Assembly: GCA_963971425.1 (NCBI GenBank) | Contig: OZ020518.1 | Location: 7,047,989 to 7,111,988, forward strand | Direction: 5' to 3' | Origin: Bryoerythrophyllum caledonicum | Lineage: Eukaryota; Streptophyta; Bryopsida; Pottiales; Pottiaceae | DNA length: 64,000 bases | Program-made: the position numbers and the translations under genes | Shown: piece by piece, positions 1 to 64,000 of the stretch | Layout: the number at the start of each line of letters is the position of its first letter | Numbering within the stretch: position 1 is the first letter of the stretch | The notes under the pieces: model-generated | Database searches by the model: none | The model's input: the letters and a program-made list of their open reading frames with translations, nothing else | What the model was told of the DNA's origin: nothing

Positions 1-447
1 TCCATCCCTTGACAATGAGTTTTATCATGGAATGACCTAACACAAGGTAGAACATAGATCCATAAAAATCTATGCAATGTGTAGTGGAACAATATGCCAT
101 TATCTTGAGTCAAAGTGTGCTGACTCTTTAACTTGAAGATCTTAACTTAAAGATCTTACAATTGAAAATAATATTGAGTTATTTCAATTAGTCTTGCAAC
201 GTCTCATCTTAGAGAGGTAGTTTTGGAGTGGCTTTGATGAAAAATAGTTTGGGGAGGTAAACTTGGTAGGGTTTCCTATAATCTCTGACTTAGATTCCGT
301 GACATGGTAGTGGTGCATACAGAGTGTACACCCAAGTATTTTAAGAGTCCAAAATTTTTTTAGTCCAAAATTTGGGCAGGATAAAAAAACATGGCACAAT
401 GTTTCAAACGTGAAATACAATATGTGCCTAGAGGAATCTACCTTAAC
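1..447. other. Gene-free AT-rich stretch
   Basis: I see no gene, RNA or recognisable element here. The short open frames have no family resemblance and no splice or promoter context. Confidence 0.5.
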
Positions 448-571
448 CCTTTAAGGACAATGGTTGACTATGGTTGCTGACAAAATCTACAAGAGTCGTG
501 GATTACATTGACACTATCAAGGAACATTGTAGATTCTGCCAGCGACTAGATTCGACCAATGTCCTTAAAGG
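448..571. repeat. Imperfect foldback hairpin (45-bp arms, 34-nt loop)
   Basis: Positions 448-492 are the imperfect reverse complement of 527-571. Both arms start with CCTTTAAGGACA and end with ATCTACAA when read inward. I count 8 differences in 45 positions, of which two would be U:G wobbles in plus-strand RNA. The size and shape fit either a small foldback transposon (MITE) or a miRNA-type precursor. No target-site duplication is obvious. Confidence 0.6.
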
Positions 572-871
572 ATTTTGTCCATAACCGACAATCGTGGGCT
601 CTATCTCGGAACATCTGTCATCTTAGATCAACTATTTCCTTGTTGTAAGAGCCCTCTATGCATAACATTCATTAATTTAATAAACCTTCTCCTTTATGAT
701 AGTCGCAAAATGTGTGGCATGATTGAGTTGTTTCCAAGAAATTTTACATTGTACTTTTTGAAAAATAAATTCCGAAAGTCTTGGCAACCATTTCTAGAAA
801 TATTTTTTGCCCGTAACGAATGTTATGTGCTTTATGTGGCGAGCGTAATCTACGATTGCTTTACTGTATCG

Positions 872-958
872 GACTTTAGGGTTTCTATGAATCTTATAGA
901 ATCATGTGGAAACACCTTACCCACCTACAATCTGGGTGCTTCCGACATTGTGCATCAA
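872..958 (+). repeat. 87-bp direct repeat, copy 1
   Basis: The segment matches 2908-2994 at 83 of 87 positions in the same orientation. The two copies bracket the degraded receptor-kinase sequence that starts at 980. They could be remnants of a longer duplication or ends of an unrecognised element. Confidence 0.75.
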
Positions 959-979
959 TCTAGGTTGAATTCTAAGTAG

Positions 980-1830
980 ATGGGCAAGTTTAGCCTCGTG
1001 GACCAGAATCTGGTGCCGCGCAAGTTCACCTACAAGGAGCTCAGCAAAACGACCAAGAACATCAGCAAGAACATCAGCAGGAGTTAGATGCAGAGAAGCA
1101 GTGGGTTCCGAGCTCTCTTTGGGCGCGCCGGTGATGGTGAAGCAGATGTGAAATGAGAGCAAGCACGGCAAGGAGAGCTTCCAAGTCGAGGGGGCCAGCG
1201 TGAGCTAGATCCGGCACTGCGAAGTGGTGCAGTTGCGAGGCTGGTGCAGCGGGGAAGTGCACCTCCTGCTCGTGTACGACTACATGTGCAACAACAACCT
1301 CAACTCATGGGCGACGCTCTCACTACTGCGCTCTTGTACCTGCACGTGGAATACGCGCGGTGCGTGTTGCACCGGTACATCAGTGAGATGGCTGGGAGAT
1401 GATCATGATGTTGTTAATACAGAATCCTTGTTCATTACTTGTACAGTAACTAAATTCATTAGATATGGGTTTAGGTCTAGATCTCACCTTCTTTGTCGCG
1501 CCTTCCGCTGTGCTCCGGCGCCTGCGCCCTCTGATGTACTGAAGGGCTTCGTCCCACCTTCAAGAATATCTTCTCTTCATCAGATGAACACCTACTTGGG
1601 TGACTTTCGGCTCGCCAGGCTGATTGATCACCAGAAGATGGAGAAGACGCACGGTGATGCTGGCGGGCACATTGGGTACATGGCGCCCGATATGTCGCAC
1701 ATGGGCAATGCCACCGAAGTGACGACGTGAACAGCTTCGGTGTCCTCATGCTGGAGATAATGTGCGGCTCGCAGCCGCTCGACATGACGGCAAGGGAATG
1801 GCGTATTGGAGGTTATGGTGTGCACACGAG
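980..1830 (+). pseudogene. L-type lectin receptor-like kinase, kinase-domain pseudogene
   Basis: The plus strand carries degraded pieces of a plant receptor kinase in correct order but in different frames. An ATG at 980 opens with the juxtamembrane-like RKFTYKELSKTTKN. Then come EVVQLRGWCSGE and LLLVYDYM (around 1220-1285), a remnant of the catalytic loop with LYLH and VLHR near 1335-1370, the activation-segment motif LGDFRLARLIDHQKMEKT (near 1595-1645; DFG has become DFR), GYMAPDM, and SFGVLMLEIMCG near 1735-1765. Stops and frameshifts separate the blocks, and the catalytic Asp of HRD is not preserved. The spacing and wording match plant L-type lectin receptor kinases. A lectin-like fragment lies 3.7 kb downstream, in the wrong order to belong to the same copy. 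It is not functional. Confidence 0.75.
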
Positions 1831-2907
1831 GCAGTAGAGATCATCCCAGTAGCCAACGTCATATAATCCGGGCCGTCATGAGTCCTACTTGAACTTCCTG
1901 CAAGCAAGTGTAGAGCCTGCGTGTGAGTACGTCGGCTACTGGGATGAACCGTGTAAGACCATTCCACATGGAAGGGACATAGGCTTTGTGACGTATTTGT
2001 CCGGTTCCTATATTCGTTGAGTTGGAGGTTGGAGCCTAGGGCCAACCTTTCAGAAATTCTGGGGCGCTCTTGCGAGCACCGCAGGGGGGTTGGAAATAGT
2101 TTTCAACCAGCAATTGACGCGTCTCGGTGTAACCTCACTGACTGCGTCATTGCCCCAAGCGCGAAGATGTCGCCCTAGCTTTTCATCTCGACCTTATGAA
2201 CCACATGCTTGCGCAATCCCTGCCAACCCTTAGGGGTTTATCTTGTTGCAGTACTGGTTCATAACTTGCTGACAGAATTATAAAATTATTCCACCTTGAG
2301 TGAAGTCGTGCTTCACCACGTAATATGAAGCAGTATTTTTACAGGGAAAGTGGACCGTGCTGGCGGCATTATACACTCATTGATCTCACTGTTCTTTTCA
2401 ATGAAGCTTTGAAATGGTTTCCTTGAAGAAGTTGGATGGCTTTGAGTGTGCAATGAGCTGAGCAGTTGTAACTTTTGTAAGCGATTAGCTCATTGAGATG
2501 TCCTCCAATATGCTCATGTGAGATAGGATTTGAAAGCGCCTGGTTGTATTCTTCATGTTTGAAACCAATATTCACACACAATTCGAGCCCGTCGCATCGT
2601 GACTGCAGAAGCCCCAAAACAATCACCGAAGACCCTGTAACACGACCTGGAAACACAACGCCAGTTTCCAAGATTTAAAAACAGTCTGCTTGTAAGATGG
2701 TACAGGAGTCGGAGAGGTGACAAAACAGGTGCGGCCCTTAAGCTTTGCAGGACACCAAACACCAAAGTTAAGTTGGACACTCCTTTCACGTCACAATGGT
2801 TGTCTAGTGCACGAGCTGTTGCAATTTTCTGACCTCGGGCACCTTGTAATTTAAATTCTTATGCTTGTCCAGTTACTGGAATGTCTAGGTTTCTCGTTTT
2901 CGTAACA
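1831..2907. other. Gene-free stretch after the kinase pseudogene
   Basis: I find no convincing coding sequence. Parts near 1831-2100 may be further kinase-tail debris, but no motif could be assigned. Confidence 0.4.
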
Positions 2908-2994
2908 GACTTTAGGGTTTCTATGAATCTTGTAGAATCACGTGGAAACACCTTACCTACCTACAATCAGGGTGCTTCCGACATTGTGCATCAA
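2908..2994 (+). repeat. 87-bp direct repeat, copy 2
   Basis: This copy is 83/87 identical to 872-958 in the same orientation, about 2.0 kb apart. See copy 1. Confidence 0.75.
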
Positions 2995-3671
2995 AATCTC
3001 GGGCACGCCCAAGATTGCAATTTACATTTTTGATTCTTGAAACTTTGTACAAAGATGCAAGAAGTTAATTGAAGCTACTTGACAAGGTGATTTTATTCTC
3101 ATTGGCGCTATAGAAAAAAAGTTATGCTATCGTCAAAACACTTTTGTCGAGGGTAGGTACTTTGAGCAACTTCAATTTAAAGTTTTTGCTACATTGAGTT
3201 ATTAAATATGAGTTATTAAAGTCATTAAATATGAGTTTTTTAATACAAGTAGCAATGTTAGTTTATTTGAAATTGCAAAAATTCCTTTCACACTATAAAA
3301 ATTTCACTCCAAGACAAGTCAAAGTTTTGCACCTTTTTTGGACAAGGTACACAAAACAAATTTCATTTCTTCATAAAAGTAGAAATTTTCATATTTTTCT
3401 CATATGATTTTTTTTCTTCTTTAAGAAGCATGAATTTTTTATTTGGCTGTTGAATTTTTTATTCACACAAGAATGAATTTTTTGATTGTCCAAGTATGGA
3501 GCTTAATAGCATTATAATACCACAAGAATGTATAAGAATTCAATGATGCCCAAGCTAGATAATATTCTAAAGGATAATGTTTATCCAACAACTGAATGCT
3601 ACAATTAAGAGACTCTAAGTTTTCTAATTCACCATAATTTATTATTTTCAACTTTGTGATATACAAACTAA
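2995..3671. other. AT-rich gene-free stretch
   Basis: The DNA is very AT-rich with homopolymer runs. I see no gene or element boundary before the MITE that follows. Confidence 0.5.
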
Positions 3672-4179
3672 GGGCCGCTTTACACATAACGCCCGAGTCA
3701 AGAGTCCGTTGGTTTCCACCAATGAGATTGCTTCAATGGCCAAAGTCCGGGTTCTCGGCCTTCACACCAAAGGCCAAAGTCCAAAGGTCGTCGTCTTCCA
3801 ATGTGCCTCCATGGCAGTACTTTTGGAGAGTTTTGGCGCCAAGGCGACAAACTGTAGAGCAGAACTTGGGTCGCCGTTTTTAGTCAAGCCAAACTTCCTT
3901 CGAGAGTCGGTCGATTTTTTCAATAAAATAATCAAAATTTGACAAGATCTGGACCGTTGGAGGAAAAAGGCTGATTTTTTGTGGCTGATTTTTTTTCACG
4001 TAATGATATGGGGTTTGGACTTTGGACTTGGGATTTGGGGCTTCACACCACAGCCGCCCAAAGGCTTCAACATATGTATTTTAATGTTTTTTTTTAATCC
4101 AAAAGTTTGGACTCTTGCCATAGTTTGGGCAGAAATTTTGATGGACAGACTCTCGACTCGGCTTGGTGTGAAGCAACCC
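3672..4179. mobile_element. Tourist-like (PIF/Harbinger-type) MITE
   Basis: The 508-bp segment starts with GGGCCGCTTTACAC and ends with the reverse complement of GGGTTGCTTCACAC. The terminal inverted repeat continues imperfectly for about 38 bp and includes GAGTC-AGAGTC on both sides. TAA flanks each end (3669-3671 and 4180-4182), the 3-bp target duplication expected for PIF/Harbinger. The interior is also partly self-complementary: AAAGTCC-rich segments near 3735-3790 mirror those near 4015-4060. There is no transposase, so it is non-autonomous. Confidence 0.65.
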
Positions 4180-4182
4180 TAA

Positions 4183-5515
4183 GGCTCCCCACATGAAGCA
4201 TTTGACACATGTCTATGCTATAACATATAACAACTTTTGTAGGCATAGTAGGCTCTCCTACTATTTTACCTTTTACAAGGAACGAAGATAATATGATCCT
4301 TGTGAAGTTGGCGTATTGCATAAAGTTAATGTTTGTTAGCTTTGTATGTATGTTAGGCCATCAATGCATAACATTTGTAATTTGAGTTTATATTTGAGTT
4401 AGGTGATGGTGGCAAATGTGGGATATAATTGAGTTGTTTCCAAGATTCAATTTCTACTATATTCATCTTTAGCTAAGACTAAACACAAAAGGGGTGATAA
4501 GATGAATTCCACAGTATATTCTTTTTTGCTAGGGCTCTTTTCTTTCTAATCCCTTTTATAATTTGTTCCTCTACTATTGCATTTTGGACCAAGGTACAAC
4601 TTGTATCATACACTAAGAGTCAGACTCGACACTATAGTGTCAAGTATATATTTATTTCTAAAGGTTGATGTTTGGCAAATCAAATATTCTTGGAAATTCG
4701 TTGTTTCAACCAAAAATAAATAAATTGAAAAAGAATTCCAAAATATTTGGCAAGTTGTTTGAGAAACCTTATTTTTTCCAAATTCAATCCTTGGGAACAG
4801 TAACAAATGCTATGTGCCTAGTGTGGTGAGCAATGATCCCAGAGTCAATTTATGAAAATTGGCAGAAATGCTAGAACTTGCACTTTATAGGAGTTTGGTA
4901 TGTCATTCAAGCATAATATAATATATGGAGATATCTTGCAGTATCTGTCTTATACTTATGTATACCCGTGGATATCATCTCAGAAAGTGGCTAAATACTC
5001 ATATTGTTGGTGATTATTCCAATTAAATTTCATTATTTTTTTCAATTATTCAGTGTACTAGTAGCGGCCAGATTTTTCTTGTGGCTTTTCAACTAATTGT
5101 AGCCAAACATTGGTATATTGCGATCCATCAATTCCTGGATCTGAATTGACAGCTGGTTATTCAAATGGAACTGAATGCATGTTCAATCAAGTCCCCTTCA
5201 AACAGAGAAAAATTTAAAGCTTCACCTTCTCAATATTGAACCATAGCCAGTCATTGCTGAGCACCGATCTTGTCTTCCATACTGTGCATTGATAGTTGCA
5301 GACGGAGTTGCAAGTTCTATTTCGAATTGCACATGATCGTGCAGGGTAATATTCCGTACGTGTGATGCCGGTAACAACTCAGTCAATGTTTTTTTTATAA
5401 AAATATAAGCGATTGGTGTCGCCGGTGCTCAGTACCTATCCTCGAGCTGCTGTGCAAGGTTACTGTAAAACTTAGGCGAAGGGTGAGGCTGAATTAAGAC
5501 GCTGCCTTAGGTGCA
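4183..5515. other. Gene-free stretch
   Basis: Mostly AT-rich. I see no coding sequence with splice or family support and no clear repeat. Confidence 0.5.
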
Positions 5516-5889
5516 GTTGCTTCTTTCGACACCGCCTTCACGTTCCAGATGAACGGTTCAGAGCTCTTCAGCAATGAGAACGGATGGTTTCAAGGAGATG
5601 AGATGGCCTTCACCTCTCTGAATTCGAAACGGACGAAACACAGCAAAGAGCCTCTGCCTCGTCAACAACGCCAGTTTCATTAAATAATGGCAAGGCGGCG
5701 AGTCGTCTCCTCGCCGCGGAGTTAGACCGCCAGACGTCAGTGATTGTAGCAACCAACACATCGGGATGGACATCGATCAGCAGCGTCAAATCCAATTGCA
5801 CATACAACCTCTGTCAGATCTACTCATGGACGTTCCAGGGCAATGGTAGCGTGTCACCGGTTGCTGTTGCAAGCAATCCTGGTGTCCTG
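5516..5889 (+). pseudogene. L-type (legume-type) lectin domain fragment
   Basis: A beta-rich legume-lectin signature is visible in shifting plus frames. It reads VASFDTAFTFQMN at 5516 onward and then GDEMAFT, where families usually have GDG(M/L)AF. Next come LAAELDRQTS (compare the usual AVEFDTRQ) near 5718-5750, NQHIGMDID in another frame near 5750 (compare NHIGIDI), and SVKSNCTYNL near 5783. At least two frame changes and a stop show decay. This is the carbohydrate-binding half expected in a lectin receptor kinase. The sequence ends abruptly at 5889 where the inverted-repeat element begins, so the insertion may have split it. Confidence 0.55.
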
Positions 5890-7126
5890 GTAAGTACGTG
5901 AAGGAGCTCAAATCCGAGCCGTCTCACAGTATACTGAACCTAAATATGTTGGAGATACCCTTTGGAACATAGCCTTTTGGAGGAATTACTTTGTGCGTTG
6001 GTTGTGCCCTTTGAACGGGTATAGGTTTGACCTAGGTACTCCACCAGACGGGTATCGGGCCGGTTTTTATTATTACAGTAAAAAACTCATGCTGTAGAGA
6101 AGTAATCATGTCTATAATTTATGATTAATGATGAAGCTTTGAAGGAAGGAATCACTCAGCTTAAGACTTCTCTGCGTAGATCAGTGACCTCGGAGTCTGG
6201 ATTTGGAAATTACTCCAAGCCATCGCAGGGTTGACAGATTTAATGCATCAGGAAGCATGGATTTCATTGTGGAGGCGGTATACCTGTGTTTCGCCACACC
6301 AATTCCCAACTTGTCCGCTCTCAGATACTTCTCTGTCTTCTATCTGGCACTCACCTTCACCTTGATCACAATGGTCGCCAACATCATCTCCATCAAGGAT
6401 GGTAAGTCTATCATAATCGACTAAACTCTCAATCAATCTAGTACCTGTAACAATGAATGAATTATTGCTGACTAACGTACACATTGAATATCATGTTTAT
6501 TTGTGGTGTCATCTTTCTTAGCTGAAGACATCTTGCTAGGGGCGACTAAGAGGTAGGTTTGTAATCACTCAATTAGAGAATTGGTGATCATGATGCCTGC
6601 AGGTATGCATGCTCCACCGAGAGAGTATTCATGCATAGATTAGCAGAGCCTGAGCATGTGTTCACCTTGTCCGACGTTGTGTGGTGCCGGCATGTCCTGA
6701 CACCACCACCAAGGTGTTGCTGTATCATCCTCGGTGATATCCATGCTGTTGTACAGTTCCTGGACACTTCCCTTGCACACAAGTTTTCCCTTGCTCTCAA
6801 ATCACGGACTGTGAGCAACAATTACTTCTTCAAGAAGATAGCGTCACGGTTCCTGTTGTGCCGCAATTTCGTTTGTGGAAGTATGTTCATGGGCACTCTT
6901 CTGCCCTTCTGTGGAGACTTTATGGAAAAATCGGAGTCATTGCTGAAGCAACAGTCGACGCTGAATTTGAAATCACAGCCTGTCGTAGTTGCGAGTCCTG
7001 GAGCACAACATATTTTGAATAATGCCAGAAGTATATTGGAGACCAGGAGAGAAATGCCAGGGTTCGTATATCCAAGTTCGGTATAGAGCCGAGACGACTC
7101 GGATCTGAGTTCCTTCACGTACTTAC
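5890..7126. mobile_element. 1.24-kb inverted-repeat-bounded segment carrying a gene
   Basis: The left end (5890 onward, GTAAGTACGTGAAGGAGCTC) is matched in reverse complement at the right end (up to 7126, GTAAGTACGTGAAGGAACTC). The first ~36 bp pair with only a few changes, and weaker pairing continues for about 30 bp more. This is the architecture of a DNA transposon, or of an inverted duplication around a gene. I could not find a clean target-site duplication. A three-exon gene lies inside and its stop codon falls in the right repeat. Confidence 0.5.
6257..7086 (+). CDS. Three-exon gene of unknown function inside the inverted-repeat segment
   Basis: Exons 6257-6401, 6522-6552 and 6603-7086 join in frame through consensus sites (G|GTAAGT, CTTAG|, AG|GTAGGT, CTGCAG|) to give 219 aa. 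The proposed start is the ATG at 6257, since the frame upstream has only a TTG. Residues about 12-42 form a hydrophobic stretch that could be a signal anchor or membrane helix. The remainder is Cys-containing and moderately hydrophobic, with no motif I recognise. The phase agreement of all three exons is the main evidence that this is real. The 31-bp middle exon is very short. It could be a captured host gene fragment, an element-encoded protein, or a decayed gene whose upstream exons are missing. No function is proposed. Confidence 0.45.
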
Positions 7127-9586
7127 AGTCTTAGTACCTACCTACTATCCACATTCTAGTTGTGGTGGAATTGTGAACTGACAACTGCATTAAATTCAAA
7201 GGATTCTAAACTTGCAAATTCTCTAGAGACTTTATGTCAACAAATGACGTAGGTATACTTGTTGGAGTGTCTGTTGCCGCTGCTGAAGCGTTGCAGAATT
7301 TGTCAGATGATTCTAGCGGTGCAGTCATCCTGAGTATTGCGTCAGTGCAAGCTCGTTCTTCGTCGATTTATCGACGATTTTCTCTGGTCTCTGATTGGGT
7401 TGCCAAGGGATGCTCCTTCATCTGCAATTCGATATTTTCCTAGGCTGCCTGTGGATACATGCATGATTTAAGAACATTTCCTGATATGTATATCACGGTG
7501 ATAGAAGAAATTTGTACCGTACACCATCAGTGTCGAAATCAGTGATCTGATCATATTGTGAATGAATTCTTGAACTTGGAGGGTCTTTATATTAAGTGGT
7601 GAAGTGGACCGTATACCATCCGATTATTTGGACTTGGAACGAGTGTAAGGATAGAATATTCAATGCTTGCTAAGTTCGAATGACAATAACTTCGTCAAGG
7701 TTTTCCTGCTTACTTCGTGTAACACGTCTTCGGAAAGGGGCCAGGCTTGCGTATAATTACGTCTCAGTAGTTTTCAGGTGAAAGAAATATGAATCGAGAG
7801 AACGGTTAGCCCAGAAGTGCAGATTGAGTTTGGGTACCATCATATAGGAACAGTCTGACATGCAAGTATATGGCATCCGAGGTACCTTGAAAATCCTTGG
7901 AATTTCTCCCCTTTTTTTTTTGTTTTTTTGAAGGAGCGCGAATCCAAGTATCCTAGTGAGCTTTCACGCACACCAACCGGAGTCTAAAGAAAGAAAATAA
8001 ATCAACAGCAATTTCTGGTTGACTGAATGTTCAGCAGTAAGCTTCTGCAGTCTTCTGGAAATGAGCGGTTCACAGAAAACGTCCTGGTGGTAAGGGAATG
8101 ACCAAATCCACGAAGTTTAAGTAGTGTGAGGAAGGTTGTGTTTTCGATTTTTCAACACTTTTCCCTTAAACGTCAGTCGGGTACATGCATGTATTTTATT
8201 CTATAGAATTAAAAAATTGTATGAAAGTTTAGCAAGACTTACACCTTTGGATTGAAGATTCTTCGGCTATCAACTTTTATATTGAAGTCATTTCAATATC
8301 TGAACATTTATATTATGTTCTTATACAATAATATACATGTGGCCGCTAGTGAGCCGTTCTAATGTTTAAGGGGTAATATTAGTCAATTTTCTCAAAGCAA
8401 TACTACCTAATCATCATTTTTTGTAGTCACCAAAAGACATCTCATATGTCCGATTTGGATAATTTTTTGAGAAAGTTATGAGGCTCCGAAGGTTGGCCAC
8501 CATTTGTAGTTTAGTCAGTGCTAATCGGACAAATGCATCCGTGAACAATAATATGCCGTTCGTTTAGACAAGTATGATTGATAGTCAATGGTGAAATCTC
8601 GACAACCAGAGATATCAGGATTTCTACTATGTGTTTATAAAGAACATTTCAACTTGCAAGCATGCATATAGTAACCACTAATATTTCCTAGTAATGGAGT
8701 TTTCCAAAAAGTCTTTGAAGAGGAAAAAAACAAAAAAGGCATGGTGAGATTTAAATATGGAAAGGAAGTGAGCAAGAGATATTTCAAGCTCCCTTTTCTA
8801 CAATATTGAAATTCATGACAATCAATGCAAGAAATGTCCTACCCAATGCAAGCTAAAACTCTCCCATAGTACCTCTAGTTTTTAATAATGAATTGACATT
8901 TAGTTCTCCCATACCTTCCCCAAGCCAAATCATCCTTGAGTCATATATTAGATCATATTGTATATGCAATTAAGCAATTTTGCCCTCACCATTTAAAAGT
9001 GCACTTGAGTACAATGGTGGCTATTGTGGGCAAAAATGCCAAAAATGCCAAAATTGCAATTTTTTTTGTTCTACTTTAAAAAAAACTAGGCTTGGGCAAT
9101 AATATTGTGTACAGTTAAAATTGTTATCAACAGAAGCTTCTTAATGGTTTTTTTAACAACTTTTTTGTGGCACTTTGTTAATTTTTATAAATATCTATTT
9201 AATACCATTGTGCAAAATTTCAAAGATAAACTATAAAGATTGTAGTGTACAAAAGACGCAATCACCAATAATCATATATAAACAACGATTGCTAATTCGA
9301 TAGAAGATATTCAAAATAGTACATGACATACAAAATGAAGAAAATAAACATAGAGGCATCTATACATGGACTCACGAATGTAATTTACCAATAGTATATA
9401 CCTCTTTACTCTATAAGATTGCTCAACAACGTCCTACATAACCCTTGCAATATACTACCCTTGCACATACACTATATAACAATTACCATGTACACAATAC
9501 ATTCATAATACTTTCAATATCTATTACATAGCATTTAAGGTTGCTTGCAAGTGGTTGTCGCCGATAGCTTTGGTTTGCATTGCGAT
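7127..9586. other. Gene-free stretch
   Basis: I see no supported gene. An open frame of 69 codons at 7234-7443 begins with ATG but has no family resemblance and is not called. Around 9020-9050 the word AAAATGCC repeats in tandem, which looks like simple sequence. The remainder is AT-rich. Confidence 0.45.
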
Positions 9587-10495
9587 CTATTCTAGTATGT
9601 GAGCCTTAGCCGATTGAAGAATGCAAATCTTGCTTTCAACCTGCGTTCCAAATACATTGTGCTTTCTCCACCGGCAAGCGCAAGTCATGGTTCTTTCCGG
9701 TTCGTCTATCCATGAAAATTTGCATGCCTCTTTCTGTATCCAGCTATGGCTCTCACCAGATGGCTTCCATAATGAATCCATGCAATTTGCATACCATTGT
9801 ACAGAGGACCTCGGGTCCTCAACAACGGCCCCTCGGATGATAGGCAACTACCAACAAACCTTCATCTTCAGTCTCTATCGGTTTTTCCCGTCTTCAATCA
9901 CCTTCCATATATAGAATGGTACATTGCCCTCTACTTCAACTCGATCAACACTTAGGGCTACAAATTGACCATAACCAATATCTGATTGTGGATTATATGG
10001 TGGAAACGAGTCGTGATTACCTCCATGAAATGCTCCTTGTTCGGCTCGTTCCTTAGCGTCGTTGCGTTCCGTTTGTTGTATCCTAGGCACTGCTTGACTA
10101 TATGGTCTTCCTCTACAATGACCAAAGTATCCTCGAGCCTTGACATTTGGAAGCATAGCCACTATCTGGTCGACGACAGTGATCTCGCAATGTGTTTTAC
10201 TTGTACTGTCCATTACATCCAAGGCTCCACTTTCAGCTGATGCGGAGTTGGAGACCTCCGAAGGCCAAAATGGTGAAGAATAATGCTTGTTGTTGTGGTC
10301 TTCGTGTGGAAATTCAGCAAGATAGGGTTTCAACCTCCCGGCCTCTTCTTTTGCATCATGGTTCATGTCCTCATGCTGCAATCTTTGAACACACATTTGC
10401 TTACATGCAATGAAGTCATCCAACGTCTTCAACTCCTGCTCATCCGCTGCAAACACTTTCGCAAAAGTTGGTCGCTCCTCTCTACTTGGCAACAA
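9587..10495 (-). pseudogene. Fragment of a transposon-type protein (C-terminal part)
   Basis: Two minus-strand blocks, 10495-9875 (about 206 codons) and 9847-9587 (about 86 codons), are in order and separated by stops. The first block ends with YGQFVALSVDRVEVEGN followed by VPFYIWKV. That resembles the C-terminal FVALRP-PFWIAQAV segment of the DUF7869-type protein at 33.4-36.1 kb. The second block has the Trp- and Cys-containing tail often seen after it. Rich in His, Asn and Glu, with no start, no upstream domains and internal stops, it looks like a relic of the same broad class of plant transposon genes. The family call rests on pattern resemblance only. Confidence 0.4.
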
Positions 10496-11290
10496 CCTCA
10501 GAGTCCTCGTTCCTACCTGTGGTCCCCATAGATCCTTGCAATAATGCTTGTGCTGTACTCGAACCTCACAAGTCCCATCTCAATTATCCATATAGAACTG
10601 TATGTGGTGTGGAAATGTTATGTCAATCAATGAATCCGGACGTCTTAGTATGTGAGGAGCAGTGAGGTTTTTCATGTAGCTTTTAAACAAATTTAAGCCG
10701 AAGAATTGCTCCAGGTGTCCAGCAATTCTTAAACTAGCTAAAATCAGTTGAAAAGGTACAAGAGAAACCTGGATGCATCAAGTATATTGAAAAAAAATGA
10801 TGAACTTCAGCAAGAATGCCGACGAGCAATCATAAATACTTCGCCCCCTTCAAAGATGATATCCACGAGTATGGCAAAGGTACACCAGTGATATTACAGG
10901 GTATCACGTACGTATCTCCATGAATTCTATGCTTGAGTAGCTTACCAAACTCCCTGAAAATGCAGGTTGTAGCATTCTGCCAATTTTCAGAAATCGCTGG
11001 TGCTATCCCTCCATTATTCGTGAAGAAATGATGACAAATACCAGAGCAAATAAATTCATCACAGAAAAAGAGATGTTCCCGAGCGGCGAAGAGTCTACAA
11101 TCTCCCTACATCAAGGGTGGGCGGCGAAAAATCTACAACCCTCCTACATATCTGGTCATCCGAAGGAAGAGCGGTGTATGAAATACGCCGAAATACGTAA
11201 GAGATACACCTAAAACGTACGAAATACGTACAAAAATCCCGTGGAACAGGCCCCACATAATGCCCGATGCTGCAGACATGAAACCTACCC
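10496..11290. other. Gene-free stretch with a short direct repeat
   Basis: Near 11080-11145 the words GCGGCGAA and TCTACAA followed by CCTACAT occur twice about 40 bp apart. Near 11180-11230 AAATACG recurs four times. I see no gene. The right part may be promoter sequence of the NAP1 gene. Confidence 0.4.
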
Positions 11291-11541
11291 TTCTCCCTCG
11301 AACTGAAAACACCGACCTCGAGATGCAGACGCTACCGACTCAACCCTAACGCCATCGCCAGGCTCACATTTTAAGGTACTGGGTTTGAAGCTAGAAGAAA
11401 TGGACTCTAGAAGTGCCAGGGTTAGGTCTAAAGCGAGCGACTACTCATCTTCCGCCTTTCTATGTGTGCAGCGTCGGCAGGCGATCAAGGTGGTGGTGGA
11501 GGAGTTCCTAATCTAACGAGTTGCAAGCTCTTCAATGTGAG

Positions 11542-12016
11542 GTACGTGCTCGCCTGTGGTCACGGGGCCCGGCGCCAGCTCATCGAACCAGAGTGAAGGA
11601 ATCCGTTTAGGCAAGTCGTGTGAGAGGAGTATGAGGAACATAACAGTTTTGTTGGATGTGAGCTAACCATGTCTCTTGATTGTGCGTGGTAGAAGTCTTT
11701 GTGGGCATTTCAATGCACATGGGTTTCTTCCGCATCAAAAGTCTAATCTGACGAGGATTTAGTGAAGAGGTTTGAGTCTTGCGATTGGTTAGGGTTAAGC
11801 TTTTTGTGGTATTTTTATGAGTGAGGTTTCTAGTTTAATGGGTCGATTTGCAATGCACTGCACATATATGGGTGGGAGCGGTCTGTTTTTTTCGGTTTTT
11901 AAATTTTTTTCCTAGTCATGGGCTTTAATCACCCACGCAATAATGAGTGTGCCATGAGTTTTGGACGAACTCATACTGAGAACCATTCTTTTTTTCTAAC
12001 ACACTGCTCTTATCAG
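11542..12016 (+). other. Probable 5' UTR intron of NAP1
   Basis: A consensus donor (GAG|GTACGT) at 11542 and an acceptor (CTTATCAG|) ending at 12016, preceded by a T-run and CTAAC, lie upstream of the NAP1 start codon. The ATG at 12035 would then be 19 nt into the second exon. The GC-richer DNA at about 11290-11541 would be the leader exon. This is inferred from splice signals only. Confidence 0.45.
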
Positions 12017-12034
12017 TGTAAAGAGTCACACGTA

Positions 12035-15000
12035 ATGGAGTTGGATTTGCAAACTAGCCAGCAGTTTCTGGCCAAATTGCGGTTGAAACGCAACAATGAC
12101 GCCTCACCAATCAGATCAGGTCCCGCGGAGGAGGCGTGGAGTGCTGAGGACACGGGGGGAGCTCGCAGCACGGACTCGCCCGTGTGGAGGCGCGTCTCGA
12201 TGACGACGCAGCGGGCGACGCCCAACGGGGGCAAGAATGTGCAGAAGACGCGTCAGATCGAGTGGGTCATCCACCTGCAGGAGGTCGCGCGCGGCCTCAT
12301 GACCAAGCTGCACAAGCTGCACCAGATCCTCGGGCACTCGGAGCCCGGCTCCATGCATTACCCCGACGCGTTCTGGAAGACCGGCATCTTCCCGGATATG
12401 CCCAAGCTCTGCCTGCATGTTGCTCGCAAGTTTCCCGAGCACCCTGCGAAAATGCAGCTTGACAAGGTAGGATGCCCCCTTTCCTTTTAGATTCTAGAGG
12501 GTTAAGGTAGTGGTTTCTTTAAACAGAACCTTCTGTTCTCTCCTCTTTGCTGGCACTCTTTCTCACTCAAACTCCATTCTATTTGAGTGATTTCTGCAGG
12601 TTGATAAAGCGGGTGTCGACCTACTACATGAGCAGGCTGCACGATTTGTTGCGACTCTTGAGCCGTGGATTATGGTACATGTGGCTTTGGTTTTGTGTTT
12701 GTTGTAATGCGTGCTTTTTCAGAATTGTTAGTGCTTCTTGTGAGTAGATTACTAGGTCGATTTGATATGTTGATTTCCACTTCCAGCTGAATTTATGAAT
12801 GTTTTACAGGTTCTAGAGGATCTCATGACATTTCGAGAACAATCACTTCGGGTGATACTCGACTTGAGCAGTACTGTCGTCACCTTGCTGGTGAGCCTCT
12901 CCTGCATTAGTAGGCTTCTATTTTCAAGTGCGGTACATACTCTTGGAAAATGTAGTCCTCATTCACTAAACGCCATTTGATTGCTGTGCAGCCAAATCAA
13001 AACCCTCTTCTTCTTCGAGTGTTCATGGACTTATTTTGTTCTTTTGTGCGGGTTAACCTTCTAGCTGACAAGGTACACTTGTTTTCTAACACTTATGTTT
13101 GCACTTGTATGATGAGTTAGTTGCTTTTTAGTTTGCAAATGTTGTAGAAGGTGCGTGACTATCCTATTGTTTTTATGCAGGTGCCGAGAAAGATGCTTCT
13201 TCAGATGTACAATCTGACGCATACGATACTGAAAAATGGAAGAGATTATGGGGCTTACCATCGGTAAGACGACTATTAAGTTGATGTTTATCACGTGTGC
13301 TCTCTGCATCTGTAATTGCTGAGCTATGAAGTACAATATTTTCCCAAGTCTCTTTGATGCTGACGCAACTTTTTATTTTATCTAATTTAAACAACAGCTC
13401 ACAGTTTTTCATGGAAAGTAGATAAGTATATGATTCATGATGTAGGGACAATGCTGGGTGAACTGATCTCTTCATCTGCTCAGTTAACCATCTGCCTTTC
13501 TCTTTGTACTTCATGTCTGTGTACCTATTCAAGTTGATTCTAAGAGTTTGGATATATTTGATCAGGATGGTGCAGTTTGTAGAAGCATACGACCCTCCTC
13601 TGAAGGGACTTCACGATGATCTCAACTTCGTGAGCCCGCGTATAGGTGAAGTACGTATTTAAATCGACGAACTGGTGCTTTTTTGTATGAAATTAGGTTT
13701 GCTTTGTTACCTTAGTTTCGTGCATCACTGGGCTTGTACGTGTATATGATTGCACATACTACTGAAGGGGTTTCAACTAAAGGAGTTTTGGAGTCGGCGC
13801 TGACTTCGCTTTAAGGGGTAGTAGAATTAAGATTCTACTGGAGCTAATTTATGATCGTGATGAACTACAGATCTTGGACGCTGTTGGTCCTACAGTGCTT
13901 CTTGGATCAGATTTCCAGAAGCTGCGCAGTGAGGGTTACCTCAGTCCATTTCATCCTCGTTATCCTGAAAAGCTTACCAACTCAGCACATCCTGCTGTAA
14001 GTTTTGATACGAGATATGAGCATGTATTATGCTTCTTAAATCAATTTACAAGAATCCATTTTGTTGTAGTAGTGATCTGTAGGTTAAAAAGTTTGTAAGC
14101 TCAAGAGTACTCTACATGAGCCATTAGGATTAAAACTTGATTTGCAGGTGGGTGTAACATGTGATGTCTTGGATTTTGCAGAGGGCACAAGAGCTGGTAA
14201 ATATTGAATCATATCGAGAATGGGCACTTATTGGGTACCTGGTGTGCCCGACGGAACTTCTTCGGCCTGGAGCTGTGGACATTGCTTCGGTGAGTAATTT
14301 TTGAACAATATTTTTATCAGTAGCCTGTACTGTGTACGTTTAGAACCGAAACTAATTCAGTACCGTAGCAATTCTCATGTTTTTGACTCGTGACTGATCT
14401 ACAACTTGCATTTTGACCATGATTCAGGTGTTACTCAGAGAATCTCTTATTCTGCCACTTTTTCGAGATGAGGTAATTATTGCAGATATTTGATTATATA
14501 GGTGCAGTCTACTTGACTCTTTGTGTGCGCATTAATGGCTCAAATTACATGTTTACCTCTCAGCAATTAATCAATCTGTCACTAAATTATTCATCTTCAA
14601 GGATTAGTCATTTTGTGTGGTCCGACCAGACTTCTGTAAACATGGAGGATGATTTATAGGCACTTATCTTGGACGAGTGCAGTATATTCTTTTACATGAG
14701 GAGTATCAGCAGTATGTGCTACCGAGGATAGCTGAGTCAAAGAAGCTTGCCAAGGCAGGCCGATCAAAGGGTCGTGATGCTGATGCAGAATACAATCTGG
14801 CCAAGCAGGTCGAGAAGCAAATCTGGTGAGCACAAAGAGGAGACTCGTGAATTGCTTCACTGTTTGAATCTTCTTGAAAGAGTCGTGCACTTGCTGTATT
14901 TGCTTTAATTTACCTATTTAAGGATCATCTCCTCTGTTGCAGCAACTCCCTGAACTTGCTTTCTAAGCCTTTATGTGACCATTCTTTAGGAAATTTGATT

Positions 15001-18000
15001 TTACTTCACTGTCATGTTTGTTTAAAATGGAAGAGCCATGATTTGGATTGTTGTCTCAGCGATGCCCAAGATACTGCTATCAACAATGCAGATTCAGCTC
15101 ATAAGGAGCATCGACTTCTTTTGAAGCAGGAGATTGGCCGAATGCTATTGTTTTTCTCAGATCAACCCACCCTCCTTGCACCCAATTTGCAGGTGCATCA
15201 TTTCTCCCGCATATGGACCCCAATTTTTAAATGCTTCACCGAATGGCTTGGCTGTTCAAATAGTTTTGCGCTGGTAGAAACCATTTGACATGTATGACTG
15301 GTATTTGTGCAATAGTGTTGTAGTTTTTGAGCTGGTTTCAAAATAGCTCAGTTAACGCTCACATATGCCATTGCAGCATCATATTTGTATCTGAAAAAAA
15401 TCTCAAGATCCGTTACTACCATATTCTGTTGCATTCATCTGGTCACTTTGGTTTGCTCTACTTTGTTAGTATTTCAAGTATTGAAAGCCATACTCTGCTG
15501 ACACATCGCAATTGTTTGAGTGCAGATGGTATTTGCTGCTTTGGTAATGATTCGTGCAGAAATTCTATGGTTTTTTAGCCACGTTGGAGTGACGGTGGGG
15601 AAATCGAAGGGCGCTCGAGTGATGCCCATAGAAATGGTGCCCATTTTTACAACCACCTGCATTGTGGCATGGTGTCTTAAAGTCGGGGGTTTGAAATGTT
15701 TGGTTCAATTGCAGCTGCTCACATCCGTTCTCTTTGGATTGGTGACTACTAATATCTAATTCTGAAGCTTCACTGAGTGGTCGGTGCAGGACATGGAAGA
15801 TCCTACAATTGGGTTTCTCCTCGATGGCATGGATCGTCTCATCAGTCTCATTCGCAAGTACACCCCAGGTATAATTGCGGCTCATAACTTCTACACAAAG
15901 CATACCATTTCCTTCTATCAACGATAGCTTTGTTTTTGCATCTTTCTTAATGGGTTCAGTGGCAGTTGGTGTGTAACAAAATCTTTGGATGAGATTTTTT
16001 ATTGTAGTTATGTGTGCTCCAAATTGCAGCTTGTAGAGCGTTCGCAATGGGCTACTTGTCAGCTGCAGTTCAAAGGATGCAGGTTCTCTTGGTCGGACCG
16101 GGAATGGTAGCGCTTGATATAGACCCAGAGCTGCGTGAGCTCTTCAACTCTGCTCTAGAAAGTCTGGACCAACTTCCGAAGCTCCAGAACGACAAAGTTG
16201 TTCCGGGCGCGCTCGATCTCTCTGCTTTTCGCAGGGACTGGCTGCGTCTGATTATGCTGGTGTCGTCCTCGAGGTCTCCAATAAATATTCGGCACTTGGA
16301 CAAGGCCACCGTATCCACCGGGAATGACAGCATTGTCTCCGAAGGCAACCTCGCATACATGTGGTCGAGGAGCGTGGACGAAATGGAGAAGCAGATTGTA
16401 CAACATACATCTCTCAAAGTGCTGTACTTCTATCGGCTGGATGTTACAGCGGTTTTTCGGCACACAATGTTTGGACCGGAAGGTCGACCTCAGCACTGCT
16501 GCGCTTGGCTGAGCCTTGCGTGCTCGTTCCCAGACAACGCACATCCAAACGTGCCAGATGAGGTGCCAAAGTTCGCTCGAGACGCAGTTACATACGCAGA
16601 ATCTATCCTTGATTCAGTCATGGGTGGATTGGAGGGCCTCATCAACATATTGGATTCCGAAGGGGGGTACGGTTCCCTGGATAATAAGCTTCTGTTAGAG
16701 CAGGCCGCCTTGCGTCTGAACCAGTTATCGAGAGCTGGCATTAACGGCCTCAAGAACCCCAATGGGATGCTGGATTTTCCCTTGCCCGGTATGGAGAGCG
16801 AACCAGTCCACCGGGGCTCGATCAAAATGTTGGAGGCGGCTGTCCAGAGATTGACCAGCCTGTGCTCCGTTCTCAACGAAATGGAGCCCCTGCGGGTCCT
16901 GAATCACATGTTTGTGCCGCGGGAGTACCTGAGAGACCGAGTGATACGAAACTTCCGCACACGGCTAACAAGCATCATCATGGTGGATGGCGAGCTTCAG
17001 CGGCCGTCGGTGGTGGAAGCTCGGCTACAGCGGCACATGAGCATTGTGCATCTGGTGGAGCAGCATGTGCAGTTGGACCTCACACGCGGCGTTCGGGAAG
17101 TTCTTCTGACCGAGTCGTTTGCACGGCATATGCAAGACCTACATCCCGACGACCGGGAAGTTGGGGCCGGGGGTGAGGCGGTGTGCACAATCACTGATTG
17201 GTACATCGAGAATCTTTTGCGTGATGCGAAAGCCTCCGGCGTTGTGTTTTCTCCGCTGGATAAGTGTTTCAAGAGCATCAGGCCAATTGGGCGCGTCGCT
17301 GCGGAGTCGGTGGCGGATCTGGCAGAGCTGAAGGCGTTTGTACGCATTTTCGGTCCCTACGGCGTGGACAAGCTGTGCGACAGCATGTTCACACAGTTGA
17401 CAGCGCTTGTGGACACCCTGGATACCTTTCTGCGTACAAACAAGGAGGTGCTGGAATCTTTGGCCGGCAACTTGCACAGTAAAGGCCACCGGGAGAACAT
17501 GCTGAACCAGCTGGTGGAGCTGGAAACGCTCATGTCCAACACGCTGCGGGTGGGTCACATGCTGAGCATGCGAGCTCTTTTGGCGGAAGCCACCGCCCAG
17601 GTTCTCAGGACCAACACCCCGCTCCTCTTTTCCCTCCTGACGGACTTCTGCAAGCACGCTCCTGCCAACATTCCCGAGAAACCCAACCTGTTGAGGCTGA
17701 AAAACGTGGCCAGCCGTGTGGGCGCCATCGAGCTTGAAGAGGGTGACGCCGTGATGGTTCACAGCATTCTGAGCGGCATGGACGGAGCTGGTGACTCAAC
17801 GTGGGGACTCCTCCCTCTCCTCTTCGTGGCGTGCATAACTTCAAACGTCTGGAACTCGACCACGTTCAGCATCCTCACCGGCGGATTCACCTCAAACGTT
17901 CACTGCCTGTCCAGGTGCGTTTTCTGTCTTATTTCACAATTTGTTTCATATTTCTCTAAATACAATCGTCATTGACTCTTGTAAATTTGGGACCCTACAG

Positions 18001-18872
18001 ATGCATAAATGCCATGATGGTTGCCAACGAATGGGTGCGCTCCGAGCGACGAGAGCAGAGCCGGCAAACTCTAGACCCAGGGAGTAGAAGTATGCAAGAC
18101 GATGGATCGATGCAAACTGCAGAAAGCCGTGCAGATGTGGACATCAGTATCAAGGCCTCGATGAAGACCTTTCTGCAGTGCGCGGTGGCCACGGTGCTGG
18201 AAGCCTGGGACGATTCGCACAGGTAAATTTATCCACATTTTCAAGTGTTACTCTGTTTCACCAGCTTTGGGTGCCTTTCAAAGTGTTCAACTCTTTCACT
18301 GATCTTCTTTCTAAGTGATCATTTCTTGGTTCTGAATATCATTTTGATGCAGGAGTCCTCTGGTTGCAAAGCTGATATTCCTCGACCAGCTTTGCGAGCT
18401 CACAGATTATTTGCCCCGGAGCACACTCGAGAGCTACGTCCCGCACACGATCATGCGCTCCATCTACCAGATGTACTACGAGAGTTCTGTTCCGAGCCTG
18501 GTCCACGTGCATCCCTCGACACGGCAGTATTCAGGTTCAGCGCTTGGCAACGGCGGCATGACGAAGGGACCGGGTGACACATTCGGGGAGCCGAGTGAAG
18601 TAACGCACCATCACCCTCAACAGACCTCCAGAGGCTCCATCTTTTCGGGTCCCATCAAATTTGCAGGGCAGCACAAGCGGCCGGAGGTGGAACCGTCGGG
18701 TGAGTTGGGTGCAGATGGCAAGCCGCGGCGGAAGGCCAACCGCTTCTCGGGTCCGTTGGACTACAGCCGGAAGGTGTCGTTCGCCGAGGGACGTGGTCCT
18801 CAAGAGCCAACGCCGTCCACCAACAAGAGCCCCCTTGGCCGGTTCCGGTCAGGTCCTCTCTCATATGTGTAA
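12035..18872 (+). CDS. NAP1: NAP1 (Nck-associated protein 1 homologue; plant GNARLED/NAPP type), SCAR/WAVE regulatory complex subunit
   Basis: This gene codes the large helical scaffold of the SCAR/WAVE complex, which pairs with SRA1/PIR and controls ARP2/3-dependent actin branching. Sixteen coding exons join in phase: 12035-12466, 12600-12674, 12810-12890, 12992-13072, 13181-13263, 13566-13650, 13871-13996, 14182-14289, 14428-14472, 14683-14825, 15060-15192, 15526-15636, 15790-15868, 16030-17914, 18001-18222 and 18353-18872. The product is about 1402 aa, close to the plant family length. Family blocks include DLSSTVVTLL, YDPPLKGLHDDLNFVSPRIG, LKQEIGRMLLFFSDQP, PTIGFLLDGMDRL, FGPEGRPQHCCAWLS and MGGLEGLINILDSEGG. 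The C-terminal tail ends RSGPLSYV, as in plants. An ATG at 11918 is in the same frame, but 12035 sits just after a splice acceptor and is preferred. One donor (15637, GTGCCC) is weak. Exon 14 is unusually long at 1885 bp. No stop or frameshift is seen, so the gene looks functional. Confidence 0.95.
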
Positions 18873-19893
18873 CGCAATTTGAATTCTTGTATATTTATGT
18901 AGTTTATAGACATCATTTTGAAACACTCGGTGGTCCACACTTGACAGTTTGTCGTGAGATTTTGATATTATGCACTCACGAAGACTTCTGAATTTCTTTT
19001 TCACTGAATTGTCTACCTGTGATTATCATTCTCTTTGGTAGCTCTTTCGCTATCTCCTAACCTTCCTCGAACTCTTACGTCAGTTCGCGATAGCTTGGAT
19101 TTCAGCAAAGGCAAGTGTGAAACTTTCGATCAAATCTGAGGACAACCATCTGATGACTACGGATTTACTTTTCAGTAGAAAACCTTTGAGTGACCACAAA
19201 ACTTCATATGCAACTGTAGAATTAACGCTTTGTTTGCCCCAATAGTGTAACGAAAGCCCAAAAAATATAAAAGAAGCCATCCAAATTTTTAACCATCCAA
19301 CTTGCCTACGGTCATATATGACGTTTTCAGATGCCATTGACGAATACTGTGTTGAGTGATAATAGGTAGTCAAGGTGAGGATGTGAAATCTTCCACTAAA
19401 GGATACAATACCCATCTGAACAGGCATCCTGTGAGACATCAAAATCAATGAATCCAGAAGAATCTGATCAGTGATACAAGAATGTGACATGTAATGAATT
19501 AACTTGAAATGACAATGTGATCAGAATGAAAGGAAGGAATCATCATACATTGACAAAGGAAGCAGTTAAACAACAGATTACACAACGCTGCTCTTTATTT
19601 GCAATTCCAAATACAAAGCTATGAGAATTACCCAGGGTCTCTTCTAGAAAAACCATTAAGGTAATTACCACGTACACTTCTCCGAGCATCCAAGAGCAGT
19701 ACAACTGCAGTATAATCTACAGAAGAGGTGGAAATAAGATGCTCCCAGAACAAGAGCAGAAGCTCTGTTATTTACGAACTTGGGCGTGAACCAAGTCCCG
19801 CACACCAGAAAACATTACTGTTAGAAATAGTTCACGAGGGGCAGATAACGAGATTTTATCCGGCCATGATGAAGGGAGTTCGATCTCTGATCT
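18873..19893. other. NAP1 3' flank and spacer
   Basis: AT-rich sequence follows the NAP1 stop. The two genes converge here (NAP1 plus, Cys-rich gene minus). A minus open frame of 136 codons at 19080-19490 has no family support and is not called. Confidence 0.5.
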
Positions 19894-20538
19894 TCAGTGG
19901 TGCCTCTTGGGGACGCAGCATTTCTTCCTCCAGTTGTACTCGTAACCGTACTTGCAGTGCTGCTTGCACTCGCCATACTTGCACGACACCTCTCCGTCCT
20001 GCCACTCCACCTTGCACTCGTTGCCGCACTTGCCGCAGTTCTTCACGTCGTTCATCGTGTCCGCGTGGCACTCCTTCTCGTAGACGCACTGCTTGTACAC
20101 GCACTTGACGATGTGGTAGGGGATTTCCTGGCACTCCCTGCCGCAGTCGCCGCAGTTCTTGACGTCGTTCAGGATGTCGGTCTCGCAGCCTCTTCCGTGG
20201 TCGCAGTTCTTGTACCCGTACGGGCATCGATCCCACGCATCGGCGCTCCCTGAAACCATGAGACCAGCAAATACATGATCAGGGTCTCAACAACAGACTA
20301 GTCACATGATCACTTGAATACATATGCACACAGTCGTGCAGACGTGCTTGCCAACATCAACTGTATATCGTAATTCAATCTTCATAAATCTCTAGTTTCT
20401 TCAACACTTCGGAACAATATATCACTACATCTAACAATTGGAGCAGATTGAGGTGGTGACTAGAGATGGGGCATTACCGACGAAGAGCACCACCAAAGTG
20501 GCTACCACCAGGAGCATCACATGTCGCGAGGTCGCCAT
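19894..20538 (-). CDS. Small secreted cysteine-rich protein (two Cys-rich repeats)
   Basis: Exon 1 (20538-20478) codes MATSRHVMLLVVATLVVLFV. A G|GTAATG donor and TTTCAG| acceptor join it in frame to exon 2 (20249-19894), giving 138 aa. Residues 1-25 are a clear signal peptide with predicted cleavage after SADA. The mature part of ~113 residues is rich in Cys, Lys and Asp. It has two repeats, each with C-x7-NDVKNCG-x-CG-x-EC, in a ~35-residue spacing, followed by a Cys-rich basic tail ending CCVPKRHH. The D-x-x-NCG-x-CG-x-x-C core resembles the STIG1-type module of plant secreted proteins, but the rest does not match a family I can name. A TATA box lies ~96 bp upstream. Likely roles such as cell-wall, defence or signalling peptide are inference only. 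Confidence 0.8.
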
Positions 20539-20633
20539 CCCTGCTGGATCTGAAGGCAGATAAGTGGTGAAGCTGGAGAGGCAGGAATGCTGCTGAGCTG
20601 CAGAGATGAGAATGCAATGAACCGGGGTCGACG

Positions 20634-20640
20634 TTATATA
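20634..20640 (-). promoter_or_regulatory. TATA box of the Cys-rich gene
   Basis: The minus strand reads TATATAA here, 96-102 bp before the ATG at 20538. That suits a transcription start about 65-70 bp upstream of translation. Confidence 0.55.
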
Positions 20641-22394
20641 GATCAGTGATCGCGATGTTACTGGTCCACAGTCACGCTTATCAGGAGCCACCGTTGACCT
20701 TTTCCGAGGATTACATAAAAGTCATGCTCATACTTACGTTTCAGGGATGCCCATACTTCAACGCGAAGTCCGAATTATCTGCAAGTATGAGCGACCATAC
20801 CAATGACCTCCTGGGTCAACTCAGATTTCCGGAGTGGACCAGACCGTTTCGTGTGAGGCCTCTACCTGATCGTCAACCTAGCTAGCTGCATGCTGACAGA
20901 TCGCTTCGCGCATGCATAACTTATGAAGTACTTTTCTGTCAGATTGTTGTCTTCAAAATGATTATAATATGAATTGACGGATATAAGATCAAAAATTCTG
21001 TGATAGATAAGTTCGACTAGCGTCGCCATGCACAGCCAGGTATGCCGCATACATGGTACGTGAATATCCGCCATGGATGAATTGGTGATGTTCAGCATGG
21101 ATTGGTGTCAGCAGCAAGGACACGCATCCATGCTCCTGGATTACGGAAGCACTGGACCCGCCCTTGGTCTGGACTTGATTCTTGTCAACCAAATTCAAGT
21201 ATTGAAGGCTGAAATACCGTAAATGCTCAACAGAAGTCCAAGGTCCCAGGCATCACGGGGTACCAACTACAAACATATCAAGGAACACATTCAAAAGCGC
21301 ATTAAAAGAATGGCACTTCAGTATTCACTGTTCAGAACTTATCTCACGGCAGTGGCAGGAACTCATGGTTGTAGGGGTAATTTATCCTGGCAATTTAAGG
21401 AATTTTCAATGACTGAAGTACTACTGAATAGATCAATCAGGCTATCTGGACTACGCATCTAGATCAGGTATAGTAGAACATTCCAATCGGGGTCTGTGTA
21501 ACCTTCTATCGACGGTTGAGACATCTTTACTGTGGTGAGATGGATGATCGACCTATTGTCACCCGAAGGCTTCAAATTATCATACTCCGAAACATCTCAT
21601 CTAGTCCCGACTTCGAAAACAGACCAGTACTAGCAAGTTTGCAGTAGACGTTGCATATGATGGTTCAAAATTTAGTACCGACAGATTAATTTTCCCTGCA
21701 AAACTTGGATAACGTTCCATTCAGACTTGTCCTGCCCTTGACCCAGCCCATAAGTTTGATATGCATATCAGTATGACGACATCATTGATAGACCCTAAGT
21801 ATTGTAGACCCCACTACAACTGGAGAGCTTTTTGCAACAGTAAGTAGCATTATCGAGGCTCATGTTGAATCCTGGACGATAAAAGACACTGGCACGGACA
21901 GCTCTTGTGGCCAGTTGCGGCCTCGAATTTCCGCATATCCATCCCAGGTGCCATTGTATGCCCATACACAAGATTACGAGCATGTCAAATCGTCACTGTA
22001 GTCAACCCAGCATTTCAGAGTCTGGCAATATACTTGTCTAGTTTAAGGCGCTGTACCTGATTGTCAACTCTGGTCCAACTCATGTGCATTCTGGAAAGCG
22101 TGCAATTTGTAGGCCTTGGGCACCAGATAAATGTGGGAATAGGTAGACTCGAGGCAGCACATGTGGTGCTTCCACCTCAATGTCTGCCGATCATGATGTT
22201 TTTTTTTTTTCGTCTTGCGAAGACAAACCAGAGCCACAAATGGAACAGGGCTGGCCACGTGACAGTAAAGACAAGACTCCAGGAGACTTGCCCTTACTCA
22301 AGTCACAACGTTTTCCTGTCTAGCGCACACGGCCTCAGAACGACTCCAATTGGTGTCGGAGGGGGTAGAGGCTTCACAACCCTTCCCCAAACGA
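20641..22394. other. Gene-free stretch
   Basis: I see no supported gene or element. It separates the Cys-rich gene from retrotransposon DNA. Confidence 0.5.
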
Positions 22395-22857
22395 TCCTGT
22401 ATATTGTATGTATACATATACATATACGGTTGCATATACTAATACAAATACTGATACTTACTCTAATACAAATACCAATATGAATACTAGTAGGTATACT
22501 AGTACGAATTATAACACGAATACTAACAAGGATACTAATACAAACACCGAGACAAAAACCGAGGCATATACTAATACGAACATACGAATAAATTCTAATA
22601 TAAAAACAAATAAAAATACATATACACACACAAAGACAACAACACACCATCAACGTAACACATATAGAGAAGAACGCCGGTCTCCGAGGAAGGCCGGCGT
22701 GAATCGTAACACATACATATACATACACACATACAAAAACAAATACATACAATCAAATAAACACCAAAGTCACATACAAAAACAAAAAAACTTTAAACAA
22801 AACAAAAAACCCATCTACTACAAACTACCAATATTAATTGGAGGAGACATAGAGACT
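22395..22857 (+). mobile_element. 5'-end fragment of a non-LTR retrotransposon (Thr/Asn-rich leader, broken 2A motif)
   Basis: An ATG at 22408 opens a frame dominated by Tyr-Thr and Asn-Thr repeats (YTNTNTDTYSNTNTN style), coded by drifting ACTAATACAAATACT-like tandem DNA. It ends PIYYKLPILIGGDIET. The same order of sequence is found on the minus strand at 33.3-32.8 kb, where the reading continues into a 2A-like motif and a retrotransposon polyprotein. Here the homology stops exactly inside the 2A motif at 22857, so the fragment holds only the element's 5' end and is in the opposite orientation to the long copy. A 51-bp hairpin insert interrupts it at 22665-22715. Confidence 0.7.
22665..22715. 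repeat. 51-bp hairpin insertion with 11-bp flanking duplication
   Basis: Comparison with the homologous region near 32.95 kb (minus) shows an extra 51 bp. CGTAACACATA occurs at both sides (22654-22664 and 22705-22715). The insert contains ACGCCGG (22674-22680) and CCGGCGT (22694-22700) as stem arms. The word AGAAGAACGCCGGT also occurs near the 3' end of the long non-LTR copy (about 23232). Confidence 0.55.
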
Positions 22858-23200
22858 AGGGTTGTCATAACGAACGGGTTGAGGTGATCAGACGGGACAA
22901 CCGGACGGGCGGTCCAAACGGCACGGACGGACGGTTCGGACGGATTGCCTAAAGAGCGCCCAGTAATTTTTTGCAAGTAAGAAATTTTTACTGAGATCGC
23001 CACGTCACATACGGACGTGTCACGCCACCGTGGCACTAGGGCGGGGACGTCTCCATGAGGGGCGGGGACGTCACCATGAGGGGCGGAGACGTCTACGCCC
23101 CAGGGCGGGGACGTCCCCGCCCCTCATGTAGGCGTCCACGCCTCTGCATCATTGAGCGGAGAGACCTTAATGTCTGGAAGCAAAATATGTTTATTACATT
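22858..23200. repeat. GC-rich island with GGGGCGGGGACGTC repeats
   Basis: This stretch is much more GC-rich than its surroundings. About four copies of a ~20-bp unit containing GCGG(G/A)GACGTC followed by CCATGAG lie at 23038-23127. The last is inverted (GGGGACGTCCCC is itself palindromic). It lies between the truncated 5' fragment and the 3' end of the long non-LTR copy. No gene is seen. Confidence 0.55.
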
Positions 23201-23256
23201 AAAAAGTTTCACGATAAAACAAGAAAGAATAAGAAGAACGCCGGTTCCCGAAGGGT

Positions 23257-23286
23257 AGTAGTTCCAGTTCCCAAACTGGAACTACT
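23257..23286 (-). repeat. Stem-loop in the 3' tail of the non-LTR element
   Basis: The arms 23257-23269 and 23274-23286 are perfect 13-bp reverse complements (AGTAGTTCCAGTT on the plus strand) around a 4-nt loop. The stem lies about 110 bp after the last coding stop. A 3' stem-loop of this kind is often the recognition site for the element's own reverse transcriptase; that role is inferred. Confidence 0.55.
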
Positions 23287-23398
23287 TCCCCCTTTCGAGG
23301 GTAGACACTATGTAACGAGTAGCCAGAAACCAACCAACAACGACCAACCACGACCAAACTAACTAAACAACAAAAAACAAAACCAAACAGGCAGCCAA

Positions 23399-24517
23399 TC
23401 AGGAAGAGACAGAGTGGCGAAGTTCCAAAGGGGGGTCTTGCCTATCAGGGAGGACTTGGTTGTTTTCGATTTTGCGTTTATGCAGTAAAATAGACATGGC
23501 ATGTCGAATAGCGATGGTGTTGATATTTTTAAAGGTAGTTTTAATTGTATCAATGGGTATCTTGAAGGTATCTTCGAGAGTTTTCATAGATGGGATAAAG
23601 GTGGTGGCACGAGCGCCGGATGTGATAACAATAAGGGGGTCCACATTCCAACCGAGGGCAATGATGTCGTCTATGAGGGGTTGGTATTTATCTATTTTGT
23701 TTTGTATTGTTTCCGGGGAGAATCTATCGTTGCAATATGTAAATTCGATGAATTGAATGGTGTAGTCTTGGTTGATGTTCTTGGGTGGTGGGTCGTTGTA
23801 TGGTAAACCTTTGACACAAAGAATGTCCGGTTTGAGCCTAGCGTTGCAATGACATCTTTGGGTCATACATGAGCATGGAAGTAGCCATGGGGGGACCGTG
23901 TTTTCTTGTGGATTGCTATTAAAAGTGCCGGCGTTCATAAGTATGAAACATCTCGATTTATTGTAGGAGGTGATTAGTTTTCGGACTTCCCATACCGCTT
24001 TGTTATGTCTTTTAACAATTAGGGAGTGTTTGTGGTGGTTTTGGCATTTGAGTAGCACATGAAGCCATGTGTCGGGGTCCGTTGAGGGGCATATGGAGCA
24101 TGTTATGGATGGGAATCTTTCTATTCCAAAGAAGAGTTGTTTGCGAGCGTTTCCCATGTACTGACCCGTAAGGAATTTGATGAGGCACGTTATTTGTGAA
24201 TCTGAGATGATGGGGTTTTTCCAAAATTTTGTAGAGAGTTCATTGTCTATGTCGTTATTGTTAGTCCATTTTTCTATGTTAGGAATATTTTCTGAGATTA
24301 TATCCAGGTTGTTGTAGAGGTCTTGTTTTTTGAGATATTTGCCCAAAAATCTAATTGGGCCTTTGTCAGGGGTATCTTCTTTGGAGGGCCAATCTTCTTT
24401 TTGAAAGTAGTATGGGGTGGCATGGGCATGTTCGTGAGGGTCTTTGGCATTTTTGTGTGTTTTTTCTCGGCCTTTGTAATCGTGAAATTTCACCTTTGCA
24501 AAACACCCAAGACTCAC
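23399..24517 (-). pseudogene. C-terminal domain of the non-LTR polyprotein
   Basis: A minus frame of ~372 codons follows the element's RNase H after a 1.8-kb interruption. It contains a Cys/His cluster, CSICPSTDPDTWLHVLLKC followed by QNHH, the zinc-binding type common after RNase H in plant and animal non-LTR elements. The rest is Asn/Ile/Lys-rich like the other element proteins. It has no genuine start of its own (the apparent one is GTG) and must once have been continuous with the RNase H block at 26.3-27.0 kb. Confidence 0.7.
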
Positions 24518-26296
24518 ACAAGTCTATCCTTGATTCTAAATTCTTCCCAGGATGGTCTAGCGTCAACCGTTAAGTAGTTTGTCTTTAATTATAGGTCAAA
24601 AAGCTATCTTTCCATTGAAATACTTAAGTTTATGCACTCGTTTTTAGGGAATTAAGCCTTAAAACATATCATCCTTAACATTCCACTCTTAAGGTATTAA
24701 TCCCAAGGATTTAAGTGCTTAGGTAGAGCCTTGCTCCTCCAAAGAGCCTTGCTCTTCAGTTAACTATGAATATGCACGTTTGTTAGTTTCCTATACTTTT
24801 GCCATCTTCGGCATTTGGATACTATCCATTGCATTCATGGTTGATTCCTTAATTAATTCCATTTAGAATTCACGAACTTACCTCGTGTAATTCGCTCCAC
24901 TTTTCACGTACATCCCACGATTCACGTACTCGCGTACTTATCACAAGTGTTAGTCTCGAACAACACACAAGTTAGATTAAGCCTCTAAATATTTCTACTC
25001 TAAGTCCGGACTTAAGTCTAACCTATCTATTAGTCCTTAACACTTAAATACAAAAATAGTATCTTCACTCTTACACTTGCATGACTTAAGTTCTGTAACT
25101 CAGACTTAAGTTTTACCATTCAGACTTAAGTCCTTACTCACTGTAGACTTAAGTTCTAACACTCAGACTTAAGTCCCATCGTCTATACTTAAGTTCTTTC
25201 TCACTTTGGACTTAAGTCTTGTCACTTATACTTAAGTCCCTCTTCACTCTAGACTTAAGTTTTACCATTCATACTTAAGTCCTTCCTCGCTCTAGACTTA
25301 AGTTTTCTTGTTTATACATGCACAAGACTCCCGTCTTATGTCTTAATACTTAAGTTTCTACACTTGAACTTAAGTATTTCATCAATTACTTATGCATTCC
25401 TCACATTAATGCATTAAGTTTCTTACTCCAAATTAATTTCTAAATGCCTTACATACACTTAGAATTATTACATTAATATTCACAATGTCACTTTGACATA
25501 GTTAGGATCTTCCCTAACTTTATCTATTGAAGTTTCAATATTAAGTATTCATATTTCACTCATATGTAATACCTTAAATTTAATTCATCACACACACAAT
25601 TTCATGTCACATAATTAATTAGAATAGTATTCTAATTTTTACAATGAAGATCTAAATAAATAATTAATGCATTTATGCATAGGAATTTATTCACAATTAA
25701 TACCTCATGCATACAATTGCATTTATAAAACACAATATCAAATTTATTCAATGAAGTTCGAATATTATTGTAATTATACATATGATTCAAGTCACACACA
25801 AGACTCTACACACGCAAATTCAATAATAATAATAATATATTAATAATTTCACACACAACATAATACTCTTACAACATAAGAAATTTCTTCAATTACTAGC
25901 TTTTTTCACCTAAGCTAGGGCTCACTCCAACCTTCCTCCAAGGAATTTCTATGGTAATGGCCAAGAATGCTAAAAATTCAAGCTAGTCATTCTACTCAAA
26001 CCCAAGAGGCACACCTCTTGGAAAAACGATTTTGCCTATAATTAACCATTGAGATTAATTCCACTAAATCCTCACATCTATTCATATCTAGATATGAAAA
26101 GGTACACCCTTCCCAAAGGATGCGAGTTCAACCCTTTTCCCATTAATCCTTCTATCTTAGATATGAAGAGGTACTTTTCAATTAATTAAGTACTTAATGT
26201 AAATTTAATCATTAATTATTTAATTCTCCATATATCTACAACCCTTTTTACACTTAATTTTCTGAAAAAAGCTATTTTTAGGATTTAGGCTCAACA
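24497..26296. mobile_element. Solo-LTR-like insertion (1.8 kb) inside the non-LTR element
   Basis: This AT-rich block has no coding capacity and lies between two parts of the same polyprotein. Its ends read TG...CA on the plus strand (TGCAAAAC at 24497; GCTCAACA ending 26296). It is flanked by ACCTT on the left and GCCTT on the right, a possible 5-bp target duplication with one transition. Those features fit a solo LTR from another retrotransposon. Only one copy is in the window, so the family is unknown. The coding frames on either side do not rejoin cleanly without a further small shift. Confidence 0.4.
24985..25400. repeat. ACTTAAGT-core minisatellite-like array
   Basis: The 8-bp palindrome ACTTAAGT (or CTTAAGT with one variable flank) recurs more than a dozen times, spaced roughly 20-30 bp. 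The connecting sequences are also similar (for example CACTCAG, CACTCTAG, CCATTCA). It lies in the middle of the solo-LTR-like block. Confidence 0.7.
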
Positions 26297-26994
26297 GCCT
26301 TCTTTTGCAAGTTTGTCTGCTTGTTCGTTGCCATCAATGTTGGCATGGGCTCTGACTTTGTGAAGGGTTGTGATTTGTGTACGTTTTTGTAACATTTGTA
26401 CCATTGATGTTAGTATGGTTTGGTCGGGGTGACTGTTGTGAAGGGTTGGATGTGTTATTTGAGTGTTTAGTAGGTAGAGTGCATTTATACAATCGGTGAA
26501 TATATGTGCAGGTTCATTTTTGTATTTTGTTGTGATGATTTGTAGTGTTTTGTGAATGGCCATGAGTTCTGCTCTGAGGATATTTTGTAGTCCATGGAGT
26601 CTTTTGGCTAATTTAATTTCTTTGGTAGAATTATATATGCCATAGCCAGCTTTTTCTCTTCGCCAAGAGCCCGGGCTAATTTGTTCCGGTGGTTTAAAGG
26701 AGCCGTTGATGTAATAACTGTATGCGGGGTTAAATTTTGGTGTGGTATGAGTTGGGTAGTCTGGGAGAGGGGGAGGTATGACGGAGTAGTTTAATGTGTT
26801 GTTGTCATAGTTTAATTTTGACCATTTTTTACTTTTGTTTACGGGGGTTTGTATGGGTGTTGGTGGGGCCGGTTTTGTGTATGGTCGTTGTATGTCTAGA
26901 TTGTCTGTTATGGAGGTAAGTTCCGCAAGTTGTTCTAGGGAGCCCAGGTTTTGATTTTGATGATGGACGCATAGTATTTGTAATGTAGATGGCT
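26291..26994 (-). pseudogene. RNase H domain of the non-LTR polyprotein
   Basis: Downstream of the RT on the minus strand the sequence reads YSYYINGSF, then GYGIYNSTKEIKL, LRAELMAIHKTL, HIFTDCINALYLL and ANIDGNEQADKLAKEGC. This is the order of an RNase H1-type domain: first Asp strand, Glu helix, second Asp strand, final Asp. The first catalytic Asp is Asn here (INGS instead of the usual TDGS), a one-base change that should inactivate the enzyme. The frame ends at a TGA (26293-26291) created by the 1.8-kb block. Confidence 0.75.
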
Positions 26995-29900
26995 CTATTC
27001 GGGGTTTTTTAGCTCGGGTGGGATATTAGGTTCTTCGTATGGTATTGTATCTGCTTCGAATAATGCAATGATGTGGGAATCTGGGAATGGGTTTGAATGT
27101 TGGTTGTTGTTTTGGTACCAATTGTTGTTCGGTGTGACGATGATTGTTTTTGTGTTATTTGGATCGTGTTTGGCGGCAAGTCTAGCCCAATGTATGGCTT
27201 GTTCTATGTCTTTCTCGTTGTGGGGGTGAGCTATTCCATTTCCGATCCATTTGTGTTCAAAGGTCTTGCCTAGGGATCCAAATATTTTGTCTCTTTCGTA
27301 CGGTGAGTAGAATTTATTTAGTTTGGTAGGACATGTGATCGGTGAGGAAAAGTATGAGTGTTCGATGTTAAAGGATGATATTAGTGAGTCTAAGATGGGG
27401 GTGGGTATTGTGTATTGCGCATTTTTGAGGGGGTCAGTTTTTGGTATTCGATATTTATATCTTTGGTAGAGCCATATTAGTTCGGTTTCAAAGGGTTGGG
27501 TTGTTGGTTCAATGTTTGTAGGGGATTGTAATTTAGTATGATATTGGTTCCATAACCATTGGAGCCGGGTAATGGGTATGGTGTGTAAATGTCGGCCGTT
27601 TTCTTCGTATAGATGTGCTTGATTGTTATCTATTTGAATTGTGTTTGAGGATGTAAGGATATCATTTTTGGGGTTGCATTCTGTTGTGTAGATGCTTAAG
27701 AGTGGGATAATTATGGGTGGGGTTACGGACCTTGAGTCTGAGGATTGTTCTTGTGGATGGTGGGCAAGGATGATATCTGAGTATATTTTGTTTTGGATCT
27801 TTTGGTAGTATTGTTTTAATTTTTCAGTGTTATGTGTGGAGATATTGGTGTCATGCCGTGGAAAAAGGTCTCTTTGGGGGAGCCATTTATTGTATGTATT
27901 ATCATTGTGTTGCCATTGGCATAGATATTTTGTGTAGGTATTTTGTATGTTATTTGTGTCTGTGTGTTGGATATGTTTATGGTTTATGATATTATTAATG
28001 GGGTATGTGGTAGGGTTTTTGGGGATGTATGTTGGGGGGCGGGGGTGGTATGTATGTGGAGGGTAAGGGGGATTGGTTGGTGTGGGAATATTTCTTGGGA
28101 TGATGTTATTGTTGAGGGTGATGAATGGATCTTTAAGTGTATGAGAGTATGGGTGTATGTTGCAAGGGGTATGACATATAGTGGGGCATGTTATGTGGCA
28201 AAATAGTTGTTTAGCAACACTTAGGGCACTCTTTATTAGTTTAGATGGGGTGAAGTGGTAGGTTTTGAAGTCCTCATTGTTCATGATGTGTGTACCGTTA
28301 GGTAAGGTAATTTGGTTTAGTTCAAAAATATTTTTTGAGAGGAGTTTTTGTAGAAGCTTTTGGGAGAGTTGGGCATTGAGTGTGTTATGATTTAATGTTT
28401 CTTGGCGCCATAGTATTTCTAGTGTTGTAGGATTAGTAAGGAAGTTCGGGAGCGTACTTTTAAGGTGGGCTTTAGCTATATGTTTTAATAAGAAGAATGT
28501 TCGTGTTATTGGTGATCTTATGCAGTCACTTTTTTTAATTCTCGGTATGTTTTCAGCGCCACCATATTGGGCAAGGACATAGTGAGTTAATCCATTATAT
28601 ATTTTCCCAAGTCTTCCTTTATCGTTTAGAGCATTTTGCAGTTGTTCGCCTATACATCGGAGGTATGCGTTTTTGAGGGAGAAAGCTTCAAGTCCAAATA
28701 GGTTATGTGGTAGTTGTGTTATTGCGTTTGACATACATTTTGGTAATCCACATATGGTTTTTTGTATGGCTATTATTTGTTTATCAAGTTTTTTGATAGC
28801 TGGCATAGAGTATGGTACACCGTAGAAACTGTATGCCACACCTGGGCGTAGTACGGTATCAACCATTTTTATTTTTTGTTTCATGGTGGCTGGGCATGTT
28901 GTTAGTTCTTTGCATTGTTTGATGAGCTTTGTGGTTGTAGTGTGGATTTGGATTTTCCATTTTAGTGAGGGAACAAGATTTGTACCTAGGTATATGTATG
29001 GTTCGTTTTGGTGTAGTATAGGGATTGGTTGGTTGCGGTAGTTGATGTTAGAGGTTTGCATTAGGGCTTTGAAAGTGGTAGGGTTCAGTTTAGATTTGTT
29101 TGGGCATCCGGTAGAGGCACATTTTGGAACTCCCACATCCATGCCAGCCCATTTACAATATCTATCAATTTTATGGAGTTGTATTTGGATTGATTTGATT
29201 TTGTTAGTTATGGTGGCTAGGTCATCTGCGTATGCGGCGGAGTTTATTGTGACTTGTGATGTGCCGAAAGTATATCCATTATTGCATCTTTCTAGCCATC
29301 TAAGTAGTGGTTCTAAAAATATAATAAATAGGTATGGGCTGAGGGTGTCCCCTTGTATAGTTCCTCTTTGGATGGGTATAGGTTTTGTTTTCCCAAAGTG
29401 TTCGCCGATATAGCAAGTAGATGATTGAGAATAGATGTTTCCAACAAGTGTAGTTGCCTCTTTTGGGTAGCCAAGGTCTGACATTATTGCTAGAAGTCTG
29501 GCATGATCAATTGAGCCAAAGGCATTTTTGAAGTCCACGTATAGTATGTATATATCTTGGTTAGTAAATTTTGCGTCTTCTAATGCGGCTATTATAGTTT
29601 GTATTTGCCTTGCGGTACTTCTCTCCGCTCTAAATCCTTCTTGACTATCATGTAGGATTTTGAATTTTTCGCCGTATGAGGATAGTATGTGGGTGAGTGT
29701 ACTGGTTAAAAGCTTATATATTGTGTTAGCTAGTGCAATTGGTCTATGATTGGGTAGCATGGATGGATCGCCTTTTTTGTATAATAGAATTGTTGCACTT
29801 GTTTCCCATGAATTTGGTATTTGTTTTTGTTTATAGCAGTGAGAAAAGAATAGGAATAGTAGTTTATGAAATCTTGGAGGCATGTTTTTGAATATTGAGT

Positions 29901-30375
29901 TTGGTATGCGGTCTGGGCCTGGGGCTTTATTATTTCCAAGATTTTGGAGGCATGTGTCGTATGTGGCTCTGTTGAGGTATTTATGTAGTGGAATTTCTGG
30001 TTCGCCCCGTTTGTGAAGGGTATATCCGTCCAGGTCGTGCCAAGGGTATTGGCGTATTGCACATGTGCATTCTATTGTATGTTGTGGCTGGTAATTACAT
30101 GTTGGTACTGTTGATCTATTAGTTTTTGTTTGTTGGTTGAATATTTCATTCGCAATGTCTTCGGGGCTAGTTAGAATATTATTATATTGATCTTTGATAC
30201 AATCCATTGGTGGGGATTCAAGGTTTTTAAAGACTTTTTTGTTAATTTTTTTGGGGCTGATTTCGTATAGTTGTCTGTATTTTAAGATGGTTTTTTTAAT
30301 GTTTTCTTTTGTGTATTTTGTGATTATTTGATTATGTTGGCATTTTTTGCAATTATCGCGATATCTTTTATCCAT
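26995..30375 (-). pseudogene. Reverse transcriptase ORF of the non-LTR element
   Basis: An open frame of 1126 codons without internal stops. The RT core spans about residues 150-420. It contains LGNNKAPGPDRIPNSIFKNM, WETSATILLYKKGD, RPIALANTIYKLLT, DSQEGFRAERST, ILYVDFKNAFGSIDH (catalytic Asp), IQRGTIQGDTLSPYLFIIF and AYADDLATI (catalytic YADD-type pair). These are the hallmarks of non-LTR RTs with an endonuclease partner. The ATG at 30375 is probably not the true start: it overlaps the endonuclease frame by 52 nt in the -1 frame. The long thumb/connection region is Asn/His/Pro-rich. The RT active site looks intact, although the element as a whole is not. Confidence 0.85.
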
Positions 30376-32273
30376 GTATCGTGGGGAAGGTCCGGAGGCG
30401 GCGGGGTAGGGATTTGGATGTGTTGTGTATTTAGTAGTTCGTTGTGTATGGGGTGGTTACGCCATTGAGGGTTGTTTTTTACAATTCTAATGGTTTTACG
30501 TATGGTATGGTATGTGGTTAAGTGTTGTTTCCAAGTTTTAGAAAGTTTGCGGGGTAGATACCCGCCTTGTTGAGAGGTTCTGTTTGTCATTTGGGGTATT
30601 GGGTGTGCTCTACAAGTTTGTTCTAGTGTATCAGAGATTTTATTGATGAGTTTGTCTAGAGAGTGGCATGCTTCTTGCCATTGTGCTTGTGTTAATTGAC
30701 TATTGATTTCAAGAGTGTTTATGAGGGAGTCTATTTGTACGGTGTTTTCTTCGAAGAATTTTGTGTTGAATTTTTCTATGTTGGTTTTTGGGATGGGGTT
30801 GAGTATGCGTATAGTGTCTTTGTTTGGGATTGTAGGAGTTCTACTAATTAGTGTGTTATTTGGGATGTGCAGTTGTATGGGTGAGTGGTCCGAATTGAGA
30901 ATAATATCTTTGTTTGTTGTGGAGGTGTATTGTGTGTTGTTGTTTGTATTTATATAGAAACCATCTATTAGACTCCAATCACTATAATTGTAGCCACCTT
31001 GTCTAGAGAATTGTGTATCGGTATTGATGTAAGTGAAGTTTAAGTTTTCTGTGAAGCGGCGCCATTGATAATCAATGTTTTGAGGGGGGGTGTGATGGTT
31101 TCCATTTTGGCGGCCAATTAGTGCTATGTCTCTATTGAAGTCTCCACATAATAGGTATGTATGATTGGGATGATTATTAATATGGGTTGTAATAGTGTTT
31201 TGTATATCTAAGAGAAATCTAGTATCTTCGGGATGGGATGGCATAAACATGTGAAAGATTAACCACGGTTGTAGTGGGTGATTAGTGATTTTAATTATTT
31301 GAATGTATGGTGATATGTGCATTGGGGTAGGGATTTTGTTGATGTTGCCGGGGAATGTATATTTTTTGTGTATTAATGTAAGGAGGCCACCGCGGCCCGG
31401 TGTGTATGGTCTCCTTTGTTGCATGCATCTTGTAAGTGCATGTGTATTGTTAAAGATGAGTTTATAGTTTTGAAATATATTTTGTATATATTTTGTAGAT
31501 TTTGTGGCGGTTAGTTTTGTTTCTTGTATAACTATAAGAGCCGGTGGTGTGTCTGTGTTTGCGACTAGAGTTTATAAGCTAGGAAGGGCAATGTTTAGTG
31601 AGGAGGCATTCCATGTGATTATGTATGTATTTTCTTGGTTTGGTCTAATGTTTTGATTTTGGTTTTGAGGAGGGATGTAGGGAAGAGGTGGGGGTGGGTG
31701 GGTGTATTCTGGTATAGGGTCTAGACATTTTAGTGATTCACTTATGAGATTGTTAGGGAGGTAAGGGAATTTTAGTTTTATTATATCATTTGAGGGTGGT
31801 ATGTTTTGACTATGTAAGAAGTCGTATAGTCTTTTATGTATTGAGTTCTCATGGTTTATAATATTTTGGTTGTCTACTAGGAATTCAGTATAGGGGTGTG
31901 GAGTGTAAATGTGTCGTTCTGGTGGGTTTTGTAAGGTTAGTAAGGTTTGTAGGAGTGTATTAGTCCATGTAGTTGTGTTCCAATTTTGTGGATTTAGAAG
32001 TTGGTTACATTCATCTATGTTTGGATGAGTAGTGATTATTACTGCATATAAGATGTAGGGTGGTGGATGCGTATTTTTTTGTTGTATGTATTGGGCAATG
32101 TTTGGGTGGGAAGTGTTTTGTATGTGGTGTAATGTATGTGTGTTTTTTAGAAATGGTGCGAAGGGTTTTGCAATGTGTTCATATTCTGGTTGGAGTTTTA
32201 TGGTATTAGGTATAAAGTAGATTTTGGCATTTTACTTATGTGATGTAGGATGTCTTTTTAGTATATTGGGCAT
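30324..32273 (-). pseudogene. AP endonuclease (EEP) part of the non-LTR polyprotein, directly after the 2A motif
   Basis: Reading on from the intact 2A motif in the same frame, the protein has a ~200-residue linker and then an EEP nuclease: IITWNASSLN, ALIVIQETKL (metal-binding Glu), LLCGDFNRD, YSDWSLIDGFY and LNSDHSPIQLH. It cuts target DNA to prime reverse transcription. Stops interrupt the frame at 32234-32232, just after the 2A, and at 31574-31572, near the start of the nuclease. The last stretch from 31424 to 30324 is open. It ends in the overlap with the RT frame, where a slippery-type A AAA AAT lies in the correct phase at 30348-30342. Confidence 0.75.
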
Positions 32274-32297
32274 GGGTCCCGGGTTGGTTTCAATGTC
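32274..32297 (-). other. Intact 2A-like ribosome-skipping motif
   Basis: The minus strand codes LLLLLGGDIETNPGP followed by M, which fits the 2A consensus D-(V/I)-E-x-N-P-G-P with an upstream Leu-rich stretch. The eight core codons occupy 32297-32274. 2A motifs make ribosomes skip the final Gly-Pro bond, splitting one ORF into two proteins. They are known from viruses and some non-LTR retrotransposons. Here it would free the Thr/Asn-rich leader from the endonuclease-RT protein. Confidence 0.85.
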
Positions 32298-32749
32298 TCC
32301 TCCTAGAAGTAGTAGAAGTTTGTGGTATATATGTTTAGTGGTGTATTTTAAAGGCTTTGTTGTGTTATTAATGACTTGTTGGTTTGGAGGTAGGTGGATG
32401 TTTGTATTTTGTGTGTGAGTTGTGGGTTTATTTATTTTTATAGTAGGTGTAGTTGTTTTCGTCTTTAGTTTAGTTTTTGTCCATTTGTTTTTTGTGGTTG
32501 TTTTTGTTTTAGTAGAGTATGGATGTATGTATGATTGGTTGTATTTTATCTTGGTTGTTTTTGTCCGTGTGCATATGTAACTATTATGTTTAAGACTATT
32601 TGTATGTGGGTTTATGTTGGTTTTTAAAGTGGCTTTTAAGTCCTTTTTTTCATATGCGGTGTTATTATATACTTTGTGGTTTGTACAATTGTTTGTTTTG
32701 GTGTTTGTATTAGTATTTGGTATGAAATATGTTTTGGTATACTTTTTGT

Positions 32750-33332
32750 GCGAAGCGGGGTGTCTTTTTAATATGTTCGGCATGGGTCTTGGGTTAGTCT
32801 CCATGTCTCCTCCAATTAATATTAGTAGTTTGTAGTAGATGGGTTTTTTGTTTTGTTTTAGAATTTTTTGTTTTTGAATGTGGCTTATGTATTTGTGTTT
32901 TTTTTATTGTGTGTGTTTGTCTTTGTATGTGTGTATGTATATGTATGTGTTTCGTTGATGGTGTGTGGTTGTCTTTGTGTGTGTGTATGTAGTTTTATGT
33001 GGTATTATATTAGTATTCTTTTGTATGTTTGTATTAGTGTATGTCACGGTTTTTGTCTTGGTATTTGTATCAGTATCTTTGTTAGTATTTGTGTTAGTAT
33101 TCGTATGAGTACACGTACCACTATTTGTATTGGTATTTGCATTTGTACAAGTATAAGTATTTGTATTTATATACATACCAGTATGTGTATAAGTATACAT
33201 ACCAGTATTTGTATCAGTATATTTATAAGTATACTCATCGGTGTATGTATCAGTATAAGTATCAGTATACGTATCAGTATATGTACCCGTATATTGAAAA
33301 ATGAGTTTTCTAAAAGATTTCTTTCTAAACAT
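32750..33332 (-). pseudogene. Thr/Asn-rich leader region of the non-LTR element
   Basis: The minus strand codes long runs of Tyr-Thr, Asn-Thr and Asp-Thr (for example TGTYTDTYTDTYTD and NTNTYTCTNANTNTNS). It then enters KQNKKPIYYKLLILIGG ahead of the first 2A. A frame break near 32905 separates the two parts in this copy, whereas the 22.4-kb fragment keeps them in one frame. No fold is recognised. Confidence 0.6.
32784..32807 (-). other. Mutated upstream 2A-like motif
   Basis: A second copy reads ILIGGDMETNPRP followed by M, in the same frame about 170 codons before the intact motif. The essential Gly is Arg through a single G-to-A change, so skipping should fail. Both motifs are followed by the same MPNILKRHP peptide, showing that a segment of about 0.5 kb including the 2A was duplicated. 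Confidence 0.75.
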
Positions 33333-33377
33333 AATTTGTCTAAAACTATGATTTCTAAAAACAGATTGATATTTATT

Positions 33378-36113
33378 TCAATCGGATTCGTATATATTCT
33401 TACTTTTATTAGAATTTCTATTTGTAGTAAGTCTATTTTTGGCTATCCCCTTTTCAATTGTCCAACGAAGGTTGCAATCTGTGTCCCAATCTTTATAGAA
33501 CTTCATAACATCCCGATCGCACGATATAGGACGGAAGAATTGGATACGCACGGTGTTTGGCATATCCGGGTTAGAATTAGGATCTGAAACTGCTTGAGCA
33601 ATCCAAAATGGGTGCTCGTCCCCATCATAAGGCCGCAATGCAACAAAATAGCTAGCAAAAAGATCACGACCAACTCTAAAAGAAGGAGGTGGACGATCGC
33701 GTCTTTGGCCAACAAAATGCTCATCTTCACGGTACTCCTCACGAACCTCACCCTCCGCTGAGAACTCATCTTCAATGGCATGGGCAATTCGCGTCGTCGG
33801 CCAAAAGCCGTCTACCAATGATATCGGCGTATCCATTTGAATAATCAGAGCAGCTCTAACATCACGCCAATAATACAAAAGTGGCTCAAAATGCGATCGG
33901 GCTTCAACAGACTCCCGAGATGATTGCTCCCAGTGATCGATGAATCCTGAAAGTCCCTTCACCACCTCATGGAGATGTCGCATCATAGAAGGCTTCAATG
34001 CATCAAGTTCTCCGCGAGGCCATAAAGATCTTCCTTCACAATCCTCCTTCCACAATTTGATGCCACTACCTTCTCCTCCCTTAGGAAGCCAATCCTCATC
34101 ATGACAAAGGATTTTATACTTCATTACCGGACAACCACTTGAATCCACATAAAACTTGAACTGATGAGCCTTTGTATGATCCTCCAAAGCTTCATCACCG
34201 TCCGCAATCATACCCCCAATAAACTTCTTAAAGTCAGGAACCTCTTGGATGAGATGCGGGATTGTGGGAACACTCTCATTTTTCATAAACGACCTCATGA
34301 GCAAAGGAATGGTTGGAAAACTCTCCTTCCTCAGTGTCATACTCCAACGTCCAAATAATGCATCTATATCATCATGTGTATGCCCAACTAGCATAAAATT
34401 AACATACACCTCGCGGAAGATGCGTTTTGCAACAAGGAGAGACCAAAAACAGAAAACAAATCTATTTTTGTTATCACCAACTGCATTATCTATTTGTACA
34501 TTCAATATTGGTGGCAAAGGCCTCCCTGGAACTAGGATATCTGGAATCGGCCCTAATGGATCCAAACACATCTCCGCACCCCATAATACCGCCGCATACA
34601 ATGGATGAGAACTAGATTCTGGAAAGAGTTGCCGGGACGATGACTTCGGAGGCGCCTCCAGGTCACGCAATAGTTTTGCGAACGACCCGACCGTGTAATT
34701 GGCATCATGGGAGTATAAACCAAGGCCGTAATGGGCGTAACGTTGGTCCACATGACCATGGGCAAGCATACATGTGATTGCAAGAGGCAACTTCATAAGC
34801 CCATCTAGGTGCTTTGTTTTATGTGAAAAAACCGGGGAGGCGGTCTTTGAGTGATCCATCTTATCATGCATGATGGTAAGAACCTCCTGGGGCGACAACT
34901 TTGATCGAAATCGGTTCAGGTAGTACAAGTCCAGATGTGAGAAAGCAGAATCGATGTGAACCTGCATTTTCTTTTGCCATAGCAGTGATGCTTATGTTCC
35001 AGGTTGAGTAAGCTTCTTCTGATCCTGGTATTTGTCACAAGTAAAACAACGGGCAAAGTTGTCTCCACCTTTCTTGACATAGTACTCAGGGAAGCTCACA
35101 CGCCGAATCTTACTCAAGCTTGAGGTTGAGATTGGCGGCAATCCACAATCAGCGAGATGATCATCAAAAAGCGGTATCTGATCCTTCCACTTAAAACTTG
35201 CAGGTAAGACCTTTGCCACAGCCTTCTCGTCAGATGGGAGAACACGAGACTTGTGAGGCATGTGGTCCGCATGTCTATCGAGAATGGCTCCAAGAGCGGC
35301 AGTAGCCACAACCGTATGACCTCTAGGCTTGCGCAAACCGGTATTCCCGTGGTGCTGAGTGGCATGACCAGCGGCAGCGTCCTTCGCATTCCGATAGAAA
35401 GTACTCGAACTTACACCCATGATTTTCATCCAAGCATGGGCACAAACGTCCACACCCTCTAGGGTCACAACCTTCCTATCCGCATCGTTTCTATGAAACT
35501 GTCTGTGAACGTCGAGTTTGATATGATTTCTGAACTGCACGATGGTCTCACTGTACAAGCGCGTCCGAAGGACTCTTATTTTATCTCTAGGGTAGTGTTG
35601 AACACAGTTTTGACTGCAACAACTATTGCTCGCAATAGCGTTAATGGAAAGAGGGGTCATGAGGAATTCAGCATTCTTGGACACTGTTGGAGGTGTATTC
35701 CTTGAGAAATTGTCGTACGAACGGGAGCTCCCACCTAGAGGTCTGTTACGCTCAACCAACCAAACATTGTAAATGTCCCGAAGGCAATGATGGAAGAGAC
35801 TCACACCGTTTAAGAAGACTTGTTGAATAGGCCAGGTCTTAAACGAGTACCTCCACTCATCAGGAGCTTCGTCTAAAACAAAAGTATTGGATACCTGTAC
35901 TACAACATTCGAATCCCCAAGAGGACCAGAGGAACCTAAAAGTGCACTGGACCAGACATTGCGAACCAACCCCTCCGCAACACGAACACCCGAACCATTG
36001 TGAAGCAAAACAGTCAGCCCGACCTAGAGACGGCGAGGAATAATATCAAACTCAGGAAGGTCTGGATTCACGGGAGCGTCAACATGAACATCGTCGCCCT
36101 CCGAAGACGACAT
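33378..36113 (-). pseudogene. DUF7869-type transposon protein gene with two in-frame stops
   Basis: From an ATG at 36113 (MSSSEGDD) one frame of 911 codons runs to 33378, broken only by TAG at 36026-36024 and TAA at 34994-34992. The N-terminal half has CCSQNCVQHYPRDKIR, VCAHAWMKIMGVSSSTFYR, a HGNTG element and SFPEYYVKKGGDNFARCFTC. The C-terminal half has QIDNAVGDNKNRFVFCFWSLL, VYVNFMLVGHTHDDIDALFG and FASYFVALRPYDGDEHPFW. This layout, with ENKN-like and GHTHDDID blocks, is that of DUF7869 proteins, widespread in plants and animals and usually treated as transposon-derived. Both stops could each come from one C-to-T change in a Gln codon (CAG, CAA). The enzyme chemistry is not established. 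It is probably a recently inactivated element gene; its ends were not identified. Confidence 0.65.
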
Positions 36114-36290
36114 CCTGCATTCCAATGAGATACATATTAAATAACCCTGACAAATAAAAATGGGTAAACGCCTTGTAGGAATAGACATTTATGAAGAAGC
36201 ATAGGAAGAGGGTAATTGATCTCGAATCTAGGTAAGGTCTGGCGCTTGAAAAAAAACTATGATTCAAGTGAGCTGACATGGCAGACCAGG

Positions 36291-36853
36291 TAAATTTAGC
36301 TCGACTCGAGGTAAACTCATGCGGTATAAGATGACAAGTATATAATTTCATGCAATTAGCTATAATCCGAATATGAAATTATTTCACCCTTGACAAAGAC
36401 AACTAAGCCCAACCCGACCTAAATTTATGACTATCAGACTCATTGTCATTTTATCTCGAGTCGAGGTGAACAGAAATAGGACATCAGGTATGTTAGTTTA
36501 GCTCGAGTCGAGCTAAACTTTCCTTCAAAAGAAGGTAAGACAATTTAGCTCGACTCGAGCTAAACTGTCGATATATATTATTATCGACAGTTTAGCTCGA
36601 GTCGAGCTAAATTGTACTAGGAAAGAAGGTATGACAGTTTAGCTCGACTCGAGCTAAACTGTCAATACAATATTGTAAGACAGTTTAGCTCGAGTCGAGC
36701 TAAACTGTCTTACCATCTTTCCAAGGACAGTTTAGCTCGACTCGAGCTAAACTGTCGATAATAATATATATCGACAGTTTAGCTCAAGTCCAGCTAAACT
36801 GTCCTTGGAAAGATGGTAAGACAGTTTAGCTCGACTCGAGCTAAACTGTCCTT
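36291..36853. repeat. Palindrome array 1 (AGCTCGA-C/G-TCGAGCT family)
   Basis: At least nine near-perfect palindromes lie here. Most have arms GACAGTTTAGCTCGA and its reverse complement around a single C or G. The centre alternates G, C, G, C along the main row (36495-36853), so neighbouring units are inverted relative to each other. The ~17-bp spacers are also mirrored: the spacer between units at about 36568 and 36584 is the reverse complement of the one near 36755-36772, and the spacer near 36707-36724 is the reverse complement of the one near 36801-36818. The block can fold at several levels. No gene is present. Confidence 0.9.
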
Positions 36854-37455
36854 CCGTGATTTTCGGCGTCTTTTTAGGGATTCATATGGTATAACTCTTC
36901 AGCATATGAATCTGACTCTCTGTGTACTACAACCCAAATCTTCCCGTTAGTCGTCACGAAACTCGCAGTGATGCTTCAAAATCACAGTAGCAACTGGAAC
37001 CACCGCAATAACCGTACACATTATCACATCCTAATTGCTAGAGACTGTGCACAGAGAATGCAAGAAGTATACGTTGTGTACCTTTTGAAGAAGACAACTG
37101 GTGCGTTGTTGCCTCGCGCAAGCGCCCTACTCAACCGTGCGTAACCTGTAGATGTTACCCTCCTCAACCTCCGACAGTTCTTCTACCTCCAAGCCTCTCC
37201 ACAACAACCTTGCACAACAACCAAAGTGAGAAGGAAAGAAATGAAGAAAGTTTTCGAGGATCGGCGAGGTCACTCACGGACACACGACCGTTTCAGAATT
37301 GGCGGGAGGAAACTTCTGAATTGGCGGGGGGGCTTTTCTACAGCCCCTAAAAAGGTGCAAATTCGAAATCTTAGCGGGAAACAGAATCAACTATTTCCTG
37401 GCTAACTAAAATAAGGAAGAGTACATACCTCGAATATACTCGCACATGCGAGTTA
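36854..37455. other. Gene-free spacer
   Basis: No supported gene. ATTGGCGGG occurs twice near 37299-37330. The region could hold the promoter or leader of the DUF7869-type gene, but nothing decisive is visible. Confidence 0.4.
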
Positions 37456-37605
37456 CATACAAGGTTTTAGGGTAACGCTCAGGGTTTGGGTTAGGGTTAG
37501 GTTTAGGGTTTAGGGTTAGGGTTTTTAGGGTTTGGATTTAGGGTTTAGGGTTTGGTATTTCAGTTCAGGTTTTAGGGTTCAGGGTTTAGGGTCCTTGGTT
37601 TAGGT
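37456..37605. repeat. Degenerate plant telomere-like repeats (TTTAGGG)
   Basis: About 150 bp of interrupted TTTAGGG and TTAGGG units on the plus strand, with several GGTTTAGGGTTTAGG stretches. The Arabidopsis-type repeat supports a plant origin. Its position inside a window with genes on both sides makes it interstitial, not a chromosome end. Confidence 0.8.
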
Positions 37606-39627
37606 GTTTTCTTCTAATGTCATTTCATTTCAATATAATAATACTTTGAACATTCAAGATATTGACAATTCAACTAAGGTATAGGGAAATGTCGAGAAGA
37701 TATTGAGATGATTAGAAATAATTTGTATTACAATCCAAATAGGACTTATCTATTATGTTGAAATCAAAGACTTTATCAAACAAGTAGCATTTTTAAAAAA
37801 AACATATTTTATGTGCACGTGTATTTTTAGCAAAAAAGTATGTATTCAAACATGCTTTGGACATCATTTCTTTGGGGTTTTAAAAATGTGCATCATGTTA
37901 CTATTTTGTCATCAATTTAGAATGTGCATTCTTTGGTAAGAATCCCAAGTGTCTCCATGGTCTGGATTTGGAATTGAACTTGGTTACTAATATTTTGAAT
38001 TAAAATATCTTATATTTGAGTTCACATTGCATTATCATGAGTTTAGGGTGTGGCAGTCTAAGCATGACATGAAAGATGGAAGAATTCTTGACCATACACA
38101 ATTTATTTCATGTTTTGACGTGAAATTAAAGACTTTGTCATTTGTAAAACATAGAGAGTGGAACAATATTAAAAGATTTAAACAAGAAACGGAGAGACCT
38201 CCTCATGACAAAAAAAGGATAATCAAAATATAAAATATAACCAATACAAAGTGTATCACTTAGTGCATCAGGCATAATTTAATGTTCGTAATGTAAGTAA
38301 TTTTGAATTTATTTATACATGCAAAAAAGGAATAATTAGTTTTTGAGCACGTTCTAGTGGTCGCAAATTATATTTGAAATTCTCAAAATTTTGTAGAAGG
38401 ATGATAAAAGTCATGAGGCATAATTATTAGTAATTTATTTTCTCAATGAACGTCTTCAATAAAAGTTATGCGAGCCAAAAGAGAAACTTCTCGATTGCCG
38501 GCACGTCGAGCAACCTAAAAAACGTTTTGCTATGACTCAGTATGGAATGTGATATTTTGAATACATAGAAGTAATATTAGAACGAATGATATTGTGGAAA
38601 AACATGTTATTCTTCTAGTGAAAAATAAGATTACATCCCAATTCATACATTTTCACACATTGTCACATATTATTGATTTAGGGTACCAAGAATACTTAGA
38701 CTTCATATCCACTGAAGACTAGGGGATTATTATATTTTTTTGCTTTTTAATTTTACTATTGGAGATTTAGGTCCACATATTTTGAAAATCCTTTTAAAAT
38801 TCAAAAGATTACTATTTCACTTGTGAAATACTTAACCATAAAGAGAAGTACGGAGTTCAAAATGATTGTTTGAAGAAGTGGAAATACACATTGCACATAC
38901 ATCAGCTCAGTTTTTAGCAGAGGTGTGCACCATCACTACGTGCAATGAACTAAAAGGAAGGTGTGCATACACTTTAGCTCCACTGGTGCTAACGTGTGCC
39001 TCATCACTAGGTGCACTGAACTAAGAAGAAAATATGCACAGTTTAGCTCTACTAGCGCTAAATTGTGCACCATCACTAAATGGAGTAGATTAGAAAGCAA
39101 AAATGCACTATGTAGCTCCAGTATACAGAAGATGGCTTCTAGAGAAGTGGAAACTAAGTAGGAATCCATACAGTAATTGTAAAATGTACAATAAGTGTAG
39201 TGACAAAACTATACATCACCCAATGTCAACTACCACTCTAAATGTCAATCCTAGTAAATAGTGGAACATAAAGTTTTTTACTTGTGGACAATTAGTTTAG
39301 GAAACCATAATCATGGTTTGATTACATCTTGAGCATCATCGTAAGGAAGGGTTGAGTGCATGTAGAAAAGCAAGAATTTGCAAGAAAGAGCTTGGGAATA
39401 ATTGGACGTAGGTATGGAGCAAACGAAAAATATCAAAAATTGGACAAAGTAGAATGTAAAATATGGAGGGAAAATGAAACTGCAAGTAGAAGATTGGAAA
39501 TATAAGAACATTCTTCTGGAAACGAAAATGAGAAAAGAAAGGAATATTGGAAAAGGAAAAAACTTAAACATACAATAAATATAGAAATACAAGTAAAATA
39601 CTCATTAGATATCCATCACATATTATA
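37606..39627. repeat. AT-rich gene-free stretch with a variant palindrome cluster (38963-39130)
   Basis: No gene is seen. Around 38963-39130 three diverged units of the CACTTTAGCTC type recur about every 70 bp, each followed by GTGCACCATCACTA-like sequence. Examples are CTTTAGCTCCACTGGTGCTA and GTTTAGCTCTACTAGCGCTA. They look like older members of the palindrome family in which the inner arm has drifted. Confidence 0.55.
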
Positions 39628-39863
39628 ACACCATACTCATTTTATTGGGAGATTTCCAGGATTTTGAAAGTTATTAACGGTTTTTCCAATACATTTTTTT
39701 GGTGCACATTCAGCTCTACTCAAGCTGAATATGTACCCATATTGTAGATATTGGACAAATTGCATTGTGCAAATTTACTAAATATTTGCATATTTAGGTC
39801 ATTCTCAAGCTTCAAATATTATTTTGGGAGGCTCTCAATCTCCCAATATAATGAATATGGTGT
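39628..39863. mobile_element. 236-bp MITE with ACACCATA terminal inverted repeats
   Basis: The left end reads ACACCATACTCATTTTATTG. The right end is the reverse complement of ACACCATATTCATTATATTG. The arms match over about 27 bp with three differences. The interior is AT-rich and noncoding. A nearly identical terminal sequence is fused to the end of the hAT-like transposase frame at 63021-63049, which suggests that family. No clear target duplication. Confidence 0.5.
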
Positions 39864-40497
39864 TTTATGCATTCAATGTGCATTACATATTCAGTAAATA
39901 TTCATTAAATACTTATTGAAATTTGAATATTCAACTACACATTAATTTTACATTAGAAATTTATGCACTATTCATTATCTATTCATTAACAGTGCATTAA
40001 ATACTCTATAAATAATCATTAAATATACAAATATTAATTAAACTATCCTAAAATATACTTTTAAAACTTCAAACATTCATTAAGTAAAATTTAAATATTC
40101 TTTAATTGTGCATAGAAGTTTTAGATATACAAATATACATGAAGTATCCTATAAAAAATCATTACAAAGTCATTAGTTATTGGCTAATTATATGATTACA
40201 CATTAAATATTCATTTGGATAATATTAAAAAATATTTAAAAAATGCAAGAGATGGGAATGAGAATAGTTGTGGATAAGACGATAAGAAATTGAGGTTGAA
40301 GATGAGACGAAGAATAAATGCATGGCGTTCGGTAGGCATAACATATTGAGCTTATACAATTTATCAAGTATCAAAATTGTGTGCTAGGGAAGAGTTTTGA
40401 TAGAGGGCTATTACAAAATGAACTGTAGTAGGTGAACAAATGAGGGATAATATTCATGACAATGGTGGCTAAAACTAGTTGCCAACTTGTTGACTAA
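39864..40497. other. AT-rich gene-free stretch
   Basis: Short ATTCATTAAATA-like words recur. I see no gene. Confidence 0.45.
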
Positions 40498-41266
40498 TCA
40501 TACTACTAAAATCATAATCCACGCAGTGAACCACGTAGTCAACCGTGCGGTGAACTACATAAACAGTGCAGTCAAACGTGCAGTTAATTGCGTAGTCAAC
40601 CGTGCAGTGAACCATGTTACCTTTTTATTATTTATAGTTTGTATTATAAAAACTACATTATAATGGTTGGACATATGCGTTGCAAAGCAAGCGCCAATTG
40701 CTAGGAACGGTGCAGCCAACCGCACAGTGAATCATGTTACCTTTTCTTTAATATAGTTTGTAATATAAAACCACGCAATGAAGTTGGAGTTGTGATCTTG
40801 GAGGTTGGCATACAAAGTTGGAGTTGCAAAATTGCATATTCGAGTTGTGGAGATTGAAATTATAAGTTTTGAGGTGAGATTGCAAGTTTTGAGATTGTAA
40901 TTGCAAATTGAGTTTGTGGGTGTATAAAATTGAGATTGTAATTTCAAGTTGAGTTTGTGGGTGTGTAAAATTTGCATTTGTGTGTTGCAATTTGTGCTTA
41001 CCCAAAATAAATTTGAAACTCTTAATTACAAATTTGACGTTCATAACATTTTTGAAATTCCATGTTAAAATGCAAAAAAATCTAAAACGTAATTAATTTT
41101 TTTCTATTCTATTCTATTACATTATTAAAATTCATGCATAGGTTTCAAAGATATATTTATATTTTATGTAGATTGTTGTTACCTTTCTTTTTTTAATATT
41201 TTGTGATTTAAAAACTACATGAAAATGGTTGAACTAATGCGTTGCAACGCAAGCGCCAACTGCTAG
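40498..41266. mobile_element. Helitron-like non-autonomous element with two tandem 3' ends
   Basis: The right end has the palindrome GCGTTGCAACGC, then 12 nt, then CTAG followed by T, the classic Helitron 3' terminus (hairpin plus CTRR, inserted before T). A diverged copy of the same ~90-bp end, with a damaged hairpin, finishes with CTAG at 40701-40704, so two 3' ends are present in tandem. A candidate 5' end, A|TCATACTACTAAAATC, lies at 40498. Between them are short repeats such as GTGCAGTGAACC. There is no Rep/helicase gene. Confidence 0.45.
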
Positions 41267-41280
41267 TAGTGTACTAGAAA

Positions 41281-41670
41281 TAGAGAATCTCCACCGGGGC
41301 CGAGGGACCGGGATGCAAGAATAAACACGGTAAAGCCCACTCCGTGAGGCCTAGGCCGGTGTATCGGCCCACTGGAGTGGCGGCGCCGGTTCTTCTAAAC
41401 AATAAATTTATAGAAAGTACAAGGGAGACTAAAATTCCCCGGGAGCATGTGTTCAATCATGTAATTACACGAGGGAATTAAAAAAAATCAATAAAAACCC
41501 CAAAACAAATTAGCCTACTTTGGCGTAAGTGTTGGGCGCTGGCGTTCCCTCACAGTGGGCAATTCAGGGACGGTGCGGGGGGAAAAGGATAAACCCTCCT
41601 CCCTTCATCTCAAACTTGGGCACCTTCCCGCTGGCGTGGAAAATTCCCCGTCAGGGGTGGAGATGCTCTA
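41281..41670. mobile_element. 390-bp MITE with TAGAG(A/C)ATCTCCACC ends
   Basis: The left end TAGAGAATCTCCACC is matched by the reverse complement of the right end, TAGAGCATCTCCACC. GAGCATCTCCA-type ends are common in plant hAT- or Mutator-type MITEs. The interior is GC-richer than its surroundings and noncoding. Flanking ACTA occurs on both sides, but a full target duplication is not clear. Confidence 0.5.
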
Positions 41671-41730
41671 ACTACTGGATTTGTACCGTTAAAGTAAAAG
41701 CAAAATGAAGTGAAAAGTAAAGAAAAAATT

Positions 41731-41831
41731 CACACTTTAGCTCTATTAGAGCTAAAGTGTGCACCATCAGGAAATGCAGGAAACTAAAAAGAAAATATGC
41801 ACACTTTAGCTCCAATAGAGCTAAAGTGTGC
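41731..41831. repeat. Two variant palindromes (CACTTTAGCTC ... GAGCTAAAGTG)
   Basis: Units at 41731-41761 and 41799-41831 keep the outer arms GCACACTTTAGCTC / GAGCTAAAGTGTGC. The inner part is TATTA or CAATA instead of GAGTC. They share flanks with the 38.96-39.13 kb cluster (GCACCATCA, AAGAAAATATGCACA). Confidence 0.8.
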
Positions 41832-42589
41832 ACCGACATTTATTTTATAATTATACAATTGCAAGATGTGGTCTTAACATACTTAATGTCAGTTCGATTC
41901 TCAAAGTATATAATATCAAACTCATAAATAATCAAAACGTGAATTCAAAGTAATAGAATCTTAAAATCGTAGCTTTAAAACTCTCTTAAGTGTGCTTCAC
42001 CTAATAATTGGTGTAGGAGGAACTTATATACATCGATGGTAATGAATTTACTCCTTCTCTAATGCAGAAATTGAAATCCAGTCAAATGAAAGCCAGCTGA
42101 TCCACTGAAAGCATGACAGAAAACTAAACACTATAATCCTATTTGTAACAGTAAACACTATAATCGTTCACTTCCGTCCAATCGAAGTTTGTGTATTATT
42201 GAGAAAATGCCAATTTAGAAGTTTTAATTGAGATCATACGAATGAAATTGGAAATAATCACTTTTCTTTTGCTACCTGTTCGTTGCCCCAGAATATGCAA
42301 AATTGTAGTGTTAATGGCCAAGAAAAATTGTGTAGGAAATTTACGAGTACAGAAATACAACACGCGCGTAATATCTAGAACTTACATTAGAAAGATTAAA
42401 ATGGCTTCTTGAAACTCCGGGTATCAATAATGAAGGTGAATAATTTGTGGTGCATCCATCCATTTGTAATATCCGAGGGTCTCACCCGAATATCACGAAG
42501 GGTATCCCGAGGGTATGTTGGGAGCACCACACGGCCACAGGGTTTCGACCCTCACGGCTTTAGGTCCCCCCGAAGGTACCCTACAAAAT
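41832..42589. other. Gene-free spacer
   Basis: AT-rich, with GAGGGT/GGTACCC-type GC-richer sequence at 42470-42590 just before the putative leader exon of the next gene. No coding sequence seen. Confidence 0.4.
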
Positions 42590-43583
42590 CATGGCGCTCG
42601 CATTTTCTCTTCCTTTTCGTTGCTGTGAGTTTTGTGTGTGTCCGTCTACACGTTCTTGTTTTGTGAGGGTTGTGCGTTTATGCGTTGGTTCGTCGTGGTT
42701 TTGTGTGTGTTTGTCTAGGCGTTGTTGTTTTCTGAGGCGAGTTTGCGGTTTGTGTTGGTTTCGTAATGTTCAGGGTCTGCTAAGTTTGTGTATATTGTAC
42801 CGCTGCGTTTAGGCTTTCGTGCGTTTAGGCTTTCGTGCGTTTAGGCTTTCGTGGAGGTTAGGGTTTCCTGCAGATAGGATTTGTAGGACGTGTGATTCTT
42901 AATTGTGTGAGTTCGTGTCCACTGCAGCGCTGGAGTTTAGGGCTGTTTGTGTGAGATTGTGAGAATTTCTGTGAGTTTGTGACAGTTTGTGAGTTTATGT
43001 GAGTTTCTAGGAGTTTCTGTGAGTGTGTGTGAGTTTCTGCGAGTTTCTGTGAGCACGTACAGTCTGAAACGGCGGTGCTCGGAGGATTGACGTGAAGAAG
43101 GAACAAGACTTGCAGCTTTTTCAGTCGGATTTCTCAGTTTTAAAGGTAACTGCACTCATTCAGTCTTGCATTTCTTTTGATATTTGTGTAGTTTTGCTTT
43201 AGATATGATGTATTGAAACAGTATGATAGCATTGCTTTTGATGTATGTGTGAGAAGGTAGATGAGATTGTGTATTCAATGTGGTGGTTTGAATGTGGTAG
43301 TTTGAATGTGGTGGTTTGTGGTGGTTTGTGGTTATTTGTCGTGGTTTGTGCTAGTTTAAATGTGCTGGTTTGTGCTAGTTTAGATGTGCACATTGAATTC
43401 AATGTCGTGGTTTCAATTGCTAAATTCAATGTGCTGAATTCAATGTGTTAATTTCAATGTGCTCATTTCAAAGTGCTGATTTCATTGTGAATGATTTCAA
43501 TGTGTTGGTTTCCATGTGCTACTTTGTTTGATTTTGTGTGTGTGGGTTTGTTATTGTTGTTGCAAGACTTCTAGTTCCAGCAG
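42590..43583 (+). promoter_or_regulatory. Putative 5' leader of the ParB/methyltransferase-like gene (UTR exon plus intron)
   Basis: A pyrimidine- and GTG-rich stretch resembles a plant leader exon ending AAAG|GTAACT at 43145. The intron would run 43146-43583, ending TTCCAGCAG|, just before the short coding exon. The leader includes three perfect 16-bp tandem copies of GCGTTTAGGCTTTCGT (42805-42852) and GTGAGTTTCT-type repeats (42960-43060). The intron contains GTGGTTTGAATGTG repeats. This is inferred from splice signals and position; no promoter element is certain. Confidence 0.35.
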
Positions 43584-43730
43584 AATTTGTCTGGGACTAA
43601 GGTTCATAATCAATGGCTGAAAGGTAAAATCCATGCTCTCACCCAGGAGCCCTAAACCCTACGCCTTCAATATCATATAACGAAAGACGGATCTGCACAA
43701 ACTGCAATAAATAAGCTCTTCAATGAATAT

Positions 43731-44070
43731 AGTTTAGCTCGAGTCGAGCTAAACTGGGACATCGATATTGCACTACTGTCCACACTTTAGCTCGACTCGG
43801 GCTAAAGTGGGCCTCCACTGTACAAAATAGGCCACACTTTAGCTCGACTCGAGCTAAAGTGGGGCCACCACTGAGCAATATGGCCCACACTTTAGCTCGA
43901 GTCGAGCTAAAGTGAGATCCCCCGTGTGCTCTTGTGGCTGCATTTACCTCGACTCGAGATAAAGTGCGCTCTCCAGTGCTCTTTTGGCTACATTTAAACT
44001 CGACTCGAGGTAAACTATGGCCAATGAAGCACACTGGAGAGGGTACTTTAGCTCGACTCGAGCTAAAGTG
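43731..44070. repeat. Palindrome array 2 (AGCTCGA-C/G-TCGAGCT family)
   Basis: Seven units in about 340 bp, mostly with arms CACTTTAGCTCGA and its reverse complement. The first uses AGTTTAGCTCGA. Units near 43945 and 44000 have lost part of one arm (TTTACCTCGA, TTTAAACTCGA). Spacers contain GGCC and CCACTG words. The array lies inside the putative 12.3-kb first intron, directly left of the CACTA element. Confidence 0.9.
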
Positions 44071-44646
44071 TGGTCAATAGTGCACAATGGAGGCCCTCTA
44101 AAGCTTGAGTCGAACAGAAATGTTCAACTTAATACGTCTATGGTTGCGCCAAAGCCGGCTGCAGGAACAGTAATCATAATAACTACTCTCAAACTCTCGG
44201 TCTGAAAAATGTCATGGCCTTCCAGTAAAGCCAACACACACTATAAGAAACCCGTGTTTTTTGTGACAAGGCAACTAACGTGCAATTATGTTTTGTGCAG
44301 CATCCGGCATGTCAACGTTGACGTCCAAAAAAATCCGTTATAATTGACATGCGAAAAACATGCCAAAATCTCAAAAAACAGGCCCACGTTTTTTAAAACG
44401 TCACGAAAACTTGAGGGTTGAAGGTGTTAAAAATCTGCCATGTGGCTGCCACGTCGCGTCCACGTCATCGCCACATGGACGGGCAGTGCCACATCCCCAA
44501 CTTTTTCATCCGGGCCCTTGGTAATGTGGCCCATGATGTGGCGCATGACATGGCATACGATTGTGACTAGGCTTGCATACGTGGACCCACCATTTTATGA
44601 CGTGGCACCTTTAAAATATGACGTGTCACTTTTAAAAATATGACGT

Positions 44647-46250
44647 TGTCGTGGAGAGAGAATTTGCCTTGGGAAAACGTAGGGTTCTTGGCTGCTACCA
44701 ATTTCAGTAAAGGAAGAAGGGAGGTGTAATAAAGGCGTTCTTCATTGGTGATAAATTTGAAATAATACAAAGTAAGACTTTAATCTTCTCTAAAGGTAAA
44801 CTTCTTGACTCATCTTGACAAACCCTCGCAAGTGATTAAACAAGTAGTTTGAGTAAACTTGGGGTAGCAGAACCTTCTCTCATTCTATCAAGCTCTACCA
44901 CTTCATACTTAGCTTTATATGAGCATGCAATAGCTTCCTAGAAAGCTAATACAGTAAGGCTCATACGTACAAAATTTGAATATAAGAAGATCTATACAAA
45001 TGCTTCTATGAGGAATCAAAGTCACTGCTCTAATTTGCTCAAGGCAGCTGACTCCTTTCCACTCAATCTAGCATAACTCTCTCAAACCAACTCCAATCCA
45101 CCTACGTAATAGCTTTTTGAAAAGCTAACAACAAGATTAACAAGTGATAAAATTCTCAATCCTACTGACTCTATATGCAATGAATTATAGTTGCTCAAAG
45201 TCACTGCTTGAAACTTGTGGAATAAAACCCGCTCCTCCGAGAACACTCCTTCAATAGATTAAGTGCCACAAATCCATAACAACTCGGATTTGAGCTTGTG
45301 ATAGCTCATTGAAAAGCTAATTCAACCACCACTCTACACATAAAGATTCACTATCTCACTCTTTGTATACAAGTTTCTATATGGAATCAAAGTTACTGCT
45401 CTCAAAAATTCATGGCAGCAGTACCCTTGTTTATTCAAATCCACACCACAGCTTCTACATAACTCTGATTGGAGTGTGTGATAGCTTGTTGGAAAGCTAT
45501 TAACAAGTTCTACAACACTCTAAAAACTGACGTCAAAACTCACAAAACTCTACCTGTCACACTGGAAAACCCGAGCGTCTTTTTATACTACATGGAGGAG
45601 GCTTAGGCCGAGGGAGGAGGGAAGAAAAGTCAAGGGCCTAAATCAGCCCATGCTTCTCTAGCCTTCCTTTTGACTCACCCTTGGACACCAAAGTCTATTT
45701 ACCTCCAAATCTTATCCAAATCTTCCCACATAAGCCTAGCTTGACTTTTATTTCCTAACCTACAACTCTACTACAAGTTGGCACTATATTTCTCCCCCCT
45801 AAACTAACCCCCAAACTAAACATTTCTTATTTCTACTACAAACTATAATACCATAACACTCTGTTTAAGTTTTTTTTTATCTCAGAAGAGTTAGAGAATA
45901 GCTTAAATATCACTAGAGCCCACGTACTGCCATCGACCGCGGCTTAGTTCGGCTGGCTAAGCTTTTCGTTGCACCTCGCCGGTCCGGGTTCGATTCCTTG
46001 GCTTGTCAGAGCGGCTGGCGCTCGCGCGGTCAGGGGACTGCCGGAATCAGCAGCAAATCCAGCTGGTGGACGCTCCTAAGCCCTGAGCTAGTGACAAGAT
46101 GCAGTAAAGATCCTCTAAGATAAGCTTCTGGCCTGGTAGGGTAATTGAGGAAAAAACCATTTATTCTCCACAATTACCTTAACCAGCTAAATTCCCCATT
46201 TTTCTTCTCAATCTTATTTTTTATATCATGAACTATATTGCATCACGACA
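44647..46250 (-). repeat. 3' LTR of the Gypsy element
   Basis: Nearly identical to 52564-54167. The polypurine tract borders it at 46251. On the minus strand it starts TGTCGTGATG and ends TCCACGACA. Confidence 0.95.
45936..46010 (+). repeat. tRNA-like (SINE-head-like) unit in the LTR, copy 1
   Basis: GCTTAGTTCGGCTGGCTAAGC (about 45942-45962, A-box-like D arm) is followed 24 bp later by GGTCCGGGTTCGATTCC (45981-45997, B box). This is the internal pol III promoter layout of tRNAs and tRNA-derived SINEs. It is on the plus strand, opposite to the retrotransposon. Confidence 0.55.
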
Positions 46251-46261
46251 TCCACCCCCTC
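46251..46261 (-). promoter_or_regulatory. Polypurine tract of the Gypsy element
   Basis: The minus strand reads GAGGGGGTGGA immediately before the 3' LTR. This is the expected primer site for plus-strand DNA synthesis. Confidence 0.8.
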
Positions 46262-46292
46262 TAAACCTGCACATCGTCCGTGATGTGCCAAG

Positions 46293-47549
46293 TTAGTCCG
46301 TTTCCGATGTATCTTCCATGCCTTCGTCCTCTTCCTCAATGTATGAATCATTGTCTTCTTGTTGGCTTAGGCTTGAATCATCTCCTGACATGTCTTCAAA
46401 GCAATATCTGCCATCTCTCTTCTTGAATGCCTTGATTCTCTTGCCAGCTACTGGAATTCTCAATAGCGTTCCATCTAACTCACGAAGTGTATAAGTAGCA
46501 TTATTATGTACTTCCACCACCACATATGGTCCAAACCATCTACGTGCAAACTTTCTGAGAGTACTATGTTGATGCTCCAGAGTGCTATCAAACACTAATA
46601 CCCAATCCCCAACTCGAATCTGGTTTGTCCTCAACCGATGAGTTCTATCAAATCTGGCTTTGTTCTTCAACCGCGCTATCTTCATCCTTTCGATGGCCAC
46701 ATTGTGGTCTTCAGGCAATCTTTCCAATTGCTTTATGCGGAGTTCTAATAATCTTTCTGTGCTAACTCCATCTTCCCAATCCAAAAACACCCAAGTAGGC
46801 AATGAGTCTTCTACAGGCAATATTGGTTTTTGTCCCATCATAAGCTCAATTGGCATATAGCCAGTGACAGTACTATGTGTAGTCCTGTCTGCCCACAATG
46901 CAAATGGTAGAAGTCTAGGCCAATGCTTTGGTTTTCCTTTACAGGCTTTGACAAGTGCGTTGATGATTGGAGGATGTCCTCGTTCACTCTTGCCATTAGC
47001 CTCAGGGTTATAAGCGGTAGTTAGCCTCAGTTTCACACCATACCTTTGAAAAAAACTTCTAGCTTCAGCTGCATTTAATTCTCCACGATCTGCTCTCATT
47101 CTGCCAACACTACCATATCTGCTGAAAATGTCTTCTAGGATGAACCTACAAATTCCTTCGGTAGACTTAGTTCTCAAGGCTCTACCTTCTACAAAATTTG
47201 AGAGTTCTTCCCTTGCCAAAACAAGGTACTTCATACTCCACAAACCTGATGGCATCGCGACTAAGTCAATTACCCATTGAAAATGTATGGCAAGTGGGTA
47301 GGTTGGATGCAACTCATCTCTGTATCTAATTTTTGATTGGAGTTGACAATCAATGCATGAAGCTACAAATTCTTCCACATCCTTGTACAAACCCTTCCAC
47401 CAATACCGTTCTTTGATTTTGTTGTAAGTGGCCCAAATTCCTCTGTGTCCTGCCCAAAGTGTGTCATGAAATTCTTTGAGGACTTGATTTTTGGTATCAG
47501 TATCATCAACCACTCTTAACGGCACCCCATCTTTCCTCTTTGGCCTCTT
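46293..47549 (-). pseudogene. Gypsy integrase (end of pol)
   Basis: This is the last ~410 codons of pol. An HHCC zinc-binding module (GHRGIWATYNKIKERYWW ... CIDCQ) leads into the DDE core with VIDLVAMP, MRADRGELNA and NPEANGKSERGHP (the two Asp and the Glu are present). A C-terminal domain follows (WVLVFDSTL, RWFGPYVVVEV). The part is in the same frame as RT but separated from it by one TAG (47552-47550). The catalytic triad looks intact. Confidence 0.85.
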
Positions 47550-49883
47550 CTATAACAATCCATCTCTCAAAAGATAACCATAAGACTGGTGTCTAATATC
47601 TTTATATGTCTTGTCTGACCAGTCTCTATGTTTCTTCAAAGTGCTGAGATATAAGCCAATATCCTTCAGCCTTCCTTCAAATAGATCTACCTTGAAAGAT
47701 AAATCACCATCACTTAAGCCCAACCCATCAAGTGTCATAACATAACCATAATCCCTTTCCTCATAGTCCTCTCCAATCTCTTGTGCCACCATCTCTTCCT
47801 CGCACATAAATCTGGCTCTTGATAACATATCTGCCACTGAATTCATCTTGCCAGTAATATGTGTTAACACAGGATTCAGTGATCTGATATATGCTATCCA
47901 TCTCAGCATTGCAATATCTGGAGTAGAGCAATTAGCTACCATTCCGAGTAATGGTAAACAATCAGTCTCAAGCACAACATCAGCACCAATTAAATAGTTT
48001 CTTTCTGCCTTCAATGCTGTAAGTGCCCCTAAAAGTTCTCTCTTCACTTGTGGATACGCTCTTTGACGTTCTGTGAGAATTCTTGCTCCAAATCTTATGG
48101 CATACCTTCGTCCTTCTGCATCATCTTGACCAACAGCCCAACCTGTAGCAATTGGACTGGTATCAACTGTTATAATGACTGGTCTACCACAGTTGTAATC
48201 CACTTGCTTCAAAACTGGTGGAGACATCAAAGTTTCCTTCAAGCCTTCCATGGCTAACTCTTGTTTTTGCCCCCACTTGAATTTAATCCCTTTCCTCAAA
48301 AGCTTGTACAACGGATCAGCAAGATGAGCAAAATGTGGAACCCATATTTGGTAGAAGACACAAGCCCCTAAAAACCTCCTTACTTCAGTGATGCTACCAC
48401 ATGGCTTCATCCTAGAGATAGCATCTACTTTCTCAGGGTTAGGTTTTCTGCCGTATACTCCACACAAATGACCAACCACAATAATCTCATCAACACCAAA
48501 CTTGGACTTCTCTATGGATAATGTCAAGTCCACCTCTCCAAGTCTGTTTAAGATCATTTCCACATCTCTTATGTGGTTCTTGACAAATACTCTGCAACCA
48601 TCGTCATCCGTAGTCAAGTCCTTGATTTCTTCTTTGCAGCCTTTAATGGGAATATCATCTACAAAGGGTATAGTTTTCTCAGGCACAAAATCCTTGAGGA
48701 TCTGGTTCATCGCGTTTTGCATATGCGCCACCGAATTAGTGGCTCCCTGGGGCAATGTGCACATTCTAACAAGTCCTAATGGAGTTTTCATGGTAGTCAG
48801 ATCTCTGCTTTCGTTCGCAAGTTGGAACTGATCATAACCAGAATATAAATCTCCAATGGAATAGATGGCATGTCCTGCAAATGCTTCAGCAACCTCATCC
48901 ACAATTGGCCCTGACCCTTTGTTTCTAATAGTAACCTTATTGGCTGGCTGCATATCTTGTATAAATCTAAGTGCACCAGACTTCTTTGGCACTGTAAACC
49001 AACGGTTGGAGTATGGAGCCATTGAAGGCTCAAGTATACCCATCTGCATCTTCTCTTTCAACAAATTCACCAACTTAGGAAGTAATGCTCTTGGCACTGG
49101 TATAGGCTTTAAGTCCCACGGCACATGAGGAACTGTAAAAATCACCATTGGTACAACCACACTAGGATGGACACATCCAATTTCTTCTGGTGAAGAAGAA
49201 AATGATTTCCCATGTTTAGAGAGCATATCTTGGAACATTTTTCTCTCTTGTGCATGTAAGAAATCACCCCCTCCAATCTTTAGTCCAGCCAATGACTCCT
49301 CAGTAAACTTGTGCCCAATTTTCCTTGTTTCTCTTAGCCCTAGCTCTTTTTCAGCTTGCTTGATATGTTCCTCAGTGTCTGGTGGCAATTGAGTTGCCAC
49401 CGGCCTCACTTTCTTCGCCACGGTCTTGTATTTGGTATTAACCCTAGCCTCAAGATGAGAAACATAACTTCCGGTAGACTCCATGGTTGTTCTTGTTTCT
49501 AGTACCTCGTCATAAAGTTCCCTTGAATGAATCTCGATTATAACATCTCTTGGTCCCGAGCTTTGAGCTAACACTCCTTCCAAAGTCCTTATTATATCGT
49601 CTGAAAAACCTTCCTCTTCTATAACTCCTGTAATACACTCATTACTCAATACCACACCTACTCTTTTTAATTTTTCTTCAGTCTTTCTAATCCATCTCTT
49701 ATGTACACGGTCCAACTCTGTAATTTTTGTAAAGCTGACCAAACCATCCTTTGCTAAACTTAAAAGTCCACAACCACCATTTTTTACACTGGGGAATGTA
49801 GTATTCGATGATCTGTTAGCACCCGTGGATCCCCAGTCTCCACGCGTGCAATCTAGAAATCCTGAAAGTCTTCGTTGCCACGG
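47550..49883 (-). pseudogene. Gypsy pol: reverse transcriptase and RNase H
   Basis: The frame is -1 relative to gag and open from 49883, overlapping the gag end by about 31 nt with no canonical slippery heptamer. RT motifs: PYSNRWFTVPKKSGALRFIQ, IYSIGDLYSGYDQFQL (first Asp), MCTLPQGATNSVAHMQNAM and IPFVDDIPIKG (FVDD active site). RNase H follows with ITVDTSPIATGWAVG, VKRELLGALTALK and LETDCLPLLGM. It stops at a TAG (47552-47550) between RNase H and integrase. Apart from that stop, RT and RNase H look complete, so the copy may be only recently inactive or may depend on others. Confidence 0.9.
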
Positions 49884-52510
49884 TCATAACCCATAGGTTC
49901 ATCTCTAAGCTGATCCCTATGTCTCTCATTGTTTGATTTTACGGTGAGAAACTGTACAGCTTGCATCCCATCCAAACTACGAATTCTTGCATAGTGTGAG
50001 CCATCATCCAAAACCTTGGTCTCCATCCTTGTTGCTGTAATATATGGCTGACCAAGAATAATAGGATAAGACCCATAGTTTTGAACAAAGTAGTTTTGTT
50101 CCACCTCAACATTTCCAATCTTGGTCTTGACCGCTGGACATGCTCCATACAACTTGCCTTTCTCATTGTTTGCTGCCCGCATCACCCATCCATGGTTAAT
50201 ATCAATAGGCCATTTTCCTTTCTCATATAACTTCCTGGATATGATATTAATTTCTGAACCATGGTCCACAAGGGCTAAAAAAGTCTCATCCAAGTCTCCA
50301 AGTTTAACACGTGTCTCTGTAGTGGCTCTTGCCCAAAATGGATGAGTAAAAGCTGTCATTGCTTCACTCCCACGCATCACTTGAGACTTATTGTGCAAGC
50401 AACAAGAAACATTGGCTTCTATAAAAGCCTCTTCTCCACTGACTCGCTGTAGTGTATCGTCCTCCACAAGTGCTCTGTTTTTCTCTTCCACCATCCTCTC
50501 TTCTTGGTTCTTGTTAGAATTTGCTTCAACCATATTCTTGACACTACAGCTGCAAGCAAACATCTTCAAAACCTCATCCTCCATTTCTCCATTCAATAGT
50601 TCTTCAATTCCTTCATCATCTTCATCAGTCTTTATAAAGACACACTCTGTCTTCTTCTCTTGGCCTTCTGTATCCACATGGTCATACATCAATGCAAATA
50701 CTTGACCAATTTCTTCCTCCTCATCTTCTGTCATATGAGTGTCCATTGCTCTGGTCATCACTGTTTCGACAGTGATCTGTCTCTTCCTCTTGATGACATC
50801 AATGATGAGCTCATGAAAGTCCTTTTTGGCTATGCCAAGGGCTTCCCTCAGAGTAAACTCTATCTTGGCATCCAAAATCCTCTCTTCTAGAATACCTTTC
50901 ATATCGATAGAGGTCTCAATATCAGACTGAAGTCTATAAGCCGGTGCTTTGCCCTTCCCCTTTACTCCATCTTCCTTCGCTTTCTTCTCACCACTCATTC
51001 TTTCCTCCCACTTCTCCTTCGGAAGCGGTGCACCTCCTGGATGAGAGGTAGAAGGTCGTCCTTCTTGCCTCTGTCGTGTTTGACCTGCTGGGCCTTGATT
51101 CTGAACATTTTCCTTCCCAACAGGTGTCTTCTTCTTGCTAGCAGGTTCTTCAGCTTCATCTTCTGTATTTCTACCTCTCTTCACTTCTACAATCACATCC
51201 TGAGGCTCTTTCTCTCCATTCTCACTTCCCAAGTAGGCTTTGATGGTATTAGAGTCCACAGGATCATCCCAACCCGTTAGACTTCTGATAATTTGAGCCC
51301 CCCTGATCATAACTTCTCGATTCGGATTTGATAATGCTTCCACCCCATTCTGTACTGCTTGAATATTGTAAGTTTCAGCATCTCTGAGATGAATAGAGCT
51401 AGTCCTACCTAGCTTATCATCCACCAATTTCTTCATCCCTCCTTTACCAAAGTTCGTGGCCAGTGGATCACCTGATGTAGCATCTCTGATCATCCCTTCT
51501 CTGAAAATGATGATACCCGCCTTCAAGTCATCTGCAAAAAACTTGCAGTCTCCACGTTTGTGACTCGGGTCATCACAATAAATACATCGCACAACAAATC
51601 CTCTCGAGCCATCAGCAGAGCGGGTGTCGTTCGTCATACGGCCTTTTTTCAGAGCACTCATCTCCACCTTCAGTTCCTTGAGGCCTTTCACAAGATCTTC
51701 GAGAGTGTCATTATCAAGGACTTTGCCACTAGACGAACTTGATGGCGTTGAAGATACCGAAGATGCTGGAGTCTTGGAAAACGATACCAATGGTGCATCA
51801 CCCCTCGATATAACTCCACGAGCCTTTACACGTTGCTGCTTGGCAATAAGGCTCACTGACTCCTCCAATCTCTTCCAGTTGGGATCAAAACCTCCCTCGG
51901 CTGTCACGTCTTGAAGAATAAGAAGGAGTCTGTCTTCCAAGACATCATCAGCAGCTTGGAGAAATAACTCGGACTTCCTCGTATCAAGAAGCCGCTTCTC
52001 AGATAGGGGAAGTTGACCATACTTCTTCTCAAACTCTCTCAAGAGTTCGTTTGGCCCCATGGTCTTTCCAGGCTGCATTTCCACCCACTCCAAGAATGCC
52101 CTCTTAGACATTCGCTGAGAATCTTCATCAAAATACTCTTCCTTCAACCTCTCAGCAAACCTTGCCCATGTATTTACATTCACTGCATCATGGAGTTCTC
52201 TCACTCTTTCTCGAATCTCGGGCACAACCGCAAGATCAAACGTCTCTATCATTCGTGCCTCAGGCACCTGATAAATCTCCATCTCACAAGTGTATGCCCT
52301 CAAAAACCCCGTGATATTCTTGCCATCAAATCTTCCAATCTTACTGATGACATCCCTCAATGCTTTCGTAGCTCCTTGTCCTGCCATATTAGTAGCCTGT
52401 TGGCCCATAAACAACTGCATGGCCCGAACAAAGTCCGCCGTGAAATTGACACCACCACCAATATCTCCAACACCACCCCCAGAGGATGACCCACCGTCGT
52501 GATCTCCCAT
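49853..52510 (-). CDS. Gypsy gag-protease ORF
   Basis: An ATG at 52510 (MGDHDGGSSSGGG) opens 885 codons. Residues ~45-170 match a retrotransposon gag capsid (RFDGKNITGFLRAYTCEMEI, WARFAERLKEEYF, AFLEWVEMQPGKTM). A CCHC zinc knuckle, CIYCDDPSHKRGDC, lies near residue 320. Highly charged Lys/Glu/Asp sequence follows. Near residue 770 is a retropepsin-type protease: FLALVDHGSEINIISRKLY with DHG in place of the usual DTG/DSG, then PIILGQPYITATRME. The frame has no internal stops. Starting further upstream would need a TTG at the primer site, so the ATG is preferred. Confidence 0.9.
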   Translation of the reverse strand: MGDHDGGSSSGGGVGDIGGGVNFTADFVRAMQLFMGQQATNMAGQGATKALRDVISKIGRFDGKNITGFLRAYTCEMEIYQVPEARMIETFDLAVVPEIRERVRELHDAVNVNTWARFAERLKEEYFDEDSQRMSKRAFLEWVEMQPGKTMGPNELLREFEKKYGQLPLSEKRLLDTRKSELFLQAADDVLEDRLLLILQDVTAEGGFDPNWKRLEESVSLIAKQQRVKARGVISRGDAPLVSFSKTPASSVSSTPSSSSSGKVLDNDTLEDLVKGLKELKVEMSALKKGRMTNDTRSADGSRGFVVRCIYCDDPSHKRGDCKFFADDLKAGIIIFREGMIRDATSGDPLATNFGKGGMKKLVDDKLGRTSSIHLRDAETYNIQAVQNGVEALSNPNREVMIRGAQIIRSLTGWDDPVDSNTIKAYLGSENGEKEPQDVIVEVKRGRNTEDEAEEPASKKKTPVGKENVQNQGPAGQTRQRQEGRPSTSHPGGAPLPKEKWEERMSGEKKAKEDGVKGKGKAPAYRLQSDIETSIDMKGILEERILDAKIEFTLREALGIAKKDFHELIIDVIKRKRQITVETVMTRAMDTHMTEDEEEEIGQVFALMYDHVDTEGQEKKTECVFIKTDEDDEGIEELLNGEMEDEVLKMFACSCSVKNMVEANSNKNQEERMVEEKNRALVEDDTLQRVSGEEAFIEANVSCCLHNKSQVMRGSEAMTAFTHPFWARATTETRVKLGDLDETFLALVDHGSEINIISRKLYEKGKWPIDINHGWVMRAANNEKGKLYGACPAVKTKIGNVEVEQNYFVQNYGSYPIILGQPYITATRMETKVLDDGSHYARIRSLDGMQAVQFLTVKSNNERHRDQLRDEPMGYDRGNEDFQDF

Positions 52511-52542
52511 CTTGTCTTGACCAAATAAGTAGCCCCAAGGCT

Positions 52543-52560
52543 CTCTCAGTGGAAGCACCA
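52543..52560 (-). promoter_or_regulatory. Candidate primer-binding site of the Gypsy element
   Basis: Three bases inside the 5' LTR end the minus strand reads TGGTGCTTCCACTGAGAG. It starts with TGG, complementary to a tRNA 3' CCA. The tRNA cannot be named from sequence alone. Confidence 0.5.
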
Positions 52561-52563
52561 AAT

Positions 52564-54167
52564 GTCGTGGAGAGAGAATTTGCCTTGGGAAAACGTAGGG
52601 TTCTTGGCTGCTACCAATTTCAGTAAAGGAAGAAGGGAGGTGTAATAAAGGCGTTCTTCATTGGTGATAAATTTGAAATAATACAAAGTAAGACTTTAAT
52701 CTTCTCTAAAGGTAAACTTCTTGACTCATCTTGACAAACCCTCGCAAGTGATTAAACAAGTAGTTTGAGTAAACTTGGGGTAGCAGAACCTTCTCTCATT
52801 CTATCAAGCTCTACCACTTCATACTTAGCTTTATATGAGCATGCAATAGCTTCCTAGAAAGCTAATACAGTAAGGCTCATACGTACAAAATTTGAATATA
52901 AGAAGATCTATACAAATGCTTCTATGAGGAATCAAAGTCACTGCTCTAATTTGCTCAAGGCAGCTGACTCCTTTCCACTCAATCTAGCATAACTCTCTCA
53001 AACCAACTCCAATCCACCTACGTAATAGCTTTTTGAAAAGCTAACAACAAGATTAACAAGTGATAAAATTCTCAATCCTACTGACTCTATATGCAATGAA
53101 TTATAGTTGCTCAAAGTCACTGCTTGAAACTTGTGGAATAAAACCCGCTCCTCCGAGAACACTCCTTCAATAGATTAAGTGCCACAAATCCATAACAACT
53201 CGGATTTGAGCTTGTGATAGCTCATTGAAAAGCTAATTCAACCACCACTCTACACATAAAGATTCACTATCTCACTCTTTGTATACAAGTTTCTATATGG
53301 AATCAAAGTTACTGCTCTCAAAAATTCATGGCAGCAGTACCCTTGTTTATTCAAATCCACACCACAGCTTCTACATAACTCTGATTGGAGTGTGTGATAG
53401 CTTGTTGGAAAGCTATTAACAAGTTCTACAACACTCTAAAAACTGACGTCAAAACTCACAAAACTCTACCTGTCACACTGGAAAACCCGAGCGTCTTTTT
53501 ATACTACATGGAGGAGGCTTAGGCCGAGGGAGGAGGGAAGAAAAGTCAAGGGCCTAAATCAGCCCATGCTTCTCTAGCCTTCCTTTTGACTCACCCTTGG
53601 ACACCAAAGTCTATTTACCTCCAAATCTTATCCAAATCTTCCCACATAAGCCTAGCTTGACTTTTATTTCCTAACCTACAACTCTACTACAAGTTGGCAC
53701 TATATTTCTCCCCCCTAAACTAACCCCCAAACTAAACATTTCTTATTTCTACTACAAACTATAATACCATAACACTCTGTTTAAGTTTTTTTTTTTTCTC
53801 AGAAGAGTTAGAGAATAGCTTAAATATCACTAGAGCCCACGTACTGCCATCGACCGCGGCTTAGTTCGGCTGGCTAAGCTTTTCGTTGCACCTCGCCGGT
53901 CCGGGTTCGATTCCTTGGCTTGTCAGAGCGGCTGGCGCTCGCGCGGTCAGGGGACTGCCGGAATCAGCAGCAAATCCAGCTGGTGGACGCTCCTAAGCCC
54001 TGAGCTAGTGACAAGATGCAGTAAAGATCCTCTAAGATAAGCTTCTGGCCTGGTAGGGTAATTGAGGAAAAAACCATTTATTCTCCACAATTACCTTAAC
54101 CAGCTAAATTCCCCATTTTTCTTCTCAATCTTATTTTTTATATCATGAACTATATTGCATCACGACA
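52564..54167 (-). repeat. 5' LTR of the Gypsy element
   Basis: Nearly identical to 44647-46250. One clear difference is a T-run near 53787 that reads 12 T here and 9 T plus AT in the other LTR. The promoter should lie within it, firing on the minus strand. Confidence 0.95.
53853..53927 (+). repeat. tRNA-like (SINE-head-like) unit in the LTR, copy 2
   Basis: The same A-box-like and B-box sequences as at 45936-46010, in the matching LTR position. It was copied with the LTR. Confidence 0.55.
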
Positions 54168-55271
54168 ACGTGGCATGTCCAATCAGCATAGTTTAATGCA
54201 ATAATTAATTGTGGATAGTGTAAATTGGGACGTCATTACTAACACGGTATGTTTTCTGTGACGTTCGTTATGACGTTTTCTGTGACGTTCGTTGAGATGG
54301 AGGTCACCAAAAACAAGCACCACGTCAGCAAAAGCAAGTGCCATGTCACCAAAAAGAAGCGCCATGTCACCAAAAAGAAGCGCCATGTCATCAAAAAGTA
54401 CCATATCACTTTAAGTTTCAAGGGTAATTCAAATTCATCCAAATAGATGGATGAAAGTGAATCACTCTTGATTCAAGTGTGATGAGATAGGAGAGAAGGC
54501 CTTACATATATATACAATGGGATGCACAAGTGGTGACAATCCATATGGGATTATTGGATTTGTCATGGTGTTAGCCTCGTGTTAGCATAAACATTAAAAT
54601 GTCACAGTAGACGTCCATCCAGACGTCTGTTCCAACATCTTCTTTGCCTACGTGGCAGCTGATTTCAACCTTGCCTACGTGGCACAAACATTTTAAAAAG
54701 AATCCAATTTCTACCTTGCCTACGTGGCTCAAACATGTTTTTTGTGATGTCAGTAAGGACATCCACGTTTTTTGTGACGTCAGTAACGACATCCACGTTT
54801 TTATTTTTGTAGGGGTCAGCCCATCTCCATTGTGTTTTAACCGTTGAGCAGTGTTTTACGGGAGGTTGCAGTAACAATCTCAAAGTTACTCACAGTGAAG
54901 CTAAACCCCCCTGCCGACGTGGCATTGTCACCTTTCTGAGGACGTTGTCTAAAACATGACTATGTTCACTAGGACGTCCCACAAAACAAATACGTTTATG
55001 CTAACATCTCTGCGTTTTTCCGCCAATTTTTTCATGTTTGGTGCAACATCCACCAGAATTTGAGAGCCCAAGGCTCGGCCCGTTCGCAAAAACATGTTTT
55101 GAAAAACACACTTGATCACAGCTAACATCACAAAAATCACGGGTTTCTTATAGTGACACTTTACCTCGAATCGAGCTAAAGTGTATGACAATAAACTTAA
55201 ACAACTCAAACACAACAACACTCAAACTTTAAACATTCCAAAGGTATAGTAAACCAATGATATTGACGATC

Positions 55272-55433
55272 CAACTCATGTCCACTTCTCGTTATATTTT
55301 CACATGTGTGCAAGAGCTTCAGTCTCGCTTCAACCACTTGAGAACCTCAAAGAGTGAGGTTCGTGAGTGATTTAAGCGTGAACTGAAGCTCTTTCACAGT
55401 TCTGAGAGTTAAACGAGAAGTAGCCATGATTTG
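55272..55433. repeat. Long hairpin, copy 1 (~162 bp)
   Basis: The whole segment folds on itself. CAACTCATG...ACTTCTCGTT pairs with AACGAGAAGT...CATGATTTG. AGAGCTTCAGT...CGCTTCAACCACT pairs with AGTGATTTAAGCG...ACTGAAGCTCT. The tip GAACCTC-AAAGAGT-GAGGTTC closes it. There is no coding sequence. It lies 0.5 kb before the main coding exon, in the putative first intron. Confidence 0.8.
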
Positions 55434-55594
55434 AAAATAAATGTATAGGAAAGTCGTTTGAATGAATATTGTAAGTGTCAGAACTGTTCAGCTATGCATT
55501 CCATGCATAAGCACTTTAGCTCGAGTCGAGCTAAAGATGAAGGTTAAACTTGAATACAACATTGATACATTGGTGAAATTGCAGTCTCTTAACT

Positions 55595-55757
55595 CAACTC
55601 ACGTCTACTTTTCGTTCACCTCTCATGAATCGTGCAAGAGCTTCAGTCCCGCTTCAACCACTTGAGAACCTCAAAGAGTGAGGTTCGTGAGTGATTTAAG
55701 CGTGAACTGAAGCTCTTTCACAGTTCTGAGAGTTGAACGAGAAGTAGGCATGAGTTG
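55595..55757. repeat. Long hairpin, copy 2 (~163 bp)
   Basis: The same hairpin as 55272-55433 in direct orientation 323 bp downstream. The inner ~95 bp is almost unchanged and the outer arms are more diverged. Two tandem long hairpins like this resemble small-RNA precursors or a duplicated foldback MITE. Confidence 0.8.
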
Positions 55758-57403
55758 ATTGTAAGCGTCTAAGAGAACGGTCTAATTGACTAGATTTTGT
55801 TGCAGAGTATTATTAACATACTTGTATTTTGTTACACATTAGCTCGAGTCGAGCTAATGTGTGACCTCGCCGTCCTAATCGGATGATCATTAAAACAATC
55901 TAATATTTGTGCTCCGTTTCGTGTTTGTGCAGATCTGAGAGGGACATGATGGTGTCTCAGCTGCAGCACTTCTTCCAGCCAAAGCCTGTCGACATTGACA
56001 ATGACGATGGAGACGACAACAACCACTTAGATTGCTGGGAGCTCAAGGATCCTTCGATGACACTAAAGTGGACGCTGCTTTGGGCCCCCTACACAGAGAA
56101 TCTAGTGTTTGGTGAGACCTTCGCTGGTGATATCCATGAACCCCAGCACACCGACTTCAAGACCAAAATTATTGATGTAGTCCACGAAGATAACGATATA
56201 GTGAAGTTGTCGTGTGAGACAACCACTGAGTCTGTCGTTCCTTATATGTTCACTACTGTAGTGAACAATACTTCGTCTCCCTTCTGTATCTTCGACTTAG
56301 TCAGTTCTCTTAGGGGGTCACAGTTTGATGACATAGTGGCTCAGGTCGACCACAAAATCTCCCAAAAGAAATGGGAGACTAGTAGTGGTCAGCCGTTGAA
56401 AACGAAGGCTGTAGCGAACAAACTCCGCGTCATTCTTTCCAGAATGAGTACTTTTGCCGCTCTTGAGAAGGCGAAATTAATCGCGTCTAGGCGCCCAATA
56501 GAACTTTCGGTAGTTTCTGATGCCGTAACAGGTAGCCTGAATATAAGTCAAGCATTGGTACCGGTAAGAACTCCAGGTGCAAGAGCAAGTCGAAGCACCC
56601 TGCGCAACACACTGTCAGCGTCTCCCGTCAAGAAGCGCTCAGCTGCCAAGAAGCCGGAGACTTCTTCCAAGAAGAAGACGAAACTCGTTTCAGAGGAAGA
56701 GTTGGCCAATTTGATGGCCTCTGCACTGTTGGAACTCCCTTTGGCGCTCGGGTTCGGAGAGGTAACAGACTACACCAACGTCCAACAGATATATCAGAAA
56801 TTCTGGACGGAGTGTCAAAGCTGTTTCTTCCAAGGAGACCGAGAGATGAAGATCGAGCTTGATGTGATGAGGCTGCATAATGCACCGCCGGAGTGGACGA
56901 TCCGTGCATTCGAACCTTGGGGTATGGAGGAGTTGAAGCATTACTACCTCGAAATGCCGGACAAGACGCAGAAGCAGACTCTCTGCGTCATGCCCAAGCT
57001 CGATCATATGCCAACGAAGGTTGAGGAGCTCAGCGACTGCGACTTCTGTATCATCAACGGCCAGCACATCGTTGCTGCATCAAAGTCGATGATAAACGGT
57101 ACCGTGCCGGAGGTTATGAGAAGGCACTTCCGAACATGGCAGTGTTACATTGTCTGGACGGAGGACCCTGAGAAGCTGAGGAAGATTTCTGCGTATTATG
57201 ATCGCGTAAATCACTTGGTCCAATTCAAGCCGACGTGGACAACAAATATCCTTGGCTCTCGCGCGTTGTGGATCCAAGCTGGGAGACCGATGCCGAAGCA
57301 CTGCGCCGCAGGCATTCACGGGTCCCATAGATCAGGTCGGAAAACGGCAGTGGAGATTGCCAATGACAAGAAGTTTGAGGTAATTAATCTTAACCAAGGT
57401 CAT

Positions 57404-57524
57404 GCACTTTAGCTCGACTCGAGGTAACTTCTGTGCTTGTCCTTCTTAGTATAGTTCTGTATACAGATTCAAGCACTTAGAGTGTACACTCTCCGGTTGC
57501 AAGTTAGCTCGACTCGAGTTAACC
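57404..57524. repeat. Two palindromes in the intron after coding exon 2
   Basis: At 57404-57429 (CACTTTAGCTCGA with a partly changed right arm) and 57501-57524 (GTTAGCTCGA/TCGAGTTAAC). The first is 25 bp after the splice donor. Confidence 0.8.
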
Positions 57525-58985
57525 TGTATTTTTGGGTCCTGCTGGTTTGGTTTTTTCTCCCTCTATGGTTGTACGCTAAATCAACACTGCCAATGTTCTG
57601 CATAGCCTTTTCTAAACGCGGTTCGTGAGCGCTTCGCAATGATTGACGTCGCCAAAAGCCAGGCAGCGCTCAAGAAAGCCGGAAAGGCGAAGGGGCTCTC
57701 GATTACGAACGAGGTGAAGATTATCACCTCGTCCGATGAGACCTTCAAGCTCTGGTCGGATGTCATCTCTTCGGCGGCACAAGGCGACCTCATCAACGTG
57801 GATTCAACAACGTCGCCTTTGTCAAAGTTTAAGGACGCCAAGTCCTGGGTGCCTGAGAAAGATGGGGTATTGACGCGCGAGTTCTTTAAGTTTTTCGGCA
57901 ATATACCGAGGCTGATCACGCAACGCTGTGTAAGCATATTCTTAATCGATCAGGGCCATCGCGAAAACTACCTTATCCTAAGGTGGTTGTAAAGCAGCCG
58001 CAATCAGTGCTGGAGGATTGCTACAACGCTCGGGACTGGGTCGATCGAAGGAAGAGGAAGGAGGTCGCTCGGATGGAGCTTCAATTGATCTGGTCGGAGC
58101 TCGCCTTCTTCAACAGCACTAGGGCGTACAGTCGTTCCAACTGGCGAAAGTTCAAGAAGGACTACAACGTCAGCAAGGCCTCAAAGCGTGCCCTCTTGGA
58201 TTGGGGCCCACCGGATTCGTACTACGCAAACTCAAGGCAGACGCAGTTTCGCAACTGCAAATGTGAAGATCTCTCTCCGTATGCGAAGGAGTTCTTCAGA
58301 GTCTTCCTCGATGTGCGGGCGCGGTTCGTTGCACCTGTGGGGGCCTTGCACTTTCGTCCATACAAGGCGGCAACCAACTCGCTCGGTGGATGGCCCTCGG
58401 ATTCGTGGCGTAACTTGGGCTGCAACGTGAAGCTCGGCATCATCGACTTCCATAATATCCCTGGGTTCGTAGGGAAGGCGATGTCGTCATTGGAGAAGCC
58501 CTTCTTCGACGAGTTCATGACAATGTTCGCATAAAAAGGGCAGCCTTCTCTCACCGGTCTTCCAGCGTGGCTCTTCATTTGCGGCGACGAGCAGTCACAC
58601 CTTCAAGTGACAGCGTTTGCTGAGGGGCCGTCGTTGTGCCATGCATACGACGTCCTGCAGTCGAAGTATCTTCCCTCCGACAACAAGCGCTTGGGGGGAT
58701 TCGCGCCGAAGACCAACAACGCTCTCGACCCGGTTCGCCTCCTCTTTCTCTTCAAGAAAGAGCTTACGCAGATTCCGGCCGTGAAGATCATCTACGCAGC
58801 TCCGGAGCATGTGTTGCACACCAAGCTACGCATGTACAACGAGCTGGCGTACTCCATGAACATGAACGAGCTGAGAATGGAGTTCTTCATCAAGGTTCTG
58901 GAGCTGTTCTGCAAGAAAGGGGATTCTACTGTCCAGCTGTTTTGCGGGACGAAATTACTGACTGCGAGTGTGGTGAGTATCCTTG

Positions 58986-59230
58986 CAGTTTAGCTCGACT
59001 CGAGCTAAACTGTTGATCCCCTCTCTGACTGTGAGTGTATTGTTTCAGAGAGGTCGTCTCTCATGCTTTTGTAGCGTGGCACTTTAGCTCGAGTCGAGCT
59101 AAAGTGTCGGCTTATACTTATATGGTTTTCTAGCAGTCGTCAATCACGTCATATTCTTCCAAGTTTTAATGGCTGCGTTTTCATATCAGTGTTCTTTTGT
59201 GCTCACTTTAGCTCAAATTGATCTAAAGTG
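58986..59230. repeat. Three palindromes in the 285-bp intron before coding exon 5
   Basis: At 58986-59012 (CAGTTTAGCTCGA and exact reverse complement around C), 59080-59106 (CACTTTAGCTCGA, exact, around G) and 59204-59230 (diverged CACTTTAGCTCAA). The first begins 14 bp after the donor and the last ends 28 bp before the acceptor, so together they span the intron. Confidence 0.85.
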
Positions 59231-60320
59231 TAACTTGTTTAATCCATTGGTGTGCAGATGTTGGATCTGGAGGCATTCTGCATATCCCACGACACCGATG
59301 AGCAGGACCTGGACGACGCCCAGGATGTAGCGTTGACGTTGGATCGGGCCGATTTCGTTATTGGTTCATATCACATCAGCGCGGAGATATTCCCCGAGCT
59401 TGGAGAGGCTGTTGCCAAGGGGAAGGGGAAAGTGATTATCGATCTCGTCGATGAGGAGGAGGAGGAGGATGTGGTCCCGAGCCCCATTGGTGTGTGCCCG
59501 AGCACCAGTACGGTTACACCTGATGCCGATTCACATGATGACTTCGATACCAACACTCCAGCGGAGCTTCATAGTGGCTCTCAGTCTGAAGCGGGAGAGA
59601 CAATGGGTACCTCGCGGCAGCGGCTCGATTTCGTGGAGTTGGAATCGCTTGATATCTCCGAGAGGCCTCATTCAGCTCCGACCTTGGGTGGGTCATCCGC
59701 TCGCCCCGCAGCCAAGAAGAGGAAAGTTGCCAACGCGACCGGCCGCTCACCGTTGGCAACGGCGAGCAGTGCTCAGGATGACATCAGGTTTATCGCCCTC
59801 GAGAAGAAGCTCGAAGAGGAGGCCACGCGGATGAGGTTGATGGAGCAGCGGCTGGCGGAGCGTGACGAGGAGCTCAGGGATATGCAGCGGAGGCGTGACG
59901 AGGAGATGAAGAGGGACCAGGACCAGAGGCATAACGACATGATGCTCATGATGCAGAGATTCATGACGGCTACTATGCCTCCTGTCGCCACGACACAAAC
60001 CGTAGTGAATTCTATGATCCCTCAGCCTCCAATCTCAGGTGACGATGAGACTAAGAGTCTGCCTCGCGATTCGCTTGTGCCGTCGCCGGCGGGTTCCTCC
60101 CCCGTCTCCATGGGGGCTCAATCGCTGCCTGATCCCCCGTCCCCGCCGACCCGCCCCTCTTCCTCCCCGAAGTCGCCCGCTCGGGACGATTCTGTCGTTG
60201 ATGTCCCCAGCTCATCGTCAGGTTAGTGTAACGTAGTTGCGAATGTATAGAGGCAGAACATTTTGTAAATGTCCAATTTTGTACTCCAGTATTTTTGTTA
60301 ATATTACAGTGCTCAGTGAT

Positions 60321-60346
60321 CACTTTAGCTTGACTCGAGCTAAACT
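60321..60346. repeat. Palindrome in the intron before the last coding exon
   Basis: CACTTTAGCTTGA / TCGAGCTAAACTG: the two arms mix the CACTTTAG and CAGTTTAG outer types, so the outermost bases no longer pair. Confidence 0.7.
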
Positions 60347-60844
60347 GCTTGACCTCTGACGACTCTGACATTGTATCAGTGTCCAATGTGCACATGAGCT
60401 GATGGGTTGAAGTTGTTGAATTTTTTCAGATCTTAGTTTTGGTGATGACGCGATTGCTCAACCAGTCGTAGATGAGGTCGTCCAAACTGCAGTCCCAGTC
60501 GTAGAGGATGTCGTCCAATCTTCGGCCGTGCTCGTAGACCAGATCAATCGTGATTCTCCTGTCCAGGAGCCCGCTCTTCTTGTCCCGGAACCGTGCCCCC
60601 AAATGGTTCTCGAGCACTCGAGGGCCCTTGACACCGTGCAAGTTTTGTTGGAATCGATGGGGGTCCGAAACAAATTGCTCCAAGACGATGAAGTTCTCGA
60701 GGTGCTCTTCTAACACTATCCACACTCTGCGCTTCCCCATGTTGCTTCCCCCCCGTTTGCTCTCTTCGTTCTACATTATGTTGACTTCTCGTTGTAAATG
60801 AATCTTTAGTAATATTGTTCGTTCTCCTGGCGTTTCCGAACCAG

Positions 60845-61636
60845 GTCTGCGAGGCATCAATAAGTGGTGCTAGTAATTTAGAAGAAATACGTAGAGTCTA
60901 TTCAGATTCCGAGGGCAGATGGTTGAATGTTGTGCTGGACCAAAATGGGATTCTATGCACTTGTAAGCCATCGTGGCAGGCCAGGAGATCCAGGGACTCT
61001 ATCCCGTCCATTCACTCGGCCTCGTTGCCGGCCGAAGTAGGCCCTAAGCTTGTTCGGGTGCGCCCTGGTTGTGCTGAATTCGTTACGAAGTTGTCTAAGA
61101 TTGCCACCATCACGATCTGGAGTTCAATGATGGAATCTACAACACGTGAGATATGTCAATATCTTTTTCAGCATAGTTCTGCGTATCCTCTCAGGATCTT
61201 TGGTCAGGAGAGTTGCGATAGGGTTCCCGAGCGTAGAGTCGGTAACAGAACAATCTACATGAAGGAATTTGGCACTCAGAAGGACATCTTGAAGACGTTA
61301 TCGAACCATCTCTTTAATAGGTTGGGCCGTGAGTATACTCCGGCAAATACGCTTGTCATTGACGATAGCCCGATTAAACATGTCCTCAATTTGCCGGAGA
61401 ACGTCTTTCTTCTTCCGTCATGGTCGCACAACCATGATGGCGTGAGACATGATTCTGTACTGCTGGAGGAATTGCTACCATATCTCTCTGACCTTCATCA
61501 ATTTTCGGGTGGCCTAGCGCAGTACCGTGCTGAACATCCCTCGGGTCGGGAGATGTTCAATAATGATCAGAAGACGTGTGGTCAGTCTGCGAGTATTTGT
61601 AACGCAATTCAAGCCTATCAGAATCTTCGTTTCTAA
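60845..61636 (+). CDS. FCP1/NIF-family (HAD) phosphatase-like coding exon
   Basis: The exon follows a CCGAACCAG| acceptor and codes 263 residues to a TAA at 61636. Motifs run in family order: LNVVLDQNGILC (nucleophile Asp; the second Asp of DxDx(T/V) is Asn, as in many plant DxNGxL relatives), VRVRPGCAEFVTKLSKIATITIWSS, IYMKEFGTQKDIL and NTLVIDDSPIKHVLNLPEN (the DD motif), then LLEELLPYLSDL. FCP1/NIF enzymes remove phosphate from Ser/Thr, for example on the RNA polymerase II tail. There is no ATG before the domain, so an upstream exon is required. It may start in the spacer, or the domain may be spliced onto the preceding gene through a donor such as GAG|GTGCTC at 60699. The missing general-acid Asp leaves activity uncertain. 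Confidence 0.8.
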   Translation, partial: VCEASISGASNLEEIRRVYSDSEGRWLNVVLDQNGILCTCKPSWQARRSRDSIPSIHSASLPAEVGPKLVRVRPGCAEFVTKLSKIATITIWSSMMESTTREICQYLFQHSSAYPLRIFGQESCDRVPERRVGNRTIYMKEFGTQKDILKTLSNHLFNRLGREYTPANTLVIDDSPIKHVLNLPENVFLLPSWSHNHDGVRHDSVLLEELLPYLSDLHQFSGGLAQYRAEHPSGREMFNNDQKTCGQSASICNAIQAYQNLRF

Positions 61637-61665
61637 TGTGGTTGGAAACGCTTAGATCCTTAATA

Positions 61666-61692
61666 CACTTTAGGTCGAATGGAGCTAAAGTG
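61666..61692. repeat. Palindrome just after the phosphatase stop
   Basis: CACTTTAGGTCGAA / GGAGCTAAAGTG: the outer arms are kept and the centre is diverged. It lies 30 bp after the stop codon. Confidence 0.75.
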
Positions 61693-61903
61693 TTTCGTTT
61701 GACTGCAGCTCCATTTTGTAAATTTTGTTGGGCCGTGTTTTGTATATATTTTTTGATAATACAAATGGTGATGTTTCTCCACTGAATTTATTGTACGGAT
61801 TGGAGACCTACTGCTGGTGAAATGTCGTCCTTTTTTTAATGATTGGAATTTTTATCTATTGTTCTGAGGTATGTGAGTGTCACTTTTGTTGAAATTTCTA
61901 CAG

Positions 61904-62758
61904 GGCTGTGATTGTCGGGCGTCCGTGGATTCCTTGTTGGGCCCACATGAGTTCGCCCTTCCCCTTCGGAGTAAAGGGCTTTTGTTGCACTCTGCTGCAA
62001 CCGCGCAGTCAACCATGGATTATTCGACCATGGCAGTGGACGACGGAGTTGTTGAAAGCCCTATTGCGCGGGAGCCAATTCATGAAAGGAACAATTCACC
62101 TTCGCCACAGTGGCCTCGTTCAGTTCCGGGGTCTCCGCGCCTAAACCTGGATAATTGTATTCCGGCAAAGCGTATTCTCTATGACGGTTTAAGGGATGCC
62201 ACTCACCACCGCTCGCTCACGGTGCGTGTTATGCTGACCTCCAAGTTATTGCACTATTGAGTCGTTCTTGCCTAGAGAGTCTTGGTTTGTTGTTGAGGTA
62301 CCTTGCACTCTTGTAGTTTTGCTTCATTTGAGCTTGTTTTTGTTCATTGGATATTAAATGTCCTCTGTGAATTTCCCCTTCTGCATTTTAGCTCCATTTG
62401 AGCTAAAGTGCACTAGGATGAATCTTGATGATACAGTTTTTTTGTGTTGTCGTGTAGGTGTATTCGACCTAAAGTGTATTTGTTTGGATTGTTTGTGGCG
62501 CCTATTGTGCAGGAACCATCTGGTAAATGTCTTCGCCCCCGTATTCTCTCAAGAAATGCTGCTGGAATCAAATGCTCTCCTTCTGCTCCCACCCGTCGTC
62601 ACTCACTACCCAAATCAAACACGGACGAGGTGCGAAGGCGGGGTTTACAGCGTCTTCTTGAGAGTCCATTAATGCAAGAGAATGGCGCAACATGGACTCG
62701 GCAACGTCAGAGGGCTTTTCTGAAGACGCGTATAGAGGCTTATGGAGGGACTCCCTAG
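61904..62758 (+). CDS. Two exons of an unrecognised protein
   Basis: Exons 61904-62221 (after TTTCTACAG|, ending ACG|GTGCGT) and 62513-62758 (after ATTGTGCAG|, ending at TAG) join in phase to 187 residues. The first has no ATG until MDYSTMAVDD, 36 codons in, so there may be further upstream exons. The product is rich in Ser, Pro, Arg and Leu, with RRRGLQRLLESPLMQENGA and a basic end. No family is recognised. The intron holds a diverged palindrome at 62383-62411. Its position and the matching intron repeats tie it to the methyltransferase-like/phosphatase cluster, and it may be part of the same transcription unit. Confidence 0.45.
62383..62411. repeat. Diverged palindrome in the intron of the last cluster gene
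   Basis: GCATTTTAGCTC / GAGCTAAAGTGC with CATTT between the arms. It is the rightmost clear member of the family in the window. Confidence 0.7.
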
Positions 62759-62992
62759 ACTGTTTGATTAGTAATAGGGCGATTGTGTTTTGCGTCGAGG
62801 TAAATGAGTGTTGTGTGTGACTTTTTTTCATGGAGTTTTGAATAAAGCTTGGATTAATAGTATATGCTTCCTTTATCATTACCACTTTTTTGGACAATCA
62901 GCTATTTTGGTCCATCCATGGTAAAAAATACAGTATTCTTGATACATTGTCTTTATGCTTTGCACCTACAAATTTCTATATTTATTGATACT

Positions 62993-63826
62993 TCAACAAC
63001 CATATTTCTCCATAGTCATGGAAATTTCCCAATATAACGAATATGGTGTTAATGCATGTGCCATGCACCCCTGCTTGTGAATGTGTGGATATGTGAGAAT
63101 AATATCATCCATCGCTCCAAGCATGTTGGGAGCATTGTCTGTACAAATCTGTGTCACATTCTTGGAACCCACCTTCTCAATGTAAACTTTCACTTGGTCC
63201 GCTATGTACCGCATGGACTTCTTCTCACCACTGGTGTCTATGCTCCCCAAGAATACGTCACCAGTGGGGCACGACATCATTAAATTCATGAGTGGCCTCC
63301 GATGGACATCATCCCAACCATCCGTGCATATCGACACCCCATAATTCTTGATTGCAAAACCAACTTTGGCTTCAATCTCTTTCTCAATTTGCAACCTCTT
63401 AGGTTCAATCAATCTAGTCCTCAACTGGTGATATGTAGGAGGAGTGTACTCAAACTTTGCCACGGATGTTGCCCTCACTGCATCGATGAACGCTTGATTT
63501 TGCGCCACATTAAAAGGCACATTCGCTTGATAGAAAAGAGCCGCCCACTTCTCGTCAAGTTCCTTCCTCTTTGCAATGTTAAAAGCATCAAGCATCCGTT
63601 GTTGATATAGTTGCCCAGATCTAGTGGAATTCGAGGCGGTAAGACCACCCGACACATGTTCGCGGTCGTTTCCTTCAAAGAGATTAGGCACTCCTTCCTG
63701 AGGCCCATTTGTTACCCCACCCGCCACATTATTTTGAGCGTTGGATTGGCTTGAAGTGTCAATAGTTGGTGCCCTCGATGGACCACTCGGGCTTGAATCT
63801 CCGCCATACATGTCCCCGCCCGTCAT
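62993..63826 (-). pseudogene. hAT-family (DUF659) transposase, truncated
   Basis: An ATG at 63826 opens 277 codons. After a Ser/Asn/Gly-rich start come KWAALFYQANVPFNVAQN, YTPPTYHQLRTRLIE, GVSICTDGWDDVHRRPLMNL, GDVFLGSIDTSGEKKS and VTQICTDNAPNMLGA. These are the DUF659 block of plant hAT transposases, including catalytic-type Asp residues in CTDGW and CTDNA. It then reads GCMAHAL, where families continue CLNLLL, but the sequence switches into an ACACCATATTC terminal repeat. The dimerisation domain and rest are missing, and no BED zinc finger is visible upstream. The copy is non-functional. Confidence 0.8.
63021..63049. repeat. MITE-type terminal repeat fused to the transposase frame
   Basis: CCCAATATAACGAATATGGT matches the right end of the MITE at 39628-39863 with one change in about 22 bp. 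It begins exactly where the transposase similarity stops. Confidence 0.6.
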
Positions 63827-64000
63827 TCGTTGCGGAACAATATTTCCACAATTGGCAAATCGACTTCACACATAGGGAGGTAGGCTACGACAAATCAACC
63901 TCTCTGACTTGGCGCCGTATCCAAAGTGAGCGAACGCACGCTCACGTTTGTAGCTAAAAGTATAGTTACAGAATACACAACTTACTTTGCCCTCGTTGTC
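63827..64000. other. Window end, no gene called
   Basis: Sequence upstream of the hAT transposase. No further exon or element end is recognised. Confidence 0.4.

Follow-up and report, generated by a model that had tools for sequence, protein, structure and literature searches.

A Giant Transposon and Its Genes

The window, the whole 64-kb stretch of DNA analysed, holds at 33437..63050 a left-truncated copy of a giant transposon with terminal inverted repeats (TIRs); copies A, B, and E and the partial copy L026 align with it up to position 63050, and copy F up to 63052. Comparison of copies places the right TIR at 63022..63050. No left TIR was found in the window, and E, F, and B extend to the left of 33437 as far as the left TIR. 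A search within the window for pairs of TIRs with a target-site duplication (TSD) gave nothing usable: with a 14-base TIR it returned 10 weak pairs, 6 of which were the palindromes described below, against 2 in one shuffle, and with an 11-base TIR one pair against one in the shuffle; the window copy lacks its left end. Members of the family end in inverted repeats of ~29 bp (AACACCATATTC...), present at both ends of B, E, F, and C; for A, D, and L026 a single end was observed, and for L040 and L041 none. An exact 4-bp TSD accompanies 9 of the 11 members whose two ends were both read (C, E, F, L027, L028, L029, L031, L042, and a MITE of the window), the exceptions being B and one MITE (L030).

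The window MITE, of the same TIR family, lies inside the giant element at 39627..39864, has the TSD TTAT and carries one palindrome (39709-39729); it is present in E and F and absent from A and B. MITEs of this family measure 163 and 237-238 bp, and each one examined has one palindrome, although they were sampled through the palindrome itself, so that MITEs lacking it would have been missed. A later insertion interrupts the giant element at 44239..55155. By eye it is CACTA-like, with CACTATAAGAAACCCGTG ends and the TSD ACA, and it contains a nested element that looks, also by eye, like a gypsy-type LTR element (44647-54167). E and F lack this insertion: their alignments break off at 44239 and pick up again at 55592 (E) and 55156 (F).

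As read from sequence, the family carries a gene for a DUF7869 protein and no fewer than two other predicted genes. The DUF7869 gene, a putative transposase, occupies 33378..36113 on the reverse strand (Pfam PF25273, E = 1.9e-40 on ORF 33378-34991), its start near 36113 being read by eye; its C-terminal side is cut by a LINE-like element, and its 5′ part has one in-frame stop. The genome has 3,608 DUF7869 candidates, and all 150 that were scored pass the cut-off. On the forward strand, a multi-exon gene would start with a candidate first coding exon (MAE-) at 43613..43623, drawn from sequence and not from transcripts, which joins position 55933 in frame. There follow an exon of no confident family (55933..57379; dN/dS 0.16 between subfamilies), coding stretches with a frame break and an in-frame stop in the window copy (57618..58972; 0.16-0.24 in the parts tested), a charged exon that is coiled-coil-like by eye (59257..60222; 0.32-0.47), and a last coding exon, likewise read from sequence (60430..60712). 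Next to it, on the same strand, lies an exon of a NIF-type phosphatase gene (60843..61636; Pfam PF03031, E = 3.9e-15; dN/dS 0.18-0.22 between subfamilies), with 603 candidates in the genome, of which 39 of the 40 scored places, itself aside, are at 96-97% identity. Further coding-like stretches lie at 62016-62221 and 62512-62758. Between subfamilies the dN/dS of the element genes ranges from 0.14 to 0.47, indicating purifying selection.

A ParB-like reading of the exon at 55.9 kb, suggested by the motif NGQH, and a methyltransferase-like reading of the following exon were both dropped, having found no support in Pfam, NCBIfam, PHROGs, or PDB. Single-sequence folds of two window pieces (pLDDT 37-38) were too poor to use. 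When relatives of two proteins were sought in a viral collection, one search gave two pattern matches, none confirmed, and the other none. The literature searched yielded no paper on DUF7869 and none describing such a transposon.

Palindromes along the Element

The sequence-only reading had claimed more than 25 units sharing a palindromic core, all of them in the right half of the window, and both claims hold. A scan of the 64-kb window for TTTAGCTC-N5-GAGCTAAA with at least 13 of 16 matches gives 33 units spanning 36295-62407, when 0.35 are expected (mean of 20 resampled sequences), and none before 36 kb; this limit shows where the transposon copy starts. Allowing up to three mismatches, AGCTCGASTCGAGCT also has 33 matches, all within 36298-62404, versus a mean of 0.66 and a maximum of 2 in 100 shuffles. 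The genome-wide count that the same reading had proposed is far beyond chance, the exact 15-bp core occurring 5,819 times in the 437-Mb genome and its reversed control not once. The motif has no match in the viral collection and occurs in 7 stretches of 257 Gb of prokaryote genome contigs, about the chance level that we estimate for 18 fixed bases. A search of Rfam at gathering thresholds returned U4 only.

The first array, of 10 palindromes (36295..36845), lies upstream of the DUF7869 gene with a main-run spacing of 46-47 bp, and its centre bases alternate over the last eight palindromes. Pairs of palindromes with 69-bp spacing follow at 38973..39062, where the core is altered beside its centre and the pair recurs at the matching position in A, B, E, and F, and at 41736..41825. 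The second array (43733..44119; spacing 51-53 bp), of seven palindromes and a decayed eighth, lies in a candidate intron of the multi-exon gene, and its last spacers resemble earlier ones inverted. That candidate intron also holds three palindromes (55160..55858; at 55160, 55515, and 55838), which alternate with a 162-bp fold-back repeat. The CACTA-like insertion adjoins the outer arm of the first of these and contains no unit at 13 of 16 matches or more. Later introns hold two palindromes at 57408..57523, three at 58989, 59083, and 59207 (58989..59227), and one at 60324..60344; another lies 3′ of the NIF exon (61669..61689) and the last between the two terminal coding-like stretches (62387..62407). 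All eight units in 55933-62758 thus lie outside the drawn coding stretches (P = 6e-6). Between copies, units occupy matching positions in introns, intergenic parts, and the left-terminal region; most dispersed units hold their place in A, B, E, and F, a few having been lost by deletion.

All 50 listed core sites, which are on one contig, belong to one DNA-transposon family (44 in large elements and 6 in MITEs), though not every copy behind them was read to its ends. Three copies of the window type (W), read end to end, are 19.0-19.6 kb long and carry 31-34 units each. The palindromes are ~30 repeated sites built into the non-coding parts of a very large, multi-copy TIR DNA transposon. The sequence-only reading had counted it as a refutation if every unit were a terminal repeat in one ordinary transposon family, and half of this holds: the sites read do share a single family, but the element is giant and multi-genic and most of its units are internal. 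A 3-kb stretch beside another DUF7869 gene has no palindrome array, so that DUF7869 genes may not have such sites in general.

Symmetry of the Arms

The unit at 55834-55862 has, as claimed, matching changes in its two arms (CATTAG/CTAATG). Both arms are changed in W and F, and in E, which has one extra change in the left arm; in A and B, which are diverged copies, the change is confined to the right arm. The earlier proposal that one arm is copied onto the other is supported. Overall, 84.1% of arm cells are paired versus 75.6% in shuffles, none of 500 shuffles being as high, although the rows are related. Among 17 representatives, compensated cells number 5 versus 1.0 expected at arm positions 1-10 (P = 0.001) and 12 versus 4.3 at positions 11-15 (0 of 5,000 shuffles). 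The 11 dispersed units alone give 3 versus 0.62 at positions 1-10 (P = 0.017) and a nonsignificant 4 versus 2.4 at positions 11-15 (P = 0.17), and neither set gives a compensation signal at positions 16-20. The claim that symmetry is maintained beyond sequence is supported. In the genome, arms of the type TTT..AAA (3,562) and TTC..GAA (641) predominate over mixed ones (380 versus 1,361 expected if arms were independent), in counts that include related copies.

By a count made by eye, 5 of 6 changes at the centre swap the base for its complement, and two pairs of 26-bp spacers in the first array are exact reverse complements. Together with the matched arm changes, these features point to fold-back copying as a probable process. 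Within arrays, cores are 92-95% identical and inner spacers 57-59% (random, 42-44%), and the cores of the dispersed units persist between flanks that are not related to one another. The five units that were folded all give stable hairpins under DNA parameters. The 24 unpaired cells comprise 5 GT, 4 AC, and 15 others, and therefore have no G-T excess.

Divergence among Copies

For 16 dispersed units, the window differs from A by 6.6% in the core and 17.5% in the flanks (P = 2e-7), and from B by 7.5% and 17.1% (P = 4e-6). Core and flank do not differ significantly in the comparisons of the same units with E (3.4% versus 3.2%) and F (3.0% versus 3.6%). Cores thus evolve more slowly than flanks between but not within subfamilies, the pattern to be expected if the transposon, and not the host, needs the sites. 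The core has two CpG, and their decay following insertion could mask some remaining constraint between closely related copies. Noncoding DNA at a distance from units likewise changes rather slowly (10% versus A and B, when unit flanks are at 17-19%), so that the contrast of the core is with fast flanks; the cores of all units, arrays included, diverge by 8.1-8.4%. Arm position 8 is C-G in 31 of 45 units in stretches C and D, and T-A in 148 of 161 units in W, A, B, E, and F. The outer half-sites also differ, ACA[C/G] against TGCA[T/C]A. In both halves the outer arms of the second subfamily are different. Concerted change inside one subfamily could stem from gene conversion alone.

Function and Origin of the Palindromes

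We think it probable that the units are conserved internal sites of the giant transposon, bound by a protein of the element and kept symmetric by template switching. Sites for a dimeric protein are the best functional reading that the palindromes suggest. An element-encoded dimeric DNA-binding protein would bind them, and transposition, or regulation of the element by itself, would depend on this binding, in which case only copies with good sites would leave descendants. Symmetry would be renewed at the DNA level by hairpin-based template switching or fold-back synthesis, which would copy one arm onto the other, flip the central base, and enlarge arrays through inverted duplication of a palindrome with its spacer. 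A bolder version, which we hold to be rather unlikely, is that some 30 self-correcting sites, spread over introns and gaps, allow the element protein to gather the whole element by means of a partition- or synapsis-like array and not by end sites alone, site and reader co-evolving by subfamily, with hairpin copying as a built-in site repair.

Much of this evidence would also suit selfish hairpin repeats with no binding role, multiplying and homogenising by template switching or gene conversion while riding on the transposon: inverted spacers, centre swaps, matched arm changes, homogeneity within a subfamily, and fast-changing unit flanks are all compatible with them. Against this, the dispersed units hold matching places across copies and do not turn over, and they keep their cores amid mutually unrelated flanks, and the six small MITEs in the sample, which was drawn by unit, also carry one unit each; we regard this explanation as a minority possibility, if a serious one. 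The sequence-only reading had also considered independent hairpin mobility. Sharp, short, dispersed units with unrelated flanks do resemble a mobile hairpin that prefers this transposon as its target, but 13 units have no bordering direct repeats, with no target duplication at any tested offset, the listed sites all fall in a single family, and unit positions match across copies, so that we give this idea hardly any credence.

A role of the hairpins in element transcripts, in splicing, small-RNA silencing, or 3′ ends, would fit the position of the units in 55933-62758, outside the drawn coding stretches and in several cases intronic, and the stability of the folded units, albeit under DNA parameters. 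As a general role, the RNA hairpins in introns that had been proposed are not supported, since arrays lie also upstream of genes, units occur between genes and in short MITEs, and unpaired cells have no G-T excess; this makes an RNA function improbable. Host regulatory or chromatin sites, for which the high genome-wide copy number might speak, appear very improbable, as the 50 listed sites are inside the transposon family and cores are no less diverged than flanks among copies of one subfamily.

If internal sites of the element are indeed what the palindromes are, an apparently free-living palindrome family is explained as the internal architecture of a large and abundant transposon. This would offer a natural system in which to test site symmetry, number, and subfamily-specific sequence against the element protein. 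It also suggests hairpin arm copying and centre inversion inside a transposon, with sister copies that still show a unit changed in a single arm.

Comparison with Known Systems

CACTA/EnSpm elements have subterminal repeats, to which TNPA binds, that resemble the palindromes: in either case short sequences recur many times and in both orientations within a TIR DNA transposon and are presumed protein sites. Here, in contrast, long near-perfect palindromes extend across the whole element, introns included. CACTA/EnSpm elements are defined by TIRs starting with CACTA, a 3-bp TSD, and a TNP2-type transposase, whereas this family has the TIR AACACC, a 4-bp TSD, and a DUF7869 protein; no Pfam match to a TNP2-type transposase was found in the seven element ORFs scanned. 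Foldback elements have long terminal inverted repeats composed of subrepeats, unlike the ~29-bp inverted ends and internal arrays found here. Short TIR derivatives with TSDs, that is MITEs, do exist in the family, but the palindrome lies within them as an internal site and does not itself constitute a MITE.

Among hairpin repeats, Volvox carteri organelle DNA has short palindromic repeats in both orientations, mostly in intergenic DNA and non-coding parts of introns; the authors suggest that the copies in the nucleus are inert (PMC2670323). These are alike in hairpins, location, and orientations, but they are organellar, and ours belong to a nuclear TIR transposon. The sponge mitochondrial families of repetitive hairpin-forming elements, spread through intergenic DNA, are similar in that respect and differ in being mitochondrial, with no TIR transposon mentioned in the published passages concerned (PMC2800124). 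Template-switch mutations at hairpins are described as matched stem changes with loop inversion in RNA genes (PMC8794818); the arm and centre-base changes of the palindromes are of the same kind, in transposon hairpins instead of RNA genes.

The Palindromes of the Window

The sequence-only reading had proposed a family of near-perfect palindromes around the core AGCTCGA-(C/G)-TCGAGCT. The family is genuine and well above chance, as this core has 33 matches in the window with up to three mismatches. A window scan for TTTAGCTC-N5-GAGCTAAA (at least 13 of 16 positions) gives 33 units at 36295-62407, all within the window's own copy (33437-63050) of a giant TIR transposon. One array (36295-36845) lies upstream of a DUF7869 gene and another (43733-44119) in a candidate intron of a multi-exon gene; the remainder are two 69-bp pairs and single units. 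The eight units within 55933-62758 all avoid coding stretches; exon borders were placed by open frames and by sequence resembling splice sites rather than by transcripts. The insertion splitting the window copy contains no unit at the threshold of at least 13 of 16 positions.

Other features of the window include a 162-bp fold-back repeat (55272-55433 and 55595-55758; two copies, 90% identical) that alternates with palindromes and is also found in copies A and B, and a degenerate TTTAGGG-like tract at 37481-37592, within the transposon copy. A separate palindrome array at 24622-25375, outside the giant-transposon family, consists of ACTTAAGT, of which the window holds 15 copies; most are spaced at 20 or 23 bp, and the spacers vary. 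A U4 spliceosomal RNA gene lies at 2028-2168 on the minus strand (107 bits).

Copies and Borders of the Transposon

The 437-Mb genome that contains the window has 5,819 exact matches to the 15-bp core and none to the reversed control. Fifty distinct sites were listed and their surroundings read; they form a non-random sample because all are on contig C1. All 50 fall within one transposon family: 14 in A and 8 in B, 11 in C and 4 in D (a divergent second subfamily), 3 in the partial copy L026, 4 in two copies, L040 and L041 (82-94% identity to copy E, each read in part only), and 6 in MITEs. Among these elements, reading reached both ends in B, C, and the MITEs, but not in A, D, L026, L040, and L041. 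Copies E and F are additional, retrieved through the NIF exon. This exon has 603 candidates in the genome; 40 were scored, namely the window and 39 further places with 96-97% identity, and the family therefore looks recently spread.

A, B, E, and L026 share an end at window position 63050, and the alignment of F ends two bases later. The termini are AACACCATATTC.../...GAATATGGTGTT. End to end, copies B, E, and F, all W-type like the window's own, measure 18,997, 19,605, and 19,137 bp, with 34, 31, and 33 units, respectively. An exact 4-bp target duplication is found in 9 of 11 family members (C, E, F, and the MITEs of the window, L027, L028, L029, L031, and L042, the last read by eye), and was not found in B and L030. 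The left ~1.1 kb of E has no counterpart in the window copy; a LINE-like element, recognised by eye through its frames, begins near 33437, where this part is missing. The copy is also interrupted by a CACTA-like element (TSD ACA) containing a gypsy-like element with LTRs of 1,605 bp, 99.9% identical.

Strong GC and AT skew at 26000-34000 covers a minus-strand LINE-like element, also named by eye, one of whose frames contains GDIETNPGP, which resembles a 2A peptide. A DUF659 transposase-like frame (62993-63865, minus strand) has its Pfam match at residues 143-272; by our arithmetic this match ends at ~63050, where the transposon also has its right end, and the giant element may therefore have inserted into that gene.

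Genes of the Element

Pfam identifies DUF7869 on the minus strand and a NIF phosphatase on the plus strand, and assigns no family with confidence to the multi-exon gene. In seven coding stretches, dN/dS is 0.14-0.47 when subfamilies are compared and 0.32-0.82 for E against F; several copies have scattered stops. Between subfamilies, dS is 0.10-0.17 in DUF7869 versus 0.26-0.57 in the genes to its right, which suggests that the elements are mosaic. DUF7869 is apparently massively amplified (3,608 genome candidates, with 150 of 150 scored exceeding the cut-off), many candidates having open frames near 1,075 aa; no such palindrome array was found beside another DUF7869 gene in one 3-kb stretch examined. 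Two further NIF-like open frames, named by eye, lie just beyond the end of element C (~5646-7446 of stretch L023).

Conservation and Origin of the Units

Positions of dispersed units are common to the window copy, E, F, A, and B, with two kinds of exception: a few units are lost through deletions (e.g., 55515 in E), and A and B lack the MITE unit. The layout of C is parallel: units lie at its termini, one array is found upstream of DUF7869 and another in an intron, and units also lie close to later exons. Three units of C, situated where a read-through frame ends, are probably intronic. Over 16 dispersed units, cores diverge from the window by 6.6% in A and 7.5% in B, versus 17.5% and 17.1% for flanks, whereas E and F show no difference (cores 3.4% and 3.0%, flanks 3.2% and 3.6%). 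This pattern would be expected if purifying selection acts while elements transpose and inserted copies then decay freely. Such a reading is weakened by the fairly slow divergence of the other non-coding DNA (10%); in addition, unit flanks may be hot spots, and weak constraint among close copies could be hidden by the decay of CpG sites within the core.

The arms differ between subfamilies. In a scan scored against W-type sequence (that of the window copy, A, B, E, and F), arm position 8 is T-A in 148 of 161 units of W-type stretches and C-G in 31 of 45 units of C and D. Among units with exact AGCTC-N5-GAGCT, a selection that fixes the inner positions, 89/89 W-type and 32/33 C-type units are palindromic, with outer half-sites of ACA[C/G] in W-type versus TGCA[T/C]A in C-type. 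Genome-wide counts are 3,562 for T-type, 641 for C-type, and 380 for mixed units, versus 3,072, 151, and 1,361 expected with independent arms, a deviation to which subfamily descent contributes.

Arm covariation (in 11 dispersed units alone, significant at arm positions 1-10 only), centre swaps, and inverted spacers are evidence for fold-back copying. Of 155 between-copy comparisons, 32 show a different central base; 26 of these differences are complement swaps, versus 39 of the 158 differences in the arms; counted by eye as events, five of six central changes are swaps. Two spacer pairs of the first array are exact reverse complements (26/26), and terminal spacers of the second match earlier spacers better when inverted. 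Unit 55838 carries its change in one arm in A and B and in both arms in the window copy and F. Template switching has been described as leaving loop inversions and matched changes in stems (PMC8794818).

We think, from sequence, that the palindromes are putative sites of a dimeric protein encoded by the transposon. Their presence in MITEs is consistent with this, in a biased sample of MITEs picked up via the unit. Dispersed palindromes have already been described in organelle DNA (PMC2670323, PMC2800124). Repeated protein sites are likewise known from TIR transposons such as CACTA. Searches of open-licence papers found no giant TIR element whose introns and gaps hold some thirty near-perfect palindromes.
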